Source: a virus. Taken from it: a DNA stretch of 61,267 nt. The translations under genes and the position numbers were made by a program. Of this stretch, positions 1 to 61,267 are shown piece after piece. The notes under the pieces were generated by a model, which was given only the letters and a program-made list of their open reading frames with translations, made no database searches and had not been told where the DNA came from. Positions within the stretch are counted from its first letter, which is position 1. Every line of letters begins with the position of its first letter. The stretch lies in the IMG/VR virus record IMGVR_UViG_3300042896_001037, positions 1 through 61,267 of that record; one strand, written 5' to 3'.

Positions 1-50
1 CATTGAACCGAGTTTCCTTGCCGCAAGGTGGGTTTTACAAGTTCAACTAT

Positions 51-124
51 GCGTGTATAGCTCAATTGGTTAGAGCATCCGCCTGATACGCGGAAGGTTA
101 TTGGTTCGATTCCAGTTACACGCA
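51..124 (+). tRNA. tRNA-Ile (anticodon GAT)
   Basis: A full cloverleaf can be drawn: acceptor stem GCGTGTA/TACACGC with discriminator A, D arm GCTC/GAGC, anticodon stem TCCGC/GCGGA around loop CTGATAC (anticodon GAT), and T arm ATTGG/CCAGT with loop TTCGATT. The 3' CCA is not encoded. It stands at the head of the early region, directly upstream of a second, incomplete tRNA. Confidence 0.93.
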
Positions 125-130
125 CATACG

Positions 131-164
131 TCGTGTTAGTGGTTCGAATCCACTCAGGCGTGCA
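131..164 (+). pseudogene. tRNA remnant (T arm plus 3' acceptor strand)
   Basis: A T arm (AGTGG, loop TTCGAAT, CCACT) is followed by seven bases that would form the 3' strand of an acceptor stem (CAGGCGT) and then GCA. No D arm, anticodon arm or 5' acceptor strand precedes it, because the intact tRNA-Ile ends only a few bases upstream. It therefore looks like the 3' third of a deleted tRNA, or a tRNA scar left by recombination. Confidence 0.5.
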
Positions 165-176
165 AGTACAAGAGTT
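164..176 (+). repeat. Left arm of 13-bp inverted repeat flanking the first gene
   Basis: AAGTACAAGAGTT here is the exact reverse complement of AACTCTTGTACTT at 599-611. The two arms bracket the gene at 202-585. In the transcript they could pair and close the whole message into one loop. Confidence 0.75.
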
Positions 177-186
177 CTTTGACATA
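174..186 (+). promoter_or_regulatory. boxA-like antitermination sequence
   Basis: GTTCTTTGACATA matches the boxA pattern (C/T)TCTTT(A/G)ACA bound by NusB and S10 in rRNA leaders. The form with TTTGACAT is the one I associate with Bacteroidota rRNA leaders. It lies in the leader of the gene at 202, just after the tRNA genes. A role as a conventional promoter -35 (TTGACA) is the alternative. Confidence 0.45.
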
Positions 187-201
187 TAAAAATTTAAAAA
201 C

Positions 202-585
202 ATGATAGAAATAACATCATATGTTTTAGGTATGCTTACGATTGCAGCAGTATTATTATTAATAACTCTAGTTGTAGGTATGGTTAAGATAAGCAAATTA
301 GAAAAAAAAATAAGTGAACATCAAAAACAATTTGATATTGTATATGAAAATATGAGTCGCAATGACGAATATCTTCGTCGATTACTTGAAGATACTCATC
401 GCGATATCAATATGGTTGAAAAAACAATAATGAATCAAGTTCAACAAATTGATCAAGAACATCACAAAATAGAAGATGAAATTCATCGAGAAATTGATCA
501 AACAAAATCCTATATTGATTCTCGAATCGATAAGGTAGTATTACAAGGTTCCCTTGTGGGATCAAAAGAATTAATTAAAGGATAA
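202..585 (+). CDS. Membrane-anchored coiled-coil protein
   Basis: No named family recognised. Residues 8-30 form a hydrophobic membrane helix, followed by a charged region rich in E, K, Q and D (about 32-115) that reads as a long coiled coil. A single-pass membrane protein with a helical stalk is likely. The gene stands alone between the tRNA locus and the first early promoter element, and is enclosed by the 13-bp inverted repeat at 164 and 599. The ATG at 202 is the natural start because it places the membrane helix at the N terminus. Confidence 0.8.
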   Translation: MIEITSYVLGMLTIAAVLLLITLVVGMVKISKLEKKISEHQKQFDIVYENMSRNDEYLRRLLEDTHRDINMVEKTIMNQVQQIDQEHHKIEDEIHREIDQTKSYIDSRIDKVVLQGSLVGSKELIKG

Positions 586-598
586 ACTAACCGTTAAA

Positions 599-611
599 AA
601 CTCTTGTACTT
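599..611 (+). repeat. Right arm of 13-bp inverted repeat
   Basis: AACTCTTGTACTT pairs perfectly with 164-176. It is followed by a T-rich stretch (612-636), so pairing with the distant left arm could also act in termination after the first gene. Confidence 0.7.
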
Positions 612-634
612 TTATTTGGCTTTTAAAATTTTTT

Positions 635-658
635 TTCGTATATTCCATTATAAAAAAG
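635..658 (+). promoter_or_regulatory. Early promoter element, divergent copy
   Basis: TTCGTATATT at 635-644, but with CCATTATAAAAAAGG in place of the usual second half. It lies ten bases upstream of the metallophosphoesterase start and follows a run of eight T. Confidence 0.65.
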
Positions 659-667
659 GAAAAATCA

Positions 668-1378
668 ATGAAAATTACATTAATCTCTGATACACATTCA
701 AAGCATAAGCAATTGGATGGAGATCTACCTGGAGGTGAGATATTAATCCATGCAGGTGATTTCATGAACTCAGGTTATGTTAAAACAGAGGCAACTGAAT
801 TTTTTGATTGGTTTGATGCAATAGACAATTACGATACAAAAATATTAATTGCAGGCAATCATGACCGAATAATGGAAAATGATCCTGAATGGGCTCAAGG
901 CATCTTAACAGGATATAAAACCATTGAATATTTGCAAGATGACGATTTAACACTATACTATGACGGACACAATGGAGATTTTCCGGAAGACAATGTTCAC
1001 ATATATGGTTCACCTTGGCAACCTGCATTCTATAATTGGGCTTTCAATTTACCACGCAATAGTGAAGAAATTAAATCAAAGTGGGATGCTATCCCAACTA
1101 ACACAGATATCTTAATCACACATGGACCTCCATTTGGCTACCAAGATATACCAGGTGGACAGAATATACGAGTTGGATGTGAAATGTTACGTCCTCGAGT
1201 AGATGAACTTAAACCAAAAATTCATGTGTTTGGTCATATACATGGAGCAAATGGATATTACTTTAATGGACATACACATTTTTTCAATGCTTCTGTTTTA
1301 AACGAGCGATACAATTATACAAATAAACCATTTTATTTTGAATGGGATCAAGCAACAAATGAAATAAAATGGCTATAA
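668..1378 (+). CDS. Calcineurin-like metallophosphoesterase (MPPED-like)
   Basis: A two-metal phosphoesterase with all family motifs in order: DTH (D8, H10), GD (D31), GNHD (N64, H65), THGPP (H152) and GHIHG (H190, H192). Its length (236 residues) and the sequence around HGPP and GHIH resemble the MPPED/brain-protein-239 group, some members of which hydrolyse cyclic nucleotides; the substrate here is unknown. No signal peptide, so it should act in the cytoplasm. Transcribed from the early promoter element at 635. Its last ten bases overlap the next gene, suggesting translational coupling. Early expression fits a role in nucleotide turnover or in removing a defence signal, which is inference. 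Confidence 0.9.
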   Translation: MKITLISDTHSKHKQLDGDLPGGEILIHAGDFMNSGYVKTEATEFFDWFDAIDNYDTKILIAGNHDRIMENDPEWAQGILTGYKTIEYLQDDDLTLYYDGHNGDFPEDNVHIYGSPWQPAFYNWAFNLPRNSEEIKSKWDAIPTNTDILITHGPPFGYQDIPGGQNIRVGCEMLRPRVDELKPKIHVFGHIHGANGYYFNGHTHFFNASVLNERYNYTNKPFYFEWDQATNEIKWL

Positions 1379-1740
1379 AAATAAATCAAGATAAAATACC
1401 AGTAACATTAGATACTAGTGATAATCTACACATAGATCAACTAGAAGATTTAGCAGAGCTACTAACCCAAGGTAAACCTAATTGGAAGCTCGTTAGAAAG
1501 AGAGATGGGTTAATCAAACATTCAGTAGATGTAATTTGGATTGAGTTTAATGAAAATGGCACCTTTAAAGCAAAATATGATGAACCAGCTATTGATCGTT
1601 CATTAATTATGTCACCATTTAACCAATTCTTTACTTGGCAAACAACTCCAATAACAGAAATTGTGGAGGAGCAAGATGATTATATTAAATTTAAGACACA
1701 AAATAGTAATTACGAATTGTGGAAACTAAAAAATAATTAA
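1369..1740 (+). CDS. Hypothetical protein, 123 aa
   Basis: Not recognised. A soluble protein with a short leucine/acid-rich helix (residues 22-34, LEDLAELLTQ) followed by alternating hydrophobic and polar strands rich in aromatic residues (WKLVRK, VIWIEF, FFTWQ). The start ATG lies inside the end of the phosphoesterase gene in another frame, so translation is probably coupled. No promoter element lies between the two. Confidence 0.75.
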   Translation: MAIKINQDKIPVTLDTSDNLHIDQLEDLAELLTQGKPNWKLVRKRDGLIKHSVDVIWIEFNENGTFKAKYDEPAIDRSLIMSPFNQFFTWQTTPITEIVEEQDDYIKFKTQNSNYELWKLKNN

Positions 1741-1745
1741 CACAT

Positions 1746-1985
1746 ATGGGAAAAATAATATTAGAGTTTGACTCTTTTGAAGAGCAAGATGATGCAAGAA
1801 TGGCATTAGATGGATATAAATGGAAAGTAGCTATGTGGGACTTAGACCAAGAGCTTCGAAGTGTAACAAAGTATGGCACTTTTGATGGAAGAGAAGCTAC
1901 AGGAGAAGAACAAAACATGGCTGAATCACTAAGAGATTCTATCAGAGAGGTATTAAATAGATCTAATTTAAACTTAGAAGATTAA
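1746..1985 (+). CDS. Conserved phage hypothetical, 79 aa
   Basis: A small acidic protein with the pattern IILEFDSFEEQDDARMAL then WDLDQELR, which I recall from hypothetical proteins of several T4-like and other large phages. No known function. It follows the previous gene by five bases and belongs to the same run of closely spaced genes from 668 to about 3697. Confidence 0.8.
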   Translation: MGKIILEFDSFEEQDDARMALDGYKWKVAMWDLDQELRSVTKYGTFDGREATGEEQNMAESLRDSIREVLNRSNLNLED

Positions 1986-1991
1986 ATAGTT

Positions 1992-2198
1992 ATGAATAAA
2001 TGGTATAATTATGGGAAGTGGAGACATCCTGAAAAACGTAAAGAATTAATAAAAAATATGAATAAAGAACAAGCCAAAGACGAGTTAATCAAAGTATTGT
2101 ACTCTCAAGTAGTAGATCTAACCATGATGTCCAAAATTGAATTGGGAGATGATGTGATAGCAGAAATTAAACGACTAAACGAAATTATCAATGGATAA
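1992..2198 (+). CDS. Hypothetical protein, 68 aa
   Basis: Not recognised. The N terminus is basic and aromatic (KWYNYGKWRHPEKRK), the rest a predicted helix ending KRLNEIING. Six bases separate it from the preceding gene, and the next small gene starts inside its last codons. Confidence 0.7.
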   Translation: MNKWYNYGKWRHPEKRKELIKNMNKEQAKDELIKVLYSQVVDLTMMSKIELGDDVIAEIKRLNEIING

Positions 2199-2265
2199 AA
2201 CAATATATTACTCAATTTTACATTTACTAGCGGGAATTACGTTAGGATATTTAATGTTTTCATAA
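2191..2265 (+). CDS. Small membrane peptide, 24 aa
   Basis: The 24-codon frame starts within the last codons of the preceding gene (8-base overlap). It encodes MDKTIYYSILHLLAGI followed by TLGYLMFS, essentially one membrane helix. Translational coupling is likely; function unknown. Its size makes it uncertain, but similar single-helix peptides occur several times in this region. Confidence 0.45.
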   Translation: MDKTIYYSILHLLAGITLGYLMFS

Positions 2266-2278
2266 AATTTAAAACAAT

Positions 2279-2509
2279 ATGTTTTACGATACTAAAGGAA
2301 GACCACCTGAAAAGAAAATAGTAACAGTAGTTGTTTATAAAAAACCTACTGGAAAAAAATATTACATGCTGACAACAGAAGATGGAATAGATGCTATATT
2401 AAGTCCATCTAAACGTAAACCTCTTTTGCCCGATAATTTTGAAATAATTGATATGGGAATGGGAGAATCGTACATTGAAAAATATAAAAATCTATACAAA
2501 ATAAAATGA
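2279..2509 (+). CDS. Hypothetical protein, 76 aa
   Basis: Not recognised. A compact basic protein with a strand-rich N-terminal half (KKIVTVVVYKK, KKYYMLTTEDG) and a lysine-rich tail. Its stop overlaps the start of the next gene by four bases (ATGA), typical of coupled translation. Confidence 0.7.
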   Translation: MFYDTKGRPPEKKIVTVVVYKKPTGKKYYMLTTEDGIDAILSPSKRKPLLPDNFEIIDMGMGESYIEKYKNLYKIK

Positions 2510-2718
2510 AACCAGTATACATGCATGGAGAAAATGCCTACATTATTGTAGGGCAAAAACCTGTTAATCATTTTGCAAAAACATTTGGAGACCACCCCAA
2601 TATGGAGTATGTTCAAATGTATATGAATTGGTTAAAATGTGATCACGTGTTGAACAATCAAACACATTTTCTGTTTTGTGAAACAATAAAAGAAGCTGAA
2701 TTAATAGAGGAAAATTAA
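2506..2718 (+). CDS. Hypothetical protein, 70 aa
   Basis: Not recognised. Contains several His and Cys residues (H7, H22, H30, C45, H47, H54, C58), enough for a metal site, but no classical zinc-finger spacing. Starts within the stop of the upstream gene and ends five bases before the glycoside hydrolase gene. Confidence 0.65.
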   Translation: MKPVYMHGENAYIIVGQKPVNHFAKTFGDHPNMEYVQMYMNWLKCDHVLNNQTHFLFCETIKEAELIEEN

Positions 2719-2723
2719 AAAAT

Positions 2724-3443
2724 ATGGAAAATAAAATAGAATGGTCAGGGTATAATTGGATAACCCAAGAGAGATGGGGAAATATTCACCCTGATAAGAC
2801 ATACAATTGGTATGATCCAAGTGCTGTAGAGGTTAGAGGTGAAGATTTAATCTTAAAAACTCATTACAACCCTAAAGAATTTACAGTTAACAACAAGAAA
2901 ATTACAAGTAATTATGGTGTTGGGTTAGTTTCTAATACAACTAAATTTGGGTATGGCTACTTTGAAATAGAAGCAAAATTACCAACAGGTAGAAATTTAT
3001 GGCCTGCTTTTTGGATGTGGTCATTCGATACTTGGCCACCAGAAATAGATATTTTAGAAGCTTATAGTTCTATAAAAAGACCATCTTATTTTAAATTATA
3101 TTTAGATTCATTGCTTGGTTTTTGGAATGTTCAAACAAACTATCATTACGAAACAAAAGATAAAAAAGGATCAGTTGGAGGTAAAACACATTGGTTTGGA
3201 TTTAAAAATCCACAGAAAAATTTTATCAAATATGGATGTTTATGGGAAGAAAATCAAATTGTTTTTTATTACAATGGAAGAGTGGTTAGAATTATTAAGG
3301 ATAAAGCAATACTAAGTAACCTTAAAGATACTAAAATGAATATTATAATAAATAATCACATTAGAGAAGATATTGGCAATTTTGGCTCATCAGAGTTTAT
3401 TATAAAAAGTTTTAAATATACAGAATTAAGTAAAAAAATATGA
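2724..3443 (+). CDS. GH16 family glycoside hydrolase
   Basis: A beta-jelly-roll endo-glycosidase of family GH16 (laminarinase, agarase, carrageenase group). The catalytic signature ExDxxE is intact: E107-I-D109-I-L-E112, preceded by the conserved strand YFEIEAKLPTGRNLWPAFW (79-97). At 239 residues it is a bare catalytic domain with no signal peptide, no carbohydrate-binding module and no tail-attachment domain. It sits in an operon of small early genes rather than among tail genes, so a tail-borne depolymerase is less likely than an intracellular enzyme or one released at lysis. The polysaccharide target cannot be told from sequence; beta-1,3-glucan or an algal polymer would suit a marine flavobacterial host. 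Confidence 0.88.
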   Translation: MENKIEWSGYNWITQERWGNIHPDKTYNWYDPSAVEVRGEDLILKTHYNPKEFTVNNKKITSNYGVGLVSNTTKFGYGYFEIEAKLPTGRNLWPAFWMWSFDTWPPEIDILEAYSSIKRPSYFKLYLDSLLGFWNVQTNYHYETKDKKGSVGGKTHWFGFKNPQKNFIKYGCLWEENQIVFYYNGRVVRIIKDKAILSNLKDTKMNIIINNHIREDIGNFGSSEFIIKSFKYTELSKKI

Positions 3444-3697
3444 TATCACCACAATCAATCCGAAAAGGAATTACAATTAAATTTGATAACATAGAAGTAG
3501 ATAAAGCTACTATCATTAAAGCAAGTGAAGAATGGAAGGAAAGCCATGAAATTCTATTTAAAAAACTACTTAAACAAGGTGGTTCATTTAAAATTAATGG
3601 AGTTTTAGTTGAAGTTAAACCTACAGATAAAATGTTAACATCTCGTGGTGAACAAGATGGTGGTGTAATTCAAGTTGACGCTTTTGCAAGATTTTAA
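3440..3697 (+). CDS. Hypothetical protein, 85 aa
   Basis: Not recognised. Mixed alpha/beta composition with a helix of K/E (ASEEWKESHEILFKKLLKQG) followed by strands (FKINGVLVEVKP). Starts four bases inside the GH16 gene (ATGA overlap) and is the last gene before the next promoter element. Confidence 0.7.
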   Translation: MISPQSIRKGITIKFDNIEVDKATIIKASEEWKESHEILFKKLLKQGGSFKINGVLVEVKPTDKMLTSRGEQDGGVIQVDAFARF

Positions 3698-3720
3698 GGA
3701 CTAGATTTCTTAAAATATCT

Positions 3721-3744
3721 TTCGTATATTCCCATTAAATAAAA
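3721..3744 (+). promoter_or_regulatory. Early promoter element, divergent copy
   Basis: TTCGTATATT followed by CCCATTAAATAAAAGGG, leading directly into the gene at 3749. The second half lacks the usual GTATAAATA. Confidence 0.6.
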
Positions 3745-3748
3745 GGGA

Positions 3749-3958
3749 ATGAAATCAATATTAAATAAAAAATTAAGAAGCAAACCTGATCCAGAATTCA
3801 TTATATTAAATGAACACGCTCAGGTTTACTGTGGTTTAAAAGGTGGTTACCCCCAATTTACTGATGACTTTAATGAAGCTAGATCCATTGAAAGAGATGA
3901 ACAGCTAAAAACAATCCAACGAGGGACTTTATTTAAATTAGAAAAAATACTTTTATAG
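3749..3958 (+). CDS. Conserved phage hypothetical, 69 aa
   Basis: The central pattern YCGLKGGYPQFTDDFNEAR resembles a widespread small phage protein whose members read YxGLRGGxPxFxDDxxEA; function unknown. Single gene between two early promoter elements. Confidence 0.75.
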   Translation: MKSILNKKLRSKPDPEFIILNEHAQVYCGLKGGYPQFTDDFNEARSIERDEQLKTIQRGTLFKLEKILL

Positions 3959-3983
3959 AGGGAATAAGAGATTTGAAAAGGAA

Positions 3984-4007
3984 TTCGTATATTATAGTAT
4001 AAATTTA
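3984..4007 (+). promoter_or_regulatory. Early promoter element
   Basis: TTCGTATATT, ATA, GTATAAATTTA; 13 bases before the start at 4020. Confidence 0.75.
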
Positions 4008-4019
4008 AAAAAGAAAGAT

Positions 4020-4193
4020 ATGTTTTGGTTTTTATTCGTGATCGTGTTATTATTTATTGGGTTTCTTTACAACGCTTTAGAATACCTACGGAAAATGTTT
4101 GAAGAGTTACGTGAACCAGATACTAGACATATAGGAGTTGGTAGATTGCTTTCGGTTATAGTTATATTCATAGCATTAGCAATGATTTTTTAA
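4020..4193 (+). CDS. Two-helix membrane protein, 57 aa
   Basis: MFWFLFVIVLLFIGFLYNAL forms a first membrane helix, then a charged loop (EYLRKMFEELREPDTRH), then a second helix (LLSVIVIFIALAMIF) to the C terminus. It has its own promoter element and an A-rich leader. Function unknown; a small hairpin membrane protein made early. Confidence 0.7.
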   Translation: MFWFLFVIVLLFIGFLYNALEYLRKMFEELREPDTRHIGVGRLLSVIVIFIALAMIF

Positions 4194-4221
4194 ATGAAGG
4201 AATAAGAGATTAAAAAAAGAT

Positions 4222-4245
4222 TTCGTATATTAAAGTATAAATTAA
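4222..4245 (+). promoter_or_regulatory. Early promoter element
   Basis: TTCGTATATT, AAA, GTATAAATTAA; leads to the RecA-like gene at 4262. Confidence 0.75.
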
Positions 4246-4261
4246 AAAAAGAAAAAAAGTT

Positions 4262-5071
4262 ATGAAAATTCAAAAAAGAGAAATGAAAACAGAGCGCAGA
4301 GGACGTCCAAAAAAACAAGTTGAAATTGTATCATTTGATTCAACTAAAGTAAAATTACTTAGAGGTAATGATTTAGCATTTAATGAATCATTGTTTGTTC
4401 CTTTAAAAACGAATACTGAAATTGATTTAATCCTATCTACTGATGGTGGATTGATGCCAGGTATAAGCATAATGATTGCAGGAGGGCCAGGTTCAGGTAA
4501 ATCAACGTTAGTGTTAGATATGTTATCTAAATTTACAATGCAAGGTTTAAAATGTTTGTTAGTACAAGGCGAAATGGATCAAATAGGCCATTACAAATAC
4601 TGTCGAAGAATGCCTTCATTTGGTTGTATTCAAACATTGTTTTTAAAAGATCATATGGATGATATCAAAGAAACAGTTGAACATGTATTTAATTTAGGAT
4701 ACGATGTAATAGGAATTGATTCAATTGCAGAAATTTTAGATATGTATAAAGATCAAAACGGAGGAACATCAAAACAAGCTGAATCGTGGTTTTTGAAGTT
4801 ACAAGATGAAACGAAAAAAGGCGGTAACGCACAAGGATATTACACATCGTTCATCAATATACAACAAATGACTAAATCAGATGAATTTGCAGGATCAAAC
4901 CGATTGAAACACATGATGGAAGCATTTTGCAAAGTTGAACGTAGTAAAGATGGATTAGAGCGTTCATTGCACTTTGAAAAGAATCGTGATTGCGACAAGG
5001 ATTTTAAAGTGTTTTTTTCAATATATAAGGAAGGAGTACATTACTCGTTTGAACTAGAAAAAGAAGATTAA
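4262..5071 (+). CDS. RecA/RadA-like ATPase
   Basis: A single RecA-fold ATPase of 269 residues. Walker A is GGPGSGKST (74-82), Walker B lies in YDVIGIDSI (147-155), and the layout (dilated loop after Walker A, SFINIQQMTKSDEFAGSN sensor-like segment) resembles RadA/Sms or DnaB-type cores rather than a complete RecA. The N terminus carries an AT-hook-like RRGRPKK (12-18) that would give minor-groove DNA binding. It may serve as the recombinase or a helicase-loader-like protein; no canonical uvsX or gp41 is present in the window to compare with. Single-gene transcription unit from the element at 4222. Confidence 0.8.
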   Translation: MKIQKREMKTERRGRPKKQVEIVSFDSTKVKLLRGNDLAFNESLFVPLKTNTEIDLILSTDGGLMPGISIMIAGGPGSGKSTLVLDMLSKFTMQGLKCLLVQGEMDQIGHYKYCRRMPSFGCIQTLFLKDHMDDIKETVEHVFNLGYDVIGIDSIAEILDMYKDQNGGTSKQAESWFLKLQDETKKGGNAQGYYTSFINIQQMTKSDEFAGSNRLKHMMEAFCKVERSKDGLERSLHFEKNRDCDKDFKVFFSIYKEGVHYSFELEKED

Positions 5072-5081
5072 TCAAGGAATA

Positions 5082-5097
5082 GGGAGAGCAATCTCCC
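5082..5097 (+). terminator. Terminator hairpin fused to the next promoter
   Basis: GGGAGA-GCAA-TCTCCC, six base pairs closing a GNRA-type loop, followed by TTT that is already the start of the promoter element at 5099. Confidence 0.75.
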
Positions 5098-5098
5098 T

Positions 5099-5122
5099 TT
5101 CGTATATTCAATTAAATAAAAA
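5099..5122 (+). promoter_or_regulatory. Early promoter element, divergent copy
   Basis: TTCGTATATT then CAATTAAATAAAAAA; leads to the DUF932-like gene at 5133. Confidence 0.65.
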
Positions 5123-5132
5123 AAGGAAAACT

Positions 5133-5876
5133 ATGAAATACAAATTTATTCCAGTCGATAACGACTTAAACAAAGCAATTGCATTTGCTAATTCGCTTGA
5201 TCAAAACAATGTTATTAATGTTCAAAAAATTAAACAAAAGGAATTTTATATTCCAACACTAGATGTAATTACAAAATTACAAGATAGTGGATGGCATTTA
5301 AAAGGCGTTGCTGAACAAAGAGGAAAAAATAGGAAAATATCAAATAACTTTATTCAACTACAACATCCTGATTTTGCAATACAAAACAGTCAAGGTAAAA
5401 ACGAAGCATTTACTTCAATTACACTATCAAATAGTTGTAACGGATCATCTCCACTACAAATGGATTTAGGAACGTATCGTTTAGTATGTAGCAATGGAGC
5501 AATTACATTTGATGGATTTGAACAAAATAAAATTAAACATACTGAAATTAATTATAGAGATTTAGATCGTTTAGTTGCATCAATGAATGTTAGAGCAAGT
5601 AAATTGTTAACTGATGTAAATGAAATGAAACATACAGGATTATCAATTGAAGATATGCGAAAATTAGCTCGCAACGCAGCTAGTTTAAGATATGATAATT
5701 TAGATGAAATAAACATTGATGATTTATTTGCAGTTAGTAGAGTAGAGGATGAAAGCAATGACTTATGGACTGTATTTAACCGTATACAAGAAAACCTAAC
5801 ACATGATATTACAAACATGAAGGAAGATATCAGATTGAATCAACAACTGTTTGCATTAGCTGAAACATTTGCTTAA
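5133..5876 (+). CDS. DUF932-like protein, paralog A
   Basis: Belongs to the DUF932-type phage/plasmid family. Seen here are the N-terminal segment with GWHLKGVAEQRG, the middle LGTYRLVCSNGAI, and a C-terminal helical part ending DLWTVFNRIQENL and LNQQLFALAETFA. The second copy at 6779 has the same blocks (GLFRMVCENGLV, DLWSVFNVIQEKI, INQKLFAMAAEY). The biochemical role of the family is unknown; members are abundant on phages and plasmids. Own promoter, single gene. Confidence 0.85.
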   Translation: MKYKFIPVDNDLNKAIAFANSLDQNNVINVQKIKQKEFYIPTLDVITKLQDSGWHLKGVAEQRGKNRKISNNFIQLQHPDFAIQNSQGKNEAFTSITLSNSCNGSSPLQMDLGTYRLVCSNGAITFDGFEQNKIKHTEINYRDLDRLVASMNVRASKLLTDVNEMKHTGLSIEDMRKLARNAASLRYDNLDEINIDDLFAVSRVEDESNDLWTVFNRIQENLTHDITNMKEDIRLNQQLFALAETFA

Positions 5877-5899
5877 GGAATATTTTATGTAAAAAAGTT

Positions 5900-5923
5900 T
5901 TCGTATATTGAAGTATATAAAAA
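5900..5923 (+). promoter_or_regulatory. Early promoter element
   Basis: TTCGTATATT, GAA, GTATATAAAAA; leads to 5931. Confidence 0.7.
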
Positions 5924-5930
5924 GAGAAAT

Positions 5931-6122
5931 ATGAATTTACATCCAGTTATACAAGAAAGCCGATTACCACAGGAAACTAAAGAATTCATCCAACATCTAT
6001 TGGAGGATGAATTCAACAGTGATTGGAATTTATTGCTAGAAAGTATGATGGAACATGCTGTGGGTGATGAAGAATATGAATTAGCAGCAGAAATTAGAGA
6101 TTATTTGAAAAAATACAAATGA
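5931..6122 (+). CDS. Small UVR-motif-like protein, paralog A
   Basis: A 63-residue protein whose C-terminal half reads DEEYELAAEIRDYLKKYK, the pattern of the UVR helical hairpin of UvrB/UvrC and McsA (YExAAxIRDxI). A second copy with the same layout lies at 12138. A helical protein-protein interaction module is the likely role; there is no DNA-cutting domain. Overlaps the next gene by four bases. Confidence 0.7.
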   Translation: MNLHPVIQESRLPQETKEFIQHLLEDEFNSDWNLLLESMMEHAVGDEEYELAAEIRDYLKKYK

Positions 6123-6313
6123 ATCAAAGAATAATAAAAATCAAATTTAGATTACCACGAAAGACTAAAAAGAAATTAAAAAAAGATTTATTTTCTTATC
6201 CAAAAAGTGAAAGAAATACTTACTTAATTGCTTGGCCATATAAATATGAAAAAGATTATGTTGCATACAAAAAAGGATTATTAAGAGGACTTAAAGAGAA
6301 ATTAATTAAATAA
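6119..6313 (+). CDS. Lysine-rich hypothetical, 64 aa
   Basis: Very basic (segment KFRLPRKTKKKLKKDLF, tail RGLKEKLIK) with an aromatic middle. Could bind nucleic acid. Coupled to the UVR-like gene by an ATGA overlap. Confidence 0.65.
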   Translation: MNQRIIKIKFRLPRKTKKKLKKDLFSYPKSERNTYLIAWPYKYEKDYVAYKKGLLRGLKEKLIK

Positions 6314-6333
6314 ATAAATAAATAAAAAAGGTT

Positions 6334-6669
6334 ATGGCTAAGAAAGAGAAAAATGTGATTGAGAAAAAGTTTATGAATATCAAAACGAAGTTTAAATCGG
6401 GTGATTTTGATATAGTAGAAATGGATGGTTTAACCTGTGATTTAATTTCTCATTTAGCCCAACTAACATTAAACGGGGTAACTGAAGTAGAAGGTGTTCC
6501 AATTGATCTATACAAAGATAGAACTTGGTGGATTGTAGAAAACATTGGACTATTACCTGAATATAGAGGACCTAAAGACGAAGAAGAAGAGGGTGAAATT
6601 GTAGATGATTACTACTCAAATGACGATGAAATAGAAGTAGAAATAGACGATAGCAAATTCTACCGGTAA
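6334..6669 (+). CDS. Hypothetical protein with acidic tail, 111 aa
   Basis: Not recognised. A basic N terminus (KKEKNVIEKKF), a middle with DGLTCDLISHLAQLTLNG, and a strongly acidic C-terminal tail from about residue 81 (DEEEEGE, DDYYSNDDEIEVEIDD). Such tails are common in phage proteins that mimic DNA or bind basic partners, but nothing more specific can be seen. Confidence 0.7.
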   Translation: MAKKEKNVIEKKFMNIKTKFKSGDFDIVEMDGLTCDLISHLAQLTLNGVTEVEGVPIDLYKDRTWWIVENIGLLPEYRGPKDEEEEGEIVDDYYSNDDEIEVEIDDSKFYR

Positions 6670-6687
6670 ATTACTTTTAAAAGTAAT
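6670..6687. terminator. 18-bp perfect palindrome after an operon
   Basis: ATTACTTTTAAAAGTAAT begins at the stop codon of the acidic-tail gene. It could fold as a weak hairpin at the operon end, but no T run follows, so an operator is as likely as a terminator. Confidence 0.4.
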
Positions 6688-6717
6688 GTACAGGAAATTA
6701 GGAGATTTAAAAAAGTT

Positions 6718-6741
6718 TTCGTATATTATAGTATAAGAAAA
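6718..6741 (+). promoter_or_regulatory. Early promoter element
   Basis: TTCGTATATT, ATA, GTATAAGAAAA; the leader to the start at 6779 is longer than usual (about 37 bases). Confidence 0.7.
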
Positions 6742-6778
6742 AGGATAAATAAGTTATAAATTAAAAAAAGAAAAAGTT

Positions 6779-7591
6779 ATGTTAGATTTAAGCAATCAAG
6801 AGTTTTTAAGTACAGAAGAAATTAAGCAACGCGCTTCATCAATCTTCTCAACAACAGCAGCACCTACGGTGTCCGACAAGTTTACGCACATTCCAACGTT
6901 TAAAGTAATTGAGGATATGGCAAAATTAGGTTGGAATGTAGTAGATGCTAAACAAGTTAAAGCACGTAAAGAGGAAACACGTGGTTTCCAAAAACACCTA
7001 GTAGTATTTCGTAATAATGATGTAGTAATTAATGGAGCAGACGGAGATACAGTTTTTCCACAAATTCTATTAACAAATTCCAACGATGGAAAAAATGCAT
7101 TTACATTTACAGCAGGTTTGTTCCGAATGGTATGTGAAAATGGTTTAGTTATTTCAACTGAGCAATTCAATGATGTTAAAATGCGTCACATGGGATACAC
7201 GTTTGAAGAATTGCAAGGTCAAATCAAAGAGATGGTTGAATTGTTACCATTAACTGTTGAATCAATGAATAGAATGAAAGCAATTGAATTAAACGAAGAT
7301 CAAACCAAAGCGCTTGCTAAAAAAGCATTATCAACACGTTTCACAGAGGAGCAAGTTGAAGCATTTAAAATTGATATTGATAAATTACTAGAGCCAACAC
7401 GACCTGAAGATAAAGGAAGCGATTTATGGTCAGTATTTAACGTAATACAAGAAAAAATATTAGATGGTGATTTCACATACATAACAGGTGCTAAATCAAG
7501 AAAAGCACGTAAAGTGAAGAATTTCAAACAAGATATGGAAATTAACCAAAAATTATTTGCAATGGCCGCTGAATATACAGTTGCGGCCTAA
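6779..7591 (+). CDS. DUF932-like protein, paralog B
   Basis: Second DUF932-type protein (270 residues), sharing with the copy at 5133 the blocks GWNVVDAKQV, GLFRMVCENGLV, DLWSVFNVIQEKI and INQKLFAMAAEY. It is 23 residues longer, with an extended N terminus and a basic insert (SRKARKVKNFKQDM). The longer leader and the structured RNA right after its stop make it the better candidate for special regulation. Confidence 0.85.
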   Translation: MLDLSNQEFLSTEEIKQRASSIFSTTAAPTVSDKFTHIPTFKVIEDMAKLGWNVVDAKQVKARKEETRGFQKHLVVFRNNDVVINGADGDTVFPQILLTNSNDGKNAFTFTAGLFRMVCENGLVISTEQFNDVKMRHMGYTFEELQGQIKEMVELLPLTVESMNRMKAIELNEDQTKALAKKALSTRFTEEQVEAFKIDIDKLLEPTRPEDKGSDLWSVFNVIQEKILDGDFTYITGAKSRKARKVKNFKQDMEINQKLFAMAAEYTVAA

Positions 7592-7680
7592 GCAACACAA
7601 AAGTAGATGACCATGAAGTGAAACCAAATAAACTAAAAGCGCCTACAGTGGTACATGGATCAGGCGCTTTATCTACTTGC
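7592..7680 (+). ncRNA. Structured RNA with predicted pseudoknot
   Basis: An outer helix AAGTAGAT (7601-7608) with ATCTACTT (7671-7678) encloses a 27-base bulge and an inner helix AAAGCGCC (7636-7643) with GGCGCTTT (7663-7670). The two 3' strands abut, so the helices can stack. CCATG in the bulge (7611-7615) can pair with CATGG in the inner loop (7654-7658), giving a pseudoknot. It starts one base after a stop codon and ends one base before a tRNA-like gene. Unknown class; it may be the 5' part of one transcript that ends at the terminator at 7784. Confidence 0.55.
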
Positions 7681-7681
7681 T

Positions 7682-7754
7682 AGTCAGGTGTACTTAAATG
7701 GAAAAGTACCTAACGCTTAATTAGGAGATGCAGGTTCGAATCCTGTCCTGACTA
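7682..7754 (+). tRNA. tRNA-like gene with atypical anticodon loop (possibly Lys, CTT)
   Basis: Acceptor AGTCAGG/CCTGACT with A73, D arm TACT/AGTA with GG in the loop, anticodon stem CCTAA/TTAGG, T arm GCAGG/CCTGT with loop TTCGAAT. The anticodon loop reads CGCTTAA: the middle triplet is CTT, but position 33, nearly always T, is G. The base between D and anticodon stems (position 26) is also missing. CCA is not encoded. Either a decayed tRNA or a tRNA mimic. Confidence 0.6.
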
Positions 7755-7783
7755 CACAACTGCTTCATAACCAGTTCTTTTAC

Positions 7784-7814
7784 CCCACCTGATGCGAGTT
7801 GGGTGGGTTTTTTA
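7784..7814 (+). terminator. Intrinsic terminator after the RNA block
   Basis: Stem CCCACC/GGTGGG with an extra T-G pair and a ten-base loop, then a T run (7808-7813). It closes the transcript that contains the structured RNA and tRNA-like gene. Confidence 0.85.
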
Positions 7815-7843
7815 AATAAAGGAATAGTTGAAGCAAAAGAAAT

Positions 7844-7867
7844 TTCGTATATTATAGTATAAAAAGG
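7844..7867 (+). promoter_or_regulatory. Early promoter element
   Basis: TTCGTATATT, ATA, GTATAAAAAGG; leader of about seven bases to the start at 7872. Confidence 0.7.
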
Positions 7868-7871
7868 AAAA

Positions 7872-8060
7872 ATGAAAAACGATAAAAGTTTAGAATTAGG
7901 TACAATTTTATTTTTGATATTTTTAGTATTAAAATTAACAAACAACATTAGTTGGTCGTGGTGGTGGGTAACAGCCCCATTATGGATTCCAATTGCATCC
8001 ATTATTTTAATAGGTGGAATTGCAGTATTAATTGGATTAATTTTTTACTTAAAAAAATGA
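7872..8060 (+). CDS. Small two-helix membrane protein (Fragile-X-F/TMEM185-like)
   Basis: Two hydrophobic helices (about residues 10-24 and 36-59) separated by NNISWSWWWVTAPLWIP. The W-W-W...PLWIP signature is like the short phage and bacterial proteins labelled transmembrane Fragile-X-F. Inner-membrane location expected; function unknown. Overlaps the next gene by four bases. Confidence 0.7.
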   Translation: MKNDKSLELGTILFLIFLVLKLTNNISWSWWWVTAPLWIPIASIILIGGIAVLIGLIFYLKK

Positions 8061-8302
8061 ATAACGTAACACCGAGAGTCAAAATACACAAAAATATAAA
8101 TGAACTAATTGGACGTATAGCAAATAGTAATTGCTTTTCTACAATGAGAGGAAAATTCATTTATATTAAAGACGATCGATGTTATTTTGAAATGGTGGAA
8201 AACGATGTTTATCCAAAATATAATTATTGTGCTGGTAAAATAGAGTATTTACTTGATCACATGGTAGCAACAATGAAATTTGAAGAAGATGAAAGCATTT
8301 AA
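8057..8302 (+). CDS. Hypothetical protein, 81 aa
   Basis: Not recognised. Starts MNNVTPRVKIHKNINELI. I chose the ATG at 8057, which overlaps the upstream stop as ATGA; a longer frame open from 7952 would lie inside the membrane-protein gene and is unlikely. Contains three Cys residues without zinc-finger spacing. Confidence 0.65.
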   Translation: MNNVTPRVKIHKNINELIGRIANSNCFSTMRGKFIYIKDDRCYFEMVENDVYPKYNYCAGKIEYLLDHMVATMKFEEDESI

Positions 8303-8564
8303 CGCAGAAAATGATAAAGAATTTGAAATAGAAAGATTTTCAATGGAATTTGGCAATGGAAATACTATTTCTGTTGTATTTGGAAAAGGAACATATTCCG
8401 ATCAAGGAGAAACAACAGCGGAGGTAGCAGCTTGGGATAGTAAGGGTGATTGGATGTTATTTCAAAATGAAAAATGGATCACACTAGAGCAAGATCACGA
8501 CGTTATGCCAAGATGTACACCTGGGGAAGTGGCTGAAATGATATTTACTTTAAGTAAACTTTAG
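8289..8564 (+). CDS. Hypothetical protein, 91 aa
   Basis: Not recognised. Acidic, strand-rich, with a tryptophan pair (WDSKGDWMLF) and a C-terminal helix (PGEVAEMIFTLSKL). ATG at 8289 preferred over an upstream TTG in the same frame. Overlaps the previous gene by 14 bases. Confidence 0.65.
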   Translation: MKAFNAENDKEFEIERFSMEFGNGNTISVVFGKGTYSDQGETTAEVAAWDSKGDWMLFQNEKWITLEQDHDVMPRCTPGEVAEMIFTLSKL

Positions 8565-8591
8565 TGAAGGACAAGGATTATTGAAAGAGAA

Positions 8592-8615
8592 TTCGTATAT
8601 TATAGTATAAATAAG
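8592..8615 (+). promoter_or_regulatory. Early promoter element
   Basis: TTCGTATATT, ATA, GTATAAATAAG; leads to 8629. Confidence 0.75.
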
Positions 8616-8628
8616 AAAAATAAAGGTT

Positions 8629-9381
8629 ATGAAAAACACAGAAAATTTTAAAGATCCGAATCAATTGGATTTATTTGCAGGTATTGTATTAACTACCGAA
8701 CAACAAAGTCAAGTTGATCGATATATTGATAACGTAAACAAAAGTGCTAATTTTCAAAGAAATAAAGTACAACAACTTGAACAGTTACTTGTTGAAGCAG
8801 GTTTTAAAAAGGGAATTGATTTTGAAAACACATTCAAATCATCTTTAGAAACAAGTACTGTTGGAATTGGATGGGGAAATAATCAGTTTGAAACAGAGGT
8901 TACAGCTGAATTTCATTCAGGTGATGTTGTGTTGAAGGGTTTAAGGTTTTCAAATAATGAATTAATAAAGGCTACATTTAATATTAATATTGATAAAGAT
9001 AAAGTTCAATGCTATACAGTTCAAGGTCAATCTCGTTATATTAAACCTAAAACATTACTTGAAAAACTTAATCAATACAATGAATGTCAAAAAGATGCGT
9101 TAAAGGATTTTCAAAATAAAACAAATTTAAAACAAATTGTAGTTGAAAAATATACAAAACTATATCCAAATGCTATAGTAACAGTTAAAAGTGATTGGAC
9201 AAAATATAGCGGCTCGTTTGAAGTTATTGAAGTTAAATTTGAATCAGGTAGTTATGTTCAATTTAGATTAGACACATACAATAATAAAGAATATATGTTC
9301 AGAAACCACGATGCTGAATTTGTAAAATTAAATTCAGAGGAATTGTTAAATAGATTTTCAAAACAGGAAGCTCTCAATTAA
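8629..9381 (+). CDS. Hypothetical protein with sliding-clamp-binding motif, 250 aa
   Basis: No domain recognised. Residues 12-16 are QLDLF, a perfect match to the bacterial beta-clamp-binding pentapeptide QL(S/D)LF, placed near a flexible N terminus (MKNTENFKDPN) as such motifs usually are. The rest is a helical stretch (25-55) followed by two strand-rich segments with similar flavour (VGIGWGNNQFETEVTAEF and YSGSFEVIEVKF), perhaps a repeat. If the motif is real the protein is brought to the host or phage clamp at forks. Single gene, ending in a terminator hairpin. Confidence 0.75.
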   Translation: MKNTENFKDPNQLDLFAGIVLTTEQQSQVDRYIDNVNKSANFQRNKVQQLEQLLVEAGFKKGIDFENTFKSSLETSTVGIGWGNNQFETEVTAEFHSGDVVLKGLRFSNNELIKATFNINIDKDKVQCYTVQGQSRYIKPKTLLEKLNQYNECQKDALKDFQNKTNLKQIVVEKYTKLYPNAIVTVKSDWTKYSGSFEVIEVKFESGSYVQFRLDTYNNKEYMFRNHDAEFVKLNSEELLNRFSKQEALN

Positions 9382-9389
9382 GAGAGCTT
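9368..9389 (+). terminator. Terminator hairpin fused to promoter, stop codon in loop
   Basis: AAGCTCTC-AATTAA-GAGAGCTT, eight base pairs; the TAA of the upstream gene (9379-9381) is in the loop. Its T run is the start of the promoter element. Confidence 0.8.
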
Positions 9390-9412
9390 TCGTATATTGT
9401 AGTATAAATAAA
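9389..9412 (+). promoter_or_regulatory. Early promoter element
   Basis: TTCGTATATT, GTA, GTATAAATAAA; leads to 9423. Confidence 0.75.
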
Positions 9413-9422
9413 AAGGAAAGTT

Positions 9423-9617
9423 ATGAAAGAAAATAGATTATCAAACAACAATTATGGAGTATTTTGTATTGCTGCTCAATTAGAACAAAACAATAGAGAA
9501 TTAGATGTTTTGTGGGACAAAGCACTTAAACTGTATGATGAATTTCGAAATAGTACATTTAATAATCTGGAAGAATCGGAATTAGAATGTATCAATGAAT
9601 TTTTAAATAAAAAATAA
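9423..9617 (+). CDS. Hypothetical helical protein, 64 aa
   Basis: Not recognised. Mostly helical and acidic (LEQNNRELDVLWDKALKLY, LEESELECINEFLNKK). First of two small genes on this transcript. Confidence 0.65.
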   Translation: MKENRLSNNNYGVFCIAAQLEQNNRELDVLWDKALKLYDEFRNSTFNNLEESELECINEFLNKK

Positions 9618-9621
9618 AGCC

Positions 9622-9795
9622 ATGACAGAATTCGAAGAAAACAATCAAGAACAATTAAAAGCATTTTTAAAAAAGTTAAATGAATTAGTAGATGAATTCC
9701 ACCCAAACATTTATTTGTTAAATGGTGTATTTAAAGGAGTTCAAACCATTGAAATTGCTATTTTAAATGAATTAAATAAGGACAAAGAAATTTAA
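9622..9795 (+). CDS. Hypothetical protein, 57 aa
   Basis: MTEFEENNQEQLKAFLKKLN followed by ELVDEFHPNIYLLNG and a second helix. Helical and acidic; no family recognised. Follows 9423 by four bases. Confidence 0.55.
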   Translation: MTEFEENNQEQLKAFLKKLNELVDEFHPNIYLLNGVFKGVQTIEIAILNELNKDKEI

Positions 9796-9802
9796 AAAAG
9801 CT

Positions 9803-9827
9803 TTCGTATATTAATCGTATAAAAAGA
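9803..9827 (+). promoter_or_regulatory. Early promoter element, 4-base spacer
   Basis: TTCGTATATT, AATC, GTATAAAAAGA; leads to 9837. Confidence 0.7.
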
Positions 9828-9836
9828 AAAAAAGTT

Positions 9837-10739
9837 ATGAAAAAAAAGAATTTATTTCAAGCAGTAAAAACGTTTATCAATGACACACCAAGAGGTGAAA
9901 CATTTACAACAAAAGAATTAATTGCAAGTGTAGGTAATCAAGAAGATTCAACACAGTGGAAAAGATGGAATAATAATCCAAATTATAGAACACACACATA
10001 CAAGGCCTATTTGAAACGAACCGGATTTTTATCTAATCCAAAATATGGTGTATGGGAAGTTAAAAAACACATACCTGATTTTATTAATTTAGGTACAATT
10101 GAGTTTTTAATTGGATATAAAACTTATAGTAATAGATACAATGGTTTAACTGAACAGCAAATAAAAAATAGTATAGAGGAATTCAATGTTGTAATGGAAA
10201 AAGGTTATCTTACAGAAATGTACCCTGACATAAAGAATCTAAATAGAGAATGTGAATGTAATTGTGGAGAAGGAAATAGTTGTATTGATGGAGAAACAAC
10301 ACAACAATTACTAGAGAGTATTGGAATGGAAGATCAAATGCTACGTCAATTGATTATGTCTCAGCCAATAGATGAAATAAAATATTTAATTGAGGAACGA
10401 GAAAATTTAGAAAAAGTTCGTATATTAGATGAAATAAAAAAAGAAAAAGTTATGAAATTTGATTTTGAAAAAGGTAAACAGGAATTAATAGAATATTTTG
10501 AAATGGAATATTCACAAGCAGAATTTTATTCATTGGATCATATTAGGGGATGTAATAATATAGATGATGTTGAAAGTGAAGTAAAATCATTTAAAGATTT
10601 TAAGGAAGTACATTTTAGATTAATAGGAAAAATCGATCGTGCCTCAACACTATCACTAGTATTTGAAGCGCTAACTGATACTATTTTAGAGGATGACGAT
10701 GAAAGAATTTTATCATTTTTTATTGAAGGACTACAATGA
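9837..10739 (+). CDS. Hypothetical protein with promoter element translated in frame, 300 aa
   Basis: The N-terminal part (1-90) looks like a small winged-helix or HTH module (ETFTTKELIASVG, YRTHTYKAYLKRTGFLSNP), followed by a Cys-rich patch (ECECNCGEGNSC, about 138-149). Residues 193-204 (KVRILDEIKKEK) are the translation of an early promoter element and its A-rich leader, and residue 206 is the ATG that would normally start a separate gene. The frame thus appears to be two genes joined when the first lost its stop; the downstream part can still be made alone. A natural fusion, or internal start, has to be settled by protein data. Confidence 0.7.
   Translation: MKKKNLFQAVKTFINDTPRGETFTTKELIASVGNQEDSTQWKRWNNNPNYRTHTYKAYLKRTGFLSNPKYGVWEVKKHIPDFINLGTIEFLIGYKTYSNRYNGLTEQQIKNSIEEFNVVMEKGYLTEMYPDIKNLNRECECNCGEGNSCIDGETTQQLLESIGMEDQMLRQLIMSQPIDEIKYLIEERENLEKVRILDEIKKEKVMKFDFEKGKQELIEYFEMEYSQAEFYSLDHIRGCNNIDDVESEVKSFKDFKEVHFRLIGKIDRASTLSLVFEALTDTILEDDDERILSFFIEGLQ
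10417..10440 (+). promoter_or_regulatory. Early promoter element inside a reading frame
   Basis: TTCGTATATT, AGATGAAATAAAAAAAG; the second half is diverged (GATGAAATAAA for GTATAAATAAA), yet the downstream leader AAAAAGTTATG is intact. It lies within the 300-codon frame 9837-10739. Confidence 0.6.
10452..10739 (+). CDS. Internal gene, 95 aa, from in-frame promoter
   Basis: Starts at the internal ATG that follows the translated promoter element, with the standard AAAAAGTTATG leader. Product begins MKFDFEKGKQELIEYF and is acidic and helical; no family recognised. It shares frame and stop with the 300-residue product. Its existence as a separate protein is inferred from the promoter and leader. 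Confidence 0.55.
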   Translation: MKFDFEKGKQELIEYFEMEYSQAEFYSLDHIRGCNNIDDVESEVKSFKDFKEVHFRLIGKIDRASTLSLVFEALTDTILEDDDERILSFFIEGLQ

Positions 10740-10843
10740 GAAAATCAGCTAAACAACAAGTAGAGGAAATCGAAATGGCAAGATTTGAAATGTATATGAC
10801 ATTATTCTTGCTCAATTTAGGAATAGAAATAAATTTAAATTAA
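10736..10843 (+). CDS. Small hypothetical, 35 aa
   Basis: ATGA overlap with the preceding stop. Product MRKSAKQQVEEIEMARFEMY plus a hydrophobic end (MTLFLLNLGIEINLN). Possibly a short amphipathic or membrane-associated peptide; unknown. Confidence 0.5.
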   Translation: MRKSAKQQVEEIEMARFEMYMTLFLLNLGIEINLN

Positions 10844-10848
10844 ATAAA

Positions 10849-11271
10849 ATGGGAAGTGTATTAGATTATATTGAATGCCCGAATTGTAAATTAGAGGCAA
10901 TGGATGACTTTTATTACAAAACGGGAGAAGAGTATGTAAACTGCGGTAACTGTGGATACCATTACTCAGCAACAATTAAAAATAGAGAAAAAAGATTGGA
11001 TCTATTAACTGATAAAGATTGGAAAATTACTGAATTGAAAAAACCATACGGGTCATATAGAATAAAATCATATGATGGAGTTGGGTATTTAGGAGGTTCG
11101 TTATCAAATAAAAAACAATTTATTGAATTGAAAACGAATTGCGAAAACGATACAAATATAGAGACTTTAACAGTTAGTCGTTTTTTAAATGGAAAAATTA
11201 AATTTGAAACAGTAATTGATAATGGGCCTAAAGTGGATGGAGCTGGATTTACAGTTGAAGATAGGGAATAG
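10849..11271 (+). CDS. Zinc-ribbon protein, 140 aa
   Basis: Two cysteine knuckles, CPNC (10-13) and CGNC (32-35), with GY after the second, make a classical zinc ribbon of the kind found in nucleic-acid-binding proteins. The rest (about 40-140) is strand-rich and unrecognised. Last gene of the transcript starting at 9803 or 10417. Confidence 0.75.
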   Translation: MGSVLDYIECPNCKLEAMDDFYYKTGEEYVNCGNCGYHYSATIKNREKRLDLLTDKDWKITELKKPYGSYRIKSYDGVGYLGGSLSNKKQFIELKTNCENDTNIETLTVSRFLNGKIKFETVIDNGPKVDGAGFTVEDRE

Positions 11272-11287
11272 AAAATATAAAAGAAAT

Positions 11288-11311
11288 TTCGTATATTATA
11301 GTATAAATAAA
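11288..11311 (+). promoter_or_regulatory. Early promoter element
   Basis: TTCGTATATT, ATA, GTATAAATAAA, a perfect consensus copy; leads to 11322. Confidence 0.8.
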
Positions 11312-11321
11312 GAAAGAAATT

Positions 11322-11558
11322 ATGTCAGAAGTTAAATTAGAAAAAGTTACATTTGAGTTCACTCAAGAAGAGAATTGTAATTCAACTGATATGGGTGGAA
11401 TAGAGTTACTTACAGTTGAATGTACATCAGATTTAGGTATTTCAAATACAGATGGAGCATTTTTTGTATTGAAAACAGAACAATGGGCTATTAATGATAT
11501 TGATGAGTTAAAACTATTATTTGATAAAATTGAACAAGCTATAAACATAGTAAAATAA
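11322..11558 (+). CDS. Hypothetical protein, 78 aa
   Basis: Not recognised. Strand-rich, acidic (VTFEFTQEENC, LLTVECTSDLG, FFVLKTEQWAI) with a C-terminal helix; small single-domain fold. Confidence 0.65.
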   Translation: MSEVKLEKVTFEFTQEENCNSTDMGGIELLTVECTSDLGISNTDGAFFVLKTEQWAINDIDELKLLFDKIEQAINIVK

Positions 11559-11564
11559 AAAACA

Positions 11565-11681
11565 ATGACAGAAAAAGAATTAAGAGAAGCATGGGAAAAA
11601 TATCAATCCACAGCACATCCGGAAGATATGATGTCGTATGTTGAATTTTTAAGTGAACAGGGAATTGAATTAGAAGATTAA
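11565..11681 (+). CDS. Small acidic hypothetical, 38 aa
   Basis: MTEKELREAWEKYQ followed by HPEDMMSYVEFLSEQGIELED. Helical and acidic. Six bases after the upstream stop; its own stop touches the next promoter element. Confidence 0.5.
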   Translation: MTEKELREAWEKYQSTAHPEDMMSYVEFLSEQGIELED

Positions 11682-11683
11682 TT

Positions 11684-11707
11684 TTCGTATATTACAGTAT
11701 AAATAAA
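11684..11707 (+). promoter_or_regulatory. Early promoter element
   Basis: TTCGTATATT, ACA, GTATAAATAAA; leads to 11720. Confidence 0.8.
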
Positions 11708-11719
11708 AAAAGAAAAATT

Positions 11720-12136
11720 ATGTCAACAAGAAGTAGAATAGGAATTGAAAACCAAGACGGAACAACTACATCAATTTATTGCCATTTTGATGGTATGATA
11801 GATGGTGTTGGAGCAGTATTACAGAAACACTACACTAATCGTTCAAAAGTAGAACAATTAATAGCATTAGGGAGTATTTCATACATAGCAGAAAATGTAA
11901 ATCCAACAGGTGAACATAGCTTTGCTCAACCTGAAAAGGGTGTTGTAGTTGCATATCACCGTGATAGAGATGAAGAATTTGATCAACAAATAAATCAAAG
12001 TGTTCCTAACTTATTTAATTGTATCTATCAATCATGTGAGGAATTTATTTATTGCTTTACTAAAGATGGTATTTGGCTAGTTTCGGATGGTGGACCAGTA
12101 GTTGATTTAAAAGTAGCAATAGAGGAAGGGATTTAA
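11720..12136 (+). CDS. Conserved phage hypothetical (MSTRSRIGIEN family), 138 aa
   Basis: Begins MSTRSRIGIENQDGTTTSIYC and contains HFDGMIDGVGAVLQKHY, a pattern I recall from hypothetical proteins in phages of many hosts. Biochemical role unknown. First gene of a two-gene unit with the UVR-like protein at 12138. Confidence 0.8.
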   Translation: MSTRSRIGIENQDGTTTSIYCHFDGMIDGVGAVLQKHYTNRSKVEQLIALGSISYIAENVNPTGEHSFAQPEKGVVVAYHRDRDEEFDQQINQSVPNLFNCIYQSCEEFIYCFTKDGIWLVSDGGPVVDLKVAIEEGI

Positions 12137-12137
12137 T

Positions 12138-12374
12138 ATGGATGAAGCAGTTAAATTATTATGGAAAGGTAAAATGCACCCGGAAATATACAACTCAAAT
12201 ATTCCTTGGGAACAAAAACAATTTCTACAAAATCAACTTGAATATAAACATAATGGAGACTTTGTAGCATTGTTAAATGATATGCTAGAATACTCATTAC
12301 TACCAGATGTAGAAGATTACGAAAATGCAGTGGAAATTAGAGATTATATTAAAGAAATAAAGGAAGAGCTTTAA
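12138..12374 (+). CDS. Small UVR-motif-like protein, paralog B
   Basis: Second copy of the 5931 family: MHPEIYNSNIPWEQKQFLQNQ parallels MNLHPVIQESRLPQETKEFI, and both end in a UVR-like hairpin (DYENAVEIRDYIKEIKEEL here). The N-terminal extension of about twelve residues (MDEAVKLLWKGK) is unique to this copy. Its stop lies in the loop of the following terminator. Confidence 0.7.
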   Translation: MDEAVKLLWKGKMHPEIYNSNIPWEQKQFLQNQLEYKHNGDFVALLNDMLEYSLLPDVEDYENAVEIRDYIKEIKEEL

Positions 12375-12384
12375 CAGAAGCTCT
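12365..12384 (+). terminator. Terminator hairpin fused to promoter, stop codon in loop
   Basis: AGAGCTT/AAGCTCT stem of seven pairs (eight with A12364-T12385); the TAA of the upstream gene (12372-12374) is in the loop. TTT leads into the promoter element. Confidence 0.75.
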
Positions 12385-12408
12385 TTCGTATATTATAGTA
12401 TAAATAAA
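12385..12408 (+). promoter_or_regulatory. Early promoter element
   Basis: TTCGTATATT, ATA, GTATAAATAAA; leads to 12421. Confidence 0.8.
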
Positions 12409-12420
12409 AAAAGAAAAGTT

Positions 12421-12621
12421 ATGAAAGTATTTAGAATTACTACAAAAGTAAAAGCAACAAAAACTATTCAATATGTTGTTGAAGCGAACTCAAAGGAAGA
12501 AGCAGAATTAAAAATAATTGAAGGAGAAGAACGTGGTGAAGGTGATGAAGTGGATGAGGTAATTGAATGGGGGACAGAAATACTTACTAAAACTAAATTT
12601 ATAGAAGAATTAGAGGACTAA
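12421..12621 (+). CDS. Hypothetical protein, 66 aa
   Basis: Not recognised. A strand (KVFRITTKVKATKTIQYVVE) followed by an acidic helix; resembles many tiny alpha/beta phage proteins with a VEANSKEEAELKI turn. Single gene. Confidence 0.65.
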   Translation: MKVFRITTKVKATKTIQYVVEANSKEEAELKIIEGEERGEGDEVDEVIEWGTEILTKTKFIEELED

Positions 12622-12637
12622 AAGTATTAAAATAGAA

Positions 12638-12661
12638 TTCGTATATTATAGTATAAATAAA
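12638..12661 (+). promoter_or_regulatory. Early promoter element
   Basis: TTCGTATATT, ATA, GTATAAATAAA; leader to 12666 is unusually short (about five bases). Confidence 0.75.
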
Positions 12662-12665
12662 GGTT

Positions 12666-12911
12666 ATGAAAAAGAAAGATATTATTGAATTATTACAAAA
12701 TAAAGAAGCAGTAGCTTATTTAGATCTACAACAGTACAACGACAATTTTGGTGCTGATCATCGATACACAACACTATCAAGACGAACATGGGGTGTTTTA
12801 GTAGAAATAATGGCAGAAATGCAAATTAAACCAAACATGGAATTAGAAGCAAATAAACAAGCTCAAGAAATGGTTTTAGATAGATATAAAAGAGAATACC
12901 TACAAAAATGA
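12666..12911 (+). CDS. Hypothetical protein, paralog of 19377, 81 aa
   Basis: MKKKDIIELLQNKEAVAYLD lines up with MMKKVDMIKTIQSTEARAWL of the gene at 19377, and both have a W...L...M core and a closing helix with LEANKQAQEMVLDRY versus LVESKEALQIILDNF. A helical bundle of unknown role. Coupled by ATGA overlap to the next gene. Confidence 0.65.
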   Translation: MKKKDIIELLQNKEAVAYLDLQQYNDNFGADHRYTTLSRRTWGVLVEIMAEMQIKPNMELEANKQAQEMVLDRYKREYLQK

Positions 12912-13057
12912 AACAAGGCGACAAAGTAAAATGCCTATCATACTCAGGTGTTTGGACGTTGGTGTGGTATAAAGAAGGCGACACAACGTGTGCTATTCAA
13001 AATGAAACCCGACGCTACATTGTTAAGACATCTACTTTAACCTTAATAAAGGAATAA
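12908..13057 (+). CDS. Small SH3-like hypothetical, 49 aa
   Basis: MKQGDKVKCLSYSGVWTLVW then YKEGDTTCAIQ and RRYIVKTSTLTLIKE. The GDKVKC start and alternating strands suggest a tiny SH3/KOW-type barrel. Starts within the upstream stop. Confidence 0.55.
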   Translation: MKQGDKVKCLSYSGVWTLVWYKEGDTTCAIQNETRRYIVKTSTLTLIKE

Positions 13058-13073
13058 GAGATGTAAAATAGAA

Positions 13074-13097
13074 TTCGTATATTATAGTATAAATAAA
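13074..13097 (+). promoter_or_regulatory. Early promoter element
   Basis: TTCGTATATT, ATA, GTATAAATAAA; leads to 13109. Confidence 0.8.
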
Positions 13098-13108
13098 AAA
13101 GATAAGAT

Positions 13109-13417
13109 ATGAAATTTAAAGAATCAGCATTAAAAGAATTACAGTTTGAAAGAGATGTAAGATTACAAGAAGAATTGTTAAATTACGACTCGATAGAAGA
13201 AATGGAAGAGGATTGGGGCTACTCGGAATCTATATTGAAAGGAAAATCAGACAATGAGTTGGTGGAACTGATCGATTCTACAATGAACGATGTAGAATGG
13301 GAATCGTCATTAAAGATAACAAGAGAAAGCTTTAAAGACACACCAGCAACGGAATTTGAGATAAAATATGAGTTACTTTGGGAAACAATTTGTAGTAAAT
13401 TGCAAAATTTTAATTAA
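13109..13417 (+). CDS. Acidic hypothetical protein, 102 aa
   Basis: Not recognised. Strongly acidic and helical (SIEEMEEDWGYSESIL, DNELVELIDSTMNDVEWESS). DNA mimicry is a possibility for such composition but cannot be shown. Single gene. Confidence 0.65.
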   Translation: MKFKESALKELQFERDVRLQEELLNYDSIEEMEEDWGYSESILKGKSDNELVELIDSTMNDVEWESSLKITRESFKDTPATEFEIKYELLWETICSKLQNFN

Positions 13418-13441
13418 AGGAATAAAATAAGTAAAATAGAA

Positions 13442-13465
13442 TTCGTATATTATATTATAAATAAA
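13442..13465 (+). promoter_or_regulatory. Early promoter element
   Basis: TTCGTATATT, ATA, TTATAAATAAA (one change from consensus); leads to 13480. Confidence 0.75.
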
Positions 13466-13479
13466 AAAAGAAAAAAGTT

Positions 13480-13818
13480 ATGAAAATTACAAGCAAAACA
13501 TTAATGGTAGGCTTCCAAACAGAAGTAAAATTAGGTAACAATGATGCAATTGAGTTAACATTAATACACCAGGCCTGTATTAGTAGAGATAAATTAGGTA
13601 AATTAATTGTTGAGATGGATTTAGGTATAGATATTGATAATGTAAAATTTCTAGGAATAGATATTGATGCAGATTATACATCATTTAAACAATTCAAAGC
13701 ACAACTATTAGAATTAGGAATTGATTTGAATAAATTAATTGAAGAAAAAGAAGCAGAGTTAATTACTAATGGAATAGAAAATGAATTGAAATTATTATTT
13801 AGAAATAACGAATTATAA
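13480..13818 (+). CDS. Hypothetical protein, 112 aa
   Basis: Not recognised. An N-terminal strand region, then two similar short blocks LGIDIDNVKF and LGIDIDADYTSF, then a C-terminal helix rich in E and K. The two blocks may bind a metal or be a small internal repeat. Confidence 0.65.
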   Translation: MKITSKTLMVGFQTEVKLGNNDAIELTLIHQACISRDKLGKLIVEMDLGIDIDNVKFLGIDIDADYTSFKQFKAQLLELGIDLNKLIEEKEAELITNGIENELKLLFRNNEL

Positions 13819-13827
13819 TAAAGGACG

Positions 13828-13845
13828 AAGGAGCATAAGCTCCTT
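13828..13845 (+). terminator. Terminator hairpin fused to promoter
   Basis: AAGGAGC-ATAA-GCTCCTT, seven base pairs, followed by TTTTCG of the next promoter element. Confidence 0.8.
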
Positions 13846-13869
13846 TTCGTATATTATAGTATAAATAAA
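13846..13869 (+). promoter_or_regulatory. Early promoter element
   Basis: TTCGTATATT, ATA, GTATAAATAAA; leads to 13888. Confidence 0.8.
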
Positions 13870-13887
13870 AATAAAAAAAGAAAAGTT

Positions 13888-14166
13888 ATGAAATTAGAAT
13901 TTGTAAAAGAAAAAGAATTAGAATTAATTAATAATAGATTTGCTGAAGAAGATTCAATTGATTATGATTATTGGGATTTGATGAGTGATGAAGAGATATT
14001 AATTACTGATGCTGCTATGTTTGTTGATGAAGCATACTGTGAAAATGAATTTAATTCGTTAGAGGAATTTGCTAAAAATGCTTCTGAAGGTGAAGGAGAT
14101 ACTATAGAGAATACTATTAAAAGATTAAATGAAATGTTAATTAAAGGAATATTAAAATTAAAATAA
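13888..14166 (+). CDS. Acidic hypothetical protein, 92 aa
   Basis: Not recognised. Helical and very acidic (FAEEDSIDYDYWDLMSDEEI, YCENEFNSLEEFAK). Single gene; its stop is almost directly followed by the next promoter element. Confidence 0.65.
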   Translation: MKLEFVKEKELELINNRFAEEDSIDYDYWDLMSDEEILITDAAMFVDEAYCENEFNSLEEFAKNASEGEGDTIENTIKRLNEMLIKGILKLK

Positions 14167-14168
14167 GA

Positions 14169-14192
14169 TTCGTATATTACAGTATAAATAAA
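14169..14192 (+). promoter_or_regulatory. Early promoter element
   Basis: TTCGTATATT, ACA, GTATAAATAAA; begins three bases after the upstream stop codon and leads to 14205. Confidence 0.8.
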
Positions 14193-14204
14193 AAAAGAAA
14201 AATT

Positions 14205-14555
14205 ATGAAAAAAGAAAATTTAATTGAACAATTAAACGCAGCAAAGGCATTATCATCACAAGTTGATATTGATAAAGTTATTGAATTAATTAAGCAAATT
14301 GAAACAGGAGGACTTACAGAAGAACTAGCTGAGGAGATTGCAGATCAGATCGAAAGATCATTGGATAACAATTCATTGAATGATTTGGTTGATTGTGATA
14401 GTGCAGAATTTGAAATAAACTATGATAACCGAGTTGAATTGATAGCCGCGTCTGTTAATGTGTCAGGAATCATGGATCATGTTACTGCCTGCTTAGACGA
14501 GTTTATCCAGAAGGAAGAAGTAAGTTCTTCCGAATTCACCCCAAGTGAAGATTAA
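14205..14555 (+). CDS. Acidic helical hypothetical, 116 aa
   Basis: Not recognised. Helices LIEQLNAAKALSS, IDKVIELIKQIE and LTEELAEEIADQIERSL suggest a helical bundle; the tail is acidic and Ser-rich (EEVSSSEFTPSED). Single gene with a terminator-promoter junction after it. Confidence 0.65.
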   Translation: MKKENLIEQLNAAKALSSQVDIDKVIELIKQIETGGLTEELAEEIADQIERSLDNNSLNDLVDCDSAEFEINYDNRVELIAASVNVSGIMDHVTACLDEFIQKEEVSSSEFTPSED

Positions 14556-14571
14556 TTAAAATAAATAAAGG

Positions 14572-14593
14572 AAGCCCTTAATCAAAAGGGCTT
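14572..14593 (+). terminator. Terminator hairpin fused to promoter
   Basis: AAGCCCTT-AATCAA-AAGGGCTT, eight base pairs, running into TTCG of the promoter element. Confidence 0.8.
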
Positions 14594-14616
14594 TCGTATA
14601 TTACAGTATAAATAAA
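14593..14616 (+). promoter_or_regulatory. Early promoter element
   Basis: TTCGTATATT, ACA, GTATAAATAAA; leads to 14643. Confidence 0.8.
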
Positions 14617-14642
14617 GAAATTAATATAAAAAGAAAAAAGTT

Positions 14643-14846
14643 ATGACAAAGTTAAATGGATTTGAATCACATGCAATTATTACAGGATTAGAAATGTATA
14701 AAAATACATTAAAGCAAGAAATAGCAAATGCAGAAGCAGCTGGTAAACGGCCGTTTATGACACAAGGATTTGTTGATATGCAAATTGACGAAGTGATTGG
14801 TAAAGTCAAATTAATGACTAAAAAAGATAAATTCGCTACAATATGA
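14643..14846 (+). CDS. Hypothetical protein, 67 aa
   Basis: Helical, with FESHAIITGLEMYKNTLKQE and RPFMTQGFVDMQIDEVIGKV, a pattern I have seen in small proteins of other phages but cannot name. Coupled to the next gene by an ATGA overlap. Confidence 0.65.
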   Translation: MTKLNGFESHAIITGLEMYKNTLKQEIANAEAAGKRPFMTQGFVDMQIDEVIGKVKLMTKKDKFATI

Positions 14847-14926
14847 GTAATGAAGAGGCATTGTTTATACTTGAACAAATGGAAGAGCTAGATTTTGGAG
14901 CTAGGGACATAGGTTATCCAATTTGA
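14843..14926 (+). CDS. Very small acidic peptide, 27 aa
   Basis: MSNEEALFILEQMEELDFGA followed by RDIGYPI. ATGA overlap with the upstream gene, and its TGA directly precedes the next promoter element. Unknown. Confidence 0.45.
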   Translation: MSNEEALFILEQMEELDFGARDIGYPI

Positions 14927-14927
14927 T

Positions 14928-14952
14928 TTCGTATATTAATTGTATAAAAAAT
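14928..14952 (+). promoter_or_regulatory. Early promoter element, 4-base spacer
   Basis: TTCGTATATT, AATT, GTATAAAAAAT; starts two bases after a stop codon and leads to 14960. Confidence 0.7.
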
Positions 14953-14959
14953 AAAAGTT

Positions 14960-15076
14960 ATGGAAGATCTACAAACCTATTTAAAGGAACTTGTTAATGA
15001 AAGCATTATACACAATGATGTAAAGGACGAGATATTGTTTTTGGTAAAAAAGCTAATCAAGGAAATAGAAGCGTAA
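14960..15076 (+). CDS. Small helical hypothetical, 38 aa
   Basis: MEDLQTYLKELVNESI then NDVKDEILFLVKKLIKEIEA; one or two amphipathic helices. Its stop codon lies in the loop of the terminator that follows. The last five codons and the terminator are repeated almost exactly at the end of the next gene. Confidence 0.55.
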   Translation: MEDLQTYLKELVNESIIHNDVKDEILFLVKKLIKEIEA

Positions 15077-15082
15077 GCTTCT
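15067..15082 (+). terminator. Terminator hairpin fused to promoter, stop codon in GNRA loop
   Basis: AGAAGC-GTAA-GCTTCT; the loop GTAA holds the TAA stop of the upstream gene. TT and then TTCG follow. Confidence 0.8.
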
Positions 15083-15083
15083 T

Positions 15084-15107
15084 TTCGTATATTGTGGTAT
15101 AAATAAA
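15084..15107 (+). promoter_or_regulatory. Early promoter element
   Basis: TTCGTATATT, GTG, GTATAAATAAA; leads to 15118. Confidence 0.8.
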
Positions 15108-15117
15108 GAAAAAAGTT

Positions 15118-15327
15118 ATGAAATTTGAAATTGGTAATAAAGTTAAAATAATAGGATTTCCAAAAATGAAATGTACTATTTATGATTGTTGGATAAATAA
15201 ATTGGAAAATTTAAGAATGGAAGGTAATGAAATTACTTATGCTGTTGAACATGACAATTATAGAGGGAAAATGGTTATGATTTATACAGTTAAAGAAAGT
15301 GAATTAATTAAGGACATAGAAGCGTAA
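15118..15327 (+). CDS. SH3/KOW-like hypothetical, 69 aa
   Basis: MKFEIGNKVKIIGFPKMKC then strands up to MIYTVKESELIKDIEA. The start (IGNKVKIIG) is typical of small SH3-like barrels. Ends in the same DIEA-stop-in-hairpin arrangement as the gene before it. Confidence 0.65.
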   Translation: MKFEIGNKVKIIGFPKMKCTIYDCWINKLENLRMEGNEITYAVEHDNYRGKMVMIYTVKESELIKDIEA

Positions 15328-15333
15328 GCTTCT
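15318..15333 (+). terminator. Terminator hairpin fused to promoter, stop codon in GNRA loop
   Basis: Same AGAAGC-GTAA-GCTTCT hairpin as 15067-15082, with the upstream TAA (15325-15327) in the loop; a recent duplication of the whole junction. Confidence 0.8.
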
Positions 15334-15334
15334 T

Positions 15335-15358
15335 TTCGTATATTACAGTATAAATAAA
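15335..15358 (+). promoter_or_regulatory. Early promoter element
   Basis: TTCGTATATT, ACA, GTATAAATAAA; leads to 15369. Confidence 0.8.
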
Positions 15359-15368
15359 AAGAAAAGTT

Positions 15369-15665
15369 ATGAGCAAATTCAGAGAATTAAGATTAAACGC
15401 ACCTAAACTAGCTATTAAAGAAGGAGCAAGGGAAGTAATATTCAAAACAATATCATGTATGTGTGATAATGTTGGACATTTGAGATTTAAGAAAAACAGT
15501 GATGGTGATTTTAAAATAGATGGAATGGGGTTTGCAGTACCAAATTGGCAAATGAAATATGGAAAACATGAAATTGAATGGACCGCAGACCATGAAGGAT
15601 GGGATGAAGTGATAAGAATGATTAATTCAGGCACATCAGCAATCGAATCAGTAATTAGCAGATAA
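15369..15665 (+). CDS. Hypothetical protein, 98 aa
   Basis: Not recognised. Contains CMCDNVGHLRFKKNSDGDFK then GMGFAVPNWQM and a Trp-rich end (IEWTADHEGWDEV). Alpha/beta, soluble. Followed by a second gene without a new promoter. Confidence 0.65.
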   Translation: MSKFRELRLNAPKLAIKEGAREVIFKTISCMCDNVGHLRFKKNSDGDFKIDGMGFAVPNWQMKYGKHEIEWTADHEGWDEVIRMINSGTSAIESVISR

Positions 15666-15681
15666 ATAAAAAGAAAAAGTT

Positions 15682-15894
15682 ATGAGAACAATTAAAGTAA
15701 CAACATTAAGTGACAAAAAATCTATCTATATAAACATAGATATGATAGGACATTTATATGAGGTAGAAGAAAAAGATTTTAATCGTGAGCCAAAAAAATA
15801 CACCGTAATAGGAACCACAACACATAACAATGGTGGATTTAAAGTAATTGAAAGTATACAGGAAGTATTTAATAGAATAAAAGCAGAGGAATAA
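15682..15894 (+). CDS. Hypothetical protein, 70 aa
   Basis: MRTIKVTTLSDKKSIYINID then a beta-rich middle (YTVIGTTTHNNGGFKVIES) and helix EVFNRIKAEE. Resembles short phage proteins with the phrase IxVxxxxGxxxVxES, function unknown. The leader AAAAAGTTATG is present but no promoter element precedes it. Confidence 0.65.
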   Translation: MRTIKVTTLSDKKSIYINIDMIGHLYEVEEKDFNREPKKYTVIGTTTHNNGGFKVIESIQEVFNRIKAEE

Positions 15895-15910
15895 GTTATT
15901 TAAAATAAAT

Positions 15911-15934
15911 TTCGTATATTGTGGTATAAATAAA
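15911..15934 (+). promoter_or_regulatory. Early promoter element
   Basis: TTCGTATATT, GTG, GTATAAATAAA; leads to 15942. Confidence 0.8.
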
Positions 15935-15941
15935 GAAACAT

Positions 15942-16160
15942 ATGAAAAAAGAAGAATTAAATTTAGAAATTAAAAAATTAAAAGATTTTGGTTTTACAGG
16001 GAATAGTATTGAGTTTAAATCTTTATTAATAACATGTTTTACTCAAAATAAAAAAGGAATTGCTGAGTATATTGTTTATGGGGAAGATGATGAGAGTGAA
16101 GATGGAATATTTAATTCTTTTAACTCAGAGGAAGTAGTAGAGTTTGTTTTTAATTATTAA
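15942..16160 (+). CDS. Hypothetical protein, 72 aa
   Basis: Not recognised. Lysine-rich N-terminal helix (EELNLEIKKLKDFGF) and acidic C terminus (YGEDDESEDGIFNSFNSEEV). First of three genes on one transcript. Confidence 0.65.
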   Translation: MKKEELNLEIKKLKDFGFTGNSIEFKSLLITCFTQNKKGIAEYIVYGEDDESEDGIFNSFNSEEVVEFVFNY

Positions 16161-16179
16161 ATAAAGAAAATAAAAAGAT

Positions 16180-16335
16180 ATGTATAGTTTAGATTGTAGT
16201 TATTACACAGTAGAATTTAACACATTAGAGGAATTAATAGAGGCTGTAATGTTAGGGGGAATGGATCCAAGTTACGAGGTAACATTTAATGGAGTAGGAA
16301 TTGGAGAACAAATAAGTGATTATTTAATGTATTAA
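16180..16335 (+). CDS. Hypothetical protein, 51 aa
   Basis: MYSLDCSYYTVEFNTLEELI then a Gly-rich middle (MLGGMDPSYEVTFNGVGIGE). Leader AAAAAGATATG. Unknown; compact alpha/beta. Confidence 0.55.
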   Translation: MYSLDCSYYTVEFNTLEELIEAVMLGGMDPSYEVTFNGVGIGEQISDYLMY

Positions 16336-16343
16336 AAGAAAAC

Positions 16344-16493
16344 ATGAAAGAAATACTAGAGAGATTACTAAAGGAGAATAACGAAATGATAATGGAATCA
16401 CCATTAATTGGAGATGATAACTATAGAGTAGGATATGTCCAGGCATTACTGAATATGAAATCATCAATTGAATTTGAACTAGATAAATTATAA
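16344..16493 (+). CDS. Hypothetical protein, 49 aa
   Basis: MKEILERLLKENNEMIMESP then GYVQALLNMKSSIEFELDKL; two helices. Last gene before the noncoding block 16494-17203. Confidence 0.55.
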   Translation: MKEILERLLKENNEMIMESPLIGDDNYRVGYVQALLNMKSSIEFELDKL

Positions 16494-16574
16494 AGCAACG
16501 GATAATTGATTAACTAAACGTGTATAAAACGAAGATTATCAACAAACATAGGGACTATTAAAACCAAGGAGATT

Positions 16575-16598
16575 ATCGTATATTAACGTAAATAAAGA
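16575..16598 (+). promoter_or_regulatory. Variant early promoter element
   Basis: ATCGTATATT, AAC, GTAAATAAAG: the first T of the core is changed and TA is lost from the second half. Leads to the 40-codon frame at 16608. Confidence 0.5.
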
Positions 16599-16607
16599 AA
16601 TTAACAT

Positions 16608-16730
16608 ATGACAAGTAGATCAACATGGGGAACGAAGATTATTAACAGGGATATTATAAGAATGAAAATCGTTAATGGTATGTGGAAAATGGGGAATGCA
16701 ATGGATATTGTAAGGAAATATTGGGGATAA
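16608..16730 (+). CDS. Small basic hypothetical, 40 aa
   Basis: MTSRSTWGTKIINRDIIRMK then IVNGMWKMGNAMDIVRKYWG. Basic, with four Trp. It has a variant promoter element and a leader ending ACATATG. Lies directly upstream of the phased repeats of the putative origin; could equally be part of a noncoding transcript. Confidence 0.4.
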   Translation: MTSRSTWGTKIINRDIIRMKIVNGMWKMGNAMDIVRKYWG

Positions 16731-16789
16731 CCCTTCCACGCAGCAACCACGCACCTTTACATGTCTTTCCAAAAGTATATACAAAACTT

Positions 16790-16822
16790 GTGAACATAAC
16801 GTGAACATTACATGAACAATTG
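16790..16822 (+). repeat. Three 11-bp iterons
   Basis: GTGAACATAAC, GTGAACATTAC and ATGAACAATTG follow each other without gaps; TGAACA recurs at 16791, 16802 and 16813. One repeat per helical turn puts the same face of the DNA to a bound protein. Together with the AT-rich phased block after it this has the make-up of a replication origin. Confidence 0.8.
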
Positions 16823-16831
16823 GGAAAAAAA

Positions 16832-16870
16832 TTAAAAGAATGTTAAAAAGAAATTAAAAAGATATTAAAA
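16832..16870 (+). repeat. Phased TTAAAA tracts, 11-bp period
   Basis: TTAAAA occurs at 16832, 16843, 16854 and 16865, exactly 11 bp apart, continuing the helical phase of the iterons to within one or two bases. Such a block would be curved and easily melted (a candidate unwinding element). Confidence 0.8.
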
Positions 16871-16894
16871 AAAATTAGGATACCTGGGATAGAT

Positions 16895-17145
16895 TTCGTA
16901 TCTTACCATATGTATTAATGAGTACGATGGTATCTCCCGCAATGGAAATAGAAACGGGCAACGCAACAGTTTTAGGACACAGAAAGGCGCCACTTAGTAA
17001 ACAAAAACGGTAGAAACATCAGTATTCGTGTGTGAATGAGTATGTAAGGTGATCATTGAAAACTTCACACCGCGATTATAGCCAAACGTGGCGCTTGGAT
17101 TATAAAGTAAAAAGCTTGCACAAGAGATGTAGGCTATCGTTCTGT
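16895..17145 (+). ncRNA. Structured noncoding RNA with crossing helices
   Basis: No plausible reading frame. It begins at a variant promoter element (TTCGTATCTT at 16895). Helices visible: TACCAT 16904-16909 with ATGGTA 16927-16932; CCCG 16936-16939 with CGGG 16955-16958; GCGCCAC 16987-16993 with GTGGCGC 17088-17094; GTGTGAA 17030-17036 with TTCACAC 17064-17070; ATAGCC 17078-17083 with GGCTAT 17132-17137. The last crosses the third, giving a pseudoknot. The GC-rich helices stand out in this AT-rich DNA. No tmRNA, RNase P or riboswitch signature recognised. Position beside the phased repeats suggests an origin transcript or regulatory RNA. Confidence 0.55.
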
Positions 17146-17172
17146 TTAAGGACTAAGTTTAGTAAATGAGAT

Positions 17173-17196
17173 TTCGTATATTTCAGTATAAATAAA
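17173..17196 (+). promoter_or_regulatory. Early promoter element
   Basis: TTCGTATATT, TCA, GTATAAATAAA; leads to 17204. Confidence 0.8.
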
Positions 17197-17203
17197 GAAA
17201 CAT

Positions 17204-17383
17204 ATGAAAAAAGTTGTAATTATATTAAAAAATCGTTTAACAGGATTAAACGAAGAATTGTTTTTATTAGAGAATAAAACAATAGTAAATCAAGAAACAT
17301 TTAAAAACATCTGTGAACAGAATTATTTTATAAATTCTGATGTAATGGCATGTTTTCATAAAAGTTGTTTTGGGAATAAGTAA
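17204..17383 (+). CDS. Hypothetical protein, 59 aa
   Basis: MKKVVIILKNRLTGLNEELF then NYFINSDVMACFHKSCFGNK. Hydrophobic start, three Cys in the last third; unknown. Own promoter. Confidence 0.55.
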   Translation: MKKVVIILKNRLTGLNEELFLLENKTIVNQETFKNICEQNYFINSDVMACFHKSCFGNK

Positions 17384-17395
17384 ATCAAATTATAA

Positions 17396-17419
17396 TTCGT
17401 ATATTGAGGTATAATTAAA
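17396..17419 (+). promoter_or_regulatory. Early promoter element
   Basis: TTCGTATATT, GAG, GTATAATTAAA; the TATAATTAAA variant is shared with 18240 and 18475. Confidence 0.75.
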
Positions 17420-17431
17420 AAAAGAAAAGTT

Positions 17432-17632
17432 ATGAAATTTGAAAGTATTAAAGAATTAAATTTGTTTATAAATGAATATGATGGAGTTGATTTTGTAGAT
17501 AATAATGATGAAAGTGAGTTTTTAGATTTAGTAAATGAAGAATTAAAAAATTATAAAAGAAAAAATCCTTTTAATGTTAATAATTGTTTGATTAAATTAG
17601 AAAATAAAGGATTGTTAGATAAGTTTTGTTAA
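17432..17632 (+). CDS. Hypothetical protein, 66 aa
   Basis: Not recognised. Acidic N-terminal half (NEYDGVDFVDNNDESEFLDL), lysine/asparagine-rich C-terminal half. Single gene. Confidence 0.6.
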   Translation: MKFESIKELNLFINEYDGVDFVDNNDESEFLDLVNEELKNYKRKNPFNVNNCLIKLENKGLLDKFC

Positions 17633-17655
17633 GGAATAAGTAAAACAAAATATAA

Positions 17656-17679
17656 TTCGTATATTACAGTATAAATAAA
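17656..17679 (+). promoter_or_regulatory. Early promoter element
   Basis: TTCGTATATT, ACA, GTATAAATAAA; leader of about 35 bases to 17715. Confidence 0.8.
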
Positions 17680-17714
17680 GAAAATAAATAATTAAATTAA
17701 AAAAAAGAAAAGTT

Positions 17715-18044
17715 ATGAAAAGTGAAGTTAAAAGTGTAAAATTAGGACGTCCTGTAAATGAAAACAGTGTAAGACAATTAAGGATTAAAGAGTTAGAGTT
17801 AAAACGTAGTAACGGAGAGTTAAAGTTAGGACGTCCTGTTAATGAAAACAGTGTAAGACAATTAAGGATTAGTGAGTTAGAGAGTAAAAGAGTAAACGGA
17901 GAGTTGAAATTAGGACGTCCTGTAAATGAAAACAGTGTAAGACAATTAAGGATTAAAGAGTTAAATGAAAAAAGAGAGTTAGGTTTAGTTAAAAGAGGAC
18001 GACCTAAAATGATTAAGAGTGTAACTGATGAAATAGCTGCTTAG
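17715..18044 (+). CDS. GRP-repeat (AT-hook-like) DNA-binding protein, 109 aa
   Basis: Three consecutive 28-residue repeats, each KLGRPVNENSVRQLRI then a charged helix (ELELKRSNGEL and variants), followed by a final KRGRPKMIKS. GRP with flanking basic residues is the AT-hook core that enters the minor groove of AT-rich DNA; the last copy, KRGRPK, is the most classical. The repeats are also near-identical at DNA level (84 bp each, from 17739), so they expanded recently or are kept alike by conversion. A role as nucleoid-like or silencing protein on AT-rich phage or host DNA is inference. Followed by a terminator-promoter junction. Confidence 0.75.
   Translation: MKSEVKSVKLGRPVNENSVRQLRIKELELKRSNGELKLGRPVNENSVRQLRISELESKRVNGELKLGRPVNENSVRQLRIKELNEKRELGLVKRGRPKMIKSVTDEIAA
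17739..17990 (+). repeat. Three 84-bp tandem repeats within a gene
   Basis: Units 17739-17822, 17823-17906 and 17907-17990 encode the GRP repeats; each contains GGACGTCCTGT and the stretch GTGTAAGACAATTAAGGATT. No spacer variation, so not a CRISPR array. Confidence 0.85.
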
Positions 18045-18071
18045 GAATAAGCAGTTAATAAATAATAATGG

Positions 18072-18093
18072 AAGCAGCTAATTAAAGCTGCTT
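18072..18093 (+). terminator. Terminator hairpin fused to promoter
   Basis: AAGCAGCT-AATTAA-AGCTGCTT, eight base pairs, running into TTCG of the promoter element. Confidence 0.8.
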
Positions 18094-18116
18094 TCGTATA
18101 TTATAGCATAAATAAA
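18093..18116 (+). promoter_or_regulatory. Early promoter element
   Basis: TTCGTATATT, ATA, GCATAAATAAA (one change); leads to 18148. Confidence 0.75.
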
Positions 18117-18147
18117 GAAAATAATATAAATTTAAAAAAAAAAGTAA

Positions 18148-18258
18148 ATGACAAAAGTAATTTTCGTGACTTGGAGTGTGATGTTGAGTTCAGCATTAAT
18201 GTATGGTGTGATTATGGGAATAGTAAATTTGATATTTAGTTCGTATATTGATGTATAA
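18148..18258 (+). CDS. Small membrane peptide ending inside a promoter, 36 aa
   Basis: MTKVIFVTWSVMLSSALMYG then VIMGIVNLIFSSYIDV. One long membrane helix. The last six codons (SSYIDV, stop) are the translation of the promoter element at 18240, whose GTATAA supplies the TAA stop. Start ATG follows a long A-rich leader. Confidence 0.55.
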   Translation: MTKVIFVTWSVMLSSALMYGVIMGIVNLIFSSYIDV

Positions 18259-18263
18259 TTAAA
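18240..18263 (+). promoter_or_regulatory. Early promoter element overlapping a gene end
   Basis: TTCGTATATT, GAT, GTATAATTAAA; the first half codes for the C terminus of the upstream peptide. Leads to 18276. Confidence 0.75.
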
Positions 18264-18275
18264 AAACGATAAGAT

Positions 18276-18464
18276 ATGAAAAGAGTTAACATTAAAGAAA
18301 CAGATAATAGAGATTCAAGTGAAACAGATTTAATATTAGATAACGGAACTGTAGTAAGTATTGATGTACAAGATTTGTTTGAGAATATGTTAGAGAATTT
18401 AGGTGATGATGATTTATTAGATAAATTTTATGAGTTACAAAAATTAATTGAGGACAGAGAGTAA
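18276..18464 (+). CDS. Acidic hypothetical protein, 62 aa
   Basis: Not recognised. MKRVNIKETDNRDSSETDLI then an acidic helix region (LFENMLENLGDDDLLDKFYE). Single gene. Confidence 0.6.
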   Translation: MKRVNIKETDNRDSSETDLILDNGTVVSIDVQDLFENMLENLGDDDLLDKFYELQKLIEDRE

Positions 18465-18474
18465 CAAAATATGA

Positions 18475-18498
18475 TTCGTATATTGATGTATAATTAAA
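18475..18498 (+). promoter_or_regulatory. Early promoter element
   Basis: TTCGTATATT, GAT, GTATAATTAAA; identical core to 18240. Leads to the cluster of overlapping peptides from 18511. Confidence 0.75.
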
Positions 18499-18510
18499 AA
18501 ATAAAAGAAA

Positions 18511-18582
18511 ATGATAGGTAGTTTAGTTTATGTAAGTTTGTTGTTGAATGTAGTATTAATTTTAAAATTAATAAGTAAATGA
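18511..18582 (+). CDS. Membrane peptide 1 of cluster, 23 aa
   Basis: MIGSLVYVSLLLNVVLILKL then ISK: a single membrane helix. First of four short frames, each starting in the stop of the one before (ATGA). Confidence 0.5.
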   Translation: MIGSLVYVSLLLNVVLILKLISK

Positions 18583-18659
18583 TAGGTATAGGAGTTTGTA
18601 TTGGTTTAACAATGTTGTTAATAGGATTTAAATTAATTTTAATGAGTTTATTTTCATGA
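18579..18659 (+). CDS. Membrane peptide 2 of cluster, 26 aa
   Basis: MIGIGVCIGLTMLLIGFKLI then LMSLFS. Begins MIG like peptide 1, so possibly a diverged duplicate. ATGA overlaps on both sides. Confidence 0.5.
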   Translation: MIGIGVCIGLTMLLIGFKLILMSLFS

Positions 18660-18745
18660 TGGTGGTAACGGGGATTTTGGTTAGCATGGTATTAGTGTTA
18701 ATAACTGTATTGATTTTGGATATTTTAACTGATTTATTTTTATGA
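18656..18745 (+). CDS. Membrane peptide 3 of cluster, 29 aa
   Basis: MMVVTGILVSMVLVLITVLI then LDILTDLFL; a single hydrophobic helix with an acidic end. ATGA overlaps on both sides. Confidence 0.5.
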   Translation: MMVVTGILVSMVLVLITVLILDILTDLFL

Positions 18746-18867
18746 GAAAGAAAGAAATGGATGAAATGATGATGTTGTTGTTTTTGGTTAAACAAGAATT
18801 GGCTTGTGAGATTGTGTACGCACCTCACTACCTGAAATTTGAACACTCGATTATATGGGCTAATTAA
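18742..18867 (+). CDS. Peptide 4 of cluster, 41 aa
   Basis: MRKKEMDEMMMLLFLVKQEL then ACEIVYAPHYLKFEHSIIWA. Partly hydrophobic, with basic start; the only member with a soluble C-terminal part. Starts in the stop of peptide 3. Confidence 0.5.
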   Translation: MRKKEMDEMMMLLFLVKQELACEIVYAPHYLKFEHSIIWAN

Positions 18868-18890
18868 GGACATAGAAATCATAGATCAGG

Positions 18891-18914
18891 TTCGTATATT
18901 GTGGTATAAATAAG
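18891..18914 (+). promoter_or_regulatory. Early promoter element
   Basis: TTCGTATATT, GTG, GTATAAATAAG; leads to 18940. Confidence 0.75.
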
Positions 18915-18939
18915 AAATAATAATTAAATTTAAAAAGAT

Positions 18940-19011
18940 ATGTACGCAGCATTAATGACAATTTTAACAGTAGGTCTCATTATGGGATTTATTCACATTA
19001 TTAATAAATAA
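18940..19011 (+). CDS. Small membrane peptide, 23 aa
   Basis: MYAALMTILTVGLIMGFIHI then INK; a single membrane helix with its own promoter and leader AAAAAGATATG. Precedes 19020 on the same transcript. Confidence 0.5.
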   Translation: MYAALMTILTVGLIMGFIHIINK

Positions 19012-19019
19012 AAAAAAAT

Positions 19020-19325
19020 ATGACAGCGGTAGAATATGGATTGGCATATATTGGATTTGAGGGTTTTGGTAAGATCAAGGATATTGATTTTGCGGATGAA
19101 TTATGGAATGAGGAGATCAGTGATGGACTTACCATTCGAGGGATCGATTTTGAGGATGATCTGGTTTACTTAGGTACATTGGTAGAATATCCATGTGGTG
19201 GGGAGTGTTGTGGTTCATATTGGGAGGTTGATGAGTATAATTTAGACCAATTAGCCAGTAAAGGCCACTTAGGCAAATTAATTGGTATGATGGATGATAT
19301 ATTAACGGCTAAAACGGGAATATAA
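19020..19325 (+). CDS. Acidic hypothetical protein, 101 aa
   Basis: Not recognised. Acidic, with a cysteine cluster CGGECC (about 60-65) followed by GSYWEVDEYN. The cysteines could hold a metal, but no known motif fits. Confidence 0.65.
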   Translation: MTAVEYGLAYIGFEGFGKIKDIDFADELWNEEISDGLTIRGIDFEDDLVYLGTLVEYPCGGECCGSYWEVDEYNLDQLASKGHLGKLIGMMDDILTAKTGI

Positions 19326-19339
19326 TTATTAAGATCTGA

Positions 19340-19363
19340 TTCGTATATTGTGGTATAAATAAA
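19340..19363 (+). promoter_or_regulatory. Early promoter element
   Basis: TTCGTATATT, GTG, GTATAAATAAA; last copy of the dense early series. Confidence 0.8.
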
Positions 19364-19376
19364 AATGATAAAAGAT

Positions 19377-19616
19377 ATGATGAAAAAGGTAGACATGATT
19401 AAAACGATTCAATCCACAGAAGCAAGAGCTTGGTTAGCATTAAAAAAATCTCAAGTAAATAATGGTAAAGAAAGCCAAATAACTAAAGAGTATAGAGAAC
19501 GATGGATGACGCTTAAGTGCTTAATGTCGGCTTTAGATATAGAATCAGATGTTGAGTTGGTAGAATCAAAAGAAGCGCTTCAAATTATATTAGATAACTT
19601 TGAACTCGCTTTTTAA
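19377..19616 (+). CDS. Hypothetical protein, paralog of 12666, 79 aa
   Basis: MMKKVDMIKTIQSTEARAWL matches the start of the gene at 12666 and the C-terminal helix also lines up. I chose the ATG at 19377 because the preceding GATAAAAGAT is the usual leader; an in-frame ATG at 19365 lies too close to the promoter element. Confidence 0.65.
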   Translation: MMKKVDMIKTIQSTEARAWLALKKSQVNNGKESQITKEYRERWMTLKCLMSALDIESDVELVESKEALQIILDNFELAF

Positions 19617-19698
19617 AGTACAATAGACCCTAGTATAAGGGTGGCGGGCGGTACGGCGTATGGCGGTATATATATGGGCGTAATATGGTCGTATGGCC

Positions 19699-19729
19699 CC
19701 ACGCGCGCCGGTGTCAATATGGCGCGTGG
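19699..19729 (+). other. GC-rich hairpin
   Basis: CCACGCGC (19699-19706) pairs with GCGCGTGG (19722-19729), eight GC-rich base pairs with a 15-base loop. No T run follows, so not a classical terminator; could be an RNA structure, a protein site or a replication barrier. Confidence 0.65.
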
Positions 19730-19757
19730 TGTGGTGGTCCGCGAATTATATGACTTA

Positions 19758-19788
19758 ACTCATCGACTACAACTCTTCACTCATCGAC
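19758..19788 (+). repeat. 10-bp direct repeat, two helical turns apart
   Basis: ACTCATCGAC at 19758-19767 and 19779-19788, 21 bp from start to start. Typical spacing for a dimeric regulator or initiator site. Confidence 0.6.
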
Positions 19789-19884
19789 ATTGTATATCCT
19801 TATATATTAAAATAAAATATCCCCACAATGTATCCCAAATTTTAAAACCCATAAAAAATGTAAAACCCCAAAAATCCCAAATCT

Positions 19885-19900
19885 TTTTTTTTAAAAAAAA
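19885..19900. repeat. T8A8 palindrome
   Basis: TTTTTTTTAAAAAAAA, a perfect 16-bp palindrome upstream of the first middle/late gene. It can act as a bidirectional weak terminator or a stiff DNA element. Confidence 0.5.
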
Positions 19901-19952
19901 TGCGTGTTTACAATAGGATATATATGTATATTAAACGAATAAACTAATTACT

Positions 19953-20069
19953 ATGATATATAGAATAATCAAATTACCATTTTACCTCGCCTTAGGTTAC
20001 TTTGGGATCCTTTTTTGTGGAGGAATGGAAATTATTAATTTATTTTCATGGACTTTTAAAAAATTATAG
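19953..20069 (+). CDS. Small membrane protein, 38 aa
   Basis: MIYRIIKLPFYLALGYFGIL then FCGGMEIINLFSWTFKKL: a basic start, one membrane helix, basic end. One of the few genes here ending in TAG. First gene after the noncoding island. Confidence 0.55.
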   Translation: MIYRIIKLPFYLALGYFGILFCGGMEIINLFSWTFKKL

Positions 20070-20080
20070 TATTTATAAAC
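20067..20080 (+). promoter_or_regulatory. Late-type TATTTATAA motif
   Basis: TAGTATTTATAAAC, twelve bases before the start at 20092. Same class as the motifs at 24387, 27407 and 30013. Confidence 0.45.
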
Positions 20081-20091
20081 AAATAAAAATT

Positions 20092-20328
20092 ATGAGCGAC
20101 ATTAGACAAGAAATGGATCAAGTGATCAATGAATTAAAAAACAAAGGAATCCACGAAACTACTAACCCCAATGAAATTACAGGTTTAGGAGATGTTCTTG
20201 AATCAACTTTAACTAAATTTGGTATTACCCAAGAACGATATAAAAGTTGGTTTGGGTTAGAAGAATGTGGTTGCACCGAAAGAAAGAAATGGCTTAACGG
20301 TTTATTCAGTTGGCACACTAAAAAATAA
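20092..20328 (+). CDS. Conserved phage hypothetical with CGC-ERK-W motif, 78 aa
   Basis: Contains TGLGDVLESTLTKFGITQER and then LEECGCTERKKWLNGLF, a C-terminal pattern (CGCxERKxxLN) that I recall from small conserved proteins of marine T4-like phages; function unknown. Helical, with two close Cys. The ATG at 20092 with leader AAATTATG is preferred over an upstream in-frame GTG. Confidence 0.7.
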   Translation: MSDIRQEMDQVINELKNKGIHETTNPNEITGLGDVLESTLTKFGITQERYKSWFGLEECGCTERKKWLNGLFSWHTKK

Positions 20329-20333
20329 ATAAA

Positions 20334-20444
20334 ATGGAAAAAGAAACATGCCCTAAGGGTACAAAATGTCTTTGTGGATTATCCCAAGACCCTAATGGAA
20401 ATTGTGATGGTTCCCACGTAGCAACTTCTCAAGATACCAAATAA
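20334..20444 (+). CDS. CDGSH-type iron-sulfur mini-protein, 36 aa
   Basis: MEKETCPKGTKCLCGLSQDP then NGNCDGSHVATSQDTK. Residues CLCGLSQDPNGNCDGSH carry C-x-C and the exact CDGSH end of the [2Fe-2S] CDGSH finger; the spacing between second and third Cys is nine instead of eight. The usual fold is a homodimer of longer chains, so a 36-residue version would be minimal. A redox or iron-sensing role is inference. The stop is immediately followed by the next ATG. Confidence 0.6.
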   Translation: MEKETCPKGTKCLCGLSQDPNGNCDGSHVATSQDTK

Positions 20445-20825
20445 ATGGCATCTTACACATACACCGAACTATACGGATCAGGATCAATTGGAGAAACTCT
20501 TGTTGGATATACTAGATTTGAATTTAATAACCCAAGTGGTTCCTCATATTTTACTTTAGAAACCATACCTACCTCTACTGGTTTTTATGAAGCTAGTTCA
20601 CCTAAAAATTTTATTGGGACCTATACAAATGATATACATCCTTATATGGATCCAACAAATCCATCCTCTATAAATCCTTGGGGATTAGTTACTTCCTCAT
20701 ATATAGCTAGTGTAGTTGTTCCACCAGGACTAAGCTCTTTTGATTTTGACCCAACAGTGGTCCCTATTTTAGGTACTACCTATCGTTTAAGAGGAACAGG
20801 AGCATATTCTCTTTCCATTTCTTAA
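20445..20825 (+). CDS. Hypothetical, structural-like, 126 aa
   Basis: Ser/Thr/Tyr/Pro-rich and beta-rich (TELYGSGSIGETLVGYTRFE, NNPSGSSYFTLETIP), like the phage surface and tail proteins further downstream, and unlike the Lys/Glu-rich early proteins. No family recognised. Starts in the base after the CDGSH gene stop. Confidence 0.6.
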   Translation: MASYTYTELYGSGSIGETLVGYTRFEFNNPSGSSYFTLETIPTSTGFYEASSPKNFIGTYTNDIHPYMDPTNPSSINPWGLVTSSYIASVVVPPGLSSFDFDPTVVPILGTTYRLRGTGAYSLSIS

Positions 20826-20852
20826 ATAAATCCTAGGCTTTTTTATCTTTTA

Positions 20853-20877
20853 TTCGTATATTAATTGTATAAATAAT
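20853..20877 (+). promoter_or_regulatory. Early promoter element, 4-base spacer
   Basis: TTCGTATATT, AATT, GTATAAATAAT; an isolated copy beyond the noncoding island, leading to 20892. Confidence 0.7.
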
Positions 20878-20891
20878 TAAAAATAAAGGTC

Positions 20892-21137
20892 ATGAAAGAA
20901 GAAAAAATTAAATCACTAAAACAAGAAATTAAAAGTCATTTACTCCCATTAATTTTAAATAGTGGAATGGCTATTGCTCAAATATTACTCCTCATTGGAT
21001 TTAGCAATAGTTGGGAAACATTAATGATATTTGGCTCAGCGTTAATGGTATTTGGATTTGGATTAACAGCCATAATCCATGCCCTAGAGATCTCAGACAT
21101 TAAAAAATCATTAAAATCATTTACCGATGGAAAATAA
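20892..21137 (+). CDS. Two-helix membrane protein, 81 aa
   Basis: A charged start (MKEEKIKSLKQEIKSHLLPL), two membrane helices (about 19-36 and 42-64) and a charged tail. Inner-membrane protein of unknown role. Overlaps the next gene by eleven bases. Confidence 0.65.
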   Translation: MKEEKIKSLKQEIKSHLLPLILNSGMAIAQILLLIGFSNSWETLMIFGSALMVFGFGLTAIIHALEISDIKKSLKSFTDGK

Positions 21138-21363
21138 ATCATATAAACCCTCAAAAAAGTTAACAACCGCAGATGGCACTATAATGTACACGTTTGATGG
21201 TAAGTTACACAATTGGGAAGGACCCGCTTTAATACCTGAGGGTAATAACCGTAAACGGGAATATTATATAAATGGAATCAAATATACGGAGGAGAAGTGG
21301 AAGGAAATGTTACAAAGCAGAGAAGGCTTACCATGGTATAAAGGTTCCGGAGCTAGATTTTAA
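21127..21363 (+). CDS. Conserved phage protein with DGxxHNxxGPA motif, 78 aa
   Basis: DGTIMYTFDGKLHNWEGPAL followed by REYYINGIKYTEEKWKEML is the pattern of a family of short repeat-containing proteins (x-NGxxHRxDGPA) common in large phages and giant viruses; role unknown. It ends three bases before the GIY-YIG-like gene. Confidence 0.7.
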   Translation: MENKSYKPSKKLTTADGTIMYTFDGKLHNWEGPALIPEGNNRKREYYINGIKYTEEKWKEMLQSREGLPWYKGSGARF

Positions 21364-21366
21364 GTT

Positions 21367-21819
21367 ATGGAACGTTTAACTGAAGAAGAAGCTAAAGAAT
21401 TTATTCCTTGTTCGGAAGATTACTCAAATAACCCCCCTGCATATTTTACTATTAAAACATCAAGTGATGGTTGGGATGAATTAACGTATTACACGTGTAA
21501 AAAACGAGGTCTTTACGTTGGCAAGGATGGTGATGAATGGGTTTATGTCTTATCTAATCCTGCGATGCCGGGAATGTTAAAAATCGGTTATACTAAAAGT
21601 GATCCCTTTAATAGAGCAATTCAATTAAGTAGAGGAACAGGAATTCCATTAGGTTATGAAGTTGAATGGGCTTACAAATGTTATAAAGGTGAGCGTATTG
21701 AATCCGAGGTACACAAGTTTTTTAAATTAGAACGTGTAAATAAACAAAGGGAATTTTTTCGAGTTACCCTAGAGGAAGCTAAAAGTATTATTGAAAAAAT
21801 AGGAAGAAAATACCTCTAA
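21367..21819 (+). CDS. T5orf172 / GIY-YIG-like nuclease domain protein
   Basis: Residues about 58-150 match the T5orf172 (MUG113) branch of the GIY-YIG superfamily: WVYVLSNPAMPGMLKIGYTK supplies the YVL...KIGYT strands, IESEVHKFFK the conserved Glu-Val-His helix, and REFFRV the final strand. Such domains occur in phage proteins and homing or restriction nucleases. The first 55 residues are specific. No HNH or HTH partner domain is visible, so whether it cuts DNA is open. Confidence 0.8.
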   Translation: MERLTEEEAKEFIPCSEDYSNNPPAYFTIKTSSDGWDELTYYTCKKRGLYVGKDGDEWVYVLSNPAMPGMLKIGYTKSDPFNRAIQLSRGTGIPLGYEVEWAYKCYKGERIESEVHKFFKLERVNKQREFFRVTLEEAKSIIEKIGRKYL

Positions 21820-21887
21820 TATTTATTTATGATTAATCAACATATTAACACGTGGATTTAATTTTAAAATAATATATACATATAAGT

Positions 21888-22328
21888 ATGTCAATTAATG
21901 GAATATTTGCTATGTTTGGGTTTCCTGATGATGGAACAAATAAAGAAACTGGAAAGATTTTAGATGATATAAGTGAATATAAGGATTCTCCTCATTTTAA
22001 ACTTGGTATGTTTAAAAAATTAATCATGAATGGTACTGTATTTAAAAAGCAAGTTTTAAAATTCTTTTCTAAATCTGACCCTGAATTAGATATGAAAGGA
22101 GTTGATGACGCTGGGGAGTATATGATGTACACAAGAGCATATTATTGGATTCAAAGTTGCAAAATTAGAAATAAGGAATGGAAACTTGCTTTAAGTAATT
22201 ATGCAAGTGATGAGTTTCTTGTTGCGGTAAAATTGTCTATCAATTACTTTGAAAGTACCGAAGAGTACGAAAAATGTGCTTTCCTTAAAAAAATACAAGA
22301 TTTTATTGAAAAATGCTTGGTTAAGTAA
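21888..22328 (+). CDS. Hypothetical helical protein, 146 aa
   Basis: Not recognised. Mostly helical, with an aromatic-rich centre (YMMYTRAYYWIQSC) and a C terminus rich in Glu/Lys/Cys. The segment DEFLVAVKLSINYFESTEEY followed by CAFLKKIQDF recalls the UVR-like helix pairs at 5931 and 12138, so distant kinship is possible. Confidence 0.6.
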   Translation: MSINGIFAMFGFPDDGTNKETGKILDDISEYKDSPHFKLGMFKKLIMNGTVFKKQVLKFFSKSDPELDMKGVDDAGEYMMYTRAYYWIQSCKIRNKEWKLALSNYASDEFLVAVKLSINYFESTEEYEKCAFLKKIQDFIEKCLVK

Positions 22329-22412
22329 AAGAAAGTTATTACCTTTAATCATATTTTGATTTTAAAATGATTGAAATATATAGATAAAAATTAAATAATC
22401 AAATAAAATAAA

Positions 22413-22580
22413 ATGAAAAATAAAGAATTATTATTGAGACGGATGGAGTCTATTGAAAACCGGTTAAAAGTTTTAAGAAATGCTTTAAACGAAAGAGATC
22501 TTGAAAAAGCAAAATTAGTATTACAAGAAGTATTAGAATTGAGGGAAGACGCTCAATCAATTGTTGAAAGAGAAAATTAA
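22413..22580 (+). CDS. Small coiled-coil protein, 55 aa
   Basis: MKNKELLLRRMESIENRLKV then leucine-spaced charged helices to VEREN. A short dimeric coiled coil is likely. Unknown. Confidence 0.6.
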   Translation: MKNKELLLRRMESIENRLKVLRNALNERDLEKAKLVLQEVLELREDAQSIVEREN

Positions 22581-22600
22581 TAAATTAATAAATAAAAGTT

Positions 22601-23395
22601 ATGAATCTAACCCCAGAACAAATCCAAGGAAATTGGATTGAATTAATGAATTATATTGAAAAATATATTTCCGAACCACGTAAAGAAAATATTTTAACAT
22701 TTTATGATCAATATTCAGAACGTTTAATGTTAATGCCTGCTGCGCATAAAAAAGAATACCATAACGCTTTCCCCGGAGGATATGTAGAGCATGTTTTACG
22801 CGTTATTCGATGTGCTATTAAGCAAGCTACATTATGGGAAGAGGAAGGATGTGATATGTCTACATTTACAACTGAAGAACTTGTATTTTCAGCACTAAAT
22901 CATGATTTAGGTAAAATGGGAAGTGAAGATGAAGATTCTTATATACCCCAAACTGATAATTGGAGACGTGAAAAATTAGGAGAGGATTATATGTTTAATA
23001 CTAAAGTTCCATTTGCTTCAGTTCCAGATAGAGGTTTATTTTTACTTCAATCACATGGTATATCTTATACATTTAATGAAATGATTGCTATCCAAACACA
23101 TGATGGTTTATATGATAAAGCAAATGAAAAATATTTAATGCCTTATATGCCAGAACAAAAACCAAGAACTTCATTACCTTTTATCTTACATCAAGCAGAT
23201 TTAATGGCAGCGCGTATTGAATTTGAACGTGAGTGGTTGCCTAGATTAAAAGAAGGTAAAAAGTCCGTGGATAAGCAAAATACTAATTTTACATTGGGGA
23301 ATAAACCAAACATGTCTAAAAAATTATCAACCAAAACCAAAGCTTTAGGTTCATTTAAAAGTGAAGGTTTAAAAAATATATTTAACAGCTTATGA
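22601..23395 (+). CDS. HD-domain phosphohydrolase
   Basis: A metal-dependent HD hydrolase: GGYVEHVLRVIR (first His at about residue 65), NHDLGKMG (the HD pair at about 104-105) and later QTHDG and HQADLMAAR complete the HD site. At 264 residues it is a single domain, like HD hydrolases found in phages that act on nucleotides. Substrate unknown: dNTPs, (p)ppGpp or a cyclic nucleotide would all be possible. The C terminus is basic and likely flexible. The next gene starts in its stop codon. Confidence 0.85.
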   Translation: MNLTPEQIQGNWIELMNYIEKYISEPRKENILTFYDQYSERLMLMPAAHKKEYHNAFPGGYVEHVLRVIRCAIKQATLWEEEGCDMSTFTTEELVFSALNHDLGKMGSEDEDSYIPQTDNWRREKLGEDYMFNTKVPFASVPDRGLFLLQSHGISYTFNEMIAIQTHDGLYDKANEKYLMPYMPEQKPRTSLPFILHQADLMAARIEFEREWLPRLKEGKKSVDKQNTNFTLGNKPNMSKKLSTKTKALGSFKSEGLKNIFNSL

Positions 23396-23670
23396 TAGTT
23401 ATATTATGCATTTTAGCAACATTAGTAGTAATTCTAGGATTTACTACTTTTAATTTACTTAAAAAAAATGAAAAGCAAGAAGACATACTTGCGGGTTATC
23501 TAACGTATTTAGATAATTTATCTCGAACCATAGAAATCTCTGGCAAGAAATTAAAAGAGTTAGACCGTGGTGGAGTTTTTGAAAAAGACGATGAAGTTGG
23601 GGTTATATTTCAATCAATACTTAAAGTACAGGAAATCCTCAATGAATTTAATCTCAGAAAAACAAACTAA
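23392..23670 (+). CDS. Single-pass membrane coiled-coil protein, 92 aa
   Basis: MIVILCILATLVVILGFTTF is an N-terminal membrane helix; the remainder is a charged helix. The last 29 bases overlap the start of the sigma gene. Function unknown. Confidence 0.65.
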   Translation: MIVILCILATLVVILGFTTFNLLKKNEKQEDILAGYLTYLDNLSRTIEISGKKLKELDRGGVFEKDDEVGVIFQSILKVQEILNEFNLRKTN

Positions 23671-24379
23671 AGTGTCTCCAAAAAAGAAAGTAAGCAAAAA
23701 TTACTTTACTCAAGAGACAGAAGACGCTATTGTATTATACAATAATACCTCTGATTCAGTAATCCGGAGTAGCATATATGAAGAAAAAATTCACTATGCG
23801 TTTTTTAAACTTACTCAAAATATTATTCACACATTTAAATTCTACCATACTGAGGTAGATAATCTAGAACATTTACAACATGAAATCATTGTATTCTTAC
23901 TTTCAAAAATTCATTTGTTTGATCCAAGAAAAGGGGCTAAAGCATATTCTTACTTTGGCACTATTGTTAAACGTTGGTGTATTTTATACAACGATAAAAA
24001 CTACAAAAGCAAAGTTAAAAAAGTTTCTACGGATGAATTAGAAAAAGACGATACTCATTCATATACATTAGATCAATCATCTTCAAATGATCGTTTATCT
24101 AATTTTATGGATGAATACGTTGAATTCGTTAGTTTAAACATATATAAAACCTTCCCTAAACCATATGATGCTAAGATTGCAGATGCAATTTTAGAGCTAT
24201 TTCGTAAACGAGAGGGAATTGACATCTTTAATAAAAAAGCACTTTACATCTACATACATGAGATGGTTCCAGATGCTAAAACTCCAAAAATTACAAAAAT
24301 AGCAACATCTTTATACGAAATATTTAAGAAAAATTATTTGTTTTATTTAGAACAAGGATATACAGATTTTAAACTTTAG
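23642..24379 (+). CDS. T4 gp55-like late sigma factor
   Basis: A 245-residue protein that fits the T4 gp55 / phage late sigma group: a region-2-like helical core containing HLQHEIIVFLLSKIHLFDPR and KGAKAYSYFGTIVKRWCI, which parallels the conserved FDxxKxxxFxxYFxxxxR region of small sigma factors, then a longer C-terminal part. T4 gp55 directs host RNA polymerase to late promoters together with the sliding clamp. I chose the ATG at 23642; translation from further upstream would run through the membrane-protein gene. Its place just ahead of the baseplate genes fits control of the late block. Confidence 0.8.
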   Translation: MNLISEKQTKVSPKKKVSKNYFTQETEDAIVLYNNTSDSVIRSSIYEEKIHYAFFKLTQNIIHTFKFYHTEVDNLEHLQHEIIVFLLSKIHLFDPRKGAKAYSYFGTIVKRWCILYNDKNYKSKVKKVSTDELEKDDTHSYTLDQSSSNDRLSNFMDEYVEFVSLNIYKTFPKPYDAKIADAILELFRKREGIDIFNKKALYIYIHEMVPDAKTPKITKIATSLYEIFKKNYLFYLEQGYTDFKL

Positions 24380-24386
24380 TATTTTT

Positions 24387-24397
24387 CTATATTTATA
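24387..24397 (+). promoter_or_regulatory. Late-type promoter motif
   Basis: CTATATTTATA, 15 bases before the start at 24413 and directly downstream of the sigma gene. Confidence 0.5.
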
Positions 24398-24412
24398 CCC
24401 AAAAATATTCAT

Positions 24413-24754
24413 ATGAATAATTTAGAATCTAACATTTGGGGTAAGAAAAAATTTTCTGATCTCTTAAAAGAAATTTACGATAACCAAAAGAAAAAGGAAG
24501 CTCAAATTTCTGCACTTATTGGTGAATTAAAACCATTAATTAACGATATTGGTGATGCTACATTAATTGTTCCATTAATTAAAGAATATATGGAATTAGG
24601 TATTAAAAATGATGAGCAATTGATTAAAATGGTTAATATAGCTCAACGTGCTTTATCTTCTGGAAAATCAGAGGAGGAATCTTTTGGTATGACTGATGAT
24701 GAAAAAGCACAATTATTATCTGAAATTAAAAAATTTAATCCTAAAGATCAATAA
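24413..24754 (+). CDS. Hypothetical helical protein, 113 aa
   Basis: Helical throughout (WGKKKFSDLLKEIYDNQKKK, ALIGELKPLINDIGDATLIV), acidic C terminus. It sits between the late sigma factor and the hub protein. By size and position it could be a gp33-like late co-activator or a small baseplate component, but no specific motif supports either. Confidence 0.6.
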   Translation: MNNLESNIWGKKKFSDLLKEIYDNQKKKEAQISALIGELKPLINDIGDATLIVPLIKEYMELGIKNDEQLIKMVNIAQRALSSGKSEEESFGMTDDEKAQLLSEIKKFNPKDQ

Positions 24755-24756
24755 TA

Positions 24757-26034
24757 ATGAAAGTTGGAACAGGAAATACACTAAACTCCCCAACTTCAGG
24801 TGATCGTAGATTAGATAGAAGCGCGTCTGATGCTCAAGGAAAAGTAGTTGCGGCTAGAGTAATAGATATTGTTTTAAATGAAAAACACCAATATTATAAA
24901 CTTGTAGGAGAATGGAATGGAATAGGAGCTATATTTTATGAAATTGTAAATAAATCTGGCACTAAATCTTACCCAAATTTTGCATTACCTTATGATGCTC
25001 AATTAAAAACTTATCCATTAATAAATGAAATAGTTTTATTAATTTCTTTACCAAACCAATCTATGGGGTTTGTATCATCAAATGAATCATATTTTTATAT
25101 GAGTCCATTAGGTATTTGGAACCATCCTCACCACAATGCATACCCAAATTTATTAGATGGATTAAATGATGAAGAACAAACAAGAGACTACCCATCATCT
25201 ACATCAGGAAGTGTTAGAAGAGTTACAGATAGTGGTACAGATATAAAATTAAATGGCTCTAATCCTACATCAAATACATTTAGAGAAAAAATAAATATAC
25301 ATCCATTGTTACCTTTTATGGGAGATTCTTTATTAGAAGGAAGATATGGTCAAAGTTTGCGTTTTGGAAGTACCGCTAGATCTGATTTTAATATTTTCTC
25401 TCCTAGTAAAATTCAAAATAATTGGTCTAATTCTGGTAAAAATGGGGATCCTATTACTATTTTAAGAAATGGACAACCAACAAAAACAAGTGACGAGGGT
25501 TGGATTCCTATAACAGAAAATATAAATAATGACTTATCATCAATTTATTTAACTTCAACTCAAAAAATCCCATTTAAATTAGCTAGAGAAGAAGAAAAAA
25601 GATGGATTAAATCTCCAACTTTTCCTGGGCAATATACCCTTCCCCAAATATTAATAAATTCAGGTCAAATATCAATAAATTCTAAAGAAGATAGTATATT
25701 ATTAGGTTCTAAAAAATCAATAGGTTTAACTTGTTATGATGAAATAAATTTAATAGGAAATGATATAGTATTAGATGCTACTAATTTATATTTAGGATCT
25801 CAAAATGCTTCACATCCTGTATTATTAGGAGATAAAACAATAACTACTTTAAAACAAATTACATCAATTTTAAAAAGTATTGCTAATGTTTTAAAACTTG
25901 ATCAAATGTTTCCTGCTGGTATTCCTATTTCTAATGGTCCCTTAAATGTAGTATCTTTAACTGCTACTCAAGCATTAGCTACAATTGAAGCTAGTCTAGA
26001 TAGTTTAGCATCTAAAAAAGTAAAAGTAGAATGA
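24757..26034 (+). CDS. Baseplate hub gp5-like protein (OB-fold)
   Basis: A 425-residue structural protein. Residues 28-105 (KVVAARVIDIVLNEKH, GAIFYEIVNKSGT, YPLINEIVLLISLPNQ) look like the OB-fold of gp5/gpV-type spike proteins; the C-terminal third (SGQISINSKEDSILLGSKKS onward) has the short-strand repeats of a spike or of a gp5 C-terminal helix. No lysozyme domain of the T4 gp5 type is present. Start two bases after the preceding stop; the last four bases overlap the next gene. Confidence 0.65.
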   Translation: MKVGTGNTLNSPTSGDRRLDRSASDAQGKVVAARVIDIVLNEKHQYYKLVGEWNGIGAIFYEIVNKSGTKSYPNFALPYDAQLKTYPLINEIVLLISLPNQSMGFVSSNESYFYMSPLGIWNHPHHNAYPNLLDGLNDEEQTRDYPSSTSGSVRRVTDSGTDIKLNGSNPTSNTFREKINIHPLLPFMGDSLLEGRYGQSLRFGSTARSDFNIFSPSKIQNNWSNSGKNGDPITILRNGQPTKTSDEGWIPITENINNDLSSIYLTSTQKIPFKLAREEEKRWIKSPTFPGQYTLPQILINSGQISINSKEDSILLGSKKSIGLTCYDEINLIGNDIVLDATNLYLGSQNASHPVLLGDKTITTLKQITSILKSIANVLKLDQMFPAGIPISNGPLNVVSLTATQALATIEASLDSLASKKVKVE

Positions 26035-27404
26035 GTGATCCATTACAAGAACAACTAGCTGAAATTGATATTACTCCTATTGGAGACGTTCCTGTTGAAA
26101 CTGGAAATACGTCTCCTACTCTAATACCTGTAGTTGGTATACTTACAACCCTAATAACAAATCCAATAACAAACCCAGTAAATGATTTTTCAAATAATAC
26201 CAATTTAACACCTGTATCTTCCCCTTCTGAAATAGAATATTCAATAGAAGGAACGGTTGTTGATTCTACTAATCCTAATAAAAAAATCTCTGGAGCAAAA
26301 ATATCAACTAACGACCAAAATCAAACCACTTCAAAAATTAATGGGCAATTTATCCTTAAAGGAAAAACAACTACAGATAAAAAAATAAGTATTTCTGTTA
26401 GTTTAAAAGGATATACCCCTCAAAATTTTACTCCATATTTTGGAGACGGTACTATTAAATCTAATTTAGGAGTAATCCAACTTCAATTAATTCAAAAAAG
26501 TTTAGATCAAGATAAAATAAACTCTAGTTTATTAACAGATAGCCAAATTAATGGTTTAACTAAATCAATAAAAACTTCATCTTCATTTTTCCAAAAAAAA
26601 TTAACAACTTCTATAATTAATGTTAAAAGTCGTTTAATCCCTTTAATATTAACTTTAATTGCTGGGTTTGGAGTTACTCAAGTTAATAAATTAATAGATA
26701 AAGGAACAACTAAAATTTCTGATATACAAAATCAAACTACATGTCCTACTCAACCAGAATTAGCTAAAATTATTTCACGTAAAAATAGATTAGTAAAACA
26801 ATTAAATAGACTTCTTAAAGTAATTCAATCTACTGAAAAATTTATTAGCTCAATCAAAAAACTTATTGATACTACATCAACAACTATTTCAGGTTTAGAT
26901 ATAGCTTCGTTAGCTTTACCTTCTTCAATTCCTCCTGGAGTTGGTATCCCTGTTGGTGTTATTAATAAATCAGGAGATGTAATTAATTTATTAAAAAATC
27001 AAATAAAAGGTGAACAAGGAAAAATAGACAATTTAGTTTCCCCATTAACCTTACTAAAATCAGTAATAACTCAAGCTCTCCAATATTTAAGTCTTTTAGA
27101 TAATTTAGTTCAATATTGTTACCCTGATGCTAATCAAGAACAAATTTCTGCAGAATTAACAGCAATTACTACAGACGAATCAAACCAAGAATCCCCAGTA
27201 GTTACAAATGTAAATGGATTTACAATGGGGGTTGAAACAGAACCACAAATATCAACATTATCCATAAAACGTAGAAGAGCTATAGCTACAAATAAACAAG
27301 GTGTAATAATGTTAACAGGAGAATGGTCATTTAGTTCAATTGATCAAATACTAATAGATGAACTTGTATTTTATATTCAAACAAATGATTTAAGAGCAGA
27401 TTAA
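26031..27404 (+). CDS. Baseplate/tail protein with carboxypeptidase-regulatory-like domain
   Basis: 457 residues. An N-terminal acidic and hydrophobic region is followed at about 65-145 by SIEGTVVDSTNPNKKISGAK and NGQFILKGKTTTDKKISISV, typical of the CarboxypepD_reg/PEGA-like beta sandwich used in surface proteins of Bacteroidota. A helical middle follows, with hydrophobic stretches (LIPLILTLIAGFGV), and a beta-rich end. Probably a hub or cell-envelope-contacting tail component. Confidence 0.6.
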   Translation: MSDPLQEQLAEIDITPIGDVPVETGNTSPTLIPVVGILTTLITNPITNPVNDFSNNTNLTPVSSPSEIEYSIEGTVVDSTNPNKKISGAKISTNDQNQTTSKINGQFILKGKTTTDKKISISVSLKGYTPQNFTPYFGDGTIKSNLGVIQLQLIQKSLDQDKINSSLLTDSQINGLTKSIKTSSSFFQKKLTTSIINVKSRLIPLILTLIAGFGVTQVNKLIDKGTTKISDIQNQTTCPTQPELAKIISRKNRLVKQLNRLLKVIQSTEKFISSIKKLIDTTSTTISGLDIASLALPSSIPPGVGIPVGVINKSGDVINLLKNQIKGEQGKIDNLVSPLTLLKSVITQALQYLSLLDNLVQYCYPDANQEQISAELTAITTDESNQESPVVTNVNGFTMGVETEPQISTLSIKRRRAIATNKQGVIMLTGEWSFSSIDQILIDELVFYIQTNDLRAD

Positions 27405-27406
27405 CC

Positions 27407-27420
27407 CTATATTTATAAAC
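27407..27420 (+). promoter_or_regulatory. Late-type promoter motif
   Basis: CTATATTTATAAAC just after a stop codon, ATG follows at 27423. Confidence 0.55.
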
Positions 27421-27422
27421 AT

Positions 27423-27755
27423 ATGAAAAGTACAGATTTTAAAAAATTAATTAAAGAAGCCGTAAGGGAAGCAATTCAAGAAGAATTAAAGGATATTTTA
27501 TTAGAAGCCGTAAAATCTTCTAAACAAATAGTAAGAGAATCTTATACTCCTGTTACTTCCCCTAATCCATCTTATGCACCACCACCAATAGATTTTAGGT
27601 CAAAATATGCTGAGGTATTAGGAGAAACAGCTTTAAGTTTTACCTCCCAAAACGCTCAATCTTTTACCCCACAAATGGGTGATCCTGTAAACGGAAGTTT
27701 AGGAGCTGGAGAATTAGGTATGGATCAAATAATGGGTCTTTTAAATAGTAAATAA
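27423..27755 (+). CDS. Small tail-region protein with KLIKEAVREAI N terminus, 110 aa
   Basis: N-terminal amphipathic helix (DFKKLIKEAVREAIQEELKD, ILLEAVKSS) of the kind shared by the proteins at 48239, 52116 and 57029, then a Pro/Ser-rich linker (SPNPSYAPPP) and a Gly-rich end (GSLGAGELGMDQIMGLLNSK). A candidate scaffold-like or targeted small structural protein; see the N-terminal peptide finding. Confidence 0.65.
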   Translation: MKSTDFKKLIKEAVREAIQEELKDILLEAVKSSKQIVRESYTPVTSPNPSYAPPPIDFRSKYAEVLGETALSFTSQNAQSFTPQMGDPVNGSLGAGELGMDQIMGLLNSK

Positions 27756-28159
27756 TGGCATTTAATCCACAATTAATAAATCCGATTGATTTAAATCCAA
27801 ATCTTGCAGTTGGGGTAAATCTACCATTTAGTGGACCTTCTGTTTTTGAATCAAATTATTTAACATCCGACGCTATAAAAAACAATTTAATTAACTATTT
27901 TTTAACTAATCCTGGAGAAAGACCATTAAATCCTACTTTTGGTGGAGGTTTAAGATCTTTTATATTCCAACAAATCTCAGAAAATTCACTAGATGGATTA
28001 AAAGAAAACGTAAGTTTAAAATTAGAAACATATTTTCCAAATGTTATAATTAACTCATTAGATGTACTTAAAAGAGATGATGAAAATTCAGTAGTAGTTC
28101 AATTGAAATATTCTATTGCTAATTCTAATATCAATGATAACTTAACTTTTCAATTTTAA
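27755..28159 (+). CDS. Baseplate wedge protein gp25-like
   Basis: 134 residues, the usual gp25/gpW-like length. Signature features are AIKNNLINYFLTNPGERPLN followed by PTFGGGLRSFIFQQ, matching the family core (I..ai..iL.T..GeR...P.fG..l...lf). It builds the sheath initiator at the baseplate. Starts in the stop of the preceding gene. Confidence 0.92.
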   Translation: MAFNPQLINPIDLNPNLAVGVNLPFSGPSVFESNYLTSDAIKNNLINYFLTNPGERPLNPTFGGGLRSFIFQQISENSLDGLKENVSLKLETYFPNVIINSLDVLKRDDENSVVVQLKYSIANSNINDNLTFQF

Positions 28160-28162
28160 AAA

Positions 28163-30010
28163 ATGGCTAAAACTAATAGAGATATAAAATATATTAATCG
28201 TGATTTTGAATCCTTTAGATCAAGATTAATAGAATTTTCTCAAACATATTTCCCCGCAACATATAACGACTTTTCATCAACCTCACCAGGTATGATGTTT
28301 ATGGAACAATCTTCTTATGTGGGAGATGTTTTAAGTTTCTATTTAGATAACCAATTTCAAGAAACATTTATTCAATATGCCCAACAAACAAATAATGTAT
28401 TTGAATTAGCATATATGTTTGGTTATAGGCCAAAAACAACAGGAGTTGCCCAAACTAGTGTTGATTTTTATCAACAATTACCTTCAATTAATGATGGTAC
28501 TGGTAATTATATTCCTGATTATAGTTATGCTACTACAATTAATGAAAATACTACTATTACTTCTCAAAATGGAGCTTCATTTATCATTCAAGATAAAATC
28601 GATTTTTCAGTTTCAAGTTCATTAGATCCTACTGAAGTTTCTGTATATCAAATATCTGGAAATATACCACAATATTTTCTTTTAAAAAAGAGTAGAAATG
28701 CTATTTCATCTACTATTAACACAACTAGTTTTAGTTTTGGAGCACCTCAACAATTTGCAACTATAAATATACAAGCTAATAATATTATAAAAATATTAGA
28801 TATTACTGATTCTGATGGTAATATATGGTATGAAGTAGATCATTTAGCACAAGAAATGGTATTTGATTCAATAAAAAATACTAACATTAATGATCCAAAT
28901 AAAATAGATAACACCCCATTTTTATTAAAATTAAAAAAAGTTGCAAGAAGATTTGCTACTCGATTTACATCTTTATCAAATTTACAAATTCAATTTGGAG
29001 CGGGTTCACCAAGTGATACAACTGAAGAAATTACTCCAAACCCCAATAATGTAGGTATTGGATTACCTTTTAAAAAAGATAAATTAACTACAGCATTTTC
29101 ACCACTTAATTTTTTATATACCGGAACATATGGGATTTCACCTGCTAACACAACATTAACAGTTAGATATCTAACAGGTGGTGGGGTAAATTCAAACATT
29201 ACTGCAAATTCTTTAACTAATTTAAATACAGGTAATACTAGATTTAATAACTTTAATTTAAATTCTACAACCTCAAATTATATTTTTGCATCACTTTCCG
29301 CAACTAATCCAATAGCAGCAACTGGTGGAAGAGGAGGAGACACATTAGAGGAAATTCGCCAAAATACGCTAGCACTAGTTGCATCTCAAAAACGTTCAGT
29401 TACCGCAGATGATTATTTAGTTAGAGCTTTAAGTATGCCCTCTGAATATGGAGCGGTTTCAAAAGCATATATTGAACAACCTAAATTAACAGATAATCAA
29501 GTATCAACAATTGAAACTTTAAGTTTATATGTTTTATCTTTAAATTCTTCTGGGCAATTAGATTATGCTAATACAACTTTAAAAAATAATTTAAGAACCT
29601 ATTTATCTCAATATAGAATGATTGGGGATAATATAGAAATTAGAGATGCATATATTATTAATATTGGAGTAAATTTTGAAATTATAGTATTACCTGAATA
29701 TAATAATAATGAAGTTTTATTGTCTTGTATATCATCTATACAGTCATATTTTTTACTTGATAAATGGCAATTAAATCAACCAATTATGATACGAGATTTA
29801 TATATTTTGCTTGATAAAATTAAAGGCGTTCAAACAGTAAAAAATGTATCTATTGTAAATAAAGCAGGAACTTCAACAGGATACTCACAATATGCTTACG
29901 ATATAGAGGGAGCTACACAAAATCAAGTAGTTTATCCTTCATTAGACCCTAGTATATTTGAATTAAAATATCCTAACCAAGACATAAAAGGTAAAGTAGT
30001 TCCTTTATAA
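28163..30010 (+). CDS. Baseplate wedge protein gp6-like (baseplate J)
   Basis: 615 residues, close to T4 gp6 (about 660). N terminus INRDFESFRSRLIEFSQTYF then SSTSPGMMFMEQSSYVGDVL is typical of gp6; the block GGRGGDTLEEIRQNTLALVA then SQKRSVTADDYLVRALSM is the baseplate-J core. Forms the iris of the wedge. Three bases after gp25, as in many T4-like genomes. Confidence 0.88.
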   Translation: MAKTNRDIKYINRDFESFRSRLIEFSQTYFPATYNDFSSTSPGMMFMEQSSYVGDVLSFYLDNQFQETFIQYAQQTNNVFELAYMFGYRPKTTGVAQTSVDFYQQLPSINDGTGNYIPDYSYATTINENTTITSQNGASFIIQDKIDFSVSSSLDPTEVSVYQISGNIPQYFLLKKSRNAISSTINTTSFSFGAPQQFATINIQANNIIKILDITDSDGNIWYEVDHLAQEMVFDSIKNTNINDPNKIDNTPFLLKLKKVARRFATRFTSLSNLQIQFGAGSPSDTTEEITPNPNNVGIGLPFKKDKLTTAFSPLNFLYTGTYGISPANTTLTVRYLTGGGVNSNITANSLTNLNTGNTRFNNFNLNSTTSNYIFASLSATNPIAATGGRGGDTLEEIRQNTLALVASQKRSVTADDYLVRALSMPSEYGAVSKAYIEQPKLTDNQVSTIETLSLYVLSLNSSGQLDYANTTLKNNLRTYLSQYRMIGDNIEIRDAYIINIGVNFEIIVLPEYNNNEVLLSCISSIQSYFLLDKWQLNQPIMIRDLYILLDKIKGVQTVKNVSIVNKAGTSTGYSQYAYDIEGATQNQVVYPSLDPSIFELKYPNQDIKGKVVPL

Positions 30011-30012
30011 TG

Positions 30013-30026
30013 CTATATTTATAATA
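30013..30026 (+). promoter_or_regulatory. Late-type promoter motif
   Basis: CTATATTTATAATA right after the gp6 stop; next start at 30037. Confidence 0.55.
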
Positions 30027-30036
30027 AAATATATTA

Positions 30037-31236
30037 ATGGCTGTATATAAAATATTCCCTACTCAAGATACTACTTTATATTGCTCTAATCCTTCTATGA
30101 ATACTGGATTAAATGCTATATTAGAGGTATCTAATAAATTAAATTTAAGTGGAACTCCTGAAGTAGCTAGATATTTAGTTCAATTTGATCAAGATGAAAT
30201 TATAGATATATATTCTAATAAAATAGGAAGTAGTTCTTATGATATTTATTTTAAAAATTCTATAGCTGAAGCCCAAGGTATAAACCAAAATACATTACTA
30301 GAAATTCTTCCTGTAGCCCAATCTTGGAATAATGGAACAGGATACACCTCAAATAATCCACAAACTACGGATGGAGCATCATGGACATATGCAAGTTATA
30401 GTGGCTCAAACCCATGGTCCCCATCAGGATCATATTCTGGATCTAGTGGTAATTATATTTACACTAGCTCATACAGTAGCATTTGTGGTGGTATAGGAGG
30501 TGGTAATTGGTTTTATGATCCTAATGGAGGATTTTATGTAATTGCAGGATATGTTTTTCCTGGTTATATAGCAAGTTTTTCCCCTAGCAGCTCCGTTAAT
30601 TTAAGTTATTACCCAAGATCTATTAAAGATATTGAAGCTAATGTTAATAATATAGTTGATGGTTGGATAGGCAATGCAATTCCAAATTATGGATTTATAG
30701 TTAAATTATCAAGTTCATTTGAATTCAATTCAAATCAACATGTTCAACCTCAATTTAAATATTACAGTGTTGACACAAACACAATTTACCCTCCATGCTT
30801 AGAATTTAGATGGAGAGACTACCAATCTGTATTAACAGGCCCACTAACTGGAAGCATCGTAACTACTTCAGACATTAAAATGTCTTTATCTCAAAATTCA
30901 GGTGTATTTTATCCAACAAGTATAAATAAATTTAATGTAAATGTAAGTCCTTTATACCCAAATCGTGTATATCAAACGTCTTCATTATTTACTAATTTAA
31001 ATTATTTACCTACTTCTTCATATTATGCCATAAAAGACTTGGCTACCAATGAATTTGTTGTTAACTTCGATGATCAATATACCCAAATTAGTTCTGATTT
31101 AACAGGAAATTATTTTAGTGTTTATATGAGTGGCCTTGAACCAGAAAGATATTATAAAATTTTAATTAAAACTATAATTAATGGTTCAACATTAATATTT
31201 GATGATAATTATTATTTTAAAGTTATAAACGGATGA
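30037..31236 (+). CDS. Tail/baseplate protein, DNRLRE-like N terminus, 399 aa
   Basis: Starts with AVYKIFPTQDTTLYCSNPSM and GTPEVARYLVQFD, a form seen in DNRLRE-type surface proteins and in baseplate-associated proteins of marine phages. The middle is Gly/Ser/Tyr-rich (YSGSSGNYIYTSSYSS), typical of exposed tail parts. Placed between gp6 and a 2017-residue protein, so most likely a wedge or fibre connector. Not assignable to a T4 gene. Confidence 0.65.
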   Translation: MAVYKIFPTQDTTLYCSNPSMNTGLNAILEVSNKLNLSGTPEVARYLVQFDQDEIIDIYSNKIGSSSYDIYFKNSIAEAQGINQNTLLEILPVAQSWNNGTGYTSNNPQTTDGASWTYASYSGSNPWSPSGSYSGSSGNYIYTSSYSSICGGIGGGNWFYDPNGGFYVIAGYVFPGYIASFSPSSSVNLSYYPRSIKDIEANVNNIVDGWIGNAIPNYGFIVKLSSSFEFNSNQHVQPQFKYYSVDTNTIYPPCLEFRWRDYQSVLTGPLTGSIVTTSDIKMSLSQNSGVFYPTSINKFNVNVSPLYPNRVYQTSSLFTNLNYLPTSSYYAIKDLATNEFVVNFDDQYTQISSDLTGNYFSVYMSGLEPERYYKILIKTIINGSTLIFDDNYYFKVING

Positions 31237-31595
31237 GTGAAAATATAAAATTTAATAAACAAGTATATGATAAAGGACAGTATGCTAAAGTAATAAACAC
31301 ATCCTTCACTCAATTAGGAGTTCAATCAATTCAAGAAACAATTAATAATCAACCTACTACAGATCAATTTTTTAGTATGTATAATGATTTATTTTACGAT
31401 ATTCCTGAATTAGGTGAAATTAATTCACATGAATATTTAATTACAAAAAGTAGTGAATATATCAATTTTGATGTTAATCAAGAAGAAATAGAAGCTTTAC
31501 AAGAAGAAATTGCTCAATTAAGAGAAGAATTACTTGATGCTCAAAAACAAAATATAGAATTACAAACAGGAATAACTATATCTACCCCACTATAA
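31233..31595 (+). CDS. Structural connector with C-terminal coiled coil, 120 aa
   Basis: Unrecognised N-terminal part, then a heptad-rich helix at about 86-110 (QEEIEALQEEIAQLREELLD). ATGA overlaps on both sides place it with its neighbours in one translational unit, between the 399- and 2017-residue structural proteins. Confidence 0.65.
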   Translation: MSENIKFNKQVYDKGQYAKVINTSFTQLGVQSIQETINNQPTTDQFFSMYNDLFYDIPELGEINSHEYLITKSSEYINFDVNQEEIEALQEEIAQLREELLDAQKQNIELQTGITISTPL

Positions 31596-34500
31596 TGGCT
31601 GCATCAATTTCACAAATAGATACTCAAGATTTTACTTCTCAAACATATGGGGGAAGTGATATATCTTTACTTTCTCAATTTGATATCGATACATCTTTAA
31701 CATCAAATAGTTATATTGAATATTTTATATACGATAATAATAAAAATTTACTATCAACAGATTATTCCTTTTTAAAATACACAGTATTAAATGATGGTCA
31801 ATCTGCAGGAAATAACAATTCTTTATCCCAAATAGAAATAAACCCTGAAAAAACCCTTATTAATTCAGGATATGACCAAGGTGAATATATTACATACTTT
31901 AATATTTTAAATAAACAAATTGGTTCTGATTTACAACAACTTTATATTACTGAAATATCATCTGATAGAACAGAAATCAGATTAGATAGTACTTCTTTAA
32001 CTGAATTTGATCTAGTTGAACAAACTAATATTTTTATACAGGAACGAGAAAATAGTACATATTTTTTAGATTTTTATTTAAATTTTGGAGATAATAATTT
32101 ATTTATATCTAATAATATTTCATTAGATAATCAAGATCCAACCAACCCAACAATATTAATTAAATTATATGAACCCCTTTCGGATGAATTTGATATAAAT
32201 TCTACATTGTGGGTTGTAACTGTTGTAGAAGAACCGGTAGCTTATAAAGTTACCTTTGAAGATATTCCTATAGTATTTACAGATACTACTAGTATTGGGG
32301 GACCTAATTTTAATTTAAATTTAAAAGATCAAGTTAACAATTCATCATTAGAATTATCATATGCGGATTTAGTTTTAACATCTTTAACTAGTTCCACGAA
32401 TCAATTAAATAGTTTACTTGAGGAAAAAGAAATTGATATAAATGTTGATTACACAGATTTTTCTAATTTTATTCACTTTAGCTCAGTTCAATCAAGAATT
32501 GAAAATTTTTATTACAAAGTTGGTTTAATAGAAAATTATTCATCTTCTATTGCAACTTTAAATAATACTACAAATAATAACCCAAGTGCTAGTATAGCTA
32601 TATATGAATCTAAAATAAATAACATTATAACTAATTTTGATGGTTATGATTATTATTTATATTATTCTAGTGAGTCTTTAGCTTACCCAAAAACTAATTC
32701 ATCACCTCCTTATACATTATACTCTTCTACAAGCCCAACAGTTTTAACATGGTTAGGGAGTGCTGATGAAAATAGTACATATTATGGGGGAATACTTCTC
32801 TCAGCTTCTATCTACGATAACTTAAACCAAAATAATCTATTTTATGCTATCCCAGAATATTTAAGAGAAGATCCTGCAAATGATCCATATCAATTATTTA
32901 TTGAAATGGTAGGACAACATTACGATAATATTTGGATATATTATAAAGATGTTACTCAAAAATACAATGCGGATAACCGTTTAGAAAATGGTATTTCAAA
33001 AGATATAGTAGCGGATGCTATTAGGGATTTTGGAATTAAATTATATCAAAATAATTTTTCAAACGAGGATTTATATACAGCATTTTTAGGTTTAACACCT
33101 GAAGGTGGTTTATTTCCATTTCCAAATATAACCGGATCTTTACCTACCCCTAGTGGGTATGAGTATATTAATACAAAAATATCTGCTTCAAATGATTATT
33201 TACCGTTAGATGACGTTAATAAATCGTTATATAAACGCATATACCATAATTTGCCATACCTATTACAAACAAAAGGCACATTGCCGGGTTTGCGCGCACT
33301 TATTACCTCATATGGTATTCCTGATACAATATTAAGGATTAAAGAATATGGTGGAAAAGATAAAACAAATACAAATGATTGGGATTATTGGCAAAATGAA
33401 TTTAATTATGCTTATAAACAAAATGGAGATAATTTTATTTCCTCTAGTTTTGTTTTAAATTCATCTTGGGGATCAAATTCAAATGTACCTGAAACAGTAA
33501 TGTTTAGGTTTAAAACTAATGGTTTACCAACTTCATCTATTCCTTATTCTCAAAGTTTATTTCATTCATTTCCTAATACCTCAGCTATAACCCTTCGTTA
33601 TACAGGATCAGCTTATTCTACAGTATTTCCTCCTTCTAGCTCTTATAATGGTTCAATTATTGACCCATACTACCAATATGCCTATTTAGATTTTCATCCT
33701 AACTTTTCATCCCAACCTACATTAAGTGCTAGTGTTTACTTACCATTTTTTAATGGTGATTGGTGGTCAGTAATGGTTAAAAGAACAGGAACCGGAGCAT
33801 CAACTAATTTTGAATTATATTCGGGGAATAAAATATATGAGGGTGGTGAAAATGGAACCTCTATTGGTTTTTTTAATTCATCCTCAGTTATAGCTAATGA
33901 TACAAGTTTTGTTGCTGCTACAGACGCACGTTTTGGTTCTGGATCAATTACTGTAAATACTCAAATATACAATAAATTTTCCGGATCTTTTCAAGAAATT
34001 AAATACTACAGTAAACCTATAAGTGAAAGTGTATTTAGAGATTTTGTAATGAATCCTTCCTCAATTGAAGGAAATACTTTAAATTCTGGAGCAGATCAAT
34101 TAGCTTTTAGATTACCTTTAGGAGGAGAATTATATACAGGATCAAATTCAATCCATCCAAAAGTTACGGGTTCATGGATTACTACTTCTTCTTTTGCATC
34201 TAACAGTACTGCTTCTTTTAATTCAACACCTACATTTGTACCTAATACAGAACATTTTTATTACGATCAACCAATAGTAGGGATTAAAAATGCAATTGCT
34301 GATAAAATTAGAATTGAAAATAATGTAATTCCTGAAGGGGATGTTTTATCTCCATTCATGTCTTTATCCCAACAAGCTAATATATCTCAAAGTTATACAG
34401 CAAACACAAATTTACTTGAGGTAGCATTTTCACCACAAGATGAAGTAAATGATGATATTAATTCCTCTCTTGGATACTTTAATATAGGAGAATATATTGG

Positions 34501-37500
34501 AGATCCAAGACTACGTTCGTCCTCCGCTGAATCATATCCATCTTTAGATGCTTTAAGAGATTCATATTTTCAAAAATATACTAAAAATTATAATTTAGTT
34601 GATTTTGTTCGTTTAATTAAATTTTTTGACAATTCATTATTTAAAATGATAAAAGATTTTGTACCTGCTCGTACAAGTCTTGCTTCGGGAATTGTAATTA
34701 AACAACATATTTTAGAAAGAAATAAATATCCTCAACCCCAAGTTGATACTAATTCTATTATAGCTAAATATGCAAAAAGTGGTTCTATTATTTGGAACGA
34801 ACCTATTATAACTAAAGATCTTACAATATCTGGAACAATAGCTCCACAATGGAACGACTATAATGCGGGTACAGTAGAAAATTCTAATGGAGGTACTGCA
34901 GGAGTATTTGAAATGTTTAATGGAACAGCTTTTGCTCCATCCGGCTCTAATATATTTAATTTAACCCAAAGTTGGAGTGAATCAATCCCAACGATTTCTG
35001 GATCTGTAAATGTAATCCATAATTCACAAGATGAATTTTATGATGGAGAATTTAAAGGATCTACATTAATTATTACTACTCAAAGTTTAAATCCACCTTT
35101 ACCAAATTCAATACTTAGTTTTGATTATACTCCCGTAAGATACAGTCCACAAAATTACGGTTTACCTTCTACTGATCCTTTTGCACAATATCAATTTTTA
35201 AATGCATTAACAGTACCTGATGAAGGAGAAATTTTACTTTTAAGAGCTTACAGAAGAATTCTCCCAGATGGTAGTACTGGATTATCATCCCCATATGTTA
35301 AAATTCATAAACTTGATAATTCTGGATTTGATAATGCTATAGCTTTAGGACAAGCTACTAAATTAAGAATTAAATACACTACTGAATCGGGTTATTTAAC
35401 TATTGGAAATATTATATCAAGAGCAGAATACCCAACATATTGGCTATATCAAGTTCAATCATTAGGATCAGATACAGCAGATAATTATATTAAAGATTAT
35501 AATGTATCTGCTTCAAATATAAACCCATTATCACCTGCTCCATCAACCCAATATATTTTAGGAAGTGGAAATTCATTTAATACTATTACTGGGAATTCTT
35601 CAGGATTCTATAATTCTTCAACAGGTTATTATACAATTCCACAAACCGCTAATGTTCCATTACAAATAACTGCTTCTATTACTACAGATTCAACTCATAT
35701 AACAGGAAATCCTTTCTTTGCTTTATATTCTGTTGATTCCTCTAATTCCTTTACATTTTTACAATCTTCCTCTATACAATTAGGATCAAATATTACTACA
35801 AGATTATCATCTTCTTATTATCCATTAGGTACAGAAGCATTAATTGCTTTTATCCAAACCCCTAGTGTAGGTTCTTTTACACTAAAGTCAGGTAGTCTTT
35901 TAGTTACTCAAAGTATAGCCCCTTCCGCACTTGAAAATGATCTTATTATAATTGAACCTTATATTACTGACCCCAATTTTTATAACAGCGATAATAATGC
36001 TCTTTTAAATAGCGTTAGTGATCAAAGACCAAATTCTTATGCTTTAGATGTAGATTACACATATGGTATTACTCCCCCAATTAATTTCGGTTTATTAATT
36101 TCCGGAACTGCAACCCCTGCTACTGTACCTGATTCAAATTATACCTCTAAAAAATCTACCCTTTTAAAATATGAAGGTTCAAAATCAACTTCACAACTTT
36201 TAAATCAATGGACCGAAGGAGATACAGGAACATATGGTAAATTACCTTCAGTAGAAAGCCTAAAAACATATATAGCATATTGTGATGGGATTGGTGGATG
36301 GCCACCAGAAAGAGAAAATGCATCAGCAATGAATGTTATATATTTAATTAAAGCTGATGGTACTGTAGTTATTCCTAATACCTCAAAAGATTCACTATCA
36401 ATAATGCAACAAACCTTTCAAACTGGTGAAAGAGTATTTATTAATACAAAAAATGTAAACATATCCTCACTTGATCCTTACAGAACTGTTATTAGAGGAG
36501 GAACTCATATTGAACCTATTCTATACACCCAATCCGGTAGCGCCCCAAATGCTAACTTTTCAGGATCTATCCTTTTACAAGATATTGACTTAACTAATGG
36601 TACAGTAACATCAGATAAGTCACAAGATTATATAGGAAATATTGCTTCCTTTACTAATATATCCGATTTTAGTCCATTAGATTTACCTTTAATTTCTATA
36701 ACTAATCAAAATAATGTTCCTATTTCTACTAATCCATTTTTTGGAAAAGGTTATACCGTTCAACCAATAACTATAACTGAAGGTTGTAATTTAATTTTTA
36801 CTCCCCAATTTGCAGTTTCTAATTATTCTACATACCCCGGACTAACTTTTAAAATTTCCTTATATAAATCTACATCCACCCCCGGATTAAGTACTCCTGT
36901 AGCTTCAACTACAAGTACAGGAACAGTTCAAAATTCATCAACACAAATATATAATACCTCATTTACAGTTCCAAACTCAGATTTAGAGGCAAGTATTATA
37001 TATTACATTCAAATACAAGTTACCTCTTTAGGCTCTCCATTTGCTAGTTTTCCTAGCGGTGGCCCAATTATAATTAGTGGAGGATCTATAGGACTTAAAG
37101 TTGCCCAATATCCAACATTTATAACTCCATTTTCATCTTCTGGATACAATACAATTTGGGGGTATGGAAATACAGTTACTCATCCATATATAATTACCTC
37201 ATCTAGACCCCAATTAACAGATTATTTTGAAAATCCTGAGATTATAATGAAATCTGTTGATGGATCAGGTTTTAATCAAATTCAACTACCTTGGAGTATA
37301 AAACTTGGAGATGAATTTAGATTTGAAGGTAGAGAAGATTTTTCATTTATGGTAAAAAATATCTTTGGTCCTGCAGAAAGTGGATCTGGAAGAATATCCC
37401 AAACAGGATCTATTGAAGTTCATTTTAATACAAACTTACCAGTTTCAGCATCTTCTACAGTATTTAATTTAGATCACTTTTTAATCCGTAGATATGTTGA

Positions 37501-37648
37501 TGATGCTGCTCAAAATATTATAACAGGATTTAAACCTCCGGGATCAACGGGTCCATATCTTATAAAACCTGAGTTTGTAATTCCTGAATTAAATAAATCA
37601 ATAGATGAAGTTATATTAGATCTTACGCAAAAAGGTTTGATTACATAA
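31595..37648 (+). CDS. Giant baseplate/tail protein, 2017 aa
   Basis: Largest gene in the window. Ser/Thr/Asn/Tyr-rich and beta-rich throughout. A conserved-looking helical block at roughly 425-600 (YDNIWIYYKDVTQKYN, SKDIVADAIRDFGIKLYQNN, LYKRIYHNLPYLLQTKGTLP) resembles a baseplate wedge segment found in large wedge proteins of marine T4-like phages. Its length and place after gp6 suggest a gp7-type wedge initiator fused to fibre-like domains, but only structure or alignment can tell. The C terminus ends with the helical SIDEVILDLTQKGLIT. Confidence 0.7.
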   Translation: MAASISQIDTQDFTSQTYGGSDISLLSQFDIDTSLTSNSYIEYFIYDNNKNLLSTDYSFLKYTVLNDGQSAGNNNSLSQIEINPEKTLINSGYDQGEYITYFNILNKQIGSDLQQLYITEISSDRTEIRLDSTSLTEFDLVEQTNIFIQERENSTYFLDFYLNFGDNNLFISNNISLDNQDPTNPTILIKLYEPLSDEFDINSTLWVVTVVEEPVAYKVTFEDIPIVFTDTTSIGGPNFNLNLKDQVNNSSLELSYADLVLTSLTSSTNQLNSLLEEKEIDINVDYTDFSNFIHFSSVQSRIENFYYKVGLIENYSSSIATLNNTTNNNPSASIAIYESKINNIITNFDGYDYYLYYSSESLAYPKTNSSPPYTLYSSTSPTVLTWLGSADENSTYYGGILLSASIYDNLNQNNLFYAIPEYLREDPANDPYQLFIEMVGQHYDNIWIYYKDVTQKYNADNRLENGISKDIVADAIRDFGIKLYQNNFSNEDLYTAFLGLTPEGGLFPFPNITGSLPTPSGYEYINTKISASNDYLPLDDVNKSLYKRIYHNLPYLLQTKGTLPGLRALITSYGIPDTILRIKEYGGKDKTNTNDWDYWQNEFNYAYKQNGDNFISSSFVLNSSWGSNSNVPETVMFRFKTNGLPTSSIPYSQSLFHSFPNTSAITLRYTGSAYSTVFPPSSSYNGSIIDPYYQYAYLDFHPNFSSQPTLSASVYLPFFNGDWWSVMVKRTGTGASTNFELYSGNKIYEGGENGTSIGFFNSSSVIANDTSFVAATDARFGSGSITVNTQIYNKFSGSFQEIKYYSKPISESVFRDFVMNPSSIEGNTLNSGADQLAFRLPLGGELYTGSNSIHPKVTGSWITTSSFASNSTASFNSTPTFVPNTEHFYYDQPIVGIKNAIADKIRIENNVIPEGDVLSPFMSLSQQANISQSYTANTNLLEVAFSPQDEVNDDINSSLGYFNIGEYIGDPRLRSSSAESYPSLDALRDSYFQKYTKNYNLVDFVRLIKFFDNSLFKMIKDFVPARTSLASGIVIKQHILERNKYPQPQVDTNSIIAKYAKSGSIIWNEPIITKDLTISGTIAPQWNDYNAGTVENSNGGTAGVFEMFNGTAFAPSGSNIFNLTQSWSESIPTISGSVNVIHNSQDEFYDGEFKGSTLIITTQSLNPPLPNSILSFDYTPVRYSPQNYGLPSTDPFAQYQFLNALTVPDEGEILLLRAYRRILPDGSTGLSSPYVKIHKLDNSGFDNAIALGQATKLRIKYTTESGYLTIGNIISRAEYPTYWLYQVQSLGSDTADNYIKDYNVSASNINPLSPAPSTQYILGSGNSFNTITGNSSGFYNSSTGYYTIPQTANVPLQITASITTDSTHITGNPFFALYSVDSSNSFTFLQSSSIQLGSNITTRLSSSYYPLGTEALIAFIQTPSVGSFTLKSGSLLVTQSIAPSALENDLIIIEPYITDPNFYNSDNNALLNSVSDQRPNSYALDVDYTYGITPPINFGLLISGTATPATVPDSNYTSKKSTLLKYEGSKSTSQLLNQWTEGDTGTYGKLPSVESLKTYIAYCDGIGGWPPERENASAMNVIYLIKADGTVVIPNTSKDSLSIMQQTFQTGERVFINTKNVNISSLDPYRTVIRGGTHIEPILYTQSGSAPNANFSGSILLQDIDLTNGTVTSDKSQDYIGNIASFTNISDFSPLDLPLISITNQNNVPISTNPFFGKGYTVQPITITEGCNLIFTPQFAVSNYSTYPGLTFKISLYKSTSTPGLSTPVASTTSTGTVQNSSTQIYNTSFTVPNSDLEASIIYYIQIQVTSLGSPFASFPSGGPIIISGGSIGLKVAQYPTFITPFSSSGYNTIWGYGNTVTHPYIITSSRPQLTDYFENPEIIMKSVDGSGFNQIQLPWSIKLGDEFRFEGREDFSFMVKNIFGPAESGSGRISQTGSIEVHFNTNLPVSASSTVFNLDHFLIRRYVDDAAQNIITGFKPPGSTGPYLIKPEFVIPELNKSIDEVILDLTQKGLIT

Positions 37649-37668
37649 TATTTATTAGTATAATAGAA
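37648..37668 (+). promoter_or_regulatory. Late-type promoter motif
   Basis: AATATTTATTAGTATAATAG directly after the stop of the 2017-residue gene; start at 37685. Confidence 0.45.
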
Positions 37669-37684
37669 TATATAACACAACAAT

Positions 37685-38350
37685 ATGGGATATTTAAATA
37701 ATAGCGTCGTTACAGTAGATGCAATTTTAACAACAAAAGGAAGAGAACTTTTAGCAAAAAATGATGGTTCTTTTCGAATTACACAATTTGCTTTTGCAGA
37801 TGATGAAATAGATTATACTTTATATAACCCCACACATCCTTCTGGATCTGCATTTTATGGAGAAGCTATTCAAAATATGCCTTTACTTGAGGCTTTTCCT
37901 CAAGAAATCCAAATTATGAAGTATAAATTAGCTACTCTACCTCGCGGAACAGCTAAATTACCAGTTTTAAATTTAGGCTACTCAGCCATTACTTTAAAAC
38001 AAGGTGCTTCGTTAGCTATTACCCCACAAACTTTAAATTATTTAGGTAATGCTCAAGCATATGAAACTAGTGGATACTCAGCTACAATTTCTGATATTAG
38101 ATTAATGAGTACATTTACGGGAATTGGAATTAATACAACAGCTGCACAAACATCAAATGCACCTATTACAACAACTTTAGGAACTAATGTTTCTCAAACT
38201 ATAATTGGTTCTCAGATTAATTTAAGAGCAACAACAGTAAATACTTTATTTGGTACAAATTCTCAACTTTCCGCCACAATAACATTTGTAGGATTAGATA
38301 GTGGAGCTCGTTTAACCATCCCAGTTTTAATTAATAAAACAATAGTTTAA
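37685..38350 (+). CDS. Structural protein, 221 aa
   Basis: MGYLNNSVVTVDAILTTKGR then ELLAKNDGSFRITQFAFADD, a form I recall from structural proteins of marine T4-like phages (virion proteins near the tail fibre genes). Beta-rich, no named domain. Not assignable to a specific T4 gene. Confidence 0.65.
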   Translation: MGYLNNSVVTVDAILTTKGRELLAKNDGSFRITQFAFADDEIDYTLYNPTHPSGSAFYGEAIQNMPLLEAFPQEIQIMKYKLATLPRGTAKLPVLNLGYSAITLKQGASLAITPQTLNYLGNAQAYETSGYSATISDIRLMSTFTGIGINTTAAQTSNAPITTTLGTNVSQTIIGSQINLRATTVNTLFGTNSQLSATITFVGLDSGARLTIPVLINKTIV

Positions 38351-38360
38351 ATTATAAAAT

Positions 38361-39374
38361 ATGTCATTTAAAAGATTAGACCCTGAAGATTTTTTAGTCA
38401 GCTCAGATTCAATTGTTAATACTCTGTGGTCAACAGATACCCCAACACTAACTACTTTTTTTACTTCCTCTGTTCAAGTTGCATCTACTGCAGGTACTTA
38501 TTACTATAGTGTTTATCAAACTTCATCTTTAGAATCAAATGCCGCAGTACAGTTTGATATAGCATATGCTGATTCACTAGGAAGTGGAAGTGTATTATAT
38601 AATAATGCGGTACCTGAAAATTCCCCAACAAAAACCATATATGGTCAATATCGTTCTATGATTTTAGAGGATGAAAATTCATCTTTTACCTTTGGACAAG
38701 GAAATAATATTTATACAACTGATAATTTTTGGGTAATAAATTTTGAAAGAGCAAGATATAAACAATCTTTATTCCCTGGATCTTTAAATTTAAGACTTTC
38801 AGGATCTGGGGGGATTATAAATCTTACAGATAATTCATTAGATAATCCCATATCCCAATTTTTAGGTTCAACTAGAGTATATCAATTAATTTCTGGATCT
38901 AATGGAACAGCAGGAACTTCTGCAACTAGTGGATATGTAGCAGGATCAGGTTCATATGGTTTAGTATTCCCTGATTTAGGAACTATTTTAATTAATCCAA
39001 CAGCTGTATCTCAATCAATTAGAGTATCTCCAAGTAGATCAAATAATTCTGATGGTTTAAATAATCAAAAATTATTTAATGCTATTAATTTAGGAGCATC
39101 AATTACAATTAACTCTCAAGAAACACTTACTTCAGACTATGTTTTTGTTAGAGCACGTAATAGTGAATTTAACTACTCTGAAAATCCATCATTTATTTCT
39201 GGTTCAACAGGTGAGGTAATTTATGATCAATTTATTAATGCCCCACAAGTATATCTTACTACTATAGGAATGTATAATGATAGTAATGAATTAGTAGCGG
39301 TAGCTAAAATGTCAAGACCATTATTAAAAGATTTTACAAAAGAAGCTTTAGTTAGAGTAAAATTAGATTTTTAG
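38361..39374 (+). CDS. Tail fibre-like protein, paralog A, 337 aa
   Basis: Ser/Gly/Asn-rich beta protein. It shares with the next gene the C-terminal block: RNSEFNYSENPSFISGSTGE then a 20-residue gap and YLTTIGMYNDSNELVAVAKM with a basic end. Probably a short tail fibre or adaptor; receptor binding cannot be shown. Confidence 0.65.
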   Translation: MSFKRLDPEDFLVSSDSIVNTLWSTDTPTLTTFFTSSVQVASTAGTYYYSVYQTSSLESNAAVQFDIAYADSLGSGSVLYNNAVPENSPTKTIYGQYRSMILEDENSSFTFGQGNNIYTTDNFWVINFERARYKQSLFPGSLNLRLSGSGGIINLTDNSLDNPISQFLGSTRVYQLISGSNGTAGTSATSGYVAGSGSYGLVFPDLGTILINPTAVSQSIRVSPSRSNNSDGLNNQKLFNAINLGASITINSQETLTSDYVFVRARNSEFNYSENPSFISGSTGEVIYDQFINAPQVYLTTIGMYNDSNELVAVAKMSRPLLKDFTKEALVRVKLDF

Positions 39375-39379
39375 AATGA

Positions 39380-40321
39380 ATGAGCATATTCAAACCATTT
39401 ATAACTTCTGATGTTATTGTTTCTCCTTTTAAGGTAAATAAATCATTTACTTTTACAGGAAACAATCTTACCGGCTCAAATGTACAAATCGATAGATTTC
39501 TTGGAACAAACACAACAGCATCTTTATGGATATCTGGCTCAGATAATACTGGATATATTACACCCCAATCAAGTCAATTAGTATATCGTTCTATTAAAGA
39601 ACTTTATTACTCTAATTATATTGGAGGAGAGAATGGAGCTCCGGCAGCAACTGCTTCATTTAATAATGATGGAACAATAACAGGTCCTGCTTATACCCCA
39701 AATTACTATAACTATTTATCAAATACTTTAACTGCTAGCAGGTATTTTCCTACAGGATCAGATGAAATAGTCACTGTAATATCTATTCCTTCAAATTTAT
39801 TTGGCGAATATTTAAACCCAGGAACTATTTCAATTACCTCAGCTAGTTTAAATCTATACGATGATGGATTAGGTAATTTAATCTCAGCATCTAAAAAAGT
39901 AGGAGATGTTATTTATGAACATGGGATAATTACTATAACTAATAGTGGCACAACACCATATAGTTCAACTTTACCTAATAATTTTTATAGCGGTTCATTA
40001 ACTTGTTCATTTGAAAGTACAGTTACTATACATGAAACCCAATATAAATGTACTATTAGAGAAAATGAATTTAATTTTTCAAATAATCCCTCACTTACTT
40101 CAGGATCACTAGCTATAAGCAATGATAGTGGTAGTTCATTCCCCCAACCAGGAAGTGGAAAATTAAATGATAACGTAACAGGTTCATATTTTTCTCCATA
40201 TATTACAACTGTTGGATTATATAATAATAATAAAGAATTATTAGCGGTAGCAAAACTTGCCCAACCTTTACCTGTATCTACTGTTACAGACACATCAATA
40301 TTAATAAACTTTGATTTTTAA
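39380..40321 (+). CDS. Tail fibre-like protein, paralog B, 313 aa
   Basis: Second copy of the 38361 family: the C-terminal block reads RENEFNFSNNPSLTSGSLAI and YITTVGLYNNNKELLAVAKL. The N-terminal two thirds differ more, as expected for fibre proteins under selection for host range. Start ATG at 39380, six bases after the preceding stop. Confidence 0.65.
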   Translation: MSIFKPFITSDVIVSPFKVNKSFTFTGNNLTGSNVQIDRFLGTNTTASLWISGSDNTGYITPQSSQLVYRSIKELYYSNYIGGENGAPAATASFNNDGTITGPAYTPNYYNYLSNTLTASRYFPTGSDEIVTVISIPSNLFGEYLNPGTISITSASLNLYDDGLGNLISASKKVGDVIYEHGIITITNSGTTPYSSTLPNNFYSGSLTCSFESTVTIHETQYKCTIRENEFNFSNNPSLTSGSLAISNDSGSSFPQPGSGKLNDNVTGSYFSPYITTVGLYNNNKELLAVAKLAQPLPVSTVTDTSILINFDF

Positions 40322-40326
40322 AATTT

Positions 40327-40785
40327 ATGTCAAATTGGTTATATAAAGATAAAAGAATACAAGACATAACAGATTTTCCTCAAGGAACCTATGGTTTCAT
40401 TTATATTTCTGTTCATATGCCAACCGGTAAATCTTATTTAGGTAAAAAATCTTTATATCACAATGTAAAGAAAAAATTAGGTAAAAAAGAATTAGCTGAA
40501 CAACCTGTAACTAGAGGAAGAATATCTACTACAAAACAAATTATAAAAGAATCTGATTGGAAAACCTACTATGGTTCAGCAAAACCAATCCTTGAACTTA
40601 TAAAATTAGGAAAACAAAAAGATTTTGATCGTAAAATTTTATGTATTGTTCCAAATAAAAAATTATTAACATACTATGAATGCAAACATTTGTTTCAATT
40701 AGGTGTTTTAGAAAATCCAAACGATTGGATAAATGATAATATTTTAGGGAAGTTTTTTCGGAAAGACTTTGTTCCCCAAGATTAA
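40327..40785 (+). CDS. GIY-YIG-like putative endonuclease, 152 aa
   Basis: The core YGFIYISVHMPTGKSYLGKK contains a FIYI/SYLGK version of GIY-YIG, followed by SDWKTYYGSAKPILELI, a pattern of Seg-like or structural GIY-YIG proteins in T4-like phages, and a helix with YYECKHLFQLGVLEN (a conserved E). It lies at the junction between tail and DNA-metabolism genes, a typical place for a free-standing homing enzyme. Confidence 0.7.
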   Translation: MSNWLYKDKRIQDITDFPQGTYGFIYISVHMPTGKSYLGKKSLYHNVKKKLGKKELAEQPVTRGRISTTKQIIKESDWKTYYGSAKPILELIKLGKQKDFDRKILCIVPNKKLLTYYECKHLFQLGVLENPNDWINDNILGKFFRKDFVPQD

Positions 40786-40802
40786 TATTGTATCTTACAT
40801 TT

Positions 40803-41732
40803 ATGGTAAATGAATTACTAGTTAATTTAGTTAATTCTGTTCTAGGAGCAGGCAAACGTACTGCAAGAGGAAATCAATCTTATACTTGTCCTTTCTGCCA
40901 TCACCACAAACCCAAACTTGAAGTTAATTTTACTGAAAATAAAGATGGTATAAATCAATGGGCTTGCTGGACGTGTAGTAAAAAAGGAAAATCAATAAAA
41001 AGTCTTTTTAATCAAATTAAAGTTGATGCAAATCACTTTCATGAATTAAGTAAATTAGTTAAAAATGTATCTTTACACAATATAGGTGAATTAACTATTG
41101 CTACATTAGAATTACCAAAAGAATTTAAAACATTTACAAATAATAAGGATATTGTAGCAAGACATGCTTGGTTTTACCTTAAAAAAAGAAACATAACCCA
41201 ACAGGATATATTAAAATATAACATTGGTTATTGTAATTCAGGTCAATATAATAATATGATAGTTATACCGTCATATGATAGCACCGGTAAATTAAATTAT
41301 TTTACCGCTAGATCATTTGAGCCAAATCCTTACACCAAGTACCGCAACCCGGAAACGTCTCGCGATATTATACCGTTAGAATTGTTTATTAACTGGGATT
41401 TACCTATTATATTATGTGAAGGACCATTTGATGCTATGGCAATAAAACGAAATGCGGTTCCATTATTTGGAAAAAATATTCAACCTAGTTTAATGAAAAA
41501 ATTAGTTGAATCAAAAGTACAAAAAATATATATTGCTTTAGATAACGATGCTATAAAGCAAGCACTTAGATTTTGTGAACAACTCTTAGATGTTGGAAAG
41601 GAAGTTTATTTAGTAGAATTACAAGGGAAAGACCCTAGTGAATTAGGTTTTGAAAATTTTACAAAACTAATACAAACAGTGTCTCCATTAACACAATATA
41701 AACTTATGGAGAAGAAACTATCAACTATATGA
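40803..41732 (+). CDS. DNA primase (zinc finger plus TOPRIM)
   Basis: A 309-residue primase of T4 gp61/DnaG type. An N-terminal zinc-binding module has CPFC (about 27-30) and CWTC (about 53-56). The TOPRIM core is visible in LPIILCEGPFDAMAIKR (catalytic Glu) and IYIALDNDAIKQAL (DxD). It would make RNA primers for lagging-strand synthesis together with a hexameric helicase not present in this window. I chose the ATG at 40803 rather than an upstream TTG. The last four bases overlap the nuclease gene. Confidence 0.88.
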   Translation: MVNELLVNLVNSVLGAGKRTARGNQSYTCPFCHHHKPKLEVNFTENKDGINQWACWTCSKKGKSIKSLFNQIKVDANHFHELSKLVKNVSLHNIGELTIATLELPKEFKTFTNNKDIVARHAWFYLKKRNITQQDILKYNIGYCNSGQYNNMIVIPSYDSTGKLNYFTARSFEPNPYTKYRNPETSRDIIPLELFINWDLPIILCEGPFDAMAIKRNAVPLFGKNIQPSLMKKLVESKVQKIYIALDNDAIKQALRFCEQLLDVGKEVYLVELQGKDPSELGFENFTKLIQTVSPLTQYKLMEKKLSTI

Positions 41733-42502
41733 CAAAAAGAAACATTAAAAGATCTTATAATAGAATTCTAGAAATTTCAGAAGATGCAAAACAAATAACA
41801 TTACCCGATTCAAGATATTATCGTAGAAATGGTAAATATTACCCCTCTATTACTTATGTTTTAAGTTATTACCCAAAAGGTAAATTTTTTGAAAATTGGC
41901 TTAAACAAGTAGGATTTGCCTCAGAACACATTGTTAAAAAAGCAGGTGAAGAAGGTACTCAAGTGCATGAAATGATTGAAGAGTATTTAAATGGGAAAGA
42001 ACTTAACTTTTTATCCCCAAGTGGAACTCCATTATTTAATCCAGATGTATGGCAAATGTTTTTACGTTTTGTAGATTTTTGGGAAGAATATAAACCAACT
42101 CTAATTGAAGCAGAAGTGCATTTATTTTCAGATGAAATAAAAGTAGCAGGTACTTGTGATATGGTTTGCGAAATTAATGGTGAAATTTGGATTATTGACT
42201 TTAAAACATCAAATCACTTACAAACAACATATGACTTACAAACTGCAATTTATGGTAAATGCTATGAAGAATGTTTTGGTAAAAAAGCAGATCGTTACGG
42301 AATATTATGGTTAAAATCAAGCAAACGTAAAAGTGCTAAAGATAAAATACAAGGTAAAGGATGGGAAATGTATGAATCATCTCGTACACAAGAGGAAAAT
42401 ATTGATATTTTCTTAACAGTTAAAAAATTATTTGATTTAGAAAACCCTACTCACTCACCAATATTTACTGAATTTAAAACTAGTGTTAAGCGAGAGTTGT
42501 AA
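41729..42502 (+). CDS. RecB/Cas4-like PD-(D/E)XK exonuclease
   Basis: Nuclease motifs in order: GTQVHEMIEEYLNG (His of motif I), EAEVHLFSDEIKVAGTCDMV (the motif-I/II Asp), EIWIIDFKTSN (D-x-K), and LQTAIYGKCYEE, the QxxxY motif that marks the RecB/AddB/Cas4 branch. Cas4's four Cys of an Fe-S cluster are absent. Possible roles are recombination, end processing or host DNA degradation. Coupled to the primase by ATGA overlap. Confidence 0.82.
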   Translation: MTKRNIKRSYNRILEISEDAKQITLPDSRYYRRNGKYYPSITYVLSYYPKGKFFENWLKQVGFASEHIVKKAGEEGTQVHEMIEEYLNGKELNFLSPSGTPLFNPDVWQMFLRFVDFWEEYKPTLIEAEVHLFSDEIKVAGTCDMVCEINGEIWIIDFKTSNHLQTTYDLQTAIYGKCYEECFGKKADRYGILWLKSSKRKSAKDKIQGKGWEMYESSRTQEENIDIFLTVKKLFDLENPTHSPIFTEFKTSVKREL

Positions 42503-42513
42503 TATGTATAATT

Positions 42514-43314
42514 ATGATAAGTCTTATCCAATTATTAAAGGAAGTGCAAGATAGTCCTAAAGCTATTATATTAGCGGGGGCACCAGGATCTGGAAAAGGA
42601 ACTATTCTAAGAGATTTAAACTTAAGTAAATTTAAAATTCTTAACATTGATGATACTATAGCAGCTTTATCAAAACAAGATCAATTTACACTAAACCAAA
42701 AAACAGCAGATTCTGAAGATAGAAGTAAATTTATGTCTGCAATGCAAACTGCTGCAAAACAATTAAAAACTCAAGATTTACCTCAGACTATATTAAATAA
42801 AGAATCATTTATTTTAGATGGTACATCTTCATCTTCAAACCAAACTTTAAAACTAAAATCTCAACTTGAAGAAGCGGGATATAAAGTAATGATGTTATAT
42901 GTTTATACTGAACTAGAAACATCTTTAAAACGCAATGAAGAACGATTTGAAAAATCAGGTGGAGAAGATAGAAGTTTACTTCCTGGTGCGGTGTTAGGAA
43001 CATGGCTTATGGTAGCTAAAAATTTTCCTTTATACCAACAATTATTTGGTAATAATTTTGTATCTGTATCCAATACTGGTAATAACGAAACATTAAAAGA
43101 TATTGATCAAATTATCCAAAAGTATGTTACCCCATTTGATCCAAAAGATCCAAAACAAAAAACAGAAAAAGAACAAGAAAAATCTAATAAATTAAAAGAA
43201 AAATTAAATATAGAAATTCAAAATTTCCTTGATTCTAATCTAGCTCAAAATATTATAAACTCCTCTGTTTCTAAAGAAGAAGCTCAATCTAAAATAAATG
43301 AATTCATTAGTTAA
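42514..43314 (+). CDS. P-loop kinase (zeta-toxin-like) with N-terminal targeting-like peptide
   Basis: Walker A GAPGSGKGT (22-30) opens a P-loop kinase fold: ILNIDDTIAAL supplies the DD after strand 2 and YKVMMLYVYTELETSLKRNE the later strand, as in zeta toxin/nucleotide kinases. The last 55 residues are charged and helical. The first eleven residues (MISLIQLLKEV) are the short amphipathic peptide shared with many genes downstream. A toxin antitoxin partner is not seen, so a nucleotide or RNA kinase carried in the virion is one reading (inference). Overlaps the next gene by 17 bases. Confidence 0.72.
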   Translation: MISLIQLLKEVQDSPKAIILAGAPGSGKGTILRDLNLSKFKILNIDDTIAALSKQDQFTLNQKTADSEDRSKFMSAMQTAAKQLKTQDLPQTILNKESFILDGTSSSSNQTLKLKSQLEEAGYKVMMLYVYTELETSLKRNEERFEKSGGEDRSLLPGAVLGTWLMVAKNFPLYQQLFGNNFVSVSNTGNNETLKDIDQIIQKYVTPFDPKDPKQKTEKEQEKSNKLKEKLNIEIQNFLDSNLAQNIINSSVSKEEAQSKINEFIS

Positions 43315-44419
43315 ATCACTTATATTTCCACTTTTAGAATCTGAACAAAAAGGTGTTGCTTTAATCCCTGGTGGTTTTAAACCTCCAACCATAGGACATT
43401 TTGTATTAGTTGATGAAGTAGCACAAAATCCTAATTTTGATAAAGTAATTGTTTTGATAGGTCATAAAATAAGAGATGGTGTAACTAAAGAAGAAAGTTT
43501 AGCAGTATGGGATATCTATAAAAAATATCTTCCTTCTAACGTTGAAATTAAAATCTCAGATAACTCTTCACCTATTGCAGATATTAGATCACTTATAAAA
43601 AACAATCCTGACACATACTTCTACCCAGTAGTTGGTATTAGAGGTGAAATGGATTTAGGTGATATAAAACGATTTGATAGTTTAGAAGGTGAATATCCTA
43701 ACTTTAAAACAATAGTAATTAAAACAGAAGAAGGTAAAGATCGAGTTAGTGGAACAAAAACAAGAGCTGCTTTAATTGGTGGTGAAAAAGACAAATTTCA
43801 ATTATATCTCCCAACTGAATTATCACAGGAAGAAAAAGATGGGATTTGGTCTATTTTAACTAAAACCCCACTAAATGAAATAAAATATGCTGAACCTAGC
43901 AAATTTGATTATCCAAAACAATTAAAATCACTTACCGAATTTATGTTAGATAAGGGAATGAATATTAAACCTTTACCTAAAGTAAAATTTGTAGAAGATG
44001 ATGTTGAAAACGCTAGGAATTTTTTCGGTAAAACGGCGTATTACGATCGAAATCAACGCGTTATAGTACTTTATACAATGGATCGTCATCCAAAAGACAT
44101 TATGCGTTCATTTGCGCATGAAATGATTCACCACATGCAAAACTGTGAAGATCGTTTAAATGGTATTTCTACTCAAGACACAAACGAAGAAGGTGATTTG
44201 CCTAAAATTGAAAAAGAAGCATACTTAAAAGGTAATTGGGCTTTCCGAACATGGACAGATACATTAACTAAAGGTATTGAAGGCGATAGAATTGAATGTG
44301 ATAAATGCAATCATAGTTGGCCAATAGTAACTGGAGGCAATGATTTATATGTTTGTCATGAATGTGGACATGATAACACACCTGAATCATTTTTACTGAA
44401 GAATTACTTGAACGAGTAA
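43298..44419 (+). CDS. Nucleotidyltransferase / zinc metallopeptidase / zinc-ribbon fusion
   Basis: Three modules in 373 residues. Residues 22-165: cytidylyltransferase/NMNAT-like fold with GGFKPPTIGHF (TxGH at 31-34) and VSGTKTRAAL, the (I/V)SxTxxR motif. Residues 225-320: a zincin-like domain with HEMIHH (HExxH, 274-278). Residues 334-356: a zinc ribbon (CDKC, CHEC). The first fifteen residues (MNSLVKSLIFPLLES) are the short targeting-like peptide, with LLE-S as a possible cleavage site. The combination is unusual; NMN adenylation or another nucleotidyl transfer plus proteolysis is the direct reading, but the substrates are unknown. It opens with a 17-base overlap with the kinase gene. Confidence 0.75.
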   Translation: MNSLVKSLIFPLLESEQKGVALIPGGFKPPTIGHFVLVDEVAQNPNFDKVIVLIGHKIRDGVTKEESLAVWDIYKKYLPSNVEIKISDNSSPIADIRSLIKNNPDTYFYPVVGIRGEMDLGDIKRFDSLEGEYPNFKTIVIKTEEGKDRVSGTKTRAALIGGEKDKFQLYLPTELSQEEKDGIWSILTKTPLNEIKYAEPSKFDYPKQLKSLTEFMLDKGMNIKPLPKVKFVEDDVENARNFFGKTAYYDRNQRVIVLYTMDRHPKDIMRSFAHEMIHHMQNCEDRLNGISTQDTNEEGDLPKIEKEAYLKGNWAFRTWTDTLTKGIEGDRIECDKCNHSWPIVTGGNDLYVCHECGHDNTPESFLLKNYLNE

Positions 44420-44451
44420 AAAGTAGGTTGTAAATTTATTAAAATTAATAC

Positions 44452-45015
44452 ATGAAAAAAATACCAACTTTACTTGACTTATATGAGGCAATCAAACCAT
44501 ACACTATATATTGTGATATGGATGGTGTGCTTTGTGATTTTGATCAAGGATATGAAAAGTTAACAGGAGAATCTACAGATGAAGCTAATGCTAAAGGTAA
44601 ATCTTATTTTTGGAAACTTTTTAGAGAAAGCGTTGGAAAAAATGAAAAAGATTTTTGGGCTAACTTACCATGGCAACCCGGAGGAGAAGAACTTTGGAAT
44701 TATATTAAATCTTCTTCCCCAAATATCTTATCAGCTCCCGCAGTAGATTTTAATTTACCTCAAGACCAACAATTAAATCCTGAATTTAACCAAGCTATTC
44801 AAGGTAAAAAAGAATGGATTTCTAAACACCTTAATGGTGTAAATAAAGAAATATTTGTTCCTGCTCCTCAAAAATCAACATTTGCAACATCAAAGCATAT
44901 ACTTATAGACGATATGCAAAAAAATATAGATGCTTGGAAGGCAGCTGGTGGTAAAGCAATTTTACATACTTCTGCTTCAAAAACCATAGAAGCTCTTAAA
45001 AAATACGATTTATAA
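44452..45015 (+). CDS. HAD-type 5'(3')-deoxyribonucleotidase-like phosphatase
   Basis: HAD motif I is CDMDGVLCDF (21-30), with the second Asp two residues after the nucleophile, as in the NT5C group. Motif III/IV area shows HILIDDMQKNIDAWKAAGG near the C terminus. The fold is complete at 187 residues. It should dephosphorylate nucleotides. N-terminal KKIPTLLDLYEAI resembles the short targeting-like peptide (LYE-A). Follows the nucleotidyltransferase fusion and precedes 45016 by zero bases. Confidence 0.8.
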   Translation: MKKIPTLLDLYEAIKPYTIYCDMDGVLCDFDQGYEKLTGESTDEANAKGKSYFWKLFRESVGKNEKDFWANLPWQPGGEELWNYIKSSSPNILSAPAVDFNLPQDQQLNPEFNQAIQGKKEWISKHLNGVNKEIFVPAPQKSTFATSKHILIDDMQKNIDAWKAAGGKAILHTSASKTIEALKKYDL

Positions 45016-45588
45016 ATGTCAGATTCAGTTTTAAAAAAAGAATTCCAAAAAAAAGACGTTGAACGTTTACGTAACCTAGTTAAAGGTAAATATGGAGACA
45101 GAACAACTGTTGGAATAGGTTATAGTAAAACTCCTGAAGGAGAACATAAAGAAGGTGACATTTGGAAATCAGATGGTAAAGAATGGACTATTAAAGATGG
45201 TTTAAAAGAAAATATTACTAAATTAGATAAATTTAAAAATTTATCTATTCCTATATTTTGTCCAAAATGTAAACAAAACATGGACAAACAATTAGACATA
45301 CACTATTTTAAATCTTATGGTGAATGTTTAGATTGTAGAACTACAACAGAAACCCAACTAAAAATATCTGGAAAGTGGGAAAATTATGTAAATCAAACAT
45401 TTAATAAAGAAATTGATCTTCATATAGAAGATCATAAAAGTTTCATAGATAATAAGTTGTCAGAAAGTAATAATAGCTTTGTAACAGAAGCTGGTGATGT
45501 GCAAAAATGGGTTGGTGGGATTGATAAAGATCGTGCATTAAAGGCTATGGAAGAATCTATTAATTATTTAAATTCACTTAAAAAATGA
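45016..45588 (+). CDS. Conserved phage zinc-ribbon protein, 190 aa
   Basis: N-terminal block FQKKDVERLRNLVKGKYGDR then GIGYSKTPEGEHKEGDIW is a pattern I recall from conserved proteins of marine T4-like phages. A zinc ribbon follows (CPKC at about 82-85, CLDC at about 105-108). C-terminal half helical and acidic. Function unknown; possibly a virion or packaging accessory. Confidence 0.7.
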   Translation: MSDSVLKKEFQKKDVERLRNLVKGKYGDRTTVGIGYSKTPEGEHKEGDIWKSDGKEWTIKDGLKENITKLDKFKNLSIPIFCPKCKQNMDKQLDIHYFKSYGECLDCRTTTETQLKISGKWENYVNQTFNKEIDLHIEDHKSFIDNKLSESNNSFVTEAGDVQKWVGGIDKDRALKAMEESINYLNSLKK

Positions 45589-46205
45589 CAACAACTGTAT
45601 TTACAACAATTTTAGTAGCATTAATAACTGCTGTACTAGGTCCTATTATAGTAGCTTGGTTTAAACTAAAAATGGAAAAAAAATCCCAAAATACTTTAAT
45701 GTTTGATGCTCTTGAAACTTCAACTTTAGTAGATACTCAACTTGAAATCGTATTAGAGGAATTAGAATGTGATAGAGTATGGATTGCTCAATTCCATAAC
45801 GGAGGTCATTTTTACCCTACAGGTAAATCTATTCAGAAATTTTCTATATTTTACGAAAAATGTACCCCTGAAACTCCAAACATACAAGGTACATTTCAAA
45901 ATATTCCTGTATCTTTATTTCCTAGAGTACTTTCTAAAGTATATAAAGACAATGAACTGTATGTTTCTGATGTAGAAAATGATGAGGATACATATGGGTT
46001 AGAATTTTTTACTAACCAATGTGGTACTAAATCAGCTTGCATAGTGGGTTTACACAGTTTAGATGACCATTTAATAGGAATAATGGGAATATCATTTAAA
46101 GAACCACATCACTTAGAAAAAGATAAATGGATATTCCTTAGACAAAAAGTAGGAGTTATAGGAACATTACTTTCTGAATATTTATACGCGACAAACAAAA
46201 AATAA
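45585..46205 (+). CDS. Membrane-anchored GAF-like domain protein, 206 aa
   Basis: One N-terminal membrane helix (VALITAVLGPIIVAWFKLKM, about 9-28), then a soluble domain: ECDRVWIAQFHNGGHFYPTG opens it, and VGLHSLDDHLIGIMGISFKE ends it, in the manner of GAF-type sensor domains. A phage protein of this type is common in marine T4-likes but not characterised. Start overlaps the upstream stop by four bases (ATGA). Confidence 0.65.
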   Translation: MTTTVFTTILVALITAVLGPIIVAWFKLKMEKKSQNTLMFDALETSTLVDTQLEIVLEELECDRVWIAQFHNGGHFYPTGKSIQKFSIFYEKCTPETPNIQGTFQNIPVSLFPRVLSKVYKDNELYVSDVENDEDTYGLEFFTNQCGTKSACIVGLHSLDDHLIGIMGISFKEPHHLEKDKWIFLRQKVGVIGTLLSEYLYATNKK

Positions 46206-46208
46206 TTT

Positions 46209-46223
46209 AATATTTATTATAAA
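46209..46223 (+). promoter_or_regulatory. Late-type promoter motif
   Basis: AATATTTATTATAAA immediately before the ATG at 46224. Confidence 0.45.
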
Positions 46224-46742
46224 ATGAAAAACCAAAAATTAAACAAAGAATTTTACAGAATGCAACAATTAGCAGGCATTATAAATGAATCATCAGATTT
46301 AACAGCTAACCAAATTGCATTAAATTATTCTAATACTTCCCCTAATACAACCCCAGGTGCAACCCCAGGTGAAACACCTTTAAAAAATAAAATTAGAGAA
46401 ATGATTTTAGCTGAATTAGGTAATCCTGATGATAAAGAAGCAGTTTATGAAGATGGAGAATTAGAAGAAGCTAAAAAAGATGAAGAAGTAGAAGACGTTG
46501 AAATAACAGATACAACTGAAGAAGAACCTGAAGAAGATGTACCGGCTGAAGAAGCACCTGCTACAGGTGGTAGCTTAGAAGACATAGCTGCAGACATGGA
46601 AGGTACAGAAGGCGACTTAATGGATCATTTAATGAAAGCCCTTAAAGTTGCTAAAGGAATGAACAATGAAAAACTAGAAACACAAATAGGAAACACACTA
46701 AAATTTTTCGTTAGCGAATATATTGGTGGAGAAGAACAGTAA
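46224..46742 (+). CDS. Acidic protein with EFYRMQQLAGIINE peptide, 172 aa
   Basis: Residues 9-22 are EFYRMQQLAGIINE followed by S, a (L/I)-x-E-S site. A Pro/Thr/Gly linker (NTTPGATPGETP) leads to a second amphipathic helix (LKNKIREMILAELG), then an acidic stretch of D/E and a helical C terminus with DLMDHLMKALKVAKGM. The same peptide occurs at both ends of the 798-residue protein at 52411. The profile fits a virion-internal or scaffold-like protein; no enzyme domain is visible. Confidence 0.65.
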   Translation: MKNQKLNKEFYRMQQLAGIINESSDLTANQIALNYSNTSPNTTPGATPGETPLKNKIREMILAELGNPDDKEAVYEDGELEEAKKDEEVEDVEITDTTEEEPEEDVPAEEAPATGGSLEDIAADMEGTEGDLMDHLMKALKVAKGMNNEKLETQIGNTLKFFVSEYIGGEEQ

Positions 46743-46772
46743 ACAATTAAATCTATATAAACAATCAAATCT

Positions 46773-46946
46773 ATGAACACAACAGAAATTTTTAACGCAA
46801 TTCAAGAACAATTAGCTACTTTAGAAGCTGAACATGGTAAAACATCAAAAGCAGCTCGTGGTAGAGCACGTAGTGCCGCTAACAATATTAAAAAATTAGC
46901 AGCAGAATTTAAGAAAACTTCAACTGCAGAAGACAAAGCAGCTTAA
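46773..46946 (+). CDS. Histone H1-like (Hc1-type) basic protein, 57 aa
   Basis: MNTTEIFNAIQEQLATLEAE then HGKTSKAARGRARSAANNIK and KLAAEFKKTSTAEDKAA. The order acidic helix, GKTSKAARGRARSAANNI, KLxxEFKKxS is that of the Hc1/histone-H1-like proteins of Bacteroidota (GxKAAGTRARKxxxELxKLLKEFRKxS). It should bind DNA without sequence preference. Located among genes with targeting-like peptides, so a DNA-condensing role in the head or on host DNA is possible (inference). It has its own short leader. Confidence 0.7.
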   Translation: MNTTEIFNAIQEQLATLEAEHGKTSKAARGRARSAANNIKKLAAEFKKTSTAEDKAA

Positions 46947-46949
46947 AAA

Positions 46950-47750
46950 ATGGAACAACCTATTAATGAACCTTTTACTTCAGAGGAATCTCAAGAGATA
47001 TACCAGAATTTTAAGACCATTATTAATAGTCGTTTAGATAAACTTTACAACTCAAAAGGCTCGGACGGCGAACAATACGCATATAGTATCGCCGTTAAGC
47101 AAATGAGAAAAAAACAAGCTGATAAATTAGCAGAACCAACAACTGAAGAACCTATGGAACAAGGAGACAAATTAAAAGAAATGATTCAATCAGCATTATC
47201 TAAACCCTTATCTGAAAAGAAAGGTATAGATAGAACAGGTCCTAAAGGAAAACCAGATGGAAAAATTGATTCTAAAGATTATTTAGCTGCTGTAGATTTA
47301 GCTATTAAAAAATCTAAAAGTAATTTAGATGAAGATCTTGATTTAGGTCATGAAGATAATGAACCACATATGCTTAAAGCGGATCTATATCGTATTGGAA
47401 AATATGCTATGGAACTTTACAAAATGGTTGATCAATTTGAAGGTGAACAAGAAGTTGATTTTCCACATTGGTGGCAAGCAAAAATTATTGAAGCTAAAAA
47501 TATGTTAGTTTCAGCTAAGCATTACCTGGATTTTGAATTAAAAGAACCTCAACTAGATGCTATGGTAGACGTAGCTTCTGAAGAAGGAGCTATTGATGAA
47601 ATGTCAAAAAAACAAATCAAAAAACGTGGTGAAATATTTGATACTTTAACAGCTAAAGGCATGCCCGATGAAAAAGCAGGTAAAATTGCTACATCAACTG
47701 CAATGAAGAAAAAAATTAAAGAAGCTATTTTAGCTAAACTTAAAAAATAA
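46950..47750 (+). CDS. Hypothetical protein with EF-hand-like loop, 266 aa
   Basis: Residues about 90-107 contain GPKGKPDGKIDSKDY, similar to a dockerin/EF-hand Ca-binding loop (DxDGxIDxxD). Preceded by an amphipathic helix LKEMIQSALSKPLSEK; C terminus is basic (MSKKQIKKRGEIFDTLTAKG, MKKKIKEAILAKLKK). The His/Trp segment PHWWQAKIIEAKNML suggests a helical bundle in the middle. No enzyme motif. Start three bases after the Hc1-like gene. Confidence 0.65.
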   Translation: MEQPINEPFTSEESQEIYQNFKTIINSRLDKLYNSKGSDGEQYAYSIAVKQMRKKQADKLAEPTTEEPMEQGDKLKEMIQSALSKPLSEKKGIDRTGPKGKPDGKIDSKDYLAAVDLAIKKSKSNLDEDLDLGHEDNEPHMLKADLYRIGKYAMELYKMVDQFEGEQEVDFPHWWQAKIIEAKNMLVSAKHYLDFELKEPQLDAMVDVASEEGAIDEMSKKQIKKRGEIFDTLTAKGMPDEKAGKIATSTAMKKKIKEAILAKLKK

Positions 47751-48220
47751 TGACTAAAGATCAACTTAAGAGAAGAATTCAAGACTTAGCTCGTCAAGTA
47801 TACTCTGCTAACACTATTACCCCAGCAGAAGCTATCGAATACGATGAGTTAACTAAATTCCCTGAACTTAAAAAAGTTATAGTTGATTTACTTACTTTAG
47901 AATATGATAATTTTTTATCCTCAATTGATTGGGTAGCACCTCGTCCTTCCACATTTAGAATTAATTTAAAAAACGACCAAAATTTTTATTTAATTTATGG
48001 AAGACGTAGTTGGATTGCTCAAGTAGAAGGTAAAAAATACTATTTACTTAATTTACCTGAAGAAGAAAGAGCTTCTCAATCTATAGCAAACATGCTAAGA
48101 TATGGCGTTAAAGGAGAAGAAGGTGATAGTGAAACTGGAGCAGGAATTGAAAGTGTAGAAACACCACCAGGAGAAACATCACCAGAAGAAACCACACCAA
48201 CTGAACCAACTCCAGCATAA
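47750..48220 (+). CDS. Hypothetical protein with PxET tail, 156 aa
   Basis: An N-terminal helix (DQLKRRIQDLARQVYSANTI), a compact middle with tyrosine/tryptophan (FYLIYGRRSWIAQVEGKKYY), and a C-terminal tail ETPPGETSPEETTPTEP. The same TPPGETP-type linker ends the next gene and occurs in the protein at 46224. First base shared with the stop of the upstream gene. Confidence 0.65.
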   Translation: MTKDQLKRRIQDLARQVYSANTITPAEAIEYDELTKFPELKKVIVDLLTLEYDNFLSSIDWVAPRPSTFRINLKNDQNFYLIYGRRSWIAQVEGKKYYLLNLPEEERASQSIANMLRYGVKGEEGDSETGAGIESVETPPGETSPEETTPTEPTPA

Positions 48221-48238
48221 TAATTTAAAATTAAATAA

Positions 48239-48547
48239 ATGAAAAAATTTCAATTAAAAGAATTAATTAAAGAAGAAATTAAAAATATTCTTGAAAACTC
48301 AGAAGAAAAAATAAATACAGGTTTATTTAATGAAAAATTAAAAGATTTTTATTTAGAATTAAGGAGTAATAAAATAGGAATAAGTACACTTGAATTACAA
48401 AATATATTAGATTTAATTGAATTATTAGTACTTAAAGCTAGAGAAAGCTCTTTAACCCAAGCTCAAGAAGATAGAATTAAATTAATTCTTGATCCTAATA
48501 ATAGATTATCAACTGAAGAAACCCCTCCCGGAGAAACTCCAACATAA
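48239..48547 (+). CDS. Small protein with LKELIKEEI N terminus, 102 aa
   Basis: Begins MKKFQLKELIKEEIKNILEN, the clearest form of the shared N-terminal peptide (ILE-N as possible cleavage). Leu-rich helices follow and the protein ends in ETPPGETPT. No domain recognised. Its stop overlaps the next start by one base. Confidence 0.65.
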   Translation: MKKFQLKELIKEEIKNILENSEEKINTGLFNEKLKDFYLELRSNKIGISTLELQNILDLIELLVLKARESSLTQAQEDRIKLILDPNNRLSTEETPPGETPT

Positions 48548-49773
48548 TGGATATTTTAGAACAATTCATCCGTGATATAGCTTACAAATTTCCTAAAGGA
48601 TATCCTGATATGAAGGATAAACAGGATTATTTATTATTTGAACGTGAATTGTTTAAACATAATATTGATTTAAGAGAAGGAACTAGATCATCTAATTCCC
48701 GTAAAGCAATTGATGCTATTGTAAATTCTAAAGAAGGTAAAGCTGTTGGATTAACTAAAATGGCTAATGATTCTAGAATAGGTAATATAAATAAAATAGA
48801 TAAAGATAAATTTATTGAAATTTTAAATAGTTTATTTAATTCCCCTAAAATAAAAATATATAGTCCTAAAGAAGGACCTAATTTAAGTTCAAAATACAAT
48901 ATGTTTGAATTTGATTTAGAAGATGAAGGACAAGTACAAATTACTTTAGCAGGTGGAGCAAATGAAGGTGAAAAATATGAAAAAAATTTATTAGGTAAAT
49001 TACAATCTGCTGCTGGAGAATCTTTAGATTCAATAGAAGATTATGAAACAAAACAAATATTTTCTACCTTAGGAATTGATCCTTCCCAATTAACATCTAA
49101 AGATATTTATTTTGCAGGTGCATCTGATACCTCAAGACAACTTTCATTTGATGGCCCTCAAGATTTAGGAGAAAAAATTTCAGATATAGTAATTACTACA
49201 CCAAACAAAACATATTATCTTTCAATTAAAAATGTGGGTGGTTCTGCGATATATAATGGTGGAAATCTTCCATTTATTGTATTTGATAAAGAAGGTAAAG
49301 TAATATTTGATAAATCAAAATTTAATGATAATCCATTATTTGCAGATATATTTGATACTTTAAATATTGATTCTCAAAAAATAGCAGATGGGTTAAATAA
49401 TTATGTTAATCAAACAGGTGTACCAAATAATTGGGAATCTATTGATGGAGTAGATTTAAGTAAAGTAAAAAAATTACTTGCTTCATCTTTTGGATATGGT
49501 TATTGGTATGTTAGAGAAAAACCTGGAGGAAAATTATTTATTTATCATGTAGCAACTGCTGAAGATGCTTACAAAATGGTAGGCGAACTAAGACCAGATT
49601 CAGTTAAAGTAAAATACCCAGGCCCTACAACTAAAGTTTTAGAAGTAAGAATTGAAACAGATAGTGAAGTATTAGAGGGAGGTAAAACTACTCCTTTAGT
49701 ATATCAAATTGTAGCTAGAAATGCTTCTGGTAAACTTCTTCCATTAAGAATGAATATTAGAACTAATAAATAA
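48547..49773 (+). CDS. Hypothetical protein, possible PD-(D/E)XK-like fold, 408 aa
   Basis: No clear family. A segment KISDIVITTPNKTYYLSIKN (about 213-232) has the spacing D-I-V-I...Y-L-S-I-K seen in restriction-like nucleases (Asp on one strand, Lys after SxK on the next), with an Asp/Glu-rich region upstream. The surrounding structure is alpha/beta. If it is a nuclease it lacks a DNA-binding partner domain. Set among candidate virion-carried proteins. Confidence 0.6.
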   Translation: MDILEQFIRDIAYKFPKGYPDMKDKQDYLLFERELFKHNIDLREGTRSSNSRKAIDAIVNSKEGKAVGLTKMANDSRIGNINKIDKDKFIEILNSLFNSPKIKIYSPKEGPNLSSKYNMFEFDLEDEGQVQITLAGGANEGEKYEKNLLGKLQSAAGESLDSIEDYETKQIFSTLGIDPSQLTSKDIYFAGASDTSRQLSFDGPQDLGEKISDIVITTPNKTYYLSIKNVGGSAIYNGGNLPFIVFDKEGKVIFDKSKFNDNPLFADIFDTLNIDSQKIADGLNNYVNQTGVPNNWESIDGVDLSKVKKLLASSFGYGYWYVREKPGGKLFIYHVATAEDAYKMVGELRPDSVKVKYPGPTTKVLEVRIETDSEVLEGGKTTPLVYQIVARNASGKLLPLRMNIRTNK

Positions 49774-49784
49774 TATTTATTATC
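49772..49784 (+). promoter_or_regulatory. Late-type promoter motif
   Basis: AATATTTATTATC directly before the ATG at 49785. Confidence 0.45.
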
Positions 49785-50459
49785 ATGGACAAATCACGTT
49801 TAAAACACCTTATCAAAGAAGTATATTTAAAAAAAGATACTTGCAATTGTGGTTGTCACGATTGTGACAACGTAGGTAATACTGGTGTTGTACTAAATGA
49901 AAGTTTAGTTAAAAAAGAGATATTGTCGGAGAATCTGCGATATCACGTGGATAAACAACTCCCACTTACCGAAAACACGTTCCGATATGGTTCTGAATCG
50001 TTCCTTAATTTATGGGCAGAAGCTCGTTCACTGTATTTACGTGAAATTATTCATGTAAACGAAGATGATAAAGAAATTTTAGAGGAAACTGATTTAGGTA
50101 ACTATGGTTTATATGAAGGTGTTAAAGTACCTTTAGATCTTCTTTTACTTGAAAACGAGGAACTTGAAGAAGCTGAAGGTAAAAAGAAAAACCCACCAAT
50201 TGGAAAACCAAAACGTGGTGGATCTAAAAAATTCTACGTTTACGTTAGAAAACCTGGAGGCGGAATTAAAAAAGTATCTTTTGGAGACACTACAGGCCTA
50301 TCAGCTAAAATAAACAACCCAGAAGCACGTCGTGCATTTGCAAAACGTCATGACTGTGCTAATAAAAAAGATAGAACAAAAGCATCTTATTGGTCATGTC
50401 GTTTACCAAGATATGCTAAATTGCTTGGATTAAAATCATCTTTTTCAGGATTCTGGTGA
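49785..50459 (+). CDS. Conserved virion-like protein, basic C-terminal domain, 224 aa
   Basis: The C-terminal 75 residues (GGSKKFYVYVRKPGGGIKKV, then PEARRAFAKRHDCANKKDRT and SYWSCRLPRYAKLLGL) are a module I know from conserved structural-region proteins of marine T4-like phages. N terminus: DKSRLKHLIKEVYLKKD, the shared peptide, then a Cys/His patch (CNCGCHDC). Several L-x-E sites follow in the first hundred residues (VLNE-S, ILSE-N, PLTE-N), more than expected by chance and suggestive of stepwise prohead processing. Four bases overlap with the next gene. Confidence 0.7.
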   Translation: MDKSRLKHLIKEVYLKKDTCNCGCHDCDNVGNTGVVLNESLVKKEILSENLRYHVDKQLPLTENTFRYGSESFLNLWAEARSLYLREIIHVNEDDKEILEETDLGNYGLYEGVKVPLDLLLLENEELEEAEGKKKNPPIGKPKRGGSKKFYVYVRKPGGGIKKVSFGDTTGLSAKINNPEARRAFAKRHDCANKKDRTKASYWSCRLPRYAKLLGLKSSFSGFW

Positions 50460-50866
50460 TGGATAGGCTTCGAAAACTTATTAACGAAGTTCTTTCTGAA
50501 GAAAAGAAAAAACGAGACAGATGTCTTCGTATTGCAGATCGCAAATATGATAAACCATCTGCTTACAAATCGGGTGCTGTTGTAAAATGCCGCCAAGGAA
50601 CTATTTGGAAAGATTTAAAAGAAGAAGTAATTCAAGAAAAAGTTAAAGAAACCCTCCGTACTTGGTTTTCCCGCAAAGGTGCACCTGGTAAAAAAGGTGG
50701 ATGGGTAGATTGCAACGCACCAATCAGAAAAGATGGTGATATAACAGGATATAAAGCATGTGGTAGGGAAAAAGGAGAAACACGTTCAAAATATCCTTCA
50801 TGTCGTCCTACAGCAGCTCAATGTAAAACACCTGGTAAAGGTAAAACTTGGGGTAAAACAAAATGA
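50456..50866 (+). CDS. Cys-rich virion-like protein (DUF5872-like), 136 aa
   Basis: Starts MMDRLRKLINEVLSEEKKKR (shared peptide with VLSE). Then RCLRIADRKYDKPSAYKSGA and VKCRQGTIWK resemble the DUF5872-type module, and GGWVDCNAPIRKDGDITGYK with CGREKGETRSKYPSCRP complete a Cys-rich basic C terminus (four Cys). Basic overall, so DNA or capsid binding is plausible. ATGA overlap with the previous and next genes. Confidence 0.7.
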   Translation: MMDRLRKLINEVLSEEKKKRDRCLRIADRKYDKPSAYKSGAVVKCRQGTIWKDLKEEVIQEKVKETLRTWFSRKGAPGKKGGWVDCNAPIRKDGDITGYKACGREKGETRSKYPSCRPTAAQCKTPGKGKTWGKTK

Positions 50867-51441
50867 TTAAATTAATAAACATATTAAAAGAAATTACTGA
50901 AGGTAAACAAATAGGAGAAATTTATCATTTTACCTCACTAGACTCAACACCTGATATATTAGAATCTGGAAAATTAGAACCATCCCCAGATAGATCAGAA
51001 AAATTAGGATTTATATCATTTACAAGAAATAGAGCTTTATCAACTTTAGGAGGTTTTAAATCTCAAGTTAGAATAACAATAGATGGGGATAAATTATCAA
51101 ATAAATACCAAATTCTTCCATATGCTCAACTTAAACCTGAAATCAAAAGAGATGAAAAAGATTGGGATACTCCATATTCTCGATCTACCCAAAATTCAGA
51201 ATCAGAATTGATAATTCCTTCTAAAAAATACAGTGGTAAAATTAATATAACACCTTATATTAAAAAATTAGATATAATAATTTATGATGATATGGACACA
51301 TATCATGAGGATCAAATAGGTGAAATTAATAAAATTAATAATATTTCTAAAAAATTAAATATTCCTGTAGAATATTACAAATATCCAAATCGAAAAAATA
51401 ATTCATATTGGTCTCCTCAAAAAAATAAAACTGTAAATTAA
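50863..51441 (+). CDS. ADP-ribosyltransferase-like protein with ITE-G targeting peptide
   Basis: 192 residues. After MIKLINILKEITE-GK (shared peptide, with ITE-G matching the T4 prohead protease consensus), the sequence shows the three ART landmarks: IYHFTS (H22), LGFISFTRNR (S52-x-T) and SESELIIP (E113-x-E115), with DGDKLSNKYQILPYA between. That layout (H...SxT...ExE) is typical of bacterial mono-ADP-ribosyltransferase and related folds. T4 carries Alt, also an ADP-ribosyltransferase, in its head with a targeting peptide; this gene could be the equivalent, which is inference. Target unknown. Confidence 0.65.
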   Translation: MIKLINILKEITEGKQIGEIYHFTSLDSTPDILESGKLEPSPDRSEKLGFISFTRNRALSTLGGFKSQVRITIDGDKLSNKYQILPYAQLKPEIKRDEKDWDTPYSRSTQNSESELIIPSKKYSGKINITPYIKKLDIIIYDDMDTYHEDQIGEINKINNISKKLNIPVEYYKYPNRKNNSYWSPQKNKTVN

Positions 51442-51446
51442 AAATT

Positions 51447-51872
51447 ATGATTAAATTAACAGATATATTAAGCGAAGCTGAATTAAATAAATGTCCAATT
51501 CCAACTCAAAATATAGAGTTGAATTTACAAAATAGACAAAAATCAATCAATGAGTATGGATATGGACCTTTAAATCCAAATGAACCAAATGATAAGTTTT
51601 GGCAAGCAAAAGTAGATATGTGGCAACTAGATTCTGTAGAAGAAGCTAAAACTTCACGTTGTGGTAATTGTGCGGCATTTGATGTTACAACAAAAACATT
51701 AGATTGCATAGCTAAAGGAATTGGCACAGATGGAGGATCAGAAGATCCATTTGATGTTATTAAAGCTGGAAAATTAGGATATTGTAGAATGCTTAAATTT
51801 AAATGTGCTGCTGCTCGAACCTGTGATGCTTGGGTTGTTGGTGGTCCTATTACAGATGACAAAACCGTATAA
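51447..51872 (+). CDS. Cysteine-rich conserved phage protein, 141 aa
   Basis: N-terminal IKLTDILSEAELNK is the shared peptide (LSE-A). The C-terminal half has a regular Cys pattern: RCGNCAAFD, LDCIAKG, GYCRMLKFKC and RTCDAWVVGGP, six Cys in total, like a conserved protein of marine T4-like phages; the pattern recalls small Fe-S or zinc proteins. Function unknown. Overlaps the next gene by 17 bases in another frame. Confidence 0.7.
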   Translation: MIKLTDILSEAELNKCPIPTQNIELNLQNRQKSINEYGYGPLNPNEPNDKFWQAKVDMWQLDSVEEAKTSRCGNCAAFDVTTKTLDCIAKGIGTDGGSEDPFDVIKAGKLGYCRMLKFKCAAARTCDAWVVGGPITDDKTV

Positions 51873-52119
51873 CGATATAGAAGTTACAGATAAATATATT
51901 ATTCGTGAATTTAACGAAAATATAGACCCAATAGAACTTATGTGGCATCGCGATGATGAATCTCGCACTATTGAAATTTTAGAAGATACAAATTGGCAAC
52001 TTCAATTAGAAAATTGCTTGCCTACCTCACTAAAAGATCGTATATTCATCCCAAAACACGAATGGCATCGTGTGATTAAAGGAACAGGAACTTTAAAATT
52101 AAAAATACATAAATTATGA
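51856..52119 (+). CDS. Conserved phage hypothetical, cupin-like, 87 aa
   Basis: MTKPYNDIEVTDKYIIREFN then ELMWHRDDESRTIEILEDTN and FIPKHEWHRVIKGTGTLKLK. The combination WHRD...EVLxxxxWQxQ...IPKxxxHRVIKG is seen in a small family of phage proteins with a single-domain beta fold. The paired His could bind a metal. Start ATG at 51856 chosen because it removes an improbable Leu-rich extension. Confidence 0.7.
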   Translation: MTKPYNDIEVTDKYIIREFNENIDPIELMWHRDDESRTIEILEDTNWQLQLENCLPTSLKDRIFIPKHEWHRVIKGTGTLKLKIHKL

Positions 52120-52373
52120 AATTAAATAATTTAAAACAATTAGTTAAAGAAGAACTTAATCGTACTTTAAATGAAGTTAAAGTCAAAATCGAGTATATTA
52201 CAGAAGACCCAAAGGATGGCGGCCCAGACTTTTCTGGATCTACAATAGAACAAATTAATCAAGCTGATTTTGATAAACATAAAGATAACGTTCAATCTAG
52301 TTTTTGGAGAGAAATAGCTAAATCAGTAACAGATGAACGTATTTATAAAGTAACAGAAGTAACAAAACTATAA
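52116..52373 (+). CDS. Small protein with LKQLVKEEL N terminus, 85 aa
   Basis: MKLNNLKQLVKEELNRTLNE then VKVKIEYITEDPKDGGPDFS. The first 20 residues are the shared peptide (TLNE-V); the rest is a small alpha/beta piece. ATGA overlap with the previous gene. Confidence 0.65.
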   Translation: MKLNNLKQLVKEELNRTLNEVKVKIEYITEDPKDGGPDFSGSTIEQINQADFDKHKDNVQSSFWREIAKSVTDERIYKVTEVTKL

Positions 52374-52388
52374 ATTACCTACTTTTTA

Positions 52389-52400
52389 ATATATTTATAA
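52389..52400 (+). promoter_or_regulatory. Late-type promoter motif
   Basis: ATATATTTATAA, eleven bases before the ATG at 52411. Confidence 0.5.
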
Positions 52401-52410
52401 CAAAAATAAA

Positions 52411-54807
52411 ATGGATAAAGAATTTTTAAGAATGCAGCAATTAGCAGGTATTATAAATACTAATTCAGACCACGACCCAATATGTGAAATATTTGTTGAA
52501 TATCTAACTGAACTTCATTTATTAAAAAATTATTATTCTAAAGGCATTTTAAAAGAAAATATATCTGTAAATGAAATAAATCTTCTTGAAGATACATTTA
52601 GAGAAAAGATTAAAAATTGGTTTACAAAAAACGCAATCAAACCAACAGAAGCTTATATATTAACTTTAATAAATAAGTTTGAAAAATCAGCAAAAAAATT
52701 AGGAATTGTAGATTGGAAAGATTCTCTGTTTAAATTTTCAAATACAGATTATACTGAAAAAAACTCAGATAAATTTTTCCCAGATATAGAAGATGGTAGT
52801 CCTGTAACTAAATCCGATAAAGTAAATAAAACAGCTTTAGCTTTTTTAGGTATTTTTATAACTAAACTAGTTATTGCTACTTCATTATCTTTATCAACTC
52901 TTATTCCCCAAGCTCAAGAAGTTCCTCCTAGTTTTACTGATACAGCTTCAATAGAAAATGTAAGTGATGTAAATAAAGAAAAAATAGAAAACATTGAGCA
53001 AAAAGCTAAAGAATCAATTAAAGCAAATTTTTCACAAGATGACCCATTAAAAAACCCAATAAAAACCCCAATAATTACATCAGATTCTTTAGATGTAGTA
53101 GATGTTGAATTTCCTACAGGTGAATTTGAACTTGATGCAGATTTAGAAAAAGAATTAGTAAATAAATTAGTTGATAATGTTAAAAAAACTATAAGTTCTA
53201 ATAAAAACATTGATAGTTTAACCATTGAATATGGAGGATCAATTGATGATATTGGAAGCGATACAGGAGATGAAGATAATCCTGATGGCCCTGATAAAGA
53301 CGGATTAAAAGATCTTAGAACAGGTGTTGGAAAAAATATAGCAGATAAAGCAATAAAAATATTAAACTCTTCTTTTAAAAACATTAAATTTAATTCAGTA
53401 AAATTCGATAATAAAGATAATAAAGCAGGAATTGGATTTGATCTTAACACCTCTGAAAAAGATCCAACCCCAAAATCACCACCTGTTTTCCCACTAGATG
53501 CTAAACGAAAAGAAAAACCACCTCGAATTCTCCCAACCCCTAAACCTTTAGATGAACCCTCAACTAAAGGTACAGATGAACCTTTAGTTAATGATCCAAA
53601 ATTAGATACAAAATCAGACACCCCAATTCCTACTGACCTTGGAAGAGATGTTACTAATATTGCTAACTTAAATAGAAATAATCAAATAGCATTTGTTTTA
53701 GCTAAAACTAATAATAAACTTAATTTATATAGACAATTAGGTGTAAAAAATATAATAAATATTCCTGATGGAGAATTTAATAATATAGCTACTAAAGGAG
53801 AATATAACGGAAAAAAGGTTACTCCCCAAGCTCAACTTTTAGCACAAAATGTTATTAGATCAAGAAAAAACCCTAATACATTTATTAATGCATACGCTAA
53901 AATAACAGGAACAAACCTGGGAGGAAGTAGACGAAAAGCATCAATTACAACAGGTGCAAAAGGTCAATCATCAAGTGCTCCTATTAAAGAAGAAGCATCA
54001 ATTGATAAAATATTAGCAGATAATTCACTTCAAACTACCTTTAAACAAAAAGCATTTTTAGCTAAATTAATAAATGTTATATATTATGGAGAAGAAGGAA
54101 AAGATGTTTTAGATATAGAATCATCTACAGATGATAGATTTAAAAAAGAATATAAAAAAATTCCATCTCCTTTAGGCAGCCAAGAAAAAGGTGAAAGATA
54201 TGTTTATTTTGATAAACTTCAAAATAAAAACCCAGATAAATATGATACTAAAGTTACTAAAAATATAGTTAGTAAAATTCCCCAATTATCAATTTTATTA
54301 AATAAAATCAATACTAAAGCAGAATTAGCAGATTTTATACTAGCTTTATTCCTTCATACAAATGAACAAGGAAGTAGTCTTTTTAGTGATAAAAAAATAT
54401 TTGCAACTAATACAGGAAAAGTTAGATCAGCTCTTTTTGGATTAAATAATAGAATTCCAAAATCCCTCCAAGAAATATTATTTGGAGAAGCAGAAGAAAC
54501 CCCTGAAACACCAGATAAAAATTTATTTGATGTTGAAAAATTTTATAAGTTAATTGATTCGAAACCAACACTTTTAGCTAAATTAAAAAATATAGATAAT
54601 ATAGAAGAATTTTATCAATTATGTTTACGAGTAATATTCCCATTACTTAATGATACTTTTAAAACTGAAACAGGAGTATCTCAATTAAAACAAGCTATAG
54701 CTCTGGCTGCTAACTCTTCTACAAAATATAAATCTATATTAGATGCTAAACCAAAACCAGTAAATGAAGAATTTTATAGAATGCAACAAATAGCTGGATT
54801 AATATAA
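52411..54807 (+). CDS. Large protein with RMQQLAGII peptides at both ends, 798 aa
   Basis: No enzyme domain recognised. Residues 4-15 are EFLRMQQLAGII and the last twelve are EFYRMQQIAGLI, so the same peptide brackets the protein. A hydrophobic helix lies at about 144-163 (ALAFLGIFITKLVIATSLSL); then a low-complexity, Pro-rich and charged linker (about 345-390), and a helical C-terminal half rich in Lys and Asn (for example LAKTNNKLNLYRQLGVKNII). It is the largest of the candidate cargo or core proteins. The terminator and early-type promoter follow within 100 bp. Confidence 0.65.
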   Translation: MDKEFLRMQQLAGIINTNSDHDPICEIFVEYLTELHLLKNYYSKGILKENISVNEINLLEDTFREKIKNWFTKNAIKPTEAYILTLINKFEKSAKKLGIVDWKDSLFKFSNTDYTEKNSDKFFPDIEDGSPVTKSDKVNKTALAFLGIFITKLVIATSLSLSTLIPQAQEVPPSFTDTASIENVSDVNKEKIENIEQKAKESIKANFSQDDPLKNPIKTPIITSDSLDVVDVEFPTGEFELDADLEKELVNKLVDNVKKTISSNKNIDSLTIEYGGSIDDIGSDTGDEDNPDGPDKDGLKDLRTGVGKNIADKAIKILNSSFKNIKFNSVKFDNKDNKAGIGFDLNTSEKDPTPKSPPVFPLDAKRKEKPPRILPTPKPLDEPSTKGTDEPLVNDPKLDTKSDTPIPTDLGRDVTNIANLNRNNQIAFVLAKTNNKLNLYRQLGVKNIINIPDGEFNNIATKGEYNGKKVTPQAQLLAQNVIRSRKNPNTFINAYAKITGTNLGGSRRKASITTGAKGQSSSAPIKEEASIDKILADNSLQTTFKQKAFLAKLINVIYYGEEGKDVLDIESSTDDRFKKEYKKIPSPLGSQEKGERYVYFDKLQNKNPDKYDTKVTKNIVSKIPQLSILLNKINTKAELADFILALFLHTNEQGSSLFSDKKIFATNTGKVRSALFGLNNRIPKSLQEILFGEAEETPETPDKNLFDVEKFYKLIDSKPTLLAKLKNIDNIEEFYQLCLRVIFPLLNDTFKTETGVSQLKQAIALAANSSTKYKSILDAKPKPVNEEFYRMQQIAGLI

Positions 54808-54864
54808 AGAATAACTTACAGACAGATTCATAGCCTGTCGACTTAAAAAAATTATTAGAGATCT

Positions 54865-54886
54865 GTGGCCTCCTTTGGGAGGTCAC
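54865..54886 (+). terminator. Strong intrinsic terminator fused to early-type promoter
   Basis: GTGGCCTCC-TTTG-GGAGGTCAC (nine pairs, one G-T) followed by nine T; the T run merges into the promoter element at 54894. Strongest terminator in the window. Confidence 0.9.
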
Positions 54887-54893
54887 TTTTTTT

Positions 54894-54917
54894 TTCGTAT
54901 ATTTAAACATAAAATAA
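54894..54917 (+). promoter_or_regulatory. Early promoter element, only copy in the late region
   Basis: TTCGTATATT then TAAACATAAAATAAAA: the core is exact, the second half diverged (ACATAAAATAAA). Leads to the flavoprotein gene at 54921. Confidence 0.7.
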
Positions 54918-54920
54918 AAC

Positions 54921-56216
54921 ATGGACAAAAAAATAGTAATAGTAGGAGCAGGTGTAGCAGGTATAAATGCTGCAACAAAATTAGTAGACAATGGATATCC
55001 TGGAGAACTCATTACCATAATTGATATGGGTAAAGATCCATATAACCGCTTACCTGAAGAGGTAATGACAGGTATGCTAGGAGCTGGAGGATGGAGTGAT
55101 GGCAAGTTAACTTACCATACAGCAATTGGTGGTGTATTATCAAAATACACAGGTGAGGAAAAAGCAATGGAATTGATGGATCAAGTAATTACCAATTTTA
55201 AACGTTTTCATCCTAAACCAGAAGAAGTACAATGTTCAAACCCTGAATCTGAACCTGAATTTATTAAACCATACTTTGGTTTACGTTTGTTTCCTGTTTG
55301 GCACGTAGGTACAGATTACCTATCTGAAATTGCTAAAAATTGGTACGATTATTTAGTGTCTAAAGGTGTAGAATTCATTTGGGAAACTAAAGTAGAAGAT
55401 ATAGATTTTAAAACCAACTATGTTCTTACTCATAATGCTTATTTACAATATGATGAACTTATATTTGCTGTAGGTAAATCAGGAATTGATTTTGCTCAAC
55501 AACTAGCAAACGAATATAAACTACCAGATGAACCTAAATCAGTACAAATTGGAGTTCGATTTGAGGCACCACAAGAACACTTTCAAAATCTAATTGATAT
55601 TTCATATGACTTTAAGTTATATAGAAAATTTGACGATAAAGGAGTTTCATTACGTTCATTTTGTACAAACAATAATGCAGCATTTGTTGCTGTAGAGGAA
55701 ACATATGGTGATGTAAGTTACAATGGACATGCTAAAAAAGATCCTAAATATTTAAATGGAATGACCAATTTTGGTATTTTAATGGAAATTAATGGTATTG
55801 AAGATCCATTTACTTGGTCACGTGAAGTAGTAAACAAATTACAATCAAACGAAACTGGTTTATATTATAGCCCATCTCGTACTCCATCAACTACATCTGA
55901 AGGTAATAATGTAACTTCAACTCAAATTAGTTTAGATACACTTGCTCATGTTGTAGAACCTGCAATGGGTGGTTATTTTAAATATGTTATGGACTTTATT
56001 ATGGATATGAAAAAAGTATTCCCTACACTTAAAGACGATTGGGGTATATATATTCCTGAAGTTAAATATCTTTCACCAGAGCCATTAGTAAATTATGAAG
56101 ATCTTAGTTTAACAAAGTATCCTAACGTACATTTCGTAGGAGATGCTTTATCGGCTCGTGGTATAACAGTTTCGGGAGCGCATGGAATTTATGTAGCAGA
56201 AAGTTTTTTAAAATAA
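54921..56216 (+). CDS. FAD-dependent oxidoreductase (dehydrogenase-like)
   Basis: A 431-residue flavoprotein. The Rossmann N terminus VIVGAGVAGINAATKL has GxGxxG at 9-14; VDNGYPGELITIIDMGKDP ends strand 2 with acidic residues for FAD ribose. The C terminus has VHFVGDALSARGITVSGAHG, the GD motif and following region of the group of uncharacterised FAD-dependent dehydrogenases (COG2509-like). Complete length. Flavoproteins are rare in phage late regions. It is the first gene of a separate transcript made from an early-type promoter, with a NadR-like kinase behind it. Confidence 0.85.
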   Translation: MDKKIVIVGAGVAGINAATKLVDNGYPGELITIIDMGKDPYNRLPEEVMTGMLGAGGWSDGKLTYHTAIGGVLSKYTGEEKAMELMDQVITNFKRFHPKPEEVQCSNPESEPEFIKPYFGLRLFPVWHVGTDYLSEIAKNWYDYLVSKGVEFIWETKVEDIDFKTNYVLTHNAYLQYDELIFAVGKSGIDFAQQLANEYKLPDEPKSVQIGVRFEAPQEHFQNLIDISYDFKLYRKFDDKGVSLRSFCTNNNAAFVAVEETYGDVSYNGHAKKDPKYLNGMTNFGILMEINGIEDPFTWSREVVNKLQSNETGLYYSPSRTPSTTSEGNNVTSTQISLDTLAHVVEPAMGGYFKYVMDFIMDMKKVFPTLKDDWGIYIPEVKYLSPEPLVNYEDLSLTKYPNVHFVGDALSARGITVSGAHGIYVAESFLK

Positions 56217-56234
56217 ATAAATAAAATAAAAGTT

Positions 56235-56774
56235 ATGAAAATAGGATTTTGCGGTACAATTTCAGTAGGTAAAACTACATTAGTTAATGCTTTAAAAGAA
56301 TTACCAGAGTTTGCAGATTATCATTTTGCAACAGAACGTTCAAAATATTTACGTGATTTAGGTATTCCTTTAAACACAGATTCAACATTAAAAGGTCAAC
56401 TTATATTTTTAGCTGAACGAGCTAGTGAATTACTTCATGAAAATATGATAACAGATCGTACAGTAATTGATGTTATGGCATTTAGTCATTTATCAATTAC
56501 AATTCCATTTTTTATATCTGCTGATTTAAATAAAGCTGTATCTGAATTAATACGAGATTATGATTATATATTTTATGTTTCACCTGAAGGTGTAGAATTA
56601 GAGGATAATGGCGTTCGTGTAGTAGATTCTGAATATAGAATGGAACTTGATAAAACAATTAAAAACTTACTAGAACAACATAAATTTAAATTTAATACTA
56701 TTACAGGATATGCTGAATTATCAGGTACTACCGAGGAAAGAATACAAAAAATTAAACAAGTAATGTCCCTTTAA
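56235..56774 (+). CDS. NadR-like P-loop kinase/ATPase
   Basis: 179 residues. Walker A GTISVGKTT (7-15) and ITDRTVIDVMAF (a DR...D segment like the kinase lid or Walker B) lie in a fold with HFATERSKYLRDLGI in between and FNTITGYAELSGTTEERIQK at the end, as in the NadR ribosylnicotinamide kinase domain and AAA_28 phage kinases. Nicotinamide riboside, another nucleoside or a different phosphate acceptor may be the substrate. Eighteen bases after the flavoprotein gene on the same transcript. Confidence 0.75.
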   Translation: MKIGFCGTISVGKTTLVNALKELPEFADYHFATERSKYLRDLGIPLNTDSTLKGQLIFLAERASELLHENMITDRTVIDVMAFSHLSITIPFFISADLNKAVSELIRDYDYIFYVSPEGVELEDNGVRVVDSEYRMELDKTIKNLLEQHKFKFNTITGYAELSGTTEERIQKIKQVMSL

Positions 56775-56791
56775 TATTTATTAATAAAATA
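56773..56791 (+). promoter_or_regulatory. Late-type promoter motif
   Basis: AATATTTATTAATAAAATAC immediately after the kinase stop. Its last part (TTATTAATAAAATACAAT) is repeated before the gene at 57029. Confidence 0.45.
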
Positions 56792-56795
56792 CAAT

Positions 56796-57017
56796 ATGGA
56801 TAATTTTGATTTAAAAAATTACTTAGCTGAAAATAAACTTTTAAAAGAAAATACTTTAGCAGGTTATTATAGTAGTGCAAATAAAAAAATTAAAATATTA
56901 GCTAACGAAATCGACACAATGATAGCAGAACATCCTAAAAAAGAAGATCTTTTTGACAAAATTACAGACCTAGTAGAGGCGTATGCTCAAAATAGAGAAG
57001 ATTCAAACAATTATTAA
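56796..57017 (+). CDS. Small helical protein with DLKNYLAENKLLKEN start, 73 aa
   Basis: MDNFDLKNYLAENKLLKENT is a variant of the shared peptide (YLAE-N); then LAGYYSSANKKIKILANEID and an acidic helix. Unknown. Returns to the late-type promoter after the flavoprotein/kinase pair. Confidence 0.65.
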   Translation: MDNFDLKNYLAENKLLKENTLAGYYSSANKKIKILANEIDTMIAEHPKKEDLFDKITDLVEAYAQNREDSNNY

Positions 57018-57028
57018 TAAAATACAAT

Positions 57029-57928
57029 ATGAAACATACTCGATTACTTGAAATTATACGTGAAGAAATAGCTGGTGCTTTAAATGAAATAGAAAAGGGA
57101 AATATTAAACTACCTAAAGGAACACCCCAAAACTCTATTGAACAATATACTGATAAAGGATTTGATGTAGAAATAGAACTTGAAGAAGATGCTTTAAATG
57201 AAGAACCTGATTTTGGTGGACAATTAGATAAAAAAGTAGCAGCAAAATACGGTGAAGAAGATACATTAGAAGCAGCTACTGAAAAAATTACTAATAGAGT
57301 ATTATCTGATAAAGGTATAACTAAAGCTGAAGTAGCTAAAATGGATAAAGATACACTTAAAGTATTACTAAAAGATATCCGTGCTTTTATTTCCCAAAAG
57401 AATCAAACCCCAGAAGTAACAGCAGCTCTTGAAAAACAAAAAGATATTGAATCTAGTGAACCTGGAGGATATACTGGAAAACAATTACAAGATAACCAAA
57501 CTAATAAAGCCATTTTAAGAGCATTAGGATTTGAATCTAAAAAAGGACCAAAAGGACCAACTAAACCAAAAGCAGAAAAACCAACTTCTACAGGTAAAAA
57601 AGGAAGACCAGCAAGTGAACTAAAAGCAGAAAAAACAGCTACTCTTACAAAGGGAGATGACGGATTTGATTCAGTAGATGCTTCAGATGCAGATAATGAT
57701 AAAGAAGCAACACAAAATATAGGTAGTGATTCAACAGCAAAAAAATTAGGTAATTTAGCTACAGGTAAAGAAGAAACATTTAATAGAATTTTAGGTTTAG
57801 TTGAAAAATATAAAGATGATAAAGATAAAGTTGATGCTTTTATTAATAAAGCTAAAAACGAATATAAACTCTCAAAAACATTATTAGACCAGTTAAAACG
57901 TGTTGCTGGTAGAGATGTTAAAATTTAA
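57029..57928 (+). CDS. Charged protein with LLEIIREEI N terminus, 299 aa
   Basis: Begins MKHTRLLEIIREEIAGALNE (shared peptide, ALNE-I). Long charged helical segments (AAEKITNRVLSDKG-type), a basic linker with KGRPAS (AT-hook-like) at about 189-196, and a C-terminal helix FNRILGLVEKYKDDKDKVDA. Profile of a scaffold or DNA-associated virion protein; no known domain. Confidence 0.65.
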   Translation: MKHTRLLEIIREEIAGALNEIEKGNIKLPKGTPQNSIEQYTDKGFDVEIELEEDALNEEPDFGGQLDKKVAAKYGEEDTLEAATEKITNRVLSDKGITKAEVAKMDKDTLKVLLKDIRAFISQKNQTPEVTAALEKQKDIESSEPGGYTGKQLQDNQTNKAILRALGFESKKGPKGPTKPKAEKPTSTGKKGRPASELKAEKTATLTKGDDGFDSVDASDADNDKEATQNIGSDSTAKKLGNLATGKEETFNRILGLVEKYKDDKDKVDAFINKAKNEYKLSKTLLDQLKRVAGRDVKI

Positions 57929-58287
57929 TGAAAGATAAAATATTTCAAATAAAGTTATCCCATCTTATCATAGGTGGGATACTTTTGTTGTTAACAATAT
58001 TTTTACTTAAATGTAATGTTACTCCAACATTTGTCAACACATATGATAAAGAAAAAAAGGAAATAGACAGTTTACAAGTTGAAATTAGTAAATTAAAAAA
58101 ATCACAACTTGAATTAAATAAAGATATAGATAAACAAATATTAATTACAGATTCATTAAATAAAGAAATTAAAATTACAGAAAAAGAGCTAACACAAACA
58201 CGCACATATTATGCTAACAAAATTAAAAATATCAATAGTTCTTCTCCTTCTGAGCTTAACGAGTTTTTCACAGAAAGATACAAGTAA
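57928..58287 (+). CDS. Candidate i-spanin-like membrane protein, 119 aa
   Basis: N-terminal membrane helix (LSHLIIGGILLLLTIFLL, about 10-27), then Cys29 and a long coiled coil (KEKKEIDSLQVEISKLKKSQ onward to about 105). Type II inner-membrane protein with periplasmic coiled coil, as in Rz-like i-spanins. The next gene begins inside it in another frame. No lysozyme or holin is adjacent, so this remains a candidate. Confidence 0.55.
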   Translation: MKDKIFQIKLSHLIIGGILLLLTIFLLKCNVTPTFVNTYDKEKKEIDSLQVEISKLKKSQLELNKDIDKQILITDSLNKEIKITEKELTQTRTYYANKIKNINSSSPSELNEFFTERYK

Positions 58288-58639
58288 AATTTGCTTTCCA
58301 TATAGTAAAGCAAAACAAATAGCAATTGACTTAGTTAGGGGAGATTCAGCTATAACAGAATTAAAAATCACCCATAAATTAGTTTGGCAATTAAACAAAA
58401 AAATTAGTACTCAAGATAGTACTATTACACTTTACATAGTTAAAGAACAAAATTATATTAGTCAAATAAACAATTACGATAAAATTTCTACTAAAAAAGA
58501 TGAGATAATAACGGGTCTTGAAAAAGATGTTACTAAATTAACTAAGAAAAATAATCGTTTAAAAACAGGACTTAAATACCTTGGTGGGGGATTCGTGGCT
58601 TCCATACTTACTATTATTACATTGACATTAATTAAGTAA
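58211..58639 (+). CDS. Secreted coiled-coil protein with C-terminal membrane helix, 142 aa
   Basis: Begins MLTKLKISIVLLLLSLTSFS-QKD: a signal peptide with the SFSQ end common in flavobacteria. A helical coiled-coil middle (TKKDEIITGLEKDVTKLTKK) and a C-terminal membrane helix (FVASILTIITLTLI). It overlaps the 57928 gene by 77 bases in a different frame. The pair resembles a nested spanin arrangement, but there is no lipobox, so a unimolecular-spanin-like role or a membrane sensor are alternatives. Confidence 0.6.
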   Translation: MLTKLKISIVLLLLSLTSFSQKDTSKICFPYSKAKQIAIDLVRGDSAITELKITHKLVWQLNKKISTQDSTITLYIVKEQNYISQINNYDKISTKKDEIITGLEKDVTKLTKKNNRLKTGLKYLGGGFVASILTIITLTLIK

Positions 58640-60237
58640 TGGCTGAAGATCTAAAAAAAGCGATAAGAGAAGAATATGTAAGATGTGCAACATCTCCGGC
58701 ATATTTTATGAAAAAGTATTGCTATATTCAACATCCAAAACGTGGTAGAATTCAATTTAATCTTTACCAATTTCAAGAAAAAGTATTAACTTTATTTCAA
58801 GAAAATCCTTACTCAATGGTTTTGAAATCTAGACAACTAGGAATTTCAACTTTATGTGCTGGTTATTCTTTATGGATGATGATTTTTCATCAAGATAAAA
58901 ATATACTTTGTATTGCTACAAAGCAAGAAACAGCTAAAAACATGGTTACCAAAGTAAGGTTCATGTATGAAAGTTTACCTTCTTGGCTTAAAGAAAAAGA
59001 TAAACCTACCGAAGACAATAAATTAACATTACGCTTAAAAAACGGATCTCAAATTAAAGCAACAGCAGCATCCAGTGATGCAGGCCGTTCAGAAGCCGTT
59101 TCTTTGCTAATTATAGATGAGGCAGCATTCATTAACAATATTGGAGAAATATGGGCCTCAGCACAGCAAACATTAGCTACAGGTGGTGGGTGTATTGCTT
59201 TATCTACCCCTTATGGTACCGGTAATTGGTTTCATCAAACATGGGTTGCTGCAGAAATGGCAGAAAACAGTTTTTTACCAATTAGATTACCTTGGCAAGT
59301 TCACCCTGAACGAGATCAAGTATGGAGAGATAGACAAGATTCTGACTTAGGAATTAGAATGGCAGCACAGGAATGTGATTGTGACTTTTCTACATCTGGA
59401 GATACTGTATTTTATCCTGACGATATAACATTTTACGAAAAAACATTTATAAAAGATCCATTAGAAAAACGAGGAGTAGACCAAAATCTATGGATTTGGG
59501 AACCTGCAGATTATTCAAAAAATTATTTAATTGCGGCTGATGTAGCCCGAGGAGATGGAAAAGATTATTCTGCATTTCACATCTTTGATGTAGAAACATT
59601 TACTCAAGTAGGGGAATATAGGGGACAAATTGGCACAAAAGAATATGGCCATATGCTAGTAGGCATGGCTACAGAATATAATAATGCTTTACTTTCAGTA
59701 GAAAATTCTAATATAGGATGGTCTACTATTCAAACTATTTTAGATAGAGGTTACCAAAATTTCTACTATTCACCTAAAGGTGGAAATATGAGTACAGATT
59801 CTTATTTTGATCCATATATGGATACAAGTAGAATGACACCTGGATTTTCTATGACTACAAATACTCGACCTATTGCTATTGGTAAATTTCAAGAAGCAAT
59901 ACAAGACAAAGGAGTTACTTTTTACTCTAATCGATTACTAGAGGAAATGAAAGTATTTATATGGAGAAATGGTAGAGCAGAAGCCCAATCAGGCTATAAT
60001 GATGACTTAATGATGGCGTTTGCTATAGGTTGTTATTTACGTGATACCTCATTTAAATTTAGACAGTCAAATATGGATATGACTAGAAGTATGCTTAACG
60101 CTATATCAACTAATTCCTCTAAATATTCGGGTGGATATTCTTCTGGAGCAGCATATGCAGACAAATACAATAACAATCCATTTAATATTGATAACCCTTA
60201 TTCAAACGAACAAGAAGATATTTCTTGGTTACTTTAA
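58639..60237 (+). CDS. Terminase large subunit (gp17-like)
   Basis: A 532-residue packaging motor. Adenine-binding/Q-motif region YQFQEKVL (43-50), Walker A variant SRQLGIST (64-71), Walker B LLIIDEA with catalytic Glu (157-162), and motif III STPYGTGNWFH. The nuclease domain follows: AADVARGDGKDYSAF (Asp301) starts the RNase H-like fold, VENSNIGWSTI and YNDDLMMAFAIGCYL supply later acidic residues. Length and motif order match T4 gp17-type (SRQLG) terminases. The first base overlaps the preceding stop. Confidence 0.97.
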   Translation: MAEDLKKAIREEYVRCATSPAYFMKKYCYIQHPKRGRIQFNLYQFQEKVLTLFQENPYSMVLKSRQLGISTLCAGYSLWMMIFHQDKNILCIATKQETAKNMVTKVRFMYESLPSWLKEKDKPTEDNKLTLRLKNGSQIKATAASSDAGRSEAVSLLIIDEAAFINNIGEIWASAQQTLATGGGCIALSTPYGTGNWFHQTWVAAEMAENSFLPIRLPWQVHPERDQVWRDRQDSDLGIRMAAQECDCDFSTSGDTVFYPDDITFYEKTFIKDPLEKRGVDQNLWIWEPADYSKNYLIAADVARGDGKDYSAFHIFDVETFTQVGEYRGQIGTKEYGHMLVGMATEYNNALLSVENSNIGWSTIQTILDRGYQNFYYSPKGGNMSTDSYFDPYMDTSRMTPGFSMTTNTRPIAIGKFQEAIQDKGVTFYSNRLLEEMKVFIWRNGRAEAQSGYNDDLMMAFAIGCYLRDTSFKFRQSNMDMTRSMLNAISTNSSKYSGGYSSGAAYADKYNNNPFNIDNPYSNEQEDISWLL

Positions 60238-60246
60238 AAACAAATC

Positions 60247-61267
60247 ATGGCAGACACAGGCTTATTTAAAAGATTACAACGTTTATTTTCAACTGATGTT
60301 ATTATCCGAAATGAAGGAGATAATAAACTAAAAGTATTTGACATTAACAAAATACAAGTTTCAGGAGAATATGAAACAAATTCCCTAGTAGACCGATTTT
60401 CTAGAATATTTACAAACACAAACACCTCAATTTATGGATACCAAAGTAGTTTCAACTATCAATCAATACGCCCTACGCTTTATTCTGAATATGATTCAAT
60501 GGATACAGATGCTATTGTCGCCTCTGCTTTAGATATAATTGCTGATGAAAGTACATTACGTAATGATATGGGAGAAGTACTTCAAATACGTAGTTCTGAT
60601 GAAGATGTACAAAAAATACTGTACAATTTATTTTACGATGTATTAAATATAGAATTTAATCTATGGCCATGGGTTAGAAATATGTTGAAATATGGAGATT
60701 TCTTTTTAAAATTAGAAATAGCAGAAAAATTTGGTGTATATAATGTTATCCCATACAATGCATTCCACATTGAAAGACAAGATGGATACGATAAAGACCA
60801 CCCTGCATCTATAAGATTTAAATTTGACCCAGAAGGAATTACAGCTGCCTCAAGTTATGGATTTTACAATGTTCCAAACTCTGCAAATCAAGCAACTGCT
60901 ATTTATTTTGATAATTATGAAATGGCTCACTTCCGTTTATTAACGGATACTAACTTTTTACCTTATGGTAGATCTTACTTAGAACCAGGACGTAAATTAT
61001 TTAAACAATACACTATGATGGAGGATGCAATGCTAATCCATAGAATTGTTAGAGCACCAGAAAAACGTATATTTTATATTAATGTAGGAAATATTGCACC
61101 TGCTGAGGTAGAAAACTTTATGCAGAAAACGATTTCAAAGATGAAACGTACTCCATACATTGATCAAGAAACAGGTGATTACAATTTAAAATACAACATG
61201 CAAAACTTGCTTGAAGATTTTTATATTCCTGTTAGAGGAACAGATCAAGCAACTAAAATAGATAATT
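60247..61267 (+). CDS. Portal protein (gp20-like), cut by window end
   Basis: Starts MADTGLFKRLQRLFSTDVII, nine bases after the terminase stop; 340 codons are in the window and no stop is reached. Features of T4 gp20 portals: SIRPTLYSEYDSMDTDAIVA, ALDIIADESTLRND, FLPYGRSYLEP and the highly conserved LKYNMQNLLEDFYIPVRG near the end. The gene order terminase-portal is that of T4 (gp17, sheath and tube genes, gp20) with the sheath and tube genes moved elsewhere. Confidence 0.95.
   Translation, partial: MADTGLFKRLQRLFSTDVIIRNEGDNKLKVFDINKIQVSGEYETNSLVDRFSRIFTNTNTSIYGYQSSFNYQSIRPTLYSEYDSMDTDAIVASALDIIADESTLRNDMGEVLQIRSSDEDVQKILYNLFYDVLNIEFNLWPWVRNMLKYGDFFLKLEIAEKFGVYNVIPYNAFHIERQDGYDKDHPASIRFKFDPEGITAASSYGFYNVPNSANQATAIYFDNYEMAHFRLLTDTNFLPYGRSYLEPGRKLFKQYTMMEDAMLIHRIVRAPEKRIFYINVGNIAPAEVENFMQKTISKMKRTPYIDQETGDYNLKYNMQNLLEDFYIPVRGTDQATKIDN

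Follow-up and report, generated by a model that had tools for sequence, protein, structure and literature searches.

A repeated, very probable promoter core of the extended -10 type with two alternative upstream boxes, mainly in the small-gene block of a probable flavobacterial phage

Described promoter systems

The sigma-ABfr promoters of Bacteroidota combine TTTG with TANNTTTG, and the -7 element of Flavobacterium johnsoniae is defined as T-12 A-11 ... T-7 (PMC6847099). The middle promoters of T4 retain a -10 element but have a MotA box instead of the -35 (PMC2988021). The late promoters of T4 (TATAAATA) are associated with gp55. Promoters of ECF sigma factors have the form GGAAC ... CGTA. 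Flavobacterium phage vB_FspM_immuto (MW353175), the terminase of which is 57% identical to that of the phage analyzed here, also possesses a small-gene block, with promoters of the form TTC.TATATTTAGG. In the literature searched, there is no description of a promoter such as the one reported below, nor of a middle-type promoter class for Bacteroidota phages.

The repeated core and its two upstream boxes

The window, a stretch of 61,267 nucleotides, derives from a bacteriophage of Bacteroidota, probably one that infects flavobacteria. The exact core TTCGTATATT occurs in it 35 times, on the plus strand only, with 34 copies between 635 and 20853 and one at 54894, and is accompanied by two variants, ATCGTATATT at 16575 and TTCGTATCTT at 16895; the near-identical repeat noted in a preliminary description of this DNA is thus real and far above chance. 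Most of the sites are followed by an ATG within 25-60 bases. The same description presented the repeat as a two-part motif, the second half of which varies more than was claimed: TTCGTATATT-N2-6-GTATAAATAAA has 15 exact matches, against 0.00 expected in shuffled sequences, and the form with GTATAAA alone as the second half has 23 matches on the plus strand and none on the opposite strand or with the reversed control. The repeat clusters ahead of small early-type genes and is, in all likelihood, a promoter of the phage built around an extended -10-type core.

The earlier description saw no fixed -33 element, yet each of the 37 sites carries one of two upstream boxes, and the notion of a single promoter type gives way to two classes with a common core. 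In class B (32 of the 37 sites), a phage-specific box, GGA(A/C), takes the place of the host -35 element and begins exactly 23 bases upstream of TTCG, whereas in class A (the five sites 635, 6718, 16895, 20853 and 54894) (T/C)T(T/A)GG is found at exactly -20, the place of the host -33 element TTTG; at any given position of the window, the background frequency of GGA[AC] is 0.75% and that of YTWGG 0.36%. The spacing is equally strict in a set of 13 class-B genomes: 229 exact and 60 one-mismatch cores have GGA at -23, compared to at most 4 cores for offsets of 20-22 and 24-26. On the promoter scale, the TTCG-TATATT core spans -16 to -7 and the class-A TTTGG spans -36 to -32; the host-type TTTG is matched or nearly matched in the five class-A sites and absent from the 32 class-B sites, in which GGA(A/C)TA occupies about -39 to -34 and a TAAAA patch lies in the spacer.

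The class-B promoters, all on the plus strand, are given here as core position with extent in brackets. Core search and box alignment identified 3721 (3698-3744, with GGAC at -23), 3984 (3961-4007), 4222 (4199-4245), 5900 (5877-5923), 7844 (7821-7867), 8592 (8569-8615), 9803 (9780-9826), 10417 (10394-10440), 13442 (13419-13465), 14928 (14905-14951), 17396 (17373-17419), 18240 (18217-18263), 18475 (18452-18498) and 18891 (18868-18914), as well as the variant core ATCGTATATT at 16575 (16552-16598), and the two-part motif combined with box alignment pointed to 11288 (11265-11311), 12638 (12615-12661), 13074 (13051-13097), 14169 (14146-14192), 15911 (15888-15934), 17173 (17150-17196), 17656 (17633-17679) and 19340 (19317-19363). 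The site at 11684 (11661-11707; GGAATTGA) is a hybrid that also has TTG at -19. Spacer hairpins were detected, by box alignment and hairpin search, at 5099 (5076-5122), 9389 (9366-9412; 8 bp), 12385 (12362-12408), 13846 (13823-13869), 14593 (14570-14616), 15084 (15061-15107), 15335 (15312-15358) and 18093 (18070-18116; 8 bp). Together with 54894, these eight class-B sites make up the nine hairpin-bearing copies that had been counted before; the hairpins do not, as had been suggested, take the place of an upstream element, but fit between GGA and TTCG with the 23-base spacing unchanged. Hairpins are present in the spacers of 62 of 392 class-B sites, compared to 0.7 in shuffled sequences, and this minority fits terminators of the preceding gene.

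The class-A (host-type) promoters, also on the plus strand, comprise core 635 (615-658) with TTTGG at -20, core 6718 (6698-6741) with TTAGG, core 20853 (20833-20876) with CTAGG and core 54894 (54874-54917), where TTTGGG at -20 lies within the hairpin; the variant core TTCGTATCTT at 16895 (16875-16918), with TTAGG at -20, is a probable member. Site 16895 is the least certain of all, having a variant core, no GTATAAA and no clear gene behind it. The promoter of the DUF932 gene behind site 6718 belongs to class A in most relatives as well, and the gene run headed by site 20853 ends in the gene for a sigma-like protein (23567-24379, plus strand).

Class A agrees with sigma-ABfr promoters in the place of TTTGG (-33), in that of TATATT (-12 to -7) and in the distance between the two. 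The phage copies differ from these promoters by a conserved TTCG immediately before TATATT and by the frequent lack of T-6/G-5, and class B is devoid of TTTG altogether. Both T-6 and G-5 are mostly missing from the cores of the window; T-6 is present in 1 of 31 class-B sites of the window, compared to 10 of 10 in G035 and 11 of 11 in G030, two related records, and the class-B core of the window, which keeps TATATT, therefore departs here from the standard host -7 element TAHHTTTG. TTCG had been considered essential, and it turns out to be strongly preferred rather than essential, given the 60 one-mismatch cores in the 13-genome set, among which TTCG to TTTG is the most frequent change. TATATT is almost unchanged in both classes, whereas the C and G of TTCG vary, with the C of CGTA, the most often changed base, altered 34 times among 70 variant copies; this pattern fits a -10 element read by a primary sigma factor rather than an ECF-type CGTA. 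Downstream, from about +16, the sequence is A-rich and C-free.

Exchange of boxes among related phages

Both classes are found in tens of uncultured contigs, mostly of T4-like phages related to immuto. With controls near zero, G001 contains 20 class-B and 7 class-A sites and G036 contains 29-30 and 3-4, respectively, whereas immuto has 15 class-A sites (GTTGC/TTG box), G023 has 19, and neither has a GGA box. Upstream of orthologous genes, the boxes are swapped while the core is retained: in 16 gene families, class A precedes the gene in some phages and class B does so in two or more others. The promoter of the gene at 8629-9381 of the window is class B in 10 phages and class A in 3, and that of the gene at 4262-5071 is class B in 12 and class A in 3.

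In cultured phages, the consensus element has weak matches only, immuto included, and megablast of the small-gene block against these phages produced no match; class-B phages appear to be uncultured. The density of the motif in host DNA had been named as a check, and the full class-B element has one match, probably due to chance, in 257 Gb of prokaryote genomes (84,980 genomes), with a pattern that demanded the downstream GTATAA and thus covers GGAAT in combination with this core only. On sequence evidence, these searches suggest that the GGAAT box is found only in these phages; full-element matches are virtually absent from prokaryote genomes. Within the phage genomes, class B is confined to one small-gene block, and the structural blocks have a separate late motif, HATATTTATW, carried by the late genes. 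Like T4, the phage has a gp55-like putative sigma factor and a late motif. The resemblance of the second half of the element to the T4 late box had been pointed out, but this TATAAATA belongs to the small-gene block, where it comes after the core and coincides with the predicted start of transcription; the late motif is a different one.

Candidate readers and alternative readings

The best lead for a class-B reader, as judged by co-occurrence, is a 109-aa GRP/AT-hook repeat protein (17715-18044, plus strand), the gene of which is headed by the class-B promoter at 17656. Among near-complete genomes, the 10 that have at least six class-B sites all encode this candidate, and no class-A-only genome does; G041 has class B and lacks the protein. 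The phylogenetic test of this association had three independent contrasts to draw on; two agreed with it, the protein did not differ in the third, and significance was not reached. The protein was not found in cultured phages, and a fold search with its model returned nothing significant. The sigma-like protein, in contrast, is common to class-A-only and class-B phages (22 of the 22 genomes used for the tree). It has a weak match to late sigma factors, a search of its alignment against the sequences of solved structures returned no match, and sigma factors dominate the matches of a structure search although none is significant; it is probably a late factor. As the sole factor behind the two classes it was rejected, because the likely recognition helix is nearly the same in the class-A-only phage G027 (KTPKITKIANKLYAIF) and in class-B phages (KTPKITKIANSLYDIF). 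No homologue of the RNA polymerase beta subunit was detected in 12 phage records, with a good positive control; T7-type polymerase was searched for without a positive control. The MotA and AsiA profiles had no match in 17 records, where no positive control rang either, so that absence is not shown.

The reading that we consider somewhat better than even is that class B represents a middle or delayed-early class, in which a phage-encoded protein reads GGAAT and host polymerase keeps its -10 contact through the host sigma. The element would be a two-part promoter of the phage that exists in two forms around one extended -10 core, TTCG-TATATT. Class A, with its host-type -33 box, would be read early in infection by unmodified host sigma-ABfr RNA polymerase, whereas in class B GGA(A/C)TA would take the place of this box, and a protein made after infection is predicted to bind GGAAT and to hold host RNA polymerase there, with the host sigma still reading TATATT. 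Alignment of TATATT with -12 to -7 of the F. johnsoniae -7 element places the expected transcription start inside GTATAAATAAA after the core, as proposed in the preliminary description, and the action of phage factors on the promoter, also proposed there, is probable. What we infer is that host RNA polymerase is used, that the reader is encoded by the phage, when the promoters act and where transcription starts. Class B would thus work like sigma appropriation in T4, although with other parts. The phage-specific box instead of the -35, the seemingly retained -10 and the host-type, presumably early promoters alongside resemble the middle system of T4, but GGA(A/C)TA is located more than 20 bp upstream of TATATT, compared to 12 bp for TGCTTTA (PMC2988021). 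That a separate promoter-switching system is involved, with a phage protein without known relatives (possibly the GRP/AT-hook candidate) redirecting the unusual sigma-ABfr polymerase via GGAAT, such that exchange of one box could turn host-read promoters into phage-read ones and vice versa, is a tentative proposal to which we give slightly less than an even chance.

Class B could instead be an ECF-type promoter, with GGAAT as the -35 and CGTA as the -10, served by an ECF sigma factor of the host or, sometimes, of the phage. The GGAAY box resembles the ECF -35 consensus, the letters CGTA are present in the core, sigma-W-like factors are encoded by crAss-like phages too, and two class-B phages encode ECF-type sigmas inside or beside class-B clusters (G038, 88358-88951; G030, 17473-18054). 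However, these are the only two: sigma region 4 had no match in 16 of 17 records, including the window, G001, G036 and G003, although the controls rang, and an HMM built from both sigmas retrieved no further clear homologue. Given also that class A carries the same core behind a host -33 box, that the C of CGTA is the most changeable base next to a nearly invariant TATATT, and that the class-B spacing is longer than is usual for ECF promoters, this explanation is unlikely. Recognition of the whole TTCGTATATT by a phage-encoded sigma, either the gp55-like protein or an unrecognised one, with the boxes contacted by a -35 domain or a co-factor, would agree with the universal presence and sigma-like matches of the former and with the missing T-6/G-5, but seems distinctly unlikely in view of the closely similar likely recognition helix in the two kinds of phage, the gene neighborhood and separate late motif that point to late genes, and the need of early genes for host polymerase first.

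The box might also be an accessory activator site for a host-encoded regulator, an idea that gains from the fact that none of the candidate phage readers is certain; the virtual absence of the full element, GTATAA included, from prokaryote genomes makes it improbable. Finally, the repeat could be an RNA-level signal for processing or translation in the leader, with which the A-rich, C-free stretch and the excess of hairpins would be compatible. Features typical of promoters, namely the fixed spacing of the -35-like and -10-like boxes, the swap with a host-type -33 box and the constant letters of the -10, speak against such a signal, as does the small share of sites with hairpins, which can be read as terminators of the preceding gene; it is very improbable.

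If the favored reading of a phage-encoded reader and host polymerase is correct, the A/B swap at orthologous genes would amount to a natural experiment on how genes pass from host-read to phage-read promoters in a phage. The primary sigma of Bacteroidota differs from sigma-70; if the reading is true, T4 and E. coli would not be the only setting in which replacement of -35 reading evolved, and other parts would have served for it here.

Two upstream boxes on a repeated core

The record, an IMG/VR phage sequence of 61,267 bases that is classed as linear and probably is a fragment, contains TTCGTATATT in 35 exact copies, all on the plus strand, together with two copies that carry one mismatch and lie in the same region, in agreement with the preliminary description. 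The two-part element proposed there stands as a repeat (TTCGTATATT combined with the downstream GTATAAATAAA occurs in 15 exact copies in the window vs none in shuffled sequences), but the second half is less constant than claimed, with GTATAAA in only 23 copies.

The view that no fixed -33 element is visible has to be abandoned: once the 37 copies are aligned on TTCG, an upstream box is found in every one of them. GG occupies -23/-22 in 32 of the 37, and A occupies -21 in 35. The five copies without GG all carry (T/C)T(T/A)GG at exactly -20 from TTCG, namely TTTGG (cores at 635 and 54894), TTAGG (6718 and 16895) and CTAGG (20853); no copy has neither box, and the chance rate for either box, from background frequency, is about 1% per position. 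We denote the GGA copies class B and the TTTGG copies class A. In class B, positions -10 to -6 relative to TTCG are occupied by an additional TAAAA patch.

Conservation in related phages and fit to the host promoter

Relatives were collected by a pattern scan of IMG/VR for loci with the same element, and the motif search in these, as proposed at the outset, yielded consensus sequences that again fell into class B, with AAGGAATA at -23, or class A, with TTTGG/GTTG at -20. Record-wide counts are, for example, 20 class B and 7 class A in G001, 34 and 3 in G006, and 6 and 21 in G026; class A is present and pure class B absent in G023, G027, G053 and Flavobacterium phage immuto (MW353175), with reversed-motif controls of 0 to 2. 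Core genes, including those for a sigma-like protein and the baseplate, are common to the window and 22 of the 28 compared genomes, the cultured relative of which is immuto (terminase 57% identical); G042, G044, G046 and G050 possess the elements yet have little in common with the window. Immuto also has genes for the synthesis of 7-deazaguanine and for a DpdA-like DNA transglycosylase (L128:18607-37015), with homologues in several class-B phages, and judging by these genes modified DNA is possible.

With its GGA at offset 23, AGGA[AC] accompanies 229 exact and 60 single-mismatch cores across 13 class-B genomes, and GGA at any other offset within 20 to 26 accompanies at most 4. Among the variant cores of these genomes, TATATT is nearly unchanged, its first, second and last bases never being altered, and the common change is C of TTCG to T (30 times); in class-A phages the freest core position is the G of TTCG. 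A primary-sigma -10 element would show this pattern of tolerance, whereas an ECF -10 element would be expected to guard CGTA instead.

Class A stands upstream of sixteen gene families in some phages, with class B in its place in two or more others (examples in the window are the genes at 8629-9381, 4262-5071, 3749-3958 and 11720-12136), and among the first 14 genomes eight hybrid copies combine both boxes, mostly as GGAATTGG. A single promoter design thus accommodates either box. Two DUF932-type paralogues lie near each other (5133-5876 and 6779-7591), the second being class A in most relatives. Hairpins (stem of at least 6 bp with at least 3 GC pairs) lie between GGA and TTCG at 62 of 392 class-B sites, vs 0.7 in shuffles, and in the spacer of 7 of 162 class-A sites. 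The most fitting reading is that they terminate the preceding gene and are packed into the spacer.

The -7 element of F. johnsoniae is TAHHTTTG (T-12 A-11 T-8 T-7 T-6 G-5), and transcription starts 4-5 bases past it (PMC6847099). Laid on this promoter, TTCG falls at -16 to -13, TATATT at -12 to -7, the class-A TTTGG at -36 to -32 and the class-B GGAAT at -39 to -35, and the predicted start lies within GTATAAATAAA. When the class-B sites are pooled, C falls to about zero from +16 onward, where the leader should begin; this match is no more than suggestive. T-6 occurs in G035, G030 and immuto, and hardly at all in the window, where the TTCG extension may compensate for its lack.

Candidate factors

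Genomes of bacteria and archaea totalling 257 Gb contain a single match to the full class-B element, which accordingly is phage-specific in its full form. Searches for the RNA polymerase beta-subunit, sigma region 4 and MotA/AsiA revealed no known factor for class-B promoters: no beta-subunit homologue was found in the phage records searched, with working controls; sigma region 4 matched in 1 of 17 records (G038, with a homologue in G030); and the MotA and AsiA profiles, run without a positive control, gave no match. The proteins of these two class-B phages are ECF-type sigma factors (L498:8358-8951 in G038 and L188:17473-18054 in G030), 37% identical to each other and with similar ones in crAss-like phages.

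The gene family that best tracks class B encodes a protein of 104-153 aa built of GRPVNxNSxRQxRL...KRxNGEL units, with an AT-hook-like KRGRPK at the C-terminal end. In the window it is the tandem GRPVNENSVRQLRIKELE repeat protein at 17715-18044; some relatives have two copies, and no member was found in cultured phages. All 10 near-complete genomes with six or more class-B sites encode it, as do 9 of 10 class-B fragments (G022 lacks it); it is absent from six class-A-only genomes and from G041, which has a few class-B sites. In the structural model the helices are separate and joined by GRP linkers, and some members have an N-terminus of two helices. The phage tree offers too few independent contrasts for a test of this protein against class B, and the protein is a candidate class-B factor, a lead rather than a finding.

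A possible order of expression

Class B is limited to one block of small genes. GC skew over this block is strongly positive (0.32-0.40) between 10001 and 20000 and about 0.1 beyond 20 kb; the gene at 2724-3443 encodes a glycosyl hydrolase family 16 domain (Pfam E 1.4e-16). HATATTTATW, a third motif, precedes starts by 8-45 bases, for the most part in structural blocks, and 24 of its 28 copies in G001 are placed in this way. The motif also occurs in G036 and immuto, and late-promoter-like copies in the window (24387, 27407, 30013, 37647, 46209, 49772, 52390 and 56773) lie 13-38 bases before late/structural genes. The sigma-like gene (23567-24379), within the gene run behind the class-A site 20853, weakly matches late-sigma families of the T4 gp55 type, and a fold search with its product returned many sigma factors, none significant; the immuto counterpart (78174-78872) is annotated as hypothetical.

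The repeats very probably form a genuine family of promoters whose upstream box is specific to the phages. They would work most like the T4 middle promoters, but neither box sequence nor spacing makes them members of that group. From the layout of the genes, a three-class scheme, with class A early, class B middle and the third motif late, is plausible.

Follow-up and report, generated by a model that had tools for sequence, protein, structure and literature searches.

What kind of RNA is encoded by a tRNA-like gene whose anticodon loop lacks U33, and what is the second structured RNA that stands directly beside it? These questions are raised by a short block downstream of a DUF932 gene in a 61 kb environmental virus record (IMG/VR IMGVR_UViG_3300042896_001037). 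The whole stretch analysed here, 61,267 nucleotides and called the window below, encodes a T4-type terminase gene. An initial annotation of the block, made from the sequence alone, had described a pseudoknotted RNA, a tRNA-like cloverleaf and a terminator, and had proposed a tRNA mimic or decoy. We compared the block with other phage loci, which carry L-number labels (L002, L230 and so on).

Two RNAs downstream of a DUF932 gene

The features of the block, together with a second RNA slot near the start of the window, are as follows.

6779..7591, plus strand: DUF932 gene (Pfam DUF932, E 1e-29), with the RNA slot at its 3' flank
7601..7678, plus strand: structured RNA of 78 nt, pseudoknot-capable; 7 homologues, covariation in P1 and P2
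7601-7608 / 7671-7678, plus strand: P1 helix of this RNA, AAGTAGAT / ATCTACTT
7636-7643 / 7663-7670, plus strand: P2 helix, AAAGCGCC / GGCGCTTT, which stacks on P1
7611-7615 / 7654-7658, plus strand: pseudoknot stem (loop-bulge pairing), CCATG / CATGG
7682..7754, plus strand: compact tRNA-like, apparently non-decoding; acceptor AGTCAGG/CCTGACT, D stem TACT/AGTA, anticodon stem CCTAA/TTAGG, T arm GCAGG-TTCGAAT-CCTGT, A73; relatives in L002, L003, L020, L043 and L230
7714-7720, plus strand: loop of the tRNA-like, CGCTTAA, 7 nt, with G33; position 26 is missing from the tRNA-like
7758..7776, plus strand: small hairpin AACTG-CTTCATAAC-CAGTT between tRNA-like and terminator
7784..7813, plus strand: intrinsic terminator, a 10-pair stem (7784-7807) followed by a T run, from the fold
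51..163, plus strand: second RNA slot, a tRNA-Ile followed by a short T-arm hairpin

The two stackable helices and the CCATG/CATGG pairing of the initial annotation were found at 7601-7678, and the cloverleaf with its CGCTTAA loop, without U33 or position 26, can be read from the sequence; the terminator is as clear as it had been described. The gap before the tRNA-like had been given as one base and is actually three bases, between the P1 helix and the acceptor. Two pattern searches, one using 15 bases of the 3' half of the upstream RNA and the other a gapped stretch of the 5' half, returned an identical set of homologues, seven of them distinct. Standard pairs make up 98.6% of the pair cells in these seven, a value that 0 of 500 shuffles reach, and five pairs (7 cells) of P1 and P2 are changed on both sides, a number as high in 1 of 500 shuffles; these shuffle statistics ignore kinship among the sequences. 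Sliding the pairing partners abolishes the covariation signal. Conservation of the upstream helices, on which the initial reading depended, is thus backed by compensatory changes for the nested helices. The pseudoknot stem is invariant in 7/7 homologues, so that covariation does not test it; the stem is conserved and its pairing likely. The folding energy of the window element is unremarkable (z -1.4 to -1.8). Looking for the block in other phages had a mixed outcome: the pattern searches gave the seven homologues, and a direct similarity search against known phage genomes gave no match. No Rfam family was matched by the pseudoknot-capable RNA, and when the whole element was searched permissively, with E values up to 5, tRNA was the only match.

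Two other readings of the upstream RNA were rejected. A coding frame, MKPNKLKxPxVVHGSG, runs through it; its start and end vary among relatives, it has no protein match, and P1 covaries though its 5' arm precedes the frame, so that RNA structure fits the conservation better. Inspection by eye for HDV, hammerhead and pistol ribozymes gave no conserved core.

The upstream RNA stands beside another tRNA-like in L011 and without any tRNA-like in L243 and L250, while the compact tRNA-like occurs without it in L020. The two are therefore separate modules, and the idea of an upstream domain accompanying the tRNA-like holds for the window but not as a fixed unit. At the site homologous to the second slot, L230 holds both the pseudoknot RNA and the compact tRNA-like; this pair adjoins the homologue of the window's first gene rather than a DUF932 gene, and a search of the L230, L243 and L250 records found no DUF932. 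Relatives of the DUF932 gene number 55 in viral contigs. The window has two paralogues near each other (5133-5876 and 6779-7591), with an RNA slot only after the second. Another structured RNA, CCCCACCAACATGAAAATGTTGG...CCTGTAGATAGTATCTACAGG..., lies at about 11230-11360 of L230 and has homologues in L243, L115 and L079; between phages its hairpins show paired differences. The stem of the small hairpin at 7758..7776 also differs in relatives, yet pairs (AACG/CGTT). We give about an even chance to the reading that the window element is a cassette of two RNAs, one structured and stand-alone and the other tRNA-framed, which would be transcribed with the DUF932 gene and lie at the 3' end of its transcript.

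The tRNA-like itself is called tRNA-Lys by ARAGORN and scores 36 bits against Rfam tRNA; the cloverleaf has acceptor, D and T arms and folds. Across the window, L002, L003, L020 and L230 the loop reads CGNTTAA, with G33 fixed and the would-be wobble base C, A or T. As far as these sequences go, a fixed G33 with a varying position 34 is the opposite of what decoding requires; compared with its relatives, the window copy has neither the U33 nor the consistent anticodon of a decoding tRNA, which supports the earlier view that this is probably not a normal tRNA.

A family of RNAs with tRNA ends

The window copy has the acceptor and T arm shared by a family of AGTCAGG tRNA-framed RNAs. The T-arm/acceptor pattern CAGGTTCGANTCCTGTCCTGACTA found at least 120 stretches in viral contigs and, in metagenome-assembled genomes, 8 contigs of which five bear the label Bacteroidota. 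A generic T-arm plus acceptor search of 198 loci fetched with the CAGGTTCGANTCCTGTCCTGACTA-type pattern then yielded at least 219 distinct members, in which the AGTCAGG acceptor and A73 are partly set by the search pattern. When arrays were read without acceptor selection, the T arms rejected by ARAGORN mostly carried an AGTCAGG-type acceptor, and the normal tRNAs beside them had many different acceptors. Members have a median length of 102 nt (range 53-258, the few longest being artefacts that bridge two adjacent genes). Copies of this kind are interspersed in arrays rich in normal tRNAs, and many start a few bases past a stop codon.

Among the matches listed, 175/217 members have a D stem and GG loop, and the D/T elbow is therefore kept. 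About 80% of members have a Leu-like D arm, with TGGCG in 152/219 of the matches listed; in the window copy and in its close relatives the D arm reads TGTACTT instead, the Leu type being typical of the family and not defining. A canonical anticodon arm is present in only 12/217 of the matches listed, with U33 in 5 of these 12, against U33 in 105/105 ordinary tRNAs at the same loci. The interiors of 214-216 members, among the matches listed, fall into 170-171 clusters, 145-146 of them singletons, counts that depend on the BLAST threshold; the same method placed 147 ordinary tRNAs from the same loci in 70 clusters, the largest of 17. As read from these comparisons, phages keep both ends of a tRNA and swap the decoding middle among at least 170 unrelated and mostly unique sequences. 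The family is very probably real and non-decoding. A search of the open-access literature without preprints, itself weak evidence, found no hypervariable or anticodon-less phage tRNA-like RNAs, and the family is apparently undescribed so far. In Rfam searches no interior matched a known defence-related RNA, and tmRNA (RF00023) was matched neither by members at the family loci nor in the window.

One member is carried by a cultured phage, Bacteroides phage BS-TP2, grown on Bacteroides salyersiae BG8. It is unannotated (19550-19657), with acceptor GGTATCG/CGATACC, a Leu-type D arm and a unique interior, and scores 40 bits against Rfam tRNA; ARAGORN reports none. In L138 an AGTCAGG acceptor (at about 4957) encloses the D and anticodon region of a normal tRNA-Ile(TAT); frames therefore also accept normal tRNA middles.

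Several other RNA motifs were seen at these loci. The hairpin TGACNGCYCGGAAAGACGRGC, widespread in phages (L063, L094, L131, L155, L268 and about 110 more sites), was considered as a signal for tRNA frames and set aside as a separate motif, only 29/119 sites preceding one. It forms the constant 3' end of an otherwise variable upstream sequence, and its sites away from tRNA frames mostly precede genes. Rfam gave no match for it at the loci that were scanned, and it may be a further kind of frame for RNA modules that vary. In L063, L082, L101, L114, L129 and L158 a leader RNA has the fixed core TACCTCACNGTGCGTAGGTAAG, flanked by two arms that co-vary (AACAGA/TCTGTT, AACAAG/CTTGTT). On the minus strand of the crAss-like phage cr4_1 (NC_055893, L270, about 434-680), an unannotated T arm and acceptor close a long stretch that starts GGGGCATTATGGTTTTGACAGC, resembling the start of a tmRNA, with no Rfam match at E 0.05.

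Turnover of the slot and exchange of interiors

In relatives of the window the DUF932 slot holds other tRNA-likes with the same acceptor stem and T arm and unrelated middles, 12 types across 22 phages. Only 2/7 pairs of phages with DUF932 genes at least 95% identical share a type, the types for this comparison having been assigned by hand from sequences and interior clusters. Unrelated tRNA-likes stand beside DUF932 genes that are 98.4% (L005/L006), 98.3% (L015/L016), 97.7% (L007/L010) and 97.5% (L008/L009) identical. Judged by these pairs, RNA replacement in the fixed slot is fast. Three further leader RNA families (TCGTCGCAAGTAGAACCGACGGCC..., TAGAAGGCAAGCGG... and CCTGTACCCTTGAGAAACTCG...) were seen to precede tRNA-likes, in the DUF932 slot of L014-L019, L027 and L028, in that of L009, L010 and L013, and also in L029, L196 and L128; in several phages they lie exactly at the place of the window's pseudoknot RNA.

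Some interiors recur, and their pairs are kept through double changes: eight in L096/L108/L191, four in L020/L072/L109 and four in L098/L142/L190, in groups that are small (2 to 6 sequences each). Interiors also move between frames. That of L014 recurs in L175 and L172, making three different frames; that of L121 recurs in L190 on another acceptor; and that of L130 and L157 recurs in GenBank MW202828 with a different acceptor and a helix that reads CATATAA/TTATATG against CATACAA/TTGTATG. Two are found free-standing with a closing helix of their own, the L152 interior in L070 and the L129 interior in L042. Smaller units are gained or lost as well, as with a 41-nt piece inside one loop that distinguishes L004, L009 and L131 from L010, L011 and L013, where presence or absence is the difference, and that occurs on another frame in L192. 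Interiors fold slightly better than shuffles (mean z -0.54, by nested folding, which cannot score pseudoknots), and with so mild a folding energy it cannot be said of all interiors that they are structured.

A tmRNA (Rfam, 72.9 bits) was noticed at 5687-6058 of L042, in a phage contig, just downstream of the stand-alone module that equals the L129 interior; it is missing from the tRNA/tmRNA scan list.

Possible roles and known relatives

The reading that we prefer, and regard as evenly balanced, is that tRNA-framed RNAs form a modular phage family in which the parts of a tRNA recognised during maturation are kept and the decoding part is replaced by an exchangeable RNA domain. The half of a tRNA that RNase P and RNase Z recognise is the one with acceptor and T arm, and the frame should for that reason allow the RNA to be excised and protect it. 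These two enzymes, together with CCA addition, would release it from the mRNA, the tRNA ends would shield the product and give it stability, and the interior would act as an effector that binds a host factor. Most plausibly the interiors would be swappable inhibitors or decoys of host defence, since counter-defence would explain their extreme diversity, the swaps between near-identical phages and the several copies per phage. To this functional part, from excision and stability to effector and counter-defence, we give an even likelihood at best. Mimicry of a defence RNA by a phage is known from pseudo-ToxI of phage PhiTE, a small pseudoknotted phage RNA that defeats a defence nuclease (PMC3475682). 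The hypervariable interiors suggest that phages keep a rapidly changing arsenal of small RNAs here, and not a gene that serves translation.

Other explanations account for part of these data. The RNAs may be decoys that are cut or bound by host tRNA-targeting toxins in place of real tRNAs, with the interior secondary. The tRNA-like frame, its frequent position among phage tRNAs and the Lys-like CTT in the hairpin loop retained by the window copy are as expected of decoys; with a canonical anticodon arm in 12/217 of the matches listed, however, anticodon nucleases are not a general target, and a decoy does not need diverse, covarying interiors. We consider this unlikely as a general account. 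The proposal of a mimic or decoy in the initial annotation was correct in that the gene does not look like an ordinary decoding tRNA, but too narrow, nearly all relatives being without an anticodon arm. Less likely again is punctuation of polycistronic mRNA, in which the frame would merely recruit RNase P and RNase Z and the interior would be a passive spacer. Such a role would suit the many copies placed just past a stop codon, and the window copy between gene and terminator, but passive spacers would not be expected to recur and covary over unrelated contigs or to be swapped between near-identical phages.

It is improbable that the RNAs are aminoacylated, with a Leu-like D arm and A73 permitting leucylation so that charged RNAs would deliver or sequester leucine or bind LeuRS. 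The E. coli enzyme needs A73 and elbow contacts and not the anticodon, and charges without the anticodon arm (PMC9976931), and most members have the Leu-type D arm (TGGCG in 152/219 of the matches listed). Interior diversity is left unexplained by charging, the window copy is without this D arm, and the search pattern itself partly dictates A73. Decay of tRNA genes, or introns that are spliced out to leave normal tRNAs, is very improbable: near-normal anticodon arms in a minority and the normal tRNA-Ile middle of L138 would fit, yet the middle has been completely replaced between intact acceptor and T arms, members as short as 53-75 nt have no room for an anticodon arm plus an intron, no Rfam intron family matched, and recurring interiors covary. 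Least probable of all is a functional tRNA-Lys(CUU) with an unusual G33 in the window; ARAGORN and Rfam accept it and its cloverleaf folds, but the uniform U33 of ordinary tRNAs and the fixed G33 beside a varying wobble base in relatives argue the other way.

Among known systems the modular family is architecturally closest to species 1 RNA (rnaC) of T4, one of the two stable RNAs of the T4 tRNA cluster together with species 2 RNA (rnaD). To our knowledge the function of species 1 RNA has stayed unexplained for decades. It lies in a phage tRNA cluster and has a perfect T arm (CCGGGTTCGAATCCCGG), largely pairable ends (CGATTCG/CGTTTCG, with two U-U mismatches) and a long non-tRNA interior. Such an interior between tRNA-like ends is common to rnaC and the family, the window copy being compact. 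At the rnaC locus (NC_000866, L263 1409-1547) and in its relatives L264, L265 and L266 the ends show paired changes among T-even phages; they do so in Enterobacter phage PG7 and Yersinia phage TG1, and in TG1 they pair 7/7. From our reading of the alignments rnaC would be tRNA-framed, which older literature may already state. Unlike the present family, which is hypervariable, modular and often multi-copy, rnaC has a conserved interior (the region matches 764 phage records), is single-copy and is without a Leu-type D arm; a blastn search of all loci with rnaC and rnaD found nothing similar.

Ordinary phage tRNAs share with the family the acceptor stem, D/T elbow, T arm and A73, and family members often stand among them; the family differs in its replaced anticodon arm, lost U33 and mostly unique interiors. 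tmRNA likewise has tRNA-like ends and a structured, partly pseudoknotted interior, whereas family members mostly keep the D arm, are far shorter and have no Rfam tmRNA match. Theta ribozymes, which are HDV-like, adjoin phage tRNAs and have been proposed to process tRNA 3' ends (PMC10879173). The window also has a small pseudoknot-capable RNA right beside a phage tRNA-like, but on its 5' side and with an outer closing helix, and the HDV-like covariance models in Rfam found no match over the window element at E up to 5. In contrast to type III antitoxin RNAs and pseudo-ToxI, the window has one pseudoknot-capable RNA and no visible tandem repeats; no type III antitoxin family was among the Rfam matches over the element.

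The tRNA-framed RNAs point to a large phage RNA reservoir overlooked by gene finders: ARAGORN misses 167/219 members among the matches listed, and the Rfam label is only 'tRNA'. More tentatively than the readings above that we favour, a general RNA-effector platform of many phages can be envisaged, in which a tRNA frame, or sometimes a simple closing helix, would carry hundreds of unrelated, structured domains that are quickly swapped for counter-defence or host control, and T4 species 1 RNA would be a fixed member. The role of species 1 RNA becomes testable through comparison with the family, and the copy in BS-TP2 opens the question to bench testing. If the interiors are counter-defence agents, phages would possess, alongside their anti-defence proteins, a modular arsenal made of RNA, in which every interior would be a natural binder already mounted on a stable frame.

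Follow-up and report, generated by a model that had tools for sequence, protein, structure and literature searches.

What do two arrays of short direct repeats with the same 11-bp period, set side by side in a non-coding stretch of a virus genome, do? The window, by which we mean the whole 61,267-bp virus record (~70% AT), codes for a gp6-like baseplate protein with 45% identity to its counterpart in the Flavobacterium phage immuto, and also for a T4-type terminase and a primase-like protein. On sequence grounds, we consider it a piece of the genome of a T4-like Bacteroidetes phage. A sequence-only reading had proposed that the locus is a replication origin: an initiator would bind the TGAACA iterons, the DNA would open at the TTAAAA tracts, and an adjoining structured RNA would prime or regulate initiation. 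We favour a different assignment, with a probability of about 0.7: the TTAAAA tracts would form the UP-element-like upstream region of an early promoter driving the RNA, and the first TGAACA copy would belong to a protein-binding core, its second and third copies being a duplication within one clade. The repeat region had no match in known phage DNA, and we found no account of this repeat/RNA locus in the literature. The evidence throughout is sequence comparison, so that the promoter, binding and origin roles given below are predictions; the relatives are mostly metagenomic fragments, and several of the loci are close kin rather than independent.

The 11-bp repeat arrays

The two arrays are located as follows.

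16791–16818, plus strand: three TGAACA copies, at 16791, 16802 and 16813, period 11 bp
16832–16870, plus strand: four TTAAAA copies, at 16832, 16843, 16854 and 16865, period 11 bp

A re-count agreed exactly with the positions and period first reported, and the non-coding stretch, described as 470 bp long, measured 473 bp (16731–17203). Conceivably, such periodicity could arise by chance in AT-rich DNA, and three-copy arrays were indeed present at other sites in the window. However, the TTAAAA array was the sole exact 6-mer array of at least four copies (period 8–30) in the 61 kb. Four-copy arrays appeared in 1% of 200 first-order shuffles of the window, and in none of the 200 did two arrays of equal period fall within 100 bp of each other. 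These tests, conservation in close relatives and the phased A-tracts of distant relatives described below leave chance a negligible probability.

The whole region was present in the close relatives L089/L110, L090/L108 and L093, every one of which kept the four TTAAAA copies. L089 had exactly one 11-bp TGAACA unit fewer, while in L090 and L093 the first TGAACA copy was mutated to TAAACA. Loss of the phased repeats from close relatives had been named as evidence against an origin; instead, the repeats persist there. An exact search of viral contigs for a TGAACA repeat pair returned no hits, this criterion being too strict for near relatives that carry one-base variants. In many lineages, the first TGAACA copy lay at a fixed distance from a conserved element, box B. 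The second and third copies were restricted to the window's phage clade, in which they probably arose by duplication.

A conserved core and its upstream iterons

Upstream of the arrays, comparison with more distant loci delineated a core of three boxes and a repeat region.

16494–16690, plus strand: equivalent of the upstream direct-repeat array of distant relatives (AATCRTCAA-type), degenerate here, e.g. GATTATCAAC
16679–16690, plus strand: conserved box 1, TATGTGGAAAAT
16726–16740, plus strand: box A, GATAACCCTTCCACG (family TCTAACCCYTCCATG), resembling one immuto iteron, ACCCGTTY
16766–16784, plus strand: box B, TTTCCAAAAGTATATACAA

The alignment of 18 core sequences gave the consensus boxes TATGTGGAAAAT, TCTAACCCYTCCATG and TAACCC...TTTCCAAAARTATATACAA, with box A and box B spaced 37–38 bp apart in nearly all of them. 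Outside the window clade, a scan for box B revealed homologous loci in another 14 cases, with variants in L125 and L289. Among 21 hits, there were no copies of box B plus box A in bacterial genomes (satellites, prophages). The core alignment displayed no conserved RNA pairing, and a structured leftward leader within the core was rejected on this ground; lacking such pairing, the core probably acts as DNA. Furthermore, the core was kept in three lineages from which the structured RNA is gone (L141, L143 and L156). Judged by this conservation, box 1, box A, box B and the first TGAACA copy, held at fixed spacing, would together form a protein-binding core.

The sequence that follows box B varied. 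In L145, L148, L159, L162 and L163, a long G/C hairpin (CCCCCCGTCCCCC...GGGGG) was located between the core and the A-tracts; it was absent in the window clade, and immuto has another form. In L143, L156 and L153, box B was followed by a tiny ORF for a Gly/Cys-rich peptide close to MENGGGCGCGRPKK. In L123 (808–1287), a GIY-YIG ORF directly after box B replaced hairpin, A-tracts and RNA; for this ORF in L123 and L141 the E-value was 3e-4, just below Pfam's cut-off.

In seven distant loci, the 420-bp stretch preceding box B contained 5–10 sites of the AATCRTCA[AC] type against ~0.1–0.2 expected, an enrichment of about 50–100 fold; the other distant loci had 1–3 such sites and the window only one. 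In the window, the degenerate repeat region is overlapped by a 40-aa ORF (16608–16730), which may be a real gene since four of its six substitutions in L089 are synonymous. In immuto, the non-coding gap at 66,275–66,950 contained ~20 ACCCGTT-like iterons, mostly 11–12 bp apart or at multiples of this distance, and 13 of the 18 plus-strand copies of ACCCGT in that genome fell inside this syntenic gap, where the gene order is small genes, then T5orf172 and baseplate genes. The same architecture was shared by L176, L186, L200 and L243, among the matches listed, which were mostly unrelated. From the gene order, and from a small gene also present in the distant relatives, we infer that these four loci and that of immuto are orthologous to the window locus.

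A probable early promoter and a structured RNA

Downstream of the repeats we distinguished the following features.

16875–16906, plus strand: predicted early host-type promoter, -33 TTA (TTG in relatives), N21, -7 TATCTTAC
16912–17145, plus strand: structured RNA, approximate ends, from cross-lineage comparison
16919–16925/17022–17028, plus strand: RNA helix P1
16956–16959/16989–16992, plus strand: RNA helix P2
17114–17120/17128–17134, plus strand: RNA helix P3
17173–17190, plus strand: promoter of the ordinary phage type (GGA box and TTCGTATATT) serving the next small gene, separate from the RNA promoter

The sigma-A promoters of Bacteroidetes carry a TTG box at -33. In most lineages, TTG-N20-TAnnTT was found upstream of the RNA, and the relatives displayed the arrangement of a -33 TTG, a spacer of 19–21 bp and a -7 TAnnTTTG, the latter being the Flavobacterium sigma-A consensus (PMC9723704). 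The window's own version, TTA-N21-TATCTTAC, is off-consensus in its TTA and its spacer, which counts against the promoter reading. Upstream of the -33 TTG, A-tracts occurred at ~4–8 and 16–19 bp in nearly all of 17 sequences. When 15 loci were aligned on the -33 box, A-frequency peaked at intervals of one helical turn, and none of 5000 row shuffles matched either the peak-trough contrast, for which the columns were picked after viewing the profile, or the lag-11 autocovariance, which was not so picked. The immuto genome contained 36 plus-strand matches to TTG-N20-TAnnTTT[AG], most of them preceded by two A-tracts 11 bp apart, against 8 on the minus strand, and ~30 of its early promoters share the phased arrangement. 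In immuto (NC_055915) and in L136–L139, these sites with their phased A-tracts amount to a readable early-promoter grammar, and the TTG-N20-TAnnTTTA form with phased A-tracts can be used for annotating such phage genomes.

The A-tracts of bacterial UP elements are bound by the C-terminal domain of the RNA polymerase alpha subunit. As in these elements, the A-tracts of the locus are spaced by one helical turn and closely precede the -33/-35 box. The window clade, however, has four tracts where a UP element normally needs two, which speaks against equating them; the simplest reading is that a UP-like region was extended to four tracts in this clade. Based on the phased A-tracts in the relatives' RNA promoters and the ~30 early promoters of immuto, we conclude with good confidence that the TTAAAA array is such an UP-element-like region. 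A dedicated unwinding element, as first proposed, fits less well: the tracts occupy the UP-element position of a host-type promoter, an arrangement kept as far as the immuto clade, and neither melting nor curvature stands out there. Exceptional curvature was rejected, as the bend of the repeats, 61 degrees across 63 bp, stays under the 99th percentile of the window, and so was exceptional melting, as ~41 places in the window are equally unstable over 53 bp. The AT tracts may nevertheless have a second function in unwinding. Judging from its conserved architecture, the promoter (-33 TTG/TTA and a -7 box like TAnnTTTG) would be strong, act early and belong to the host housekeeping type, transcribing a stand-alone structured RNA rightwards from a predicted start at ~16912.

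Comparison across lineages supported the adjacent structured RNA and its separate variant promoter, both part of the sequence-only reading. Folding of the single sequence gave no signal (z 0.28). In an alignment of 13 RNA sequences, P2 paired in 54 of 59 cells (0 of 2000 shuffles were as good) and P3 in 90 of 91 (36 of 2000 shuffles matched), and both helices covary across lineages; RNAalifold recovered P3 with four double-compensated pairs. P1 was complementary in most lineages, and with 385 of 2000 shuffles as good it was dropped as a supported helix. The helices were picked by inspection, P2 by eye before the test, so that the counts for P2 and P1 lean toward structure. At E<=5, no Rfam covariance model matched 16480–17220, and in seven relatives the only Rfam match was a tRNA; the structured viral RNA is previously undescribed. 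Its loop motif occurred once per record searched, only at this locus. The RNA segment was 97–99.6% identical in close relatives, at least as conserved as most neighbouring genes (~72 to 100%). In the distant record G002, the RNA was found at 72% identity with the conserved element upstream. It was absent from the same locus in L141, L143, L156, L125 and immuto.

Could this region be the regulatory leader of the next gene? In several lineages a gene for a small basic protein (MKTIEVT...YTRK) follows directly, as a leader would require. However, other genes take this place in the window clade, L165, L159, L163, L166 and L289, and the next gene usually has its own TTCGTATATT promoter. Since the next gene varies in this manner, a leader dedicated to one gene is hardly probable, and the RNA is very likely to stand alone. 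The small basic protein itself, MKTIEVT...TRPNVYRNKKKYTRKxKHK, was conserved after the RNA in L142, L145, L148, L153, L161, L162 and L167. Immuto gp147 is of the same type, and no Pfam or PHROG match was found for this conserved protein. One is reminded of T4 RepEB, which has been implicated in the activity of oriE.

The locus as a candidate replication origin

The core and upstream iterons form a non-coding locus that is present in single copy and conserved in many T4-like phages of Bacteroidetes, and we give this larger locus nearly even odds of being a replication origin. Evenly spaced direct repeats were found as the 11-bp arrays of the window and as iterons 11–12 bp apart in immuto; relatives retain the locus together with repeats of one sort or another, and the TGAACA array itself goes no further than the close clade. 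In T4, oriE combines an early promoter with a cluster of 12-nt iterons that recurs in synteny among relatives and whose role is unproven (PMC3016281). The present locus likewise has a direct-repeat cluster in a T4-like phage, beside a predicted early-mode promoter. It differs from oriE in its repeat sequences, its adjoining structured RNA and the absence of a strand switch or skew change, and in that its origin activity is predicted. Most likely, the locus would work like oriE: an initiator or a host factor would occupy the repeats, next to the early promoter. GC skew was rejected as a sign of an origin, as its sign switched at the locus in neither immuto nor G002, and there was no transcription strand switch either; such switches are not universal for T4 origins (PMC3016281). 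No known initiator gene was identified.

The R-loop origins oriF and oriG of T4 also have a promoter near AT-rich DNA. Theirs, however, is a middle-mode promoter with the unwinding element downstream, a combination not found at our locus, whose AT tracts precede a predicted early promoter of the host type. Another parallel is offered by ICP1 Odn, an origin-directed T5orf172 nuclease (PMC8263062): as with the PLE origin, where iterons are the target of a GIY-YIG-type nuclease, a GIY-YIG ORF lies after box B in L123 and L141. The PLE iterons, in contrast, are semi-palindromes of ~30 bp bound by RepA, and no such initiator was found here.

The origin as the sequence-only reading described it is unlikely. 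What stood of that proposal is a conserved, iteron-bearing non-coding locus with an adjacent structured RNA, and the loss of an exact 11-bp unit in a relative and the oriE precedent of iterons with an early promoter are in its favour. On the other hand, the A-tracts are explained by a promoter type found genome-wide in immuto, the TGAACA triplet is absent outside the clade, and melting is unexceptional. With the RNA missing from the locus in five lineages, the idea that it primes or regulates replication was not sustained, and a primer role is very improbable. We likewise doubt that the locus represents a new origin class of T4-like Bacteroidetes phages in which fast-changing iterons and a fixed core are combined with an early structured RNA that controls initiation.

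Alternatively, the locus could be purely transcriptional, the core and iterons being regulator sites for the early RNA and possibly for a leftward transcript from box B, with no role in replication. The host-type promoter adjoins the repeats, and the minus strand of box B contains TACTTTTG, a conserved match to the -7 motif TAnnTTTG. Yet this leftward promoter lacks a -33 TTG, the core lies ~110 bp upstream of the RNA promoter and is kept where the RNA is gone, and 20 iterons in immuto exceed the usual needs of an operator. We regard this explanation as quite possible, at somewhat lower odds than an origin. Our preferred reading, an UP-like early promoter beside a predicted protein-binding core, leaves a candidate origin that is well delimited and present once per genome, in a group of phages that is widespread and has received little study. 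Immuto, as a cultured relative, is available for testing it. The reading also leaves a newly defined RNA without an Rfam match.

The common promoters of the window are of another kind, with a GGA box in place of TTG, and are reminiscent of T4 middle promoters. Across its first 21 kb (634–20862), an AGGAAT/AGGAC box at -28 to -23 accompanied ~34 TTCGTATATT promoters; GGA was present in 91–97% of them, and GTATAAATA, which contains the T4 late promoter consensus TATAAATA, stood at +9 to +17. Possibly, these are overlapping middle and late promoters. Short inverted repeats, such as GAAGCGTAAGCTTC, ended directly at a TTTCGTATATT promoter (for instance at 9365–9412, 15065–15111 and 15316–15362), as if a terminator and the next promoter were fused. 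Lastly, an 84-bp tandem repeat within an ORF at 17737–17963 encodes repeated GRPVNENSVRQLRI units.
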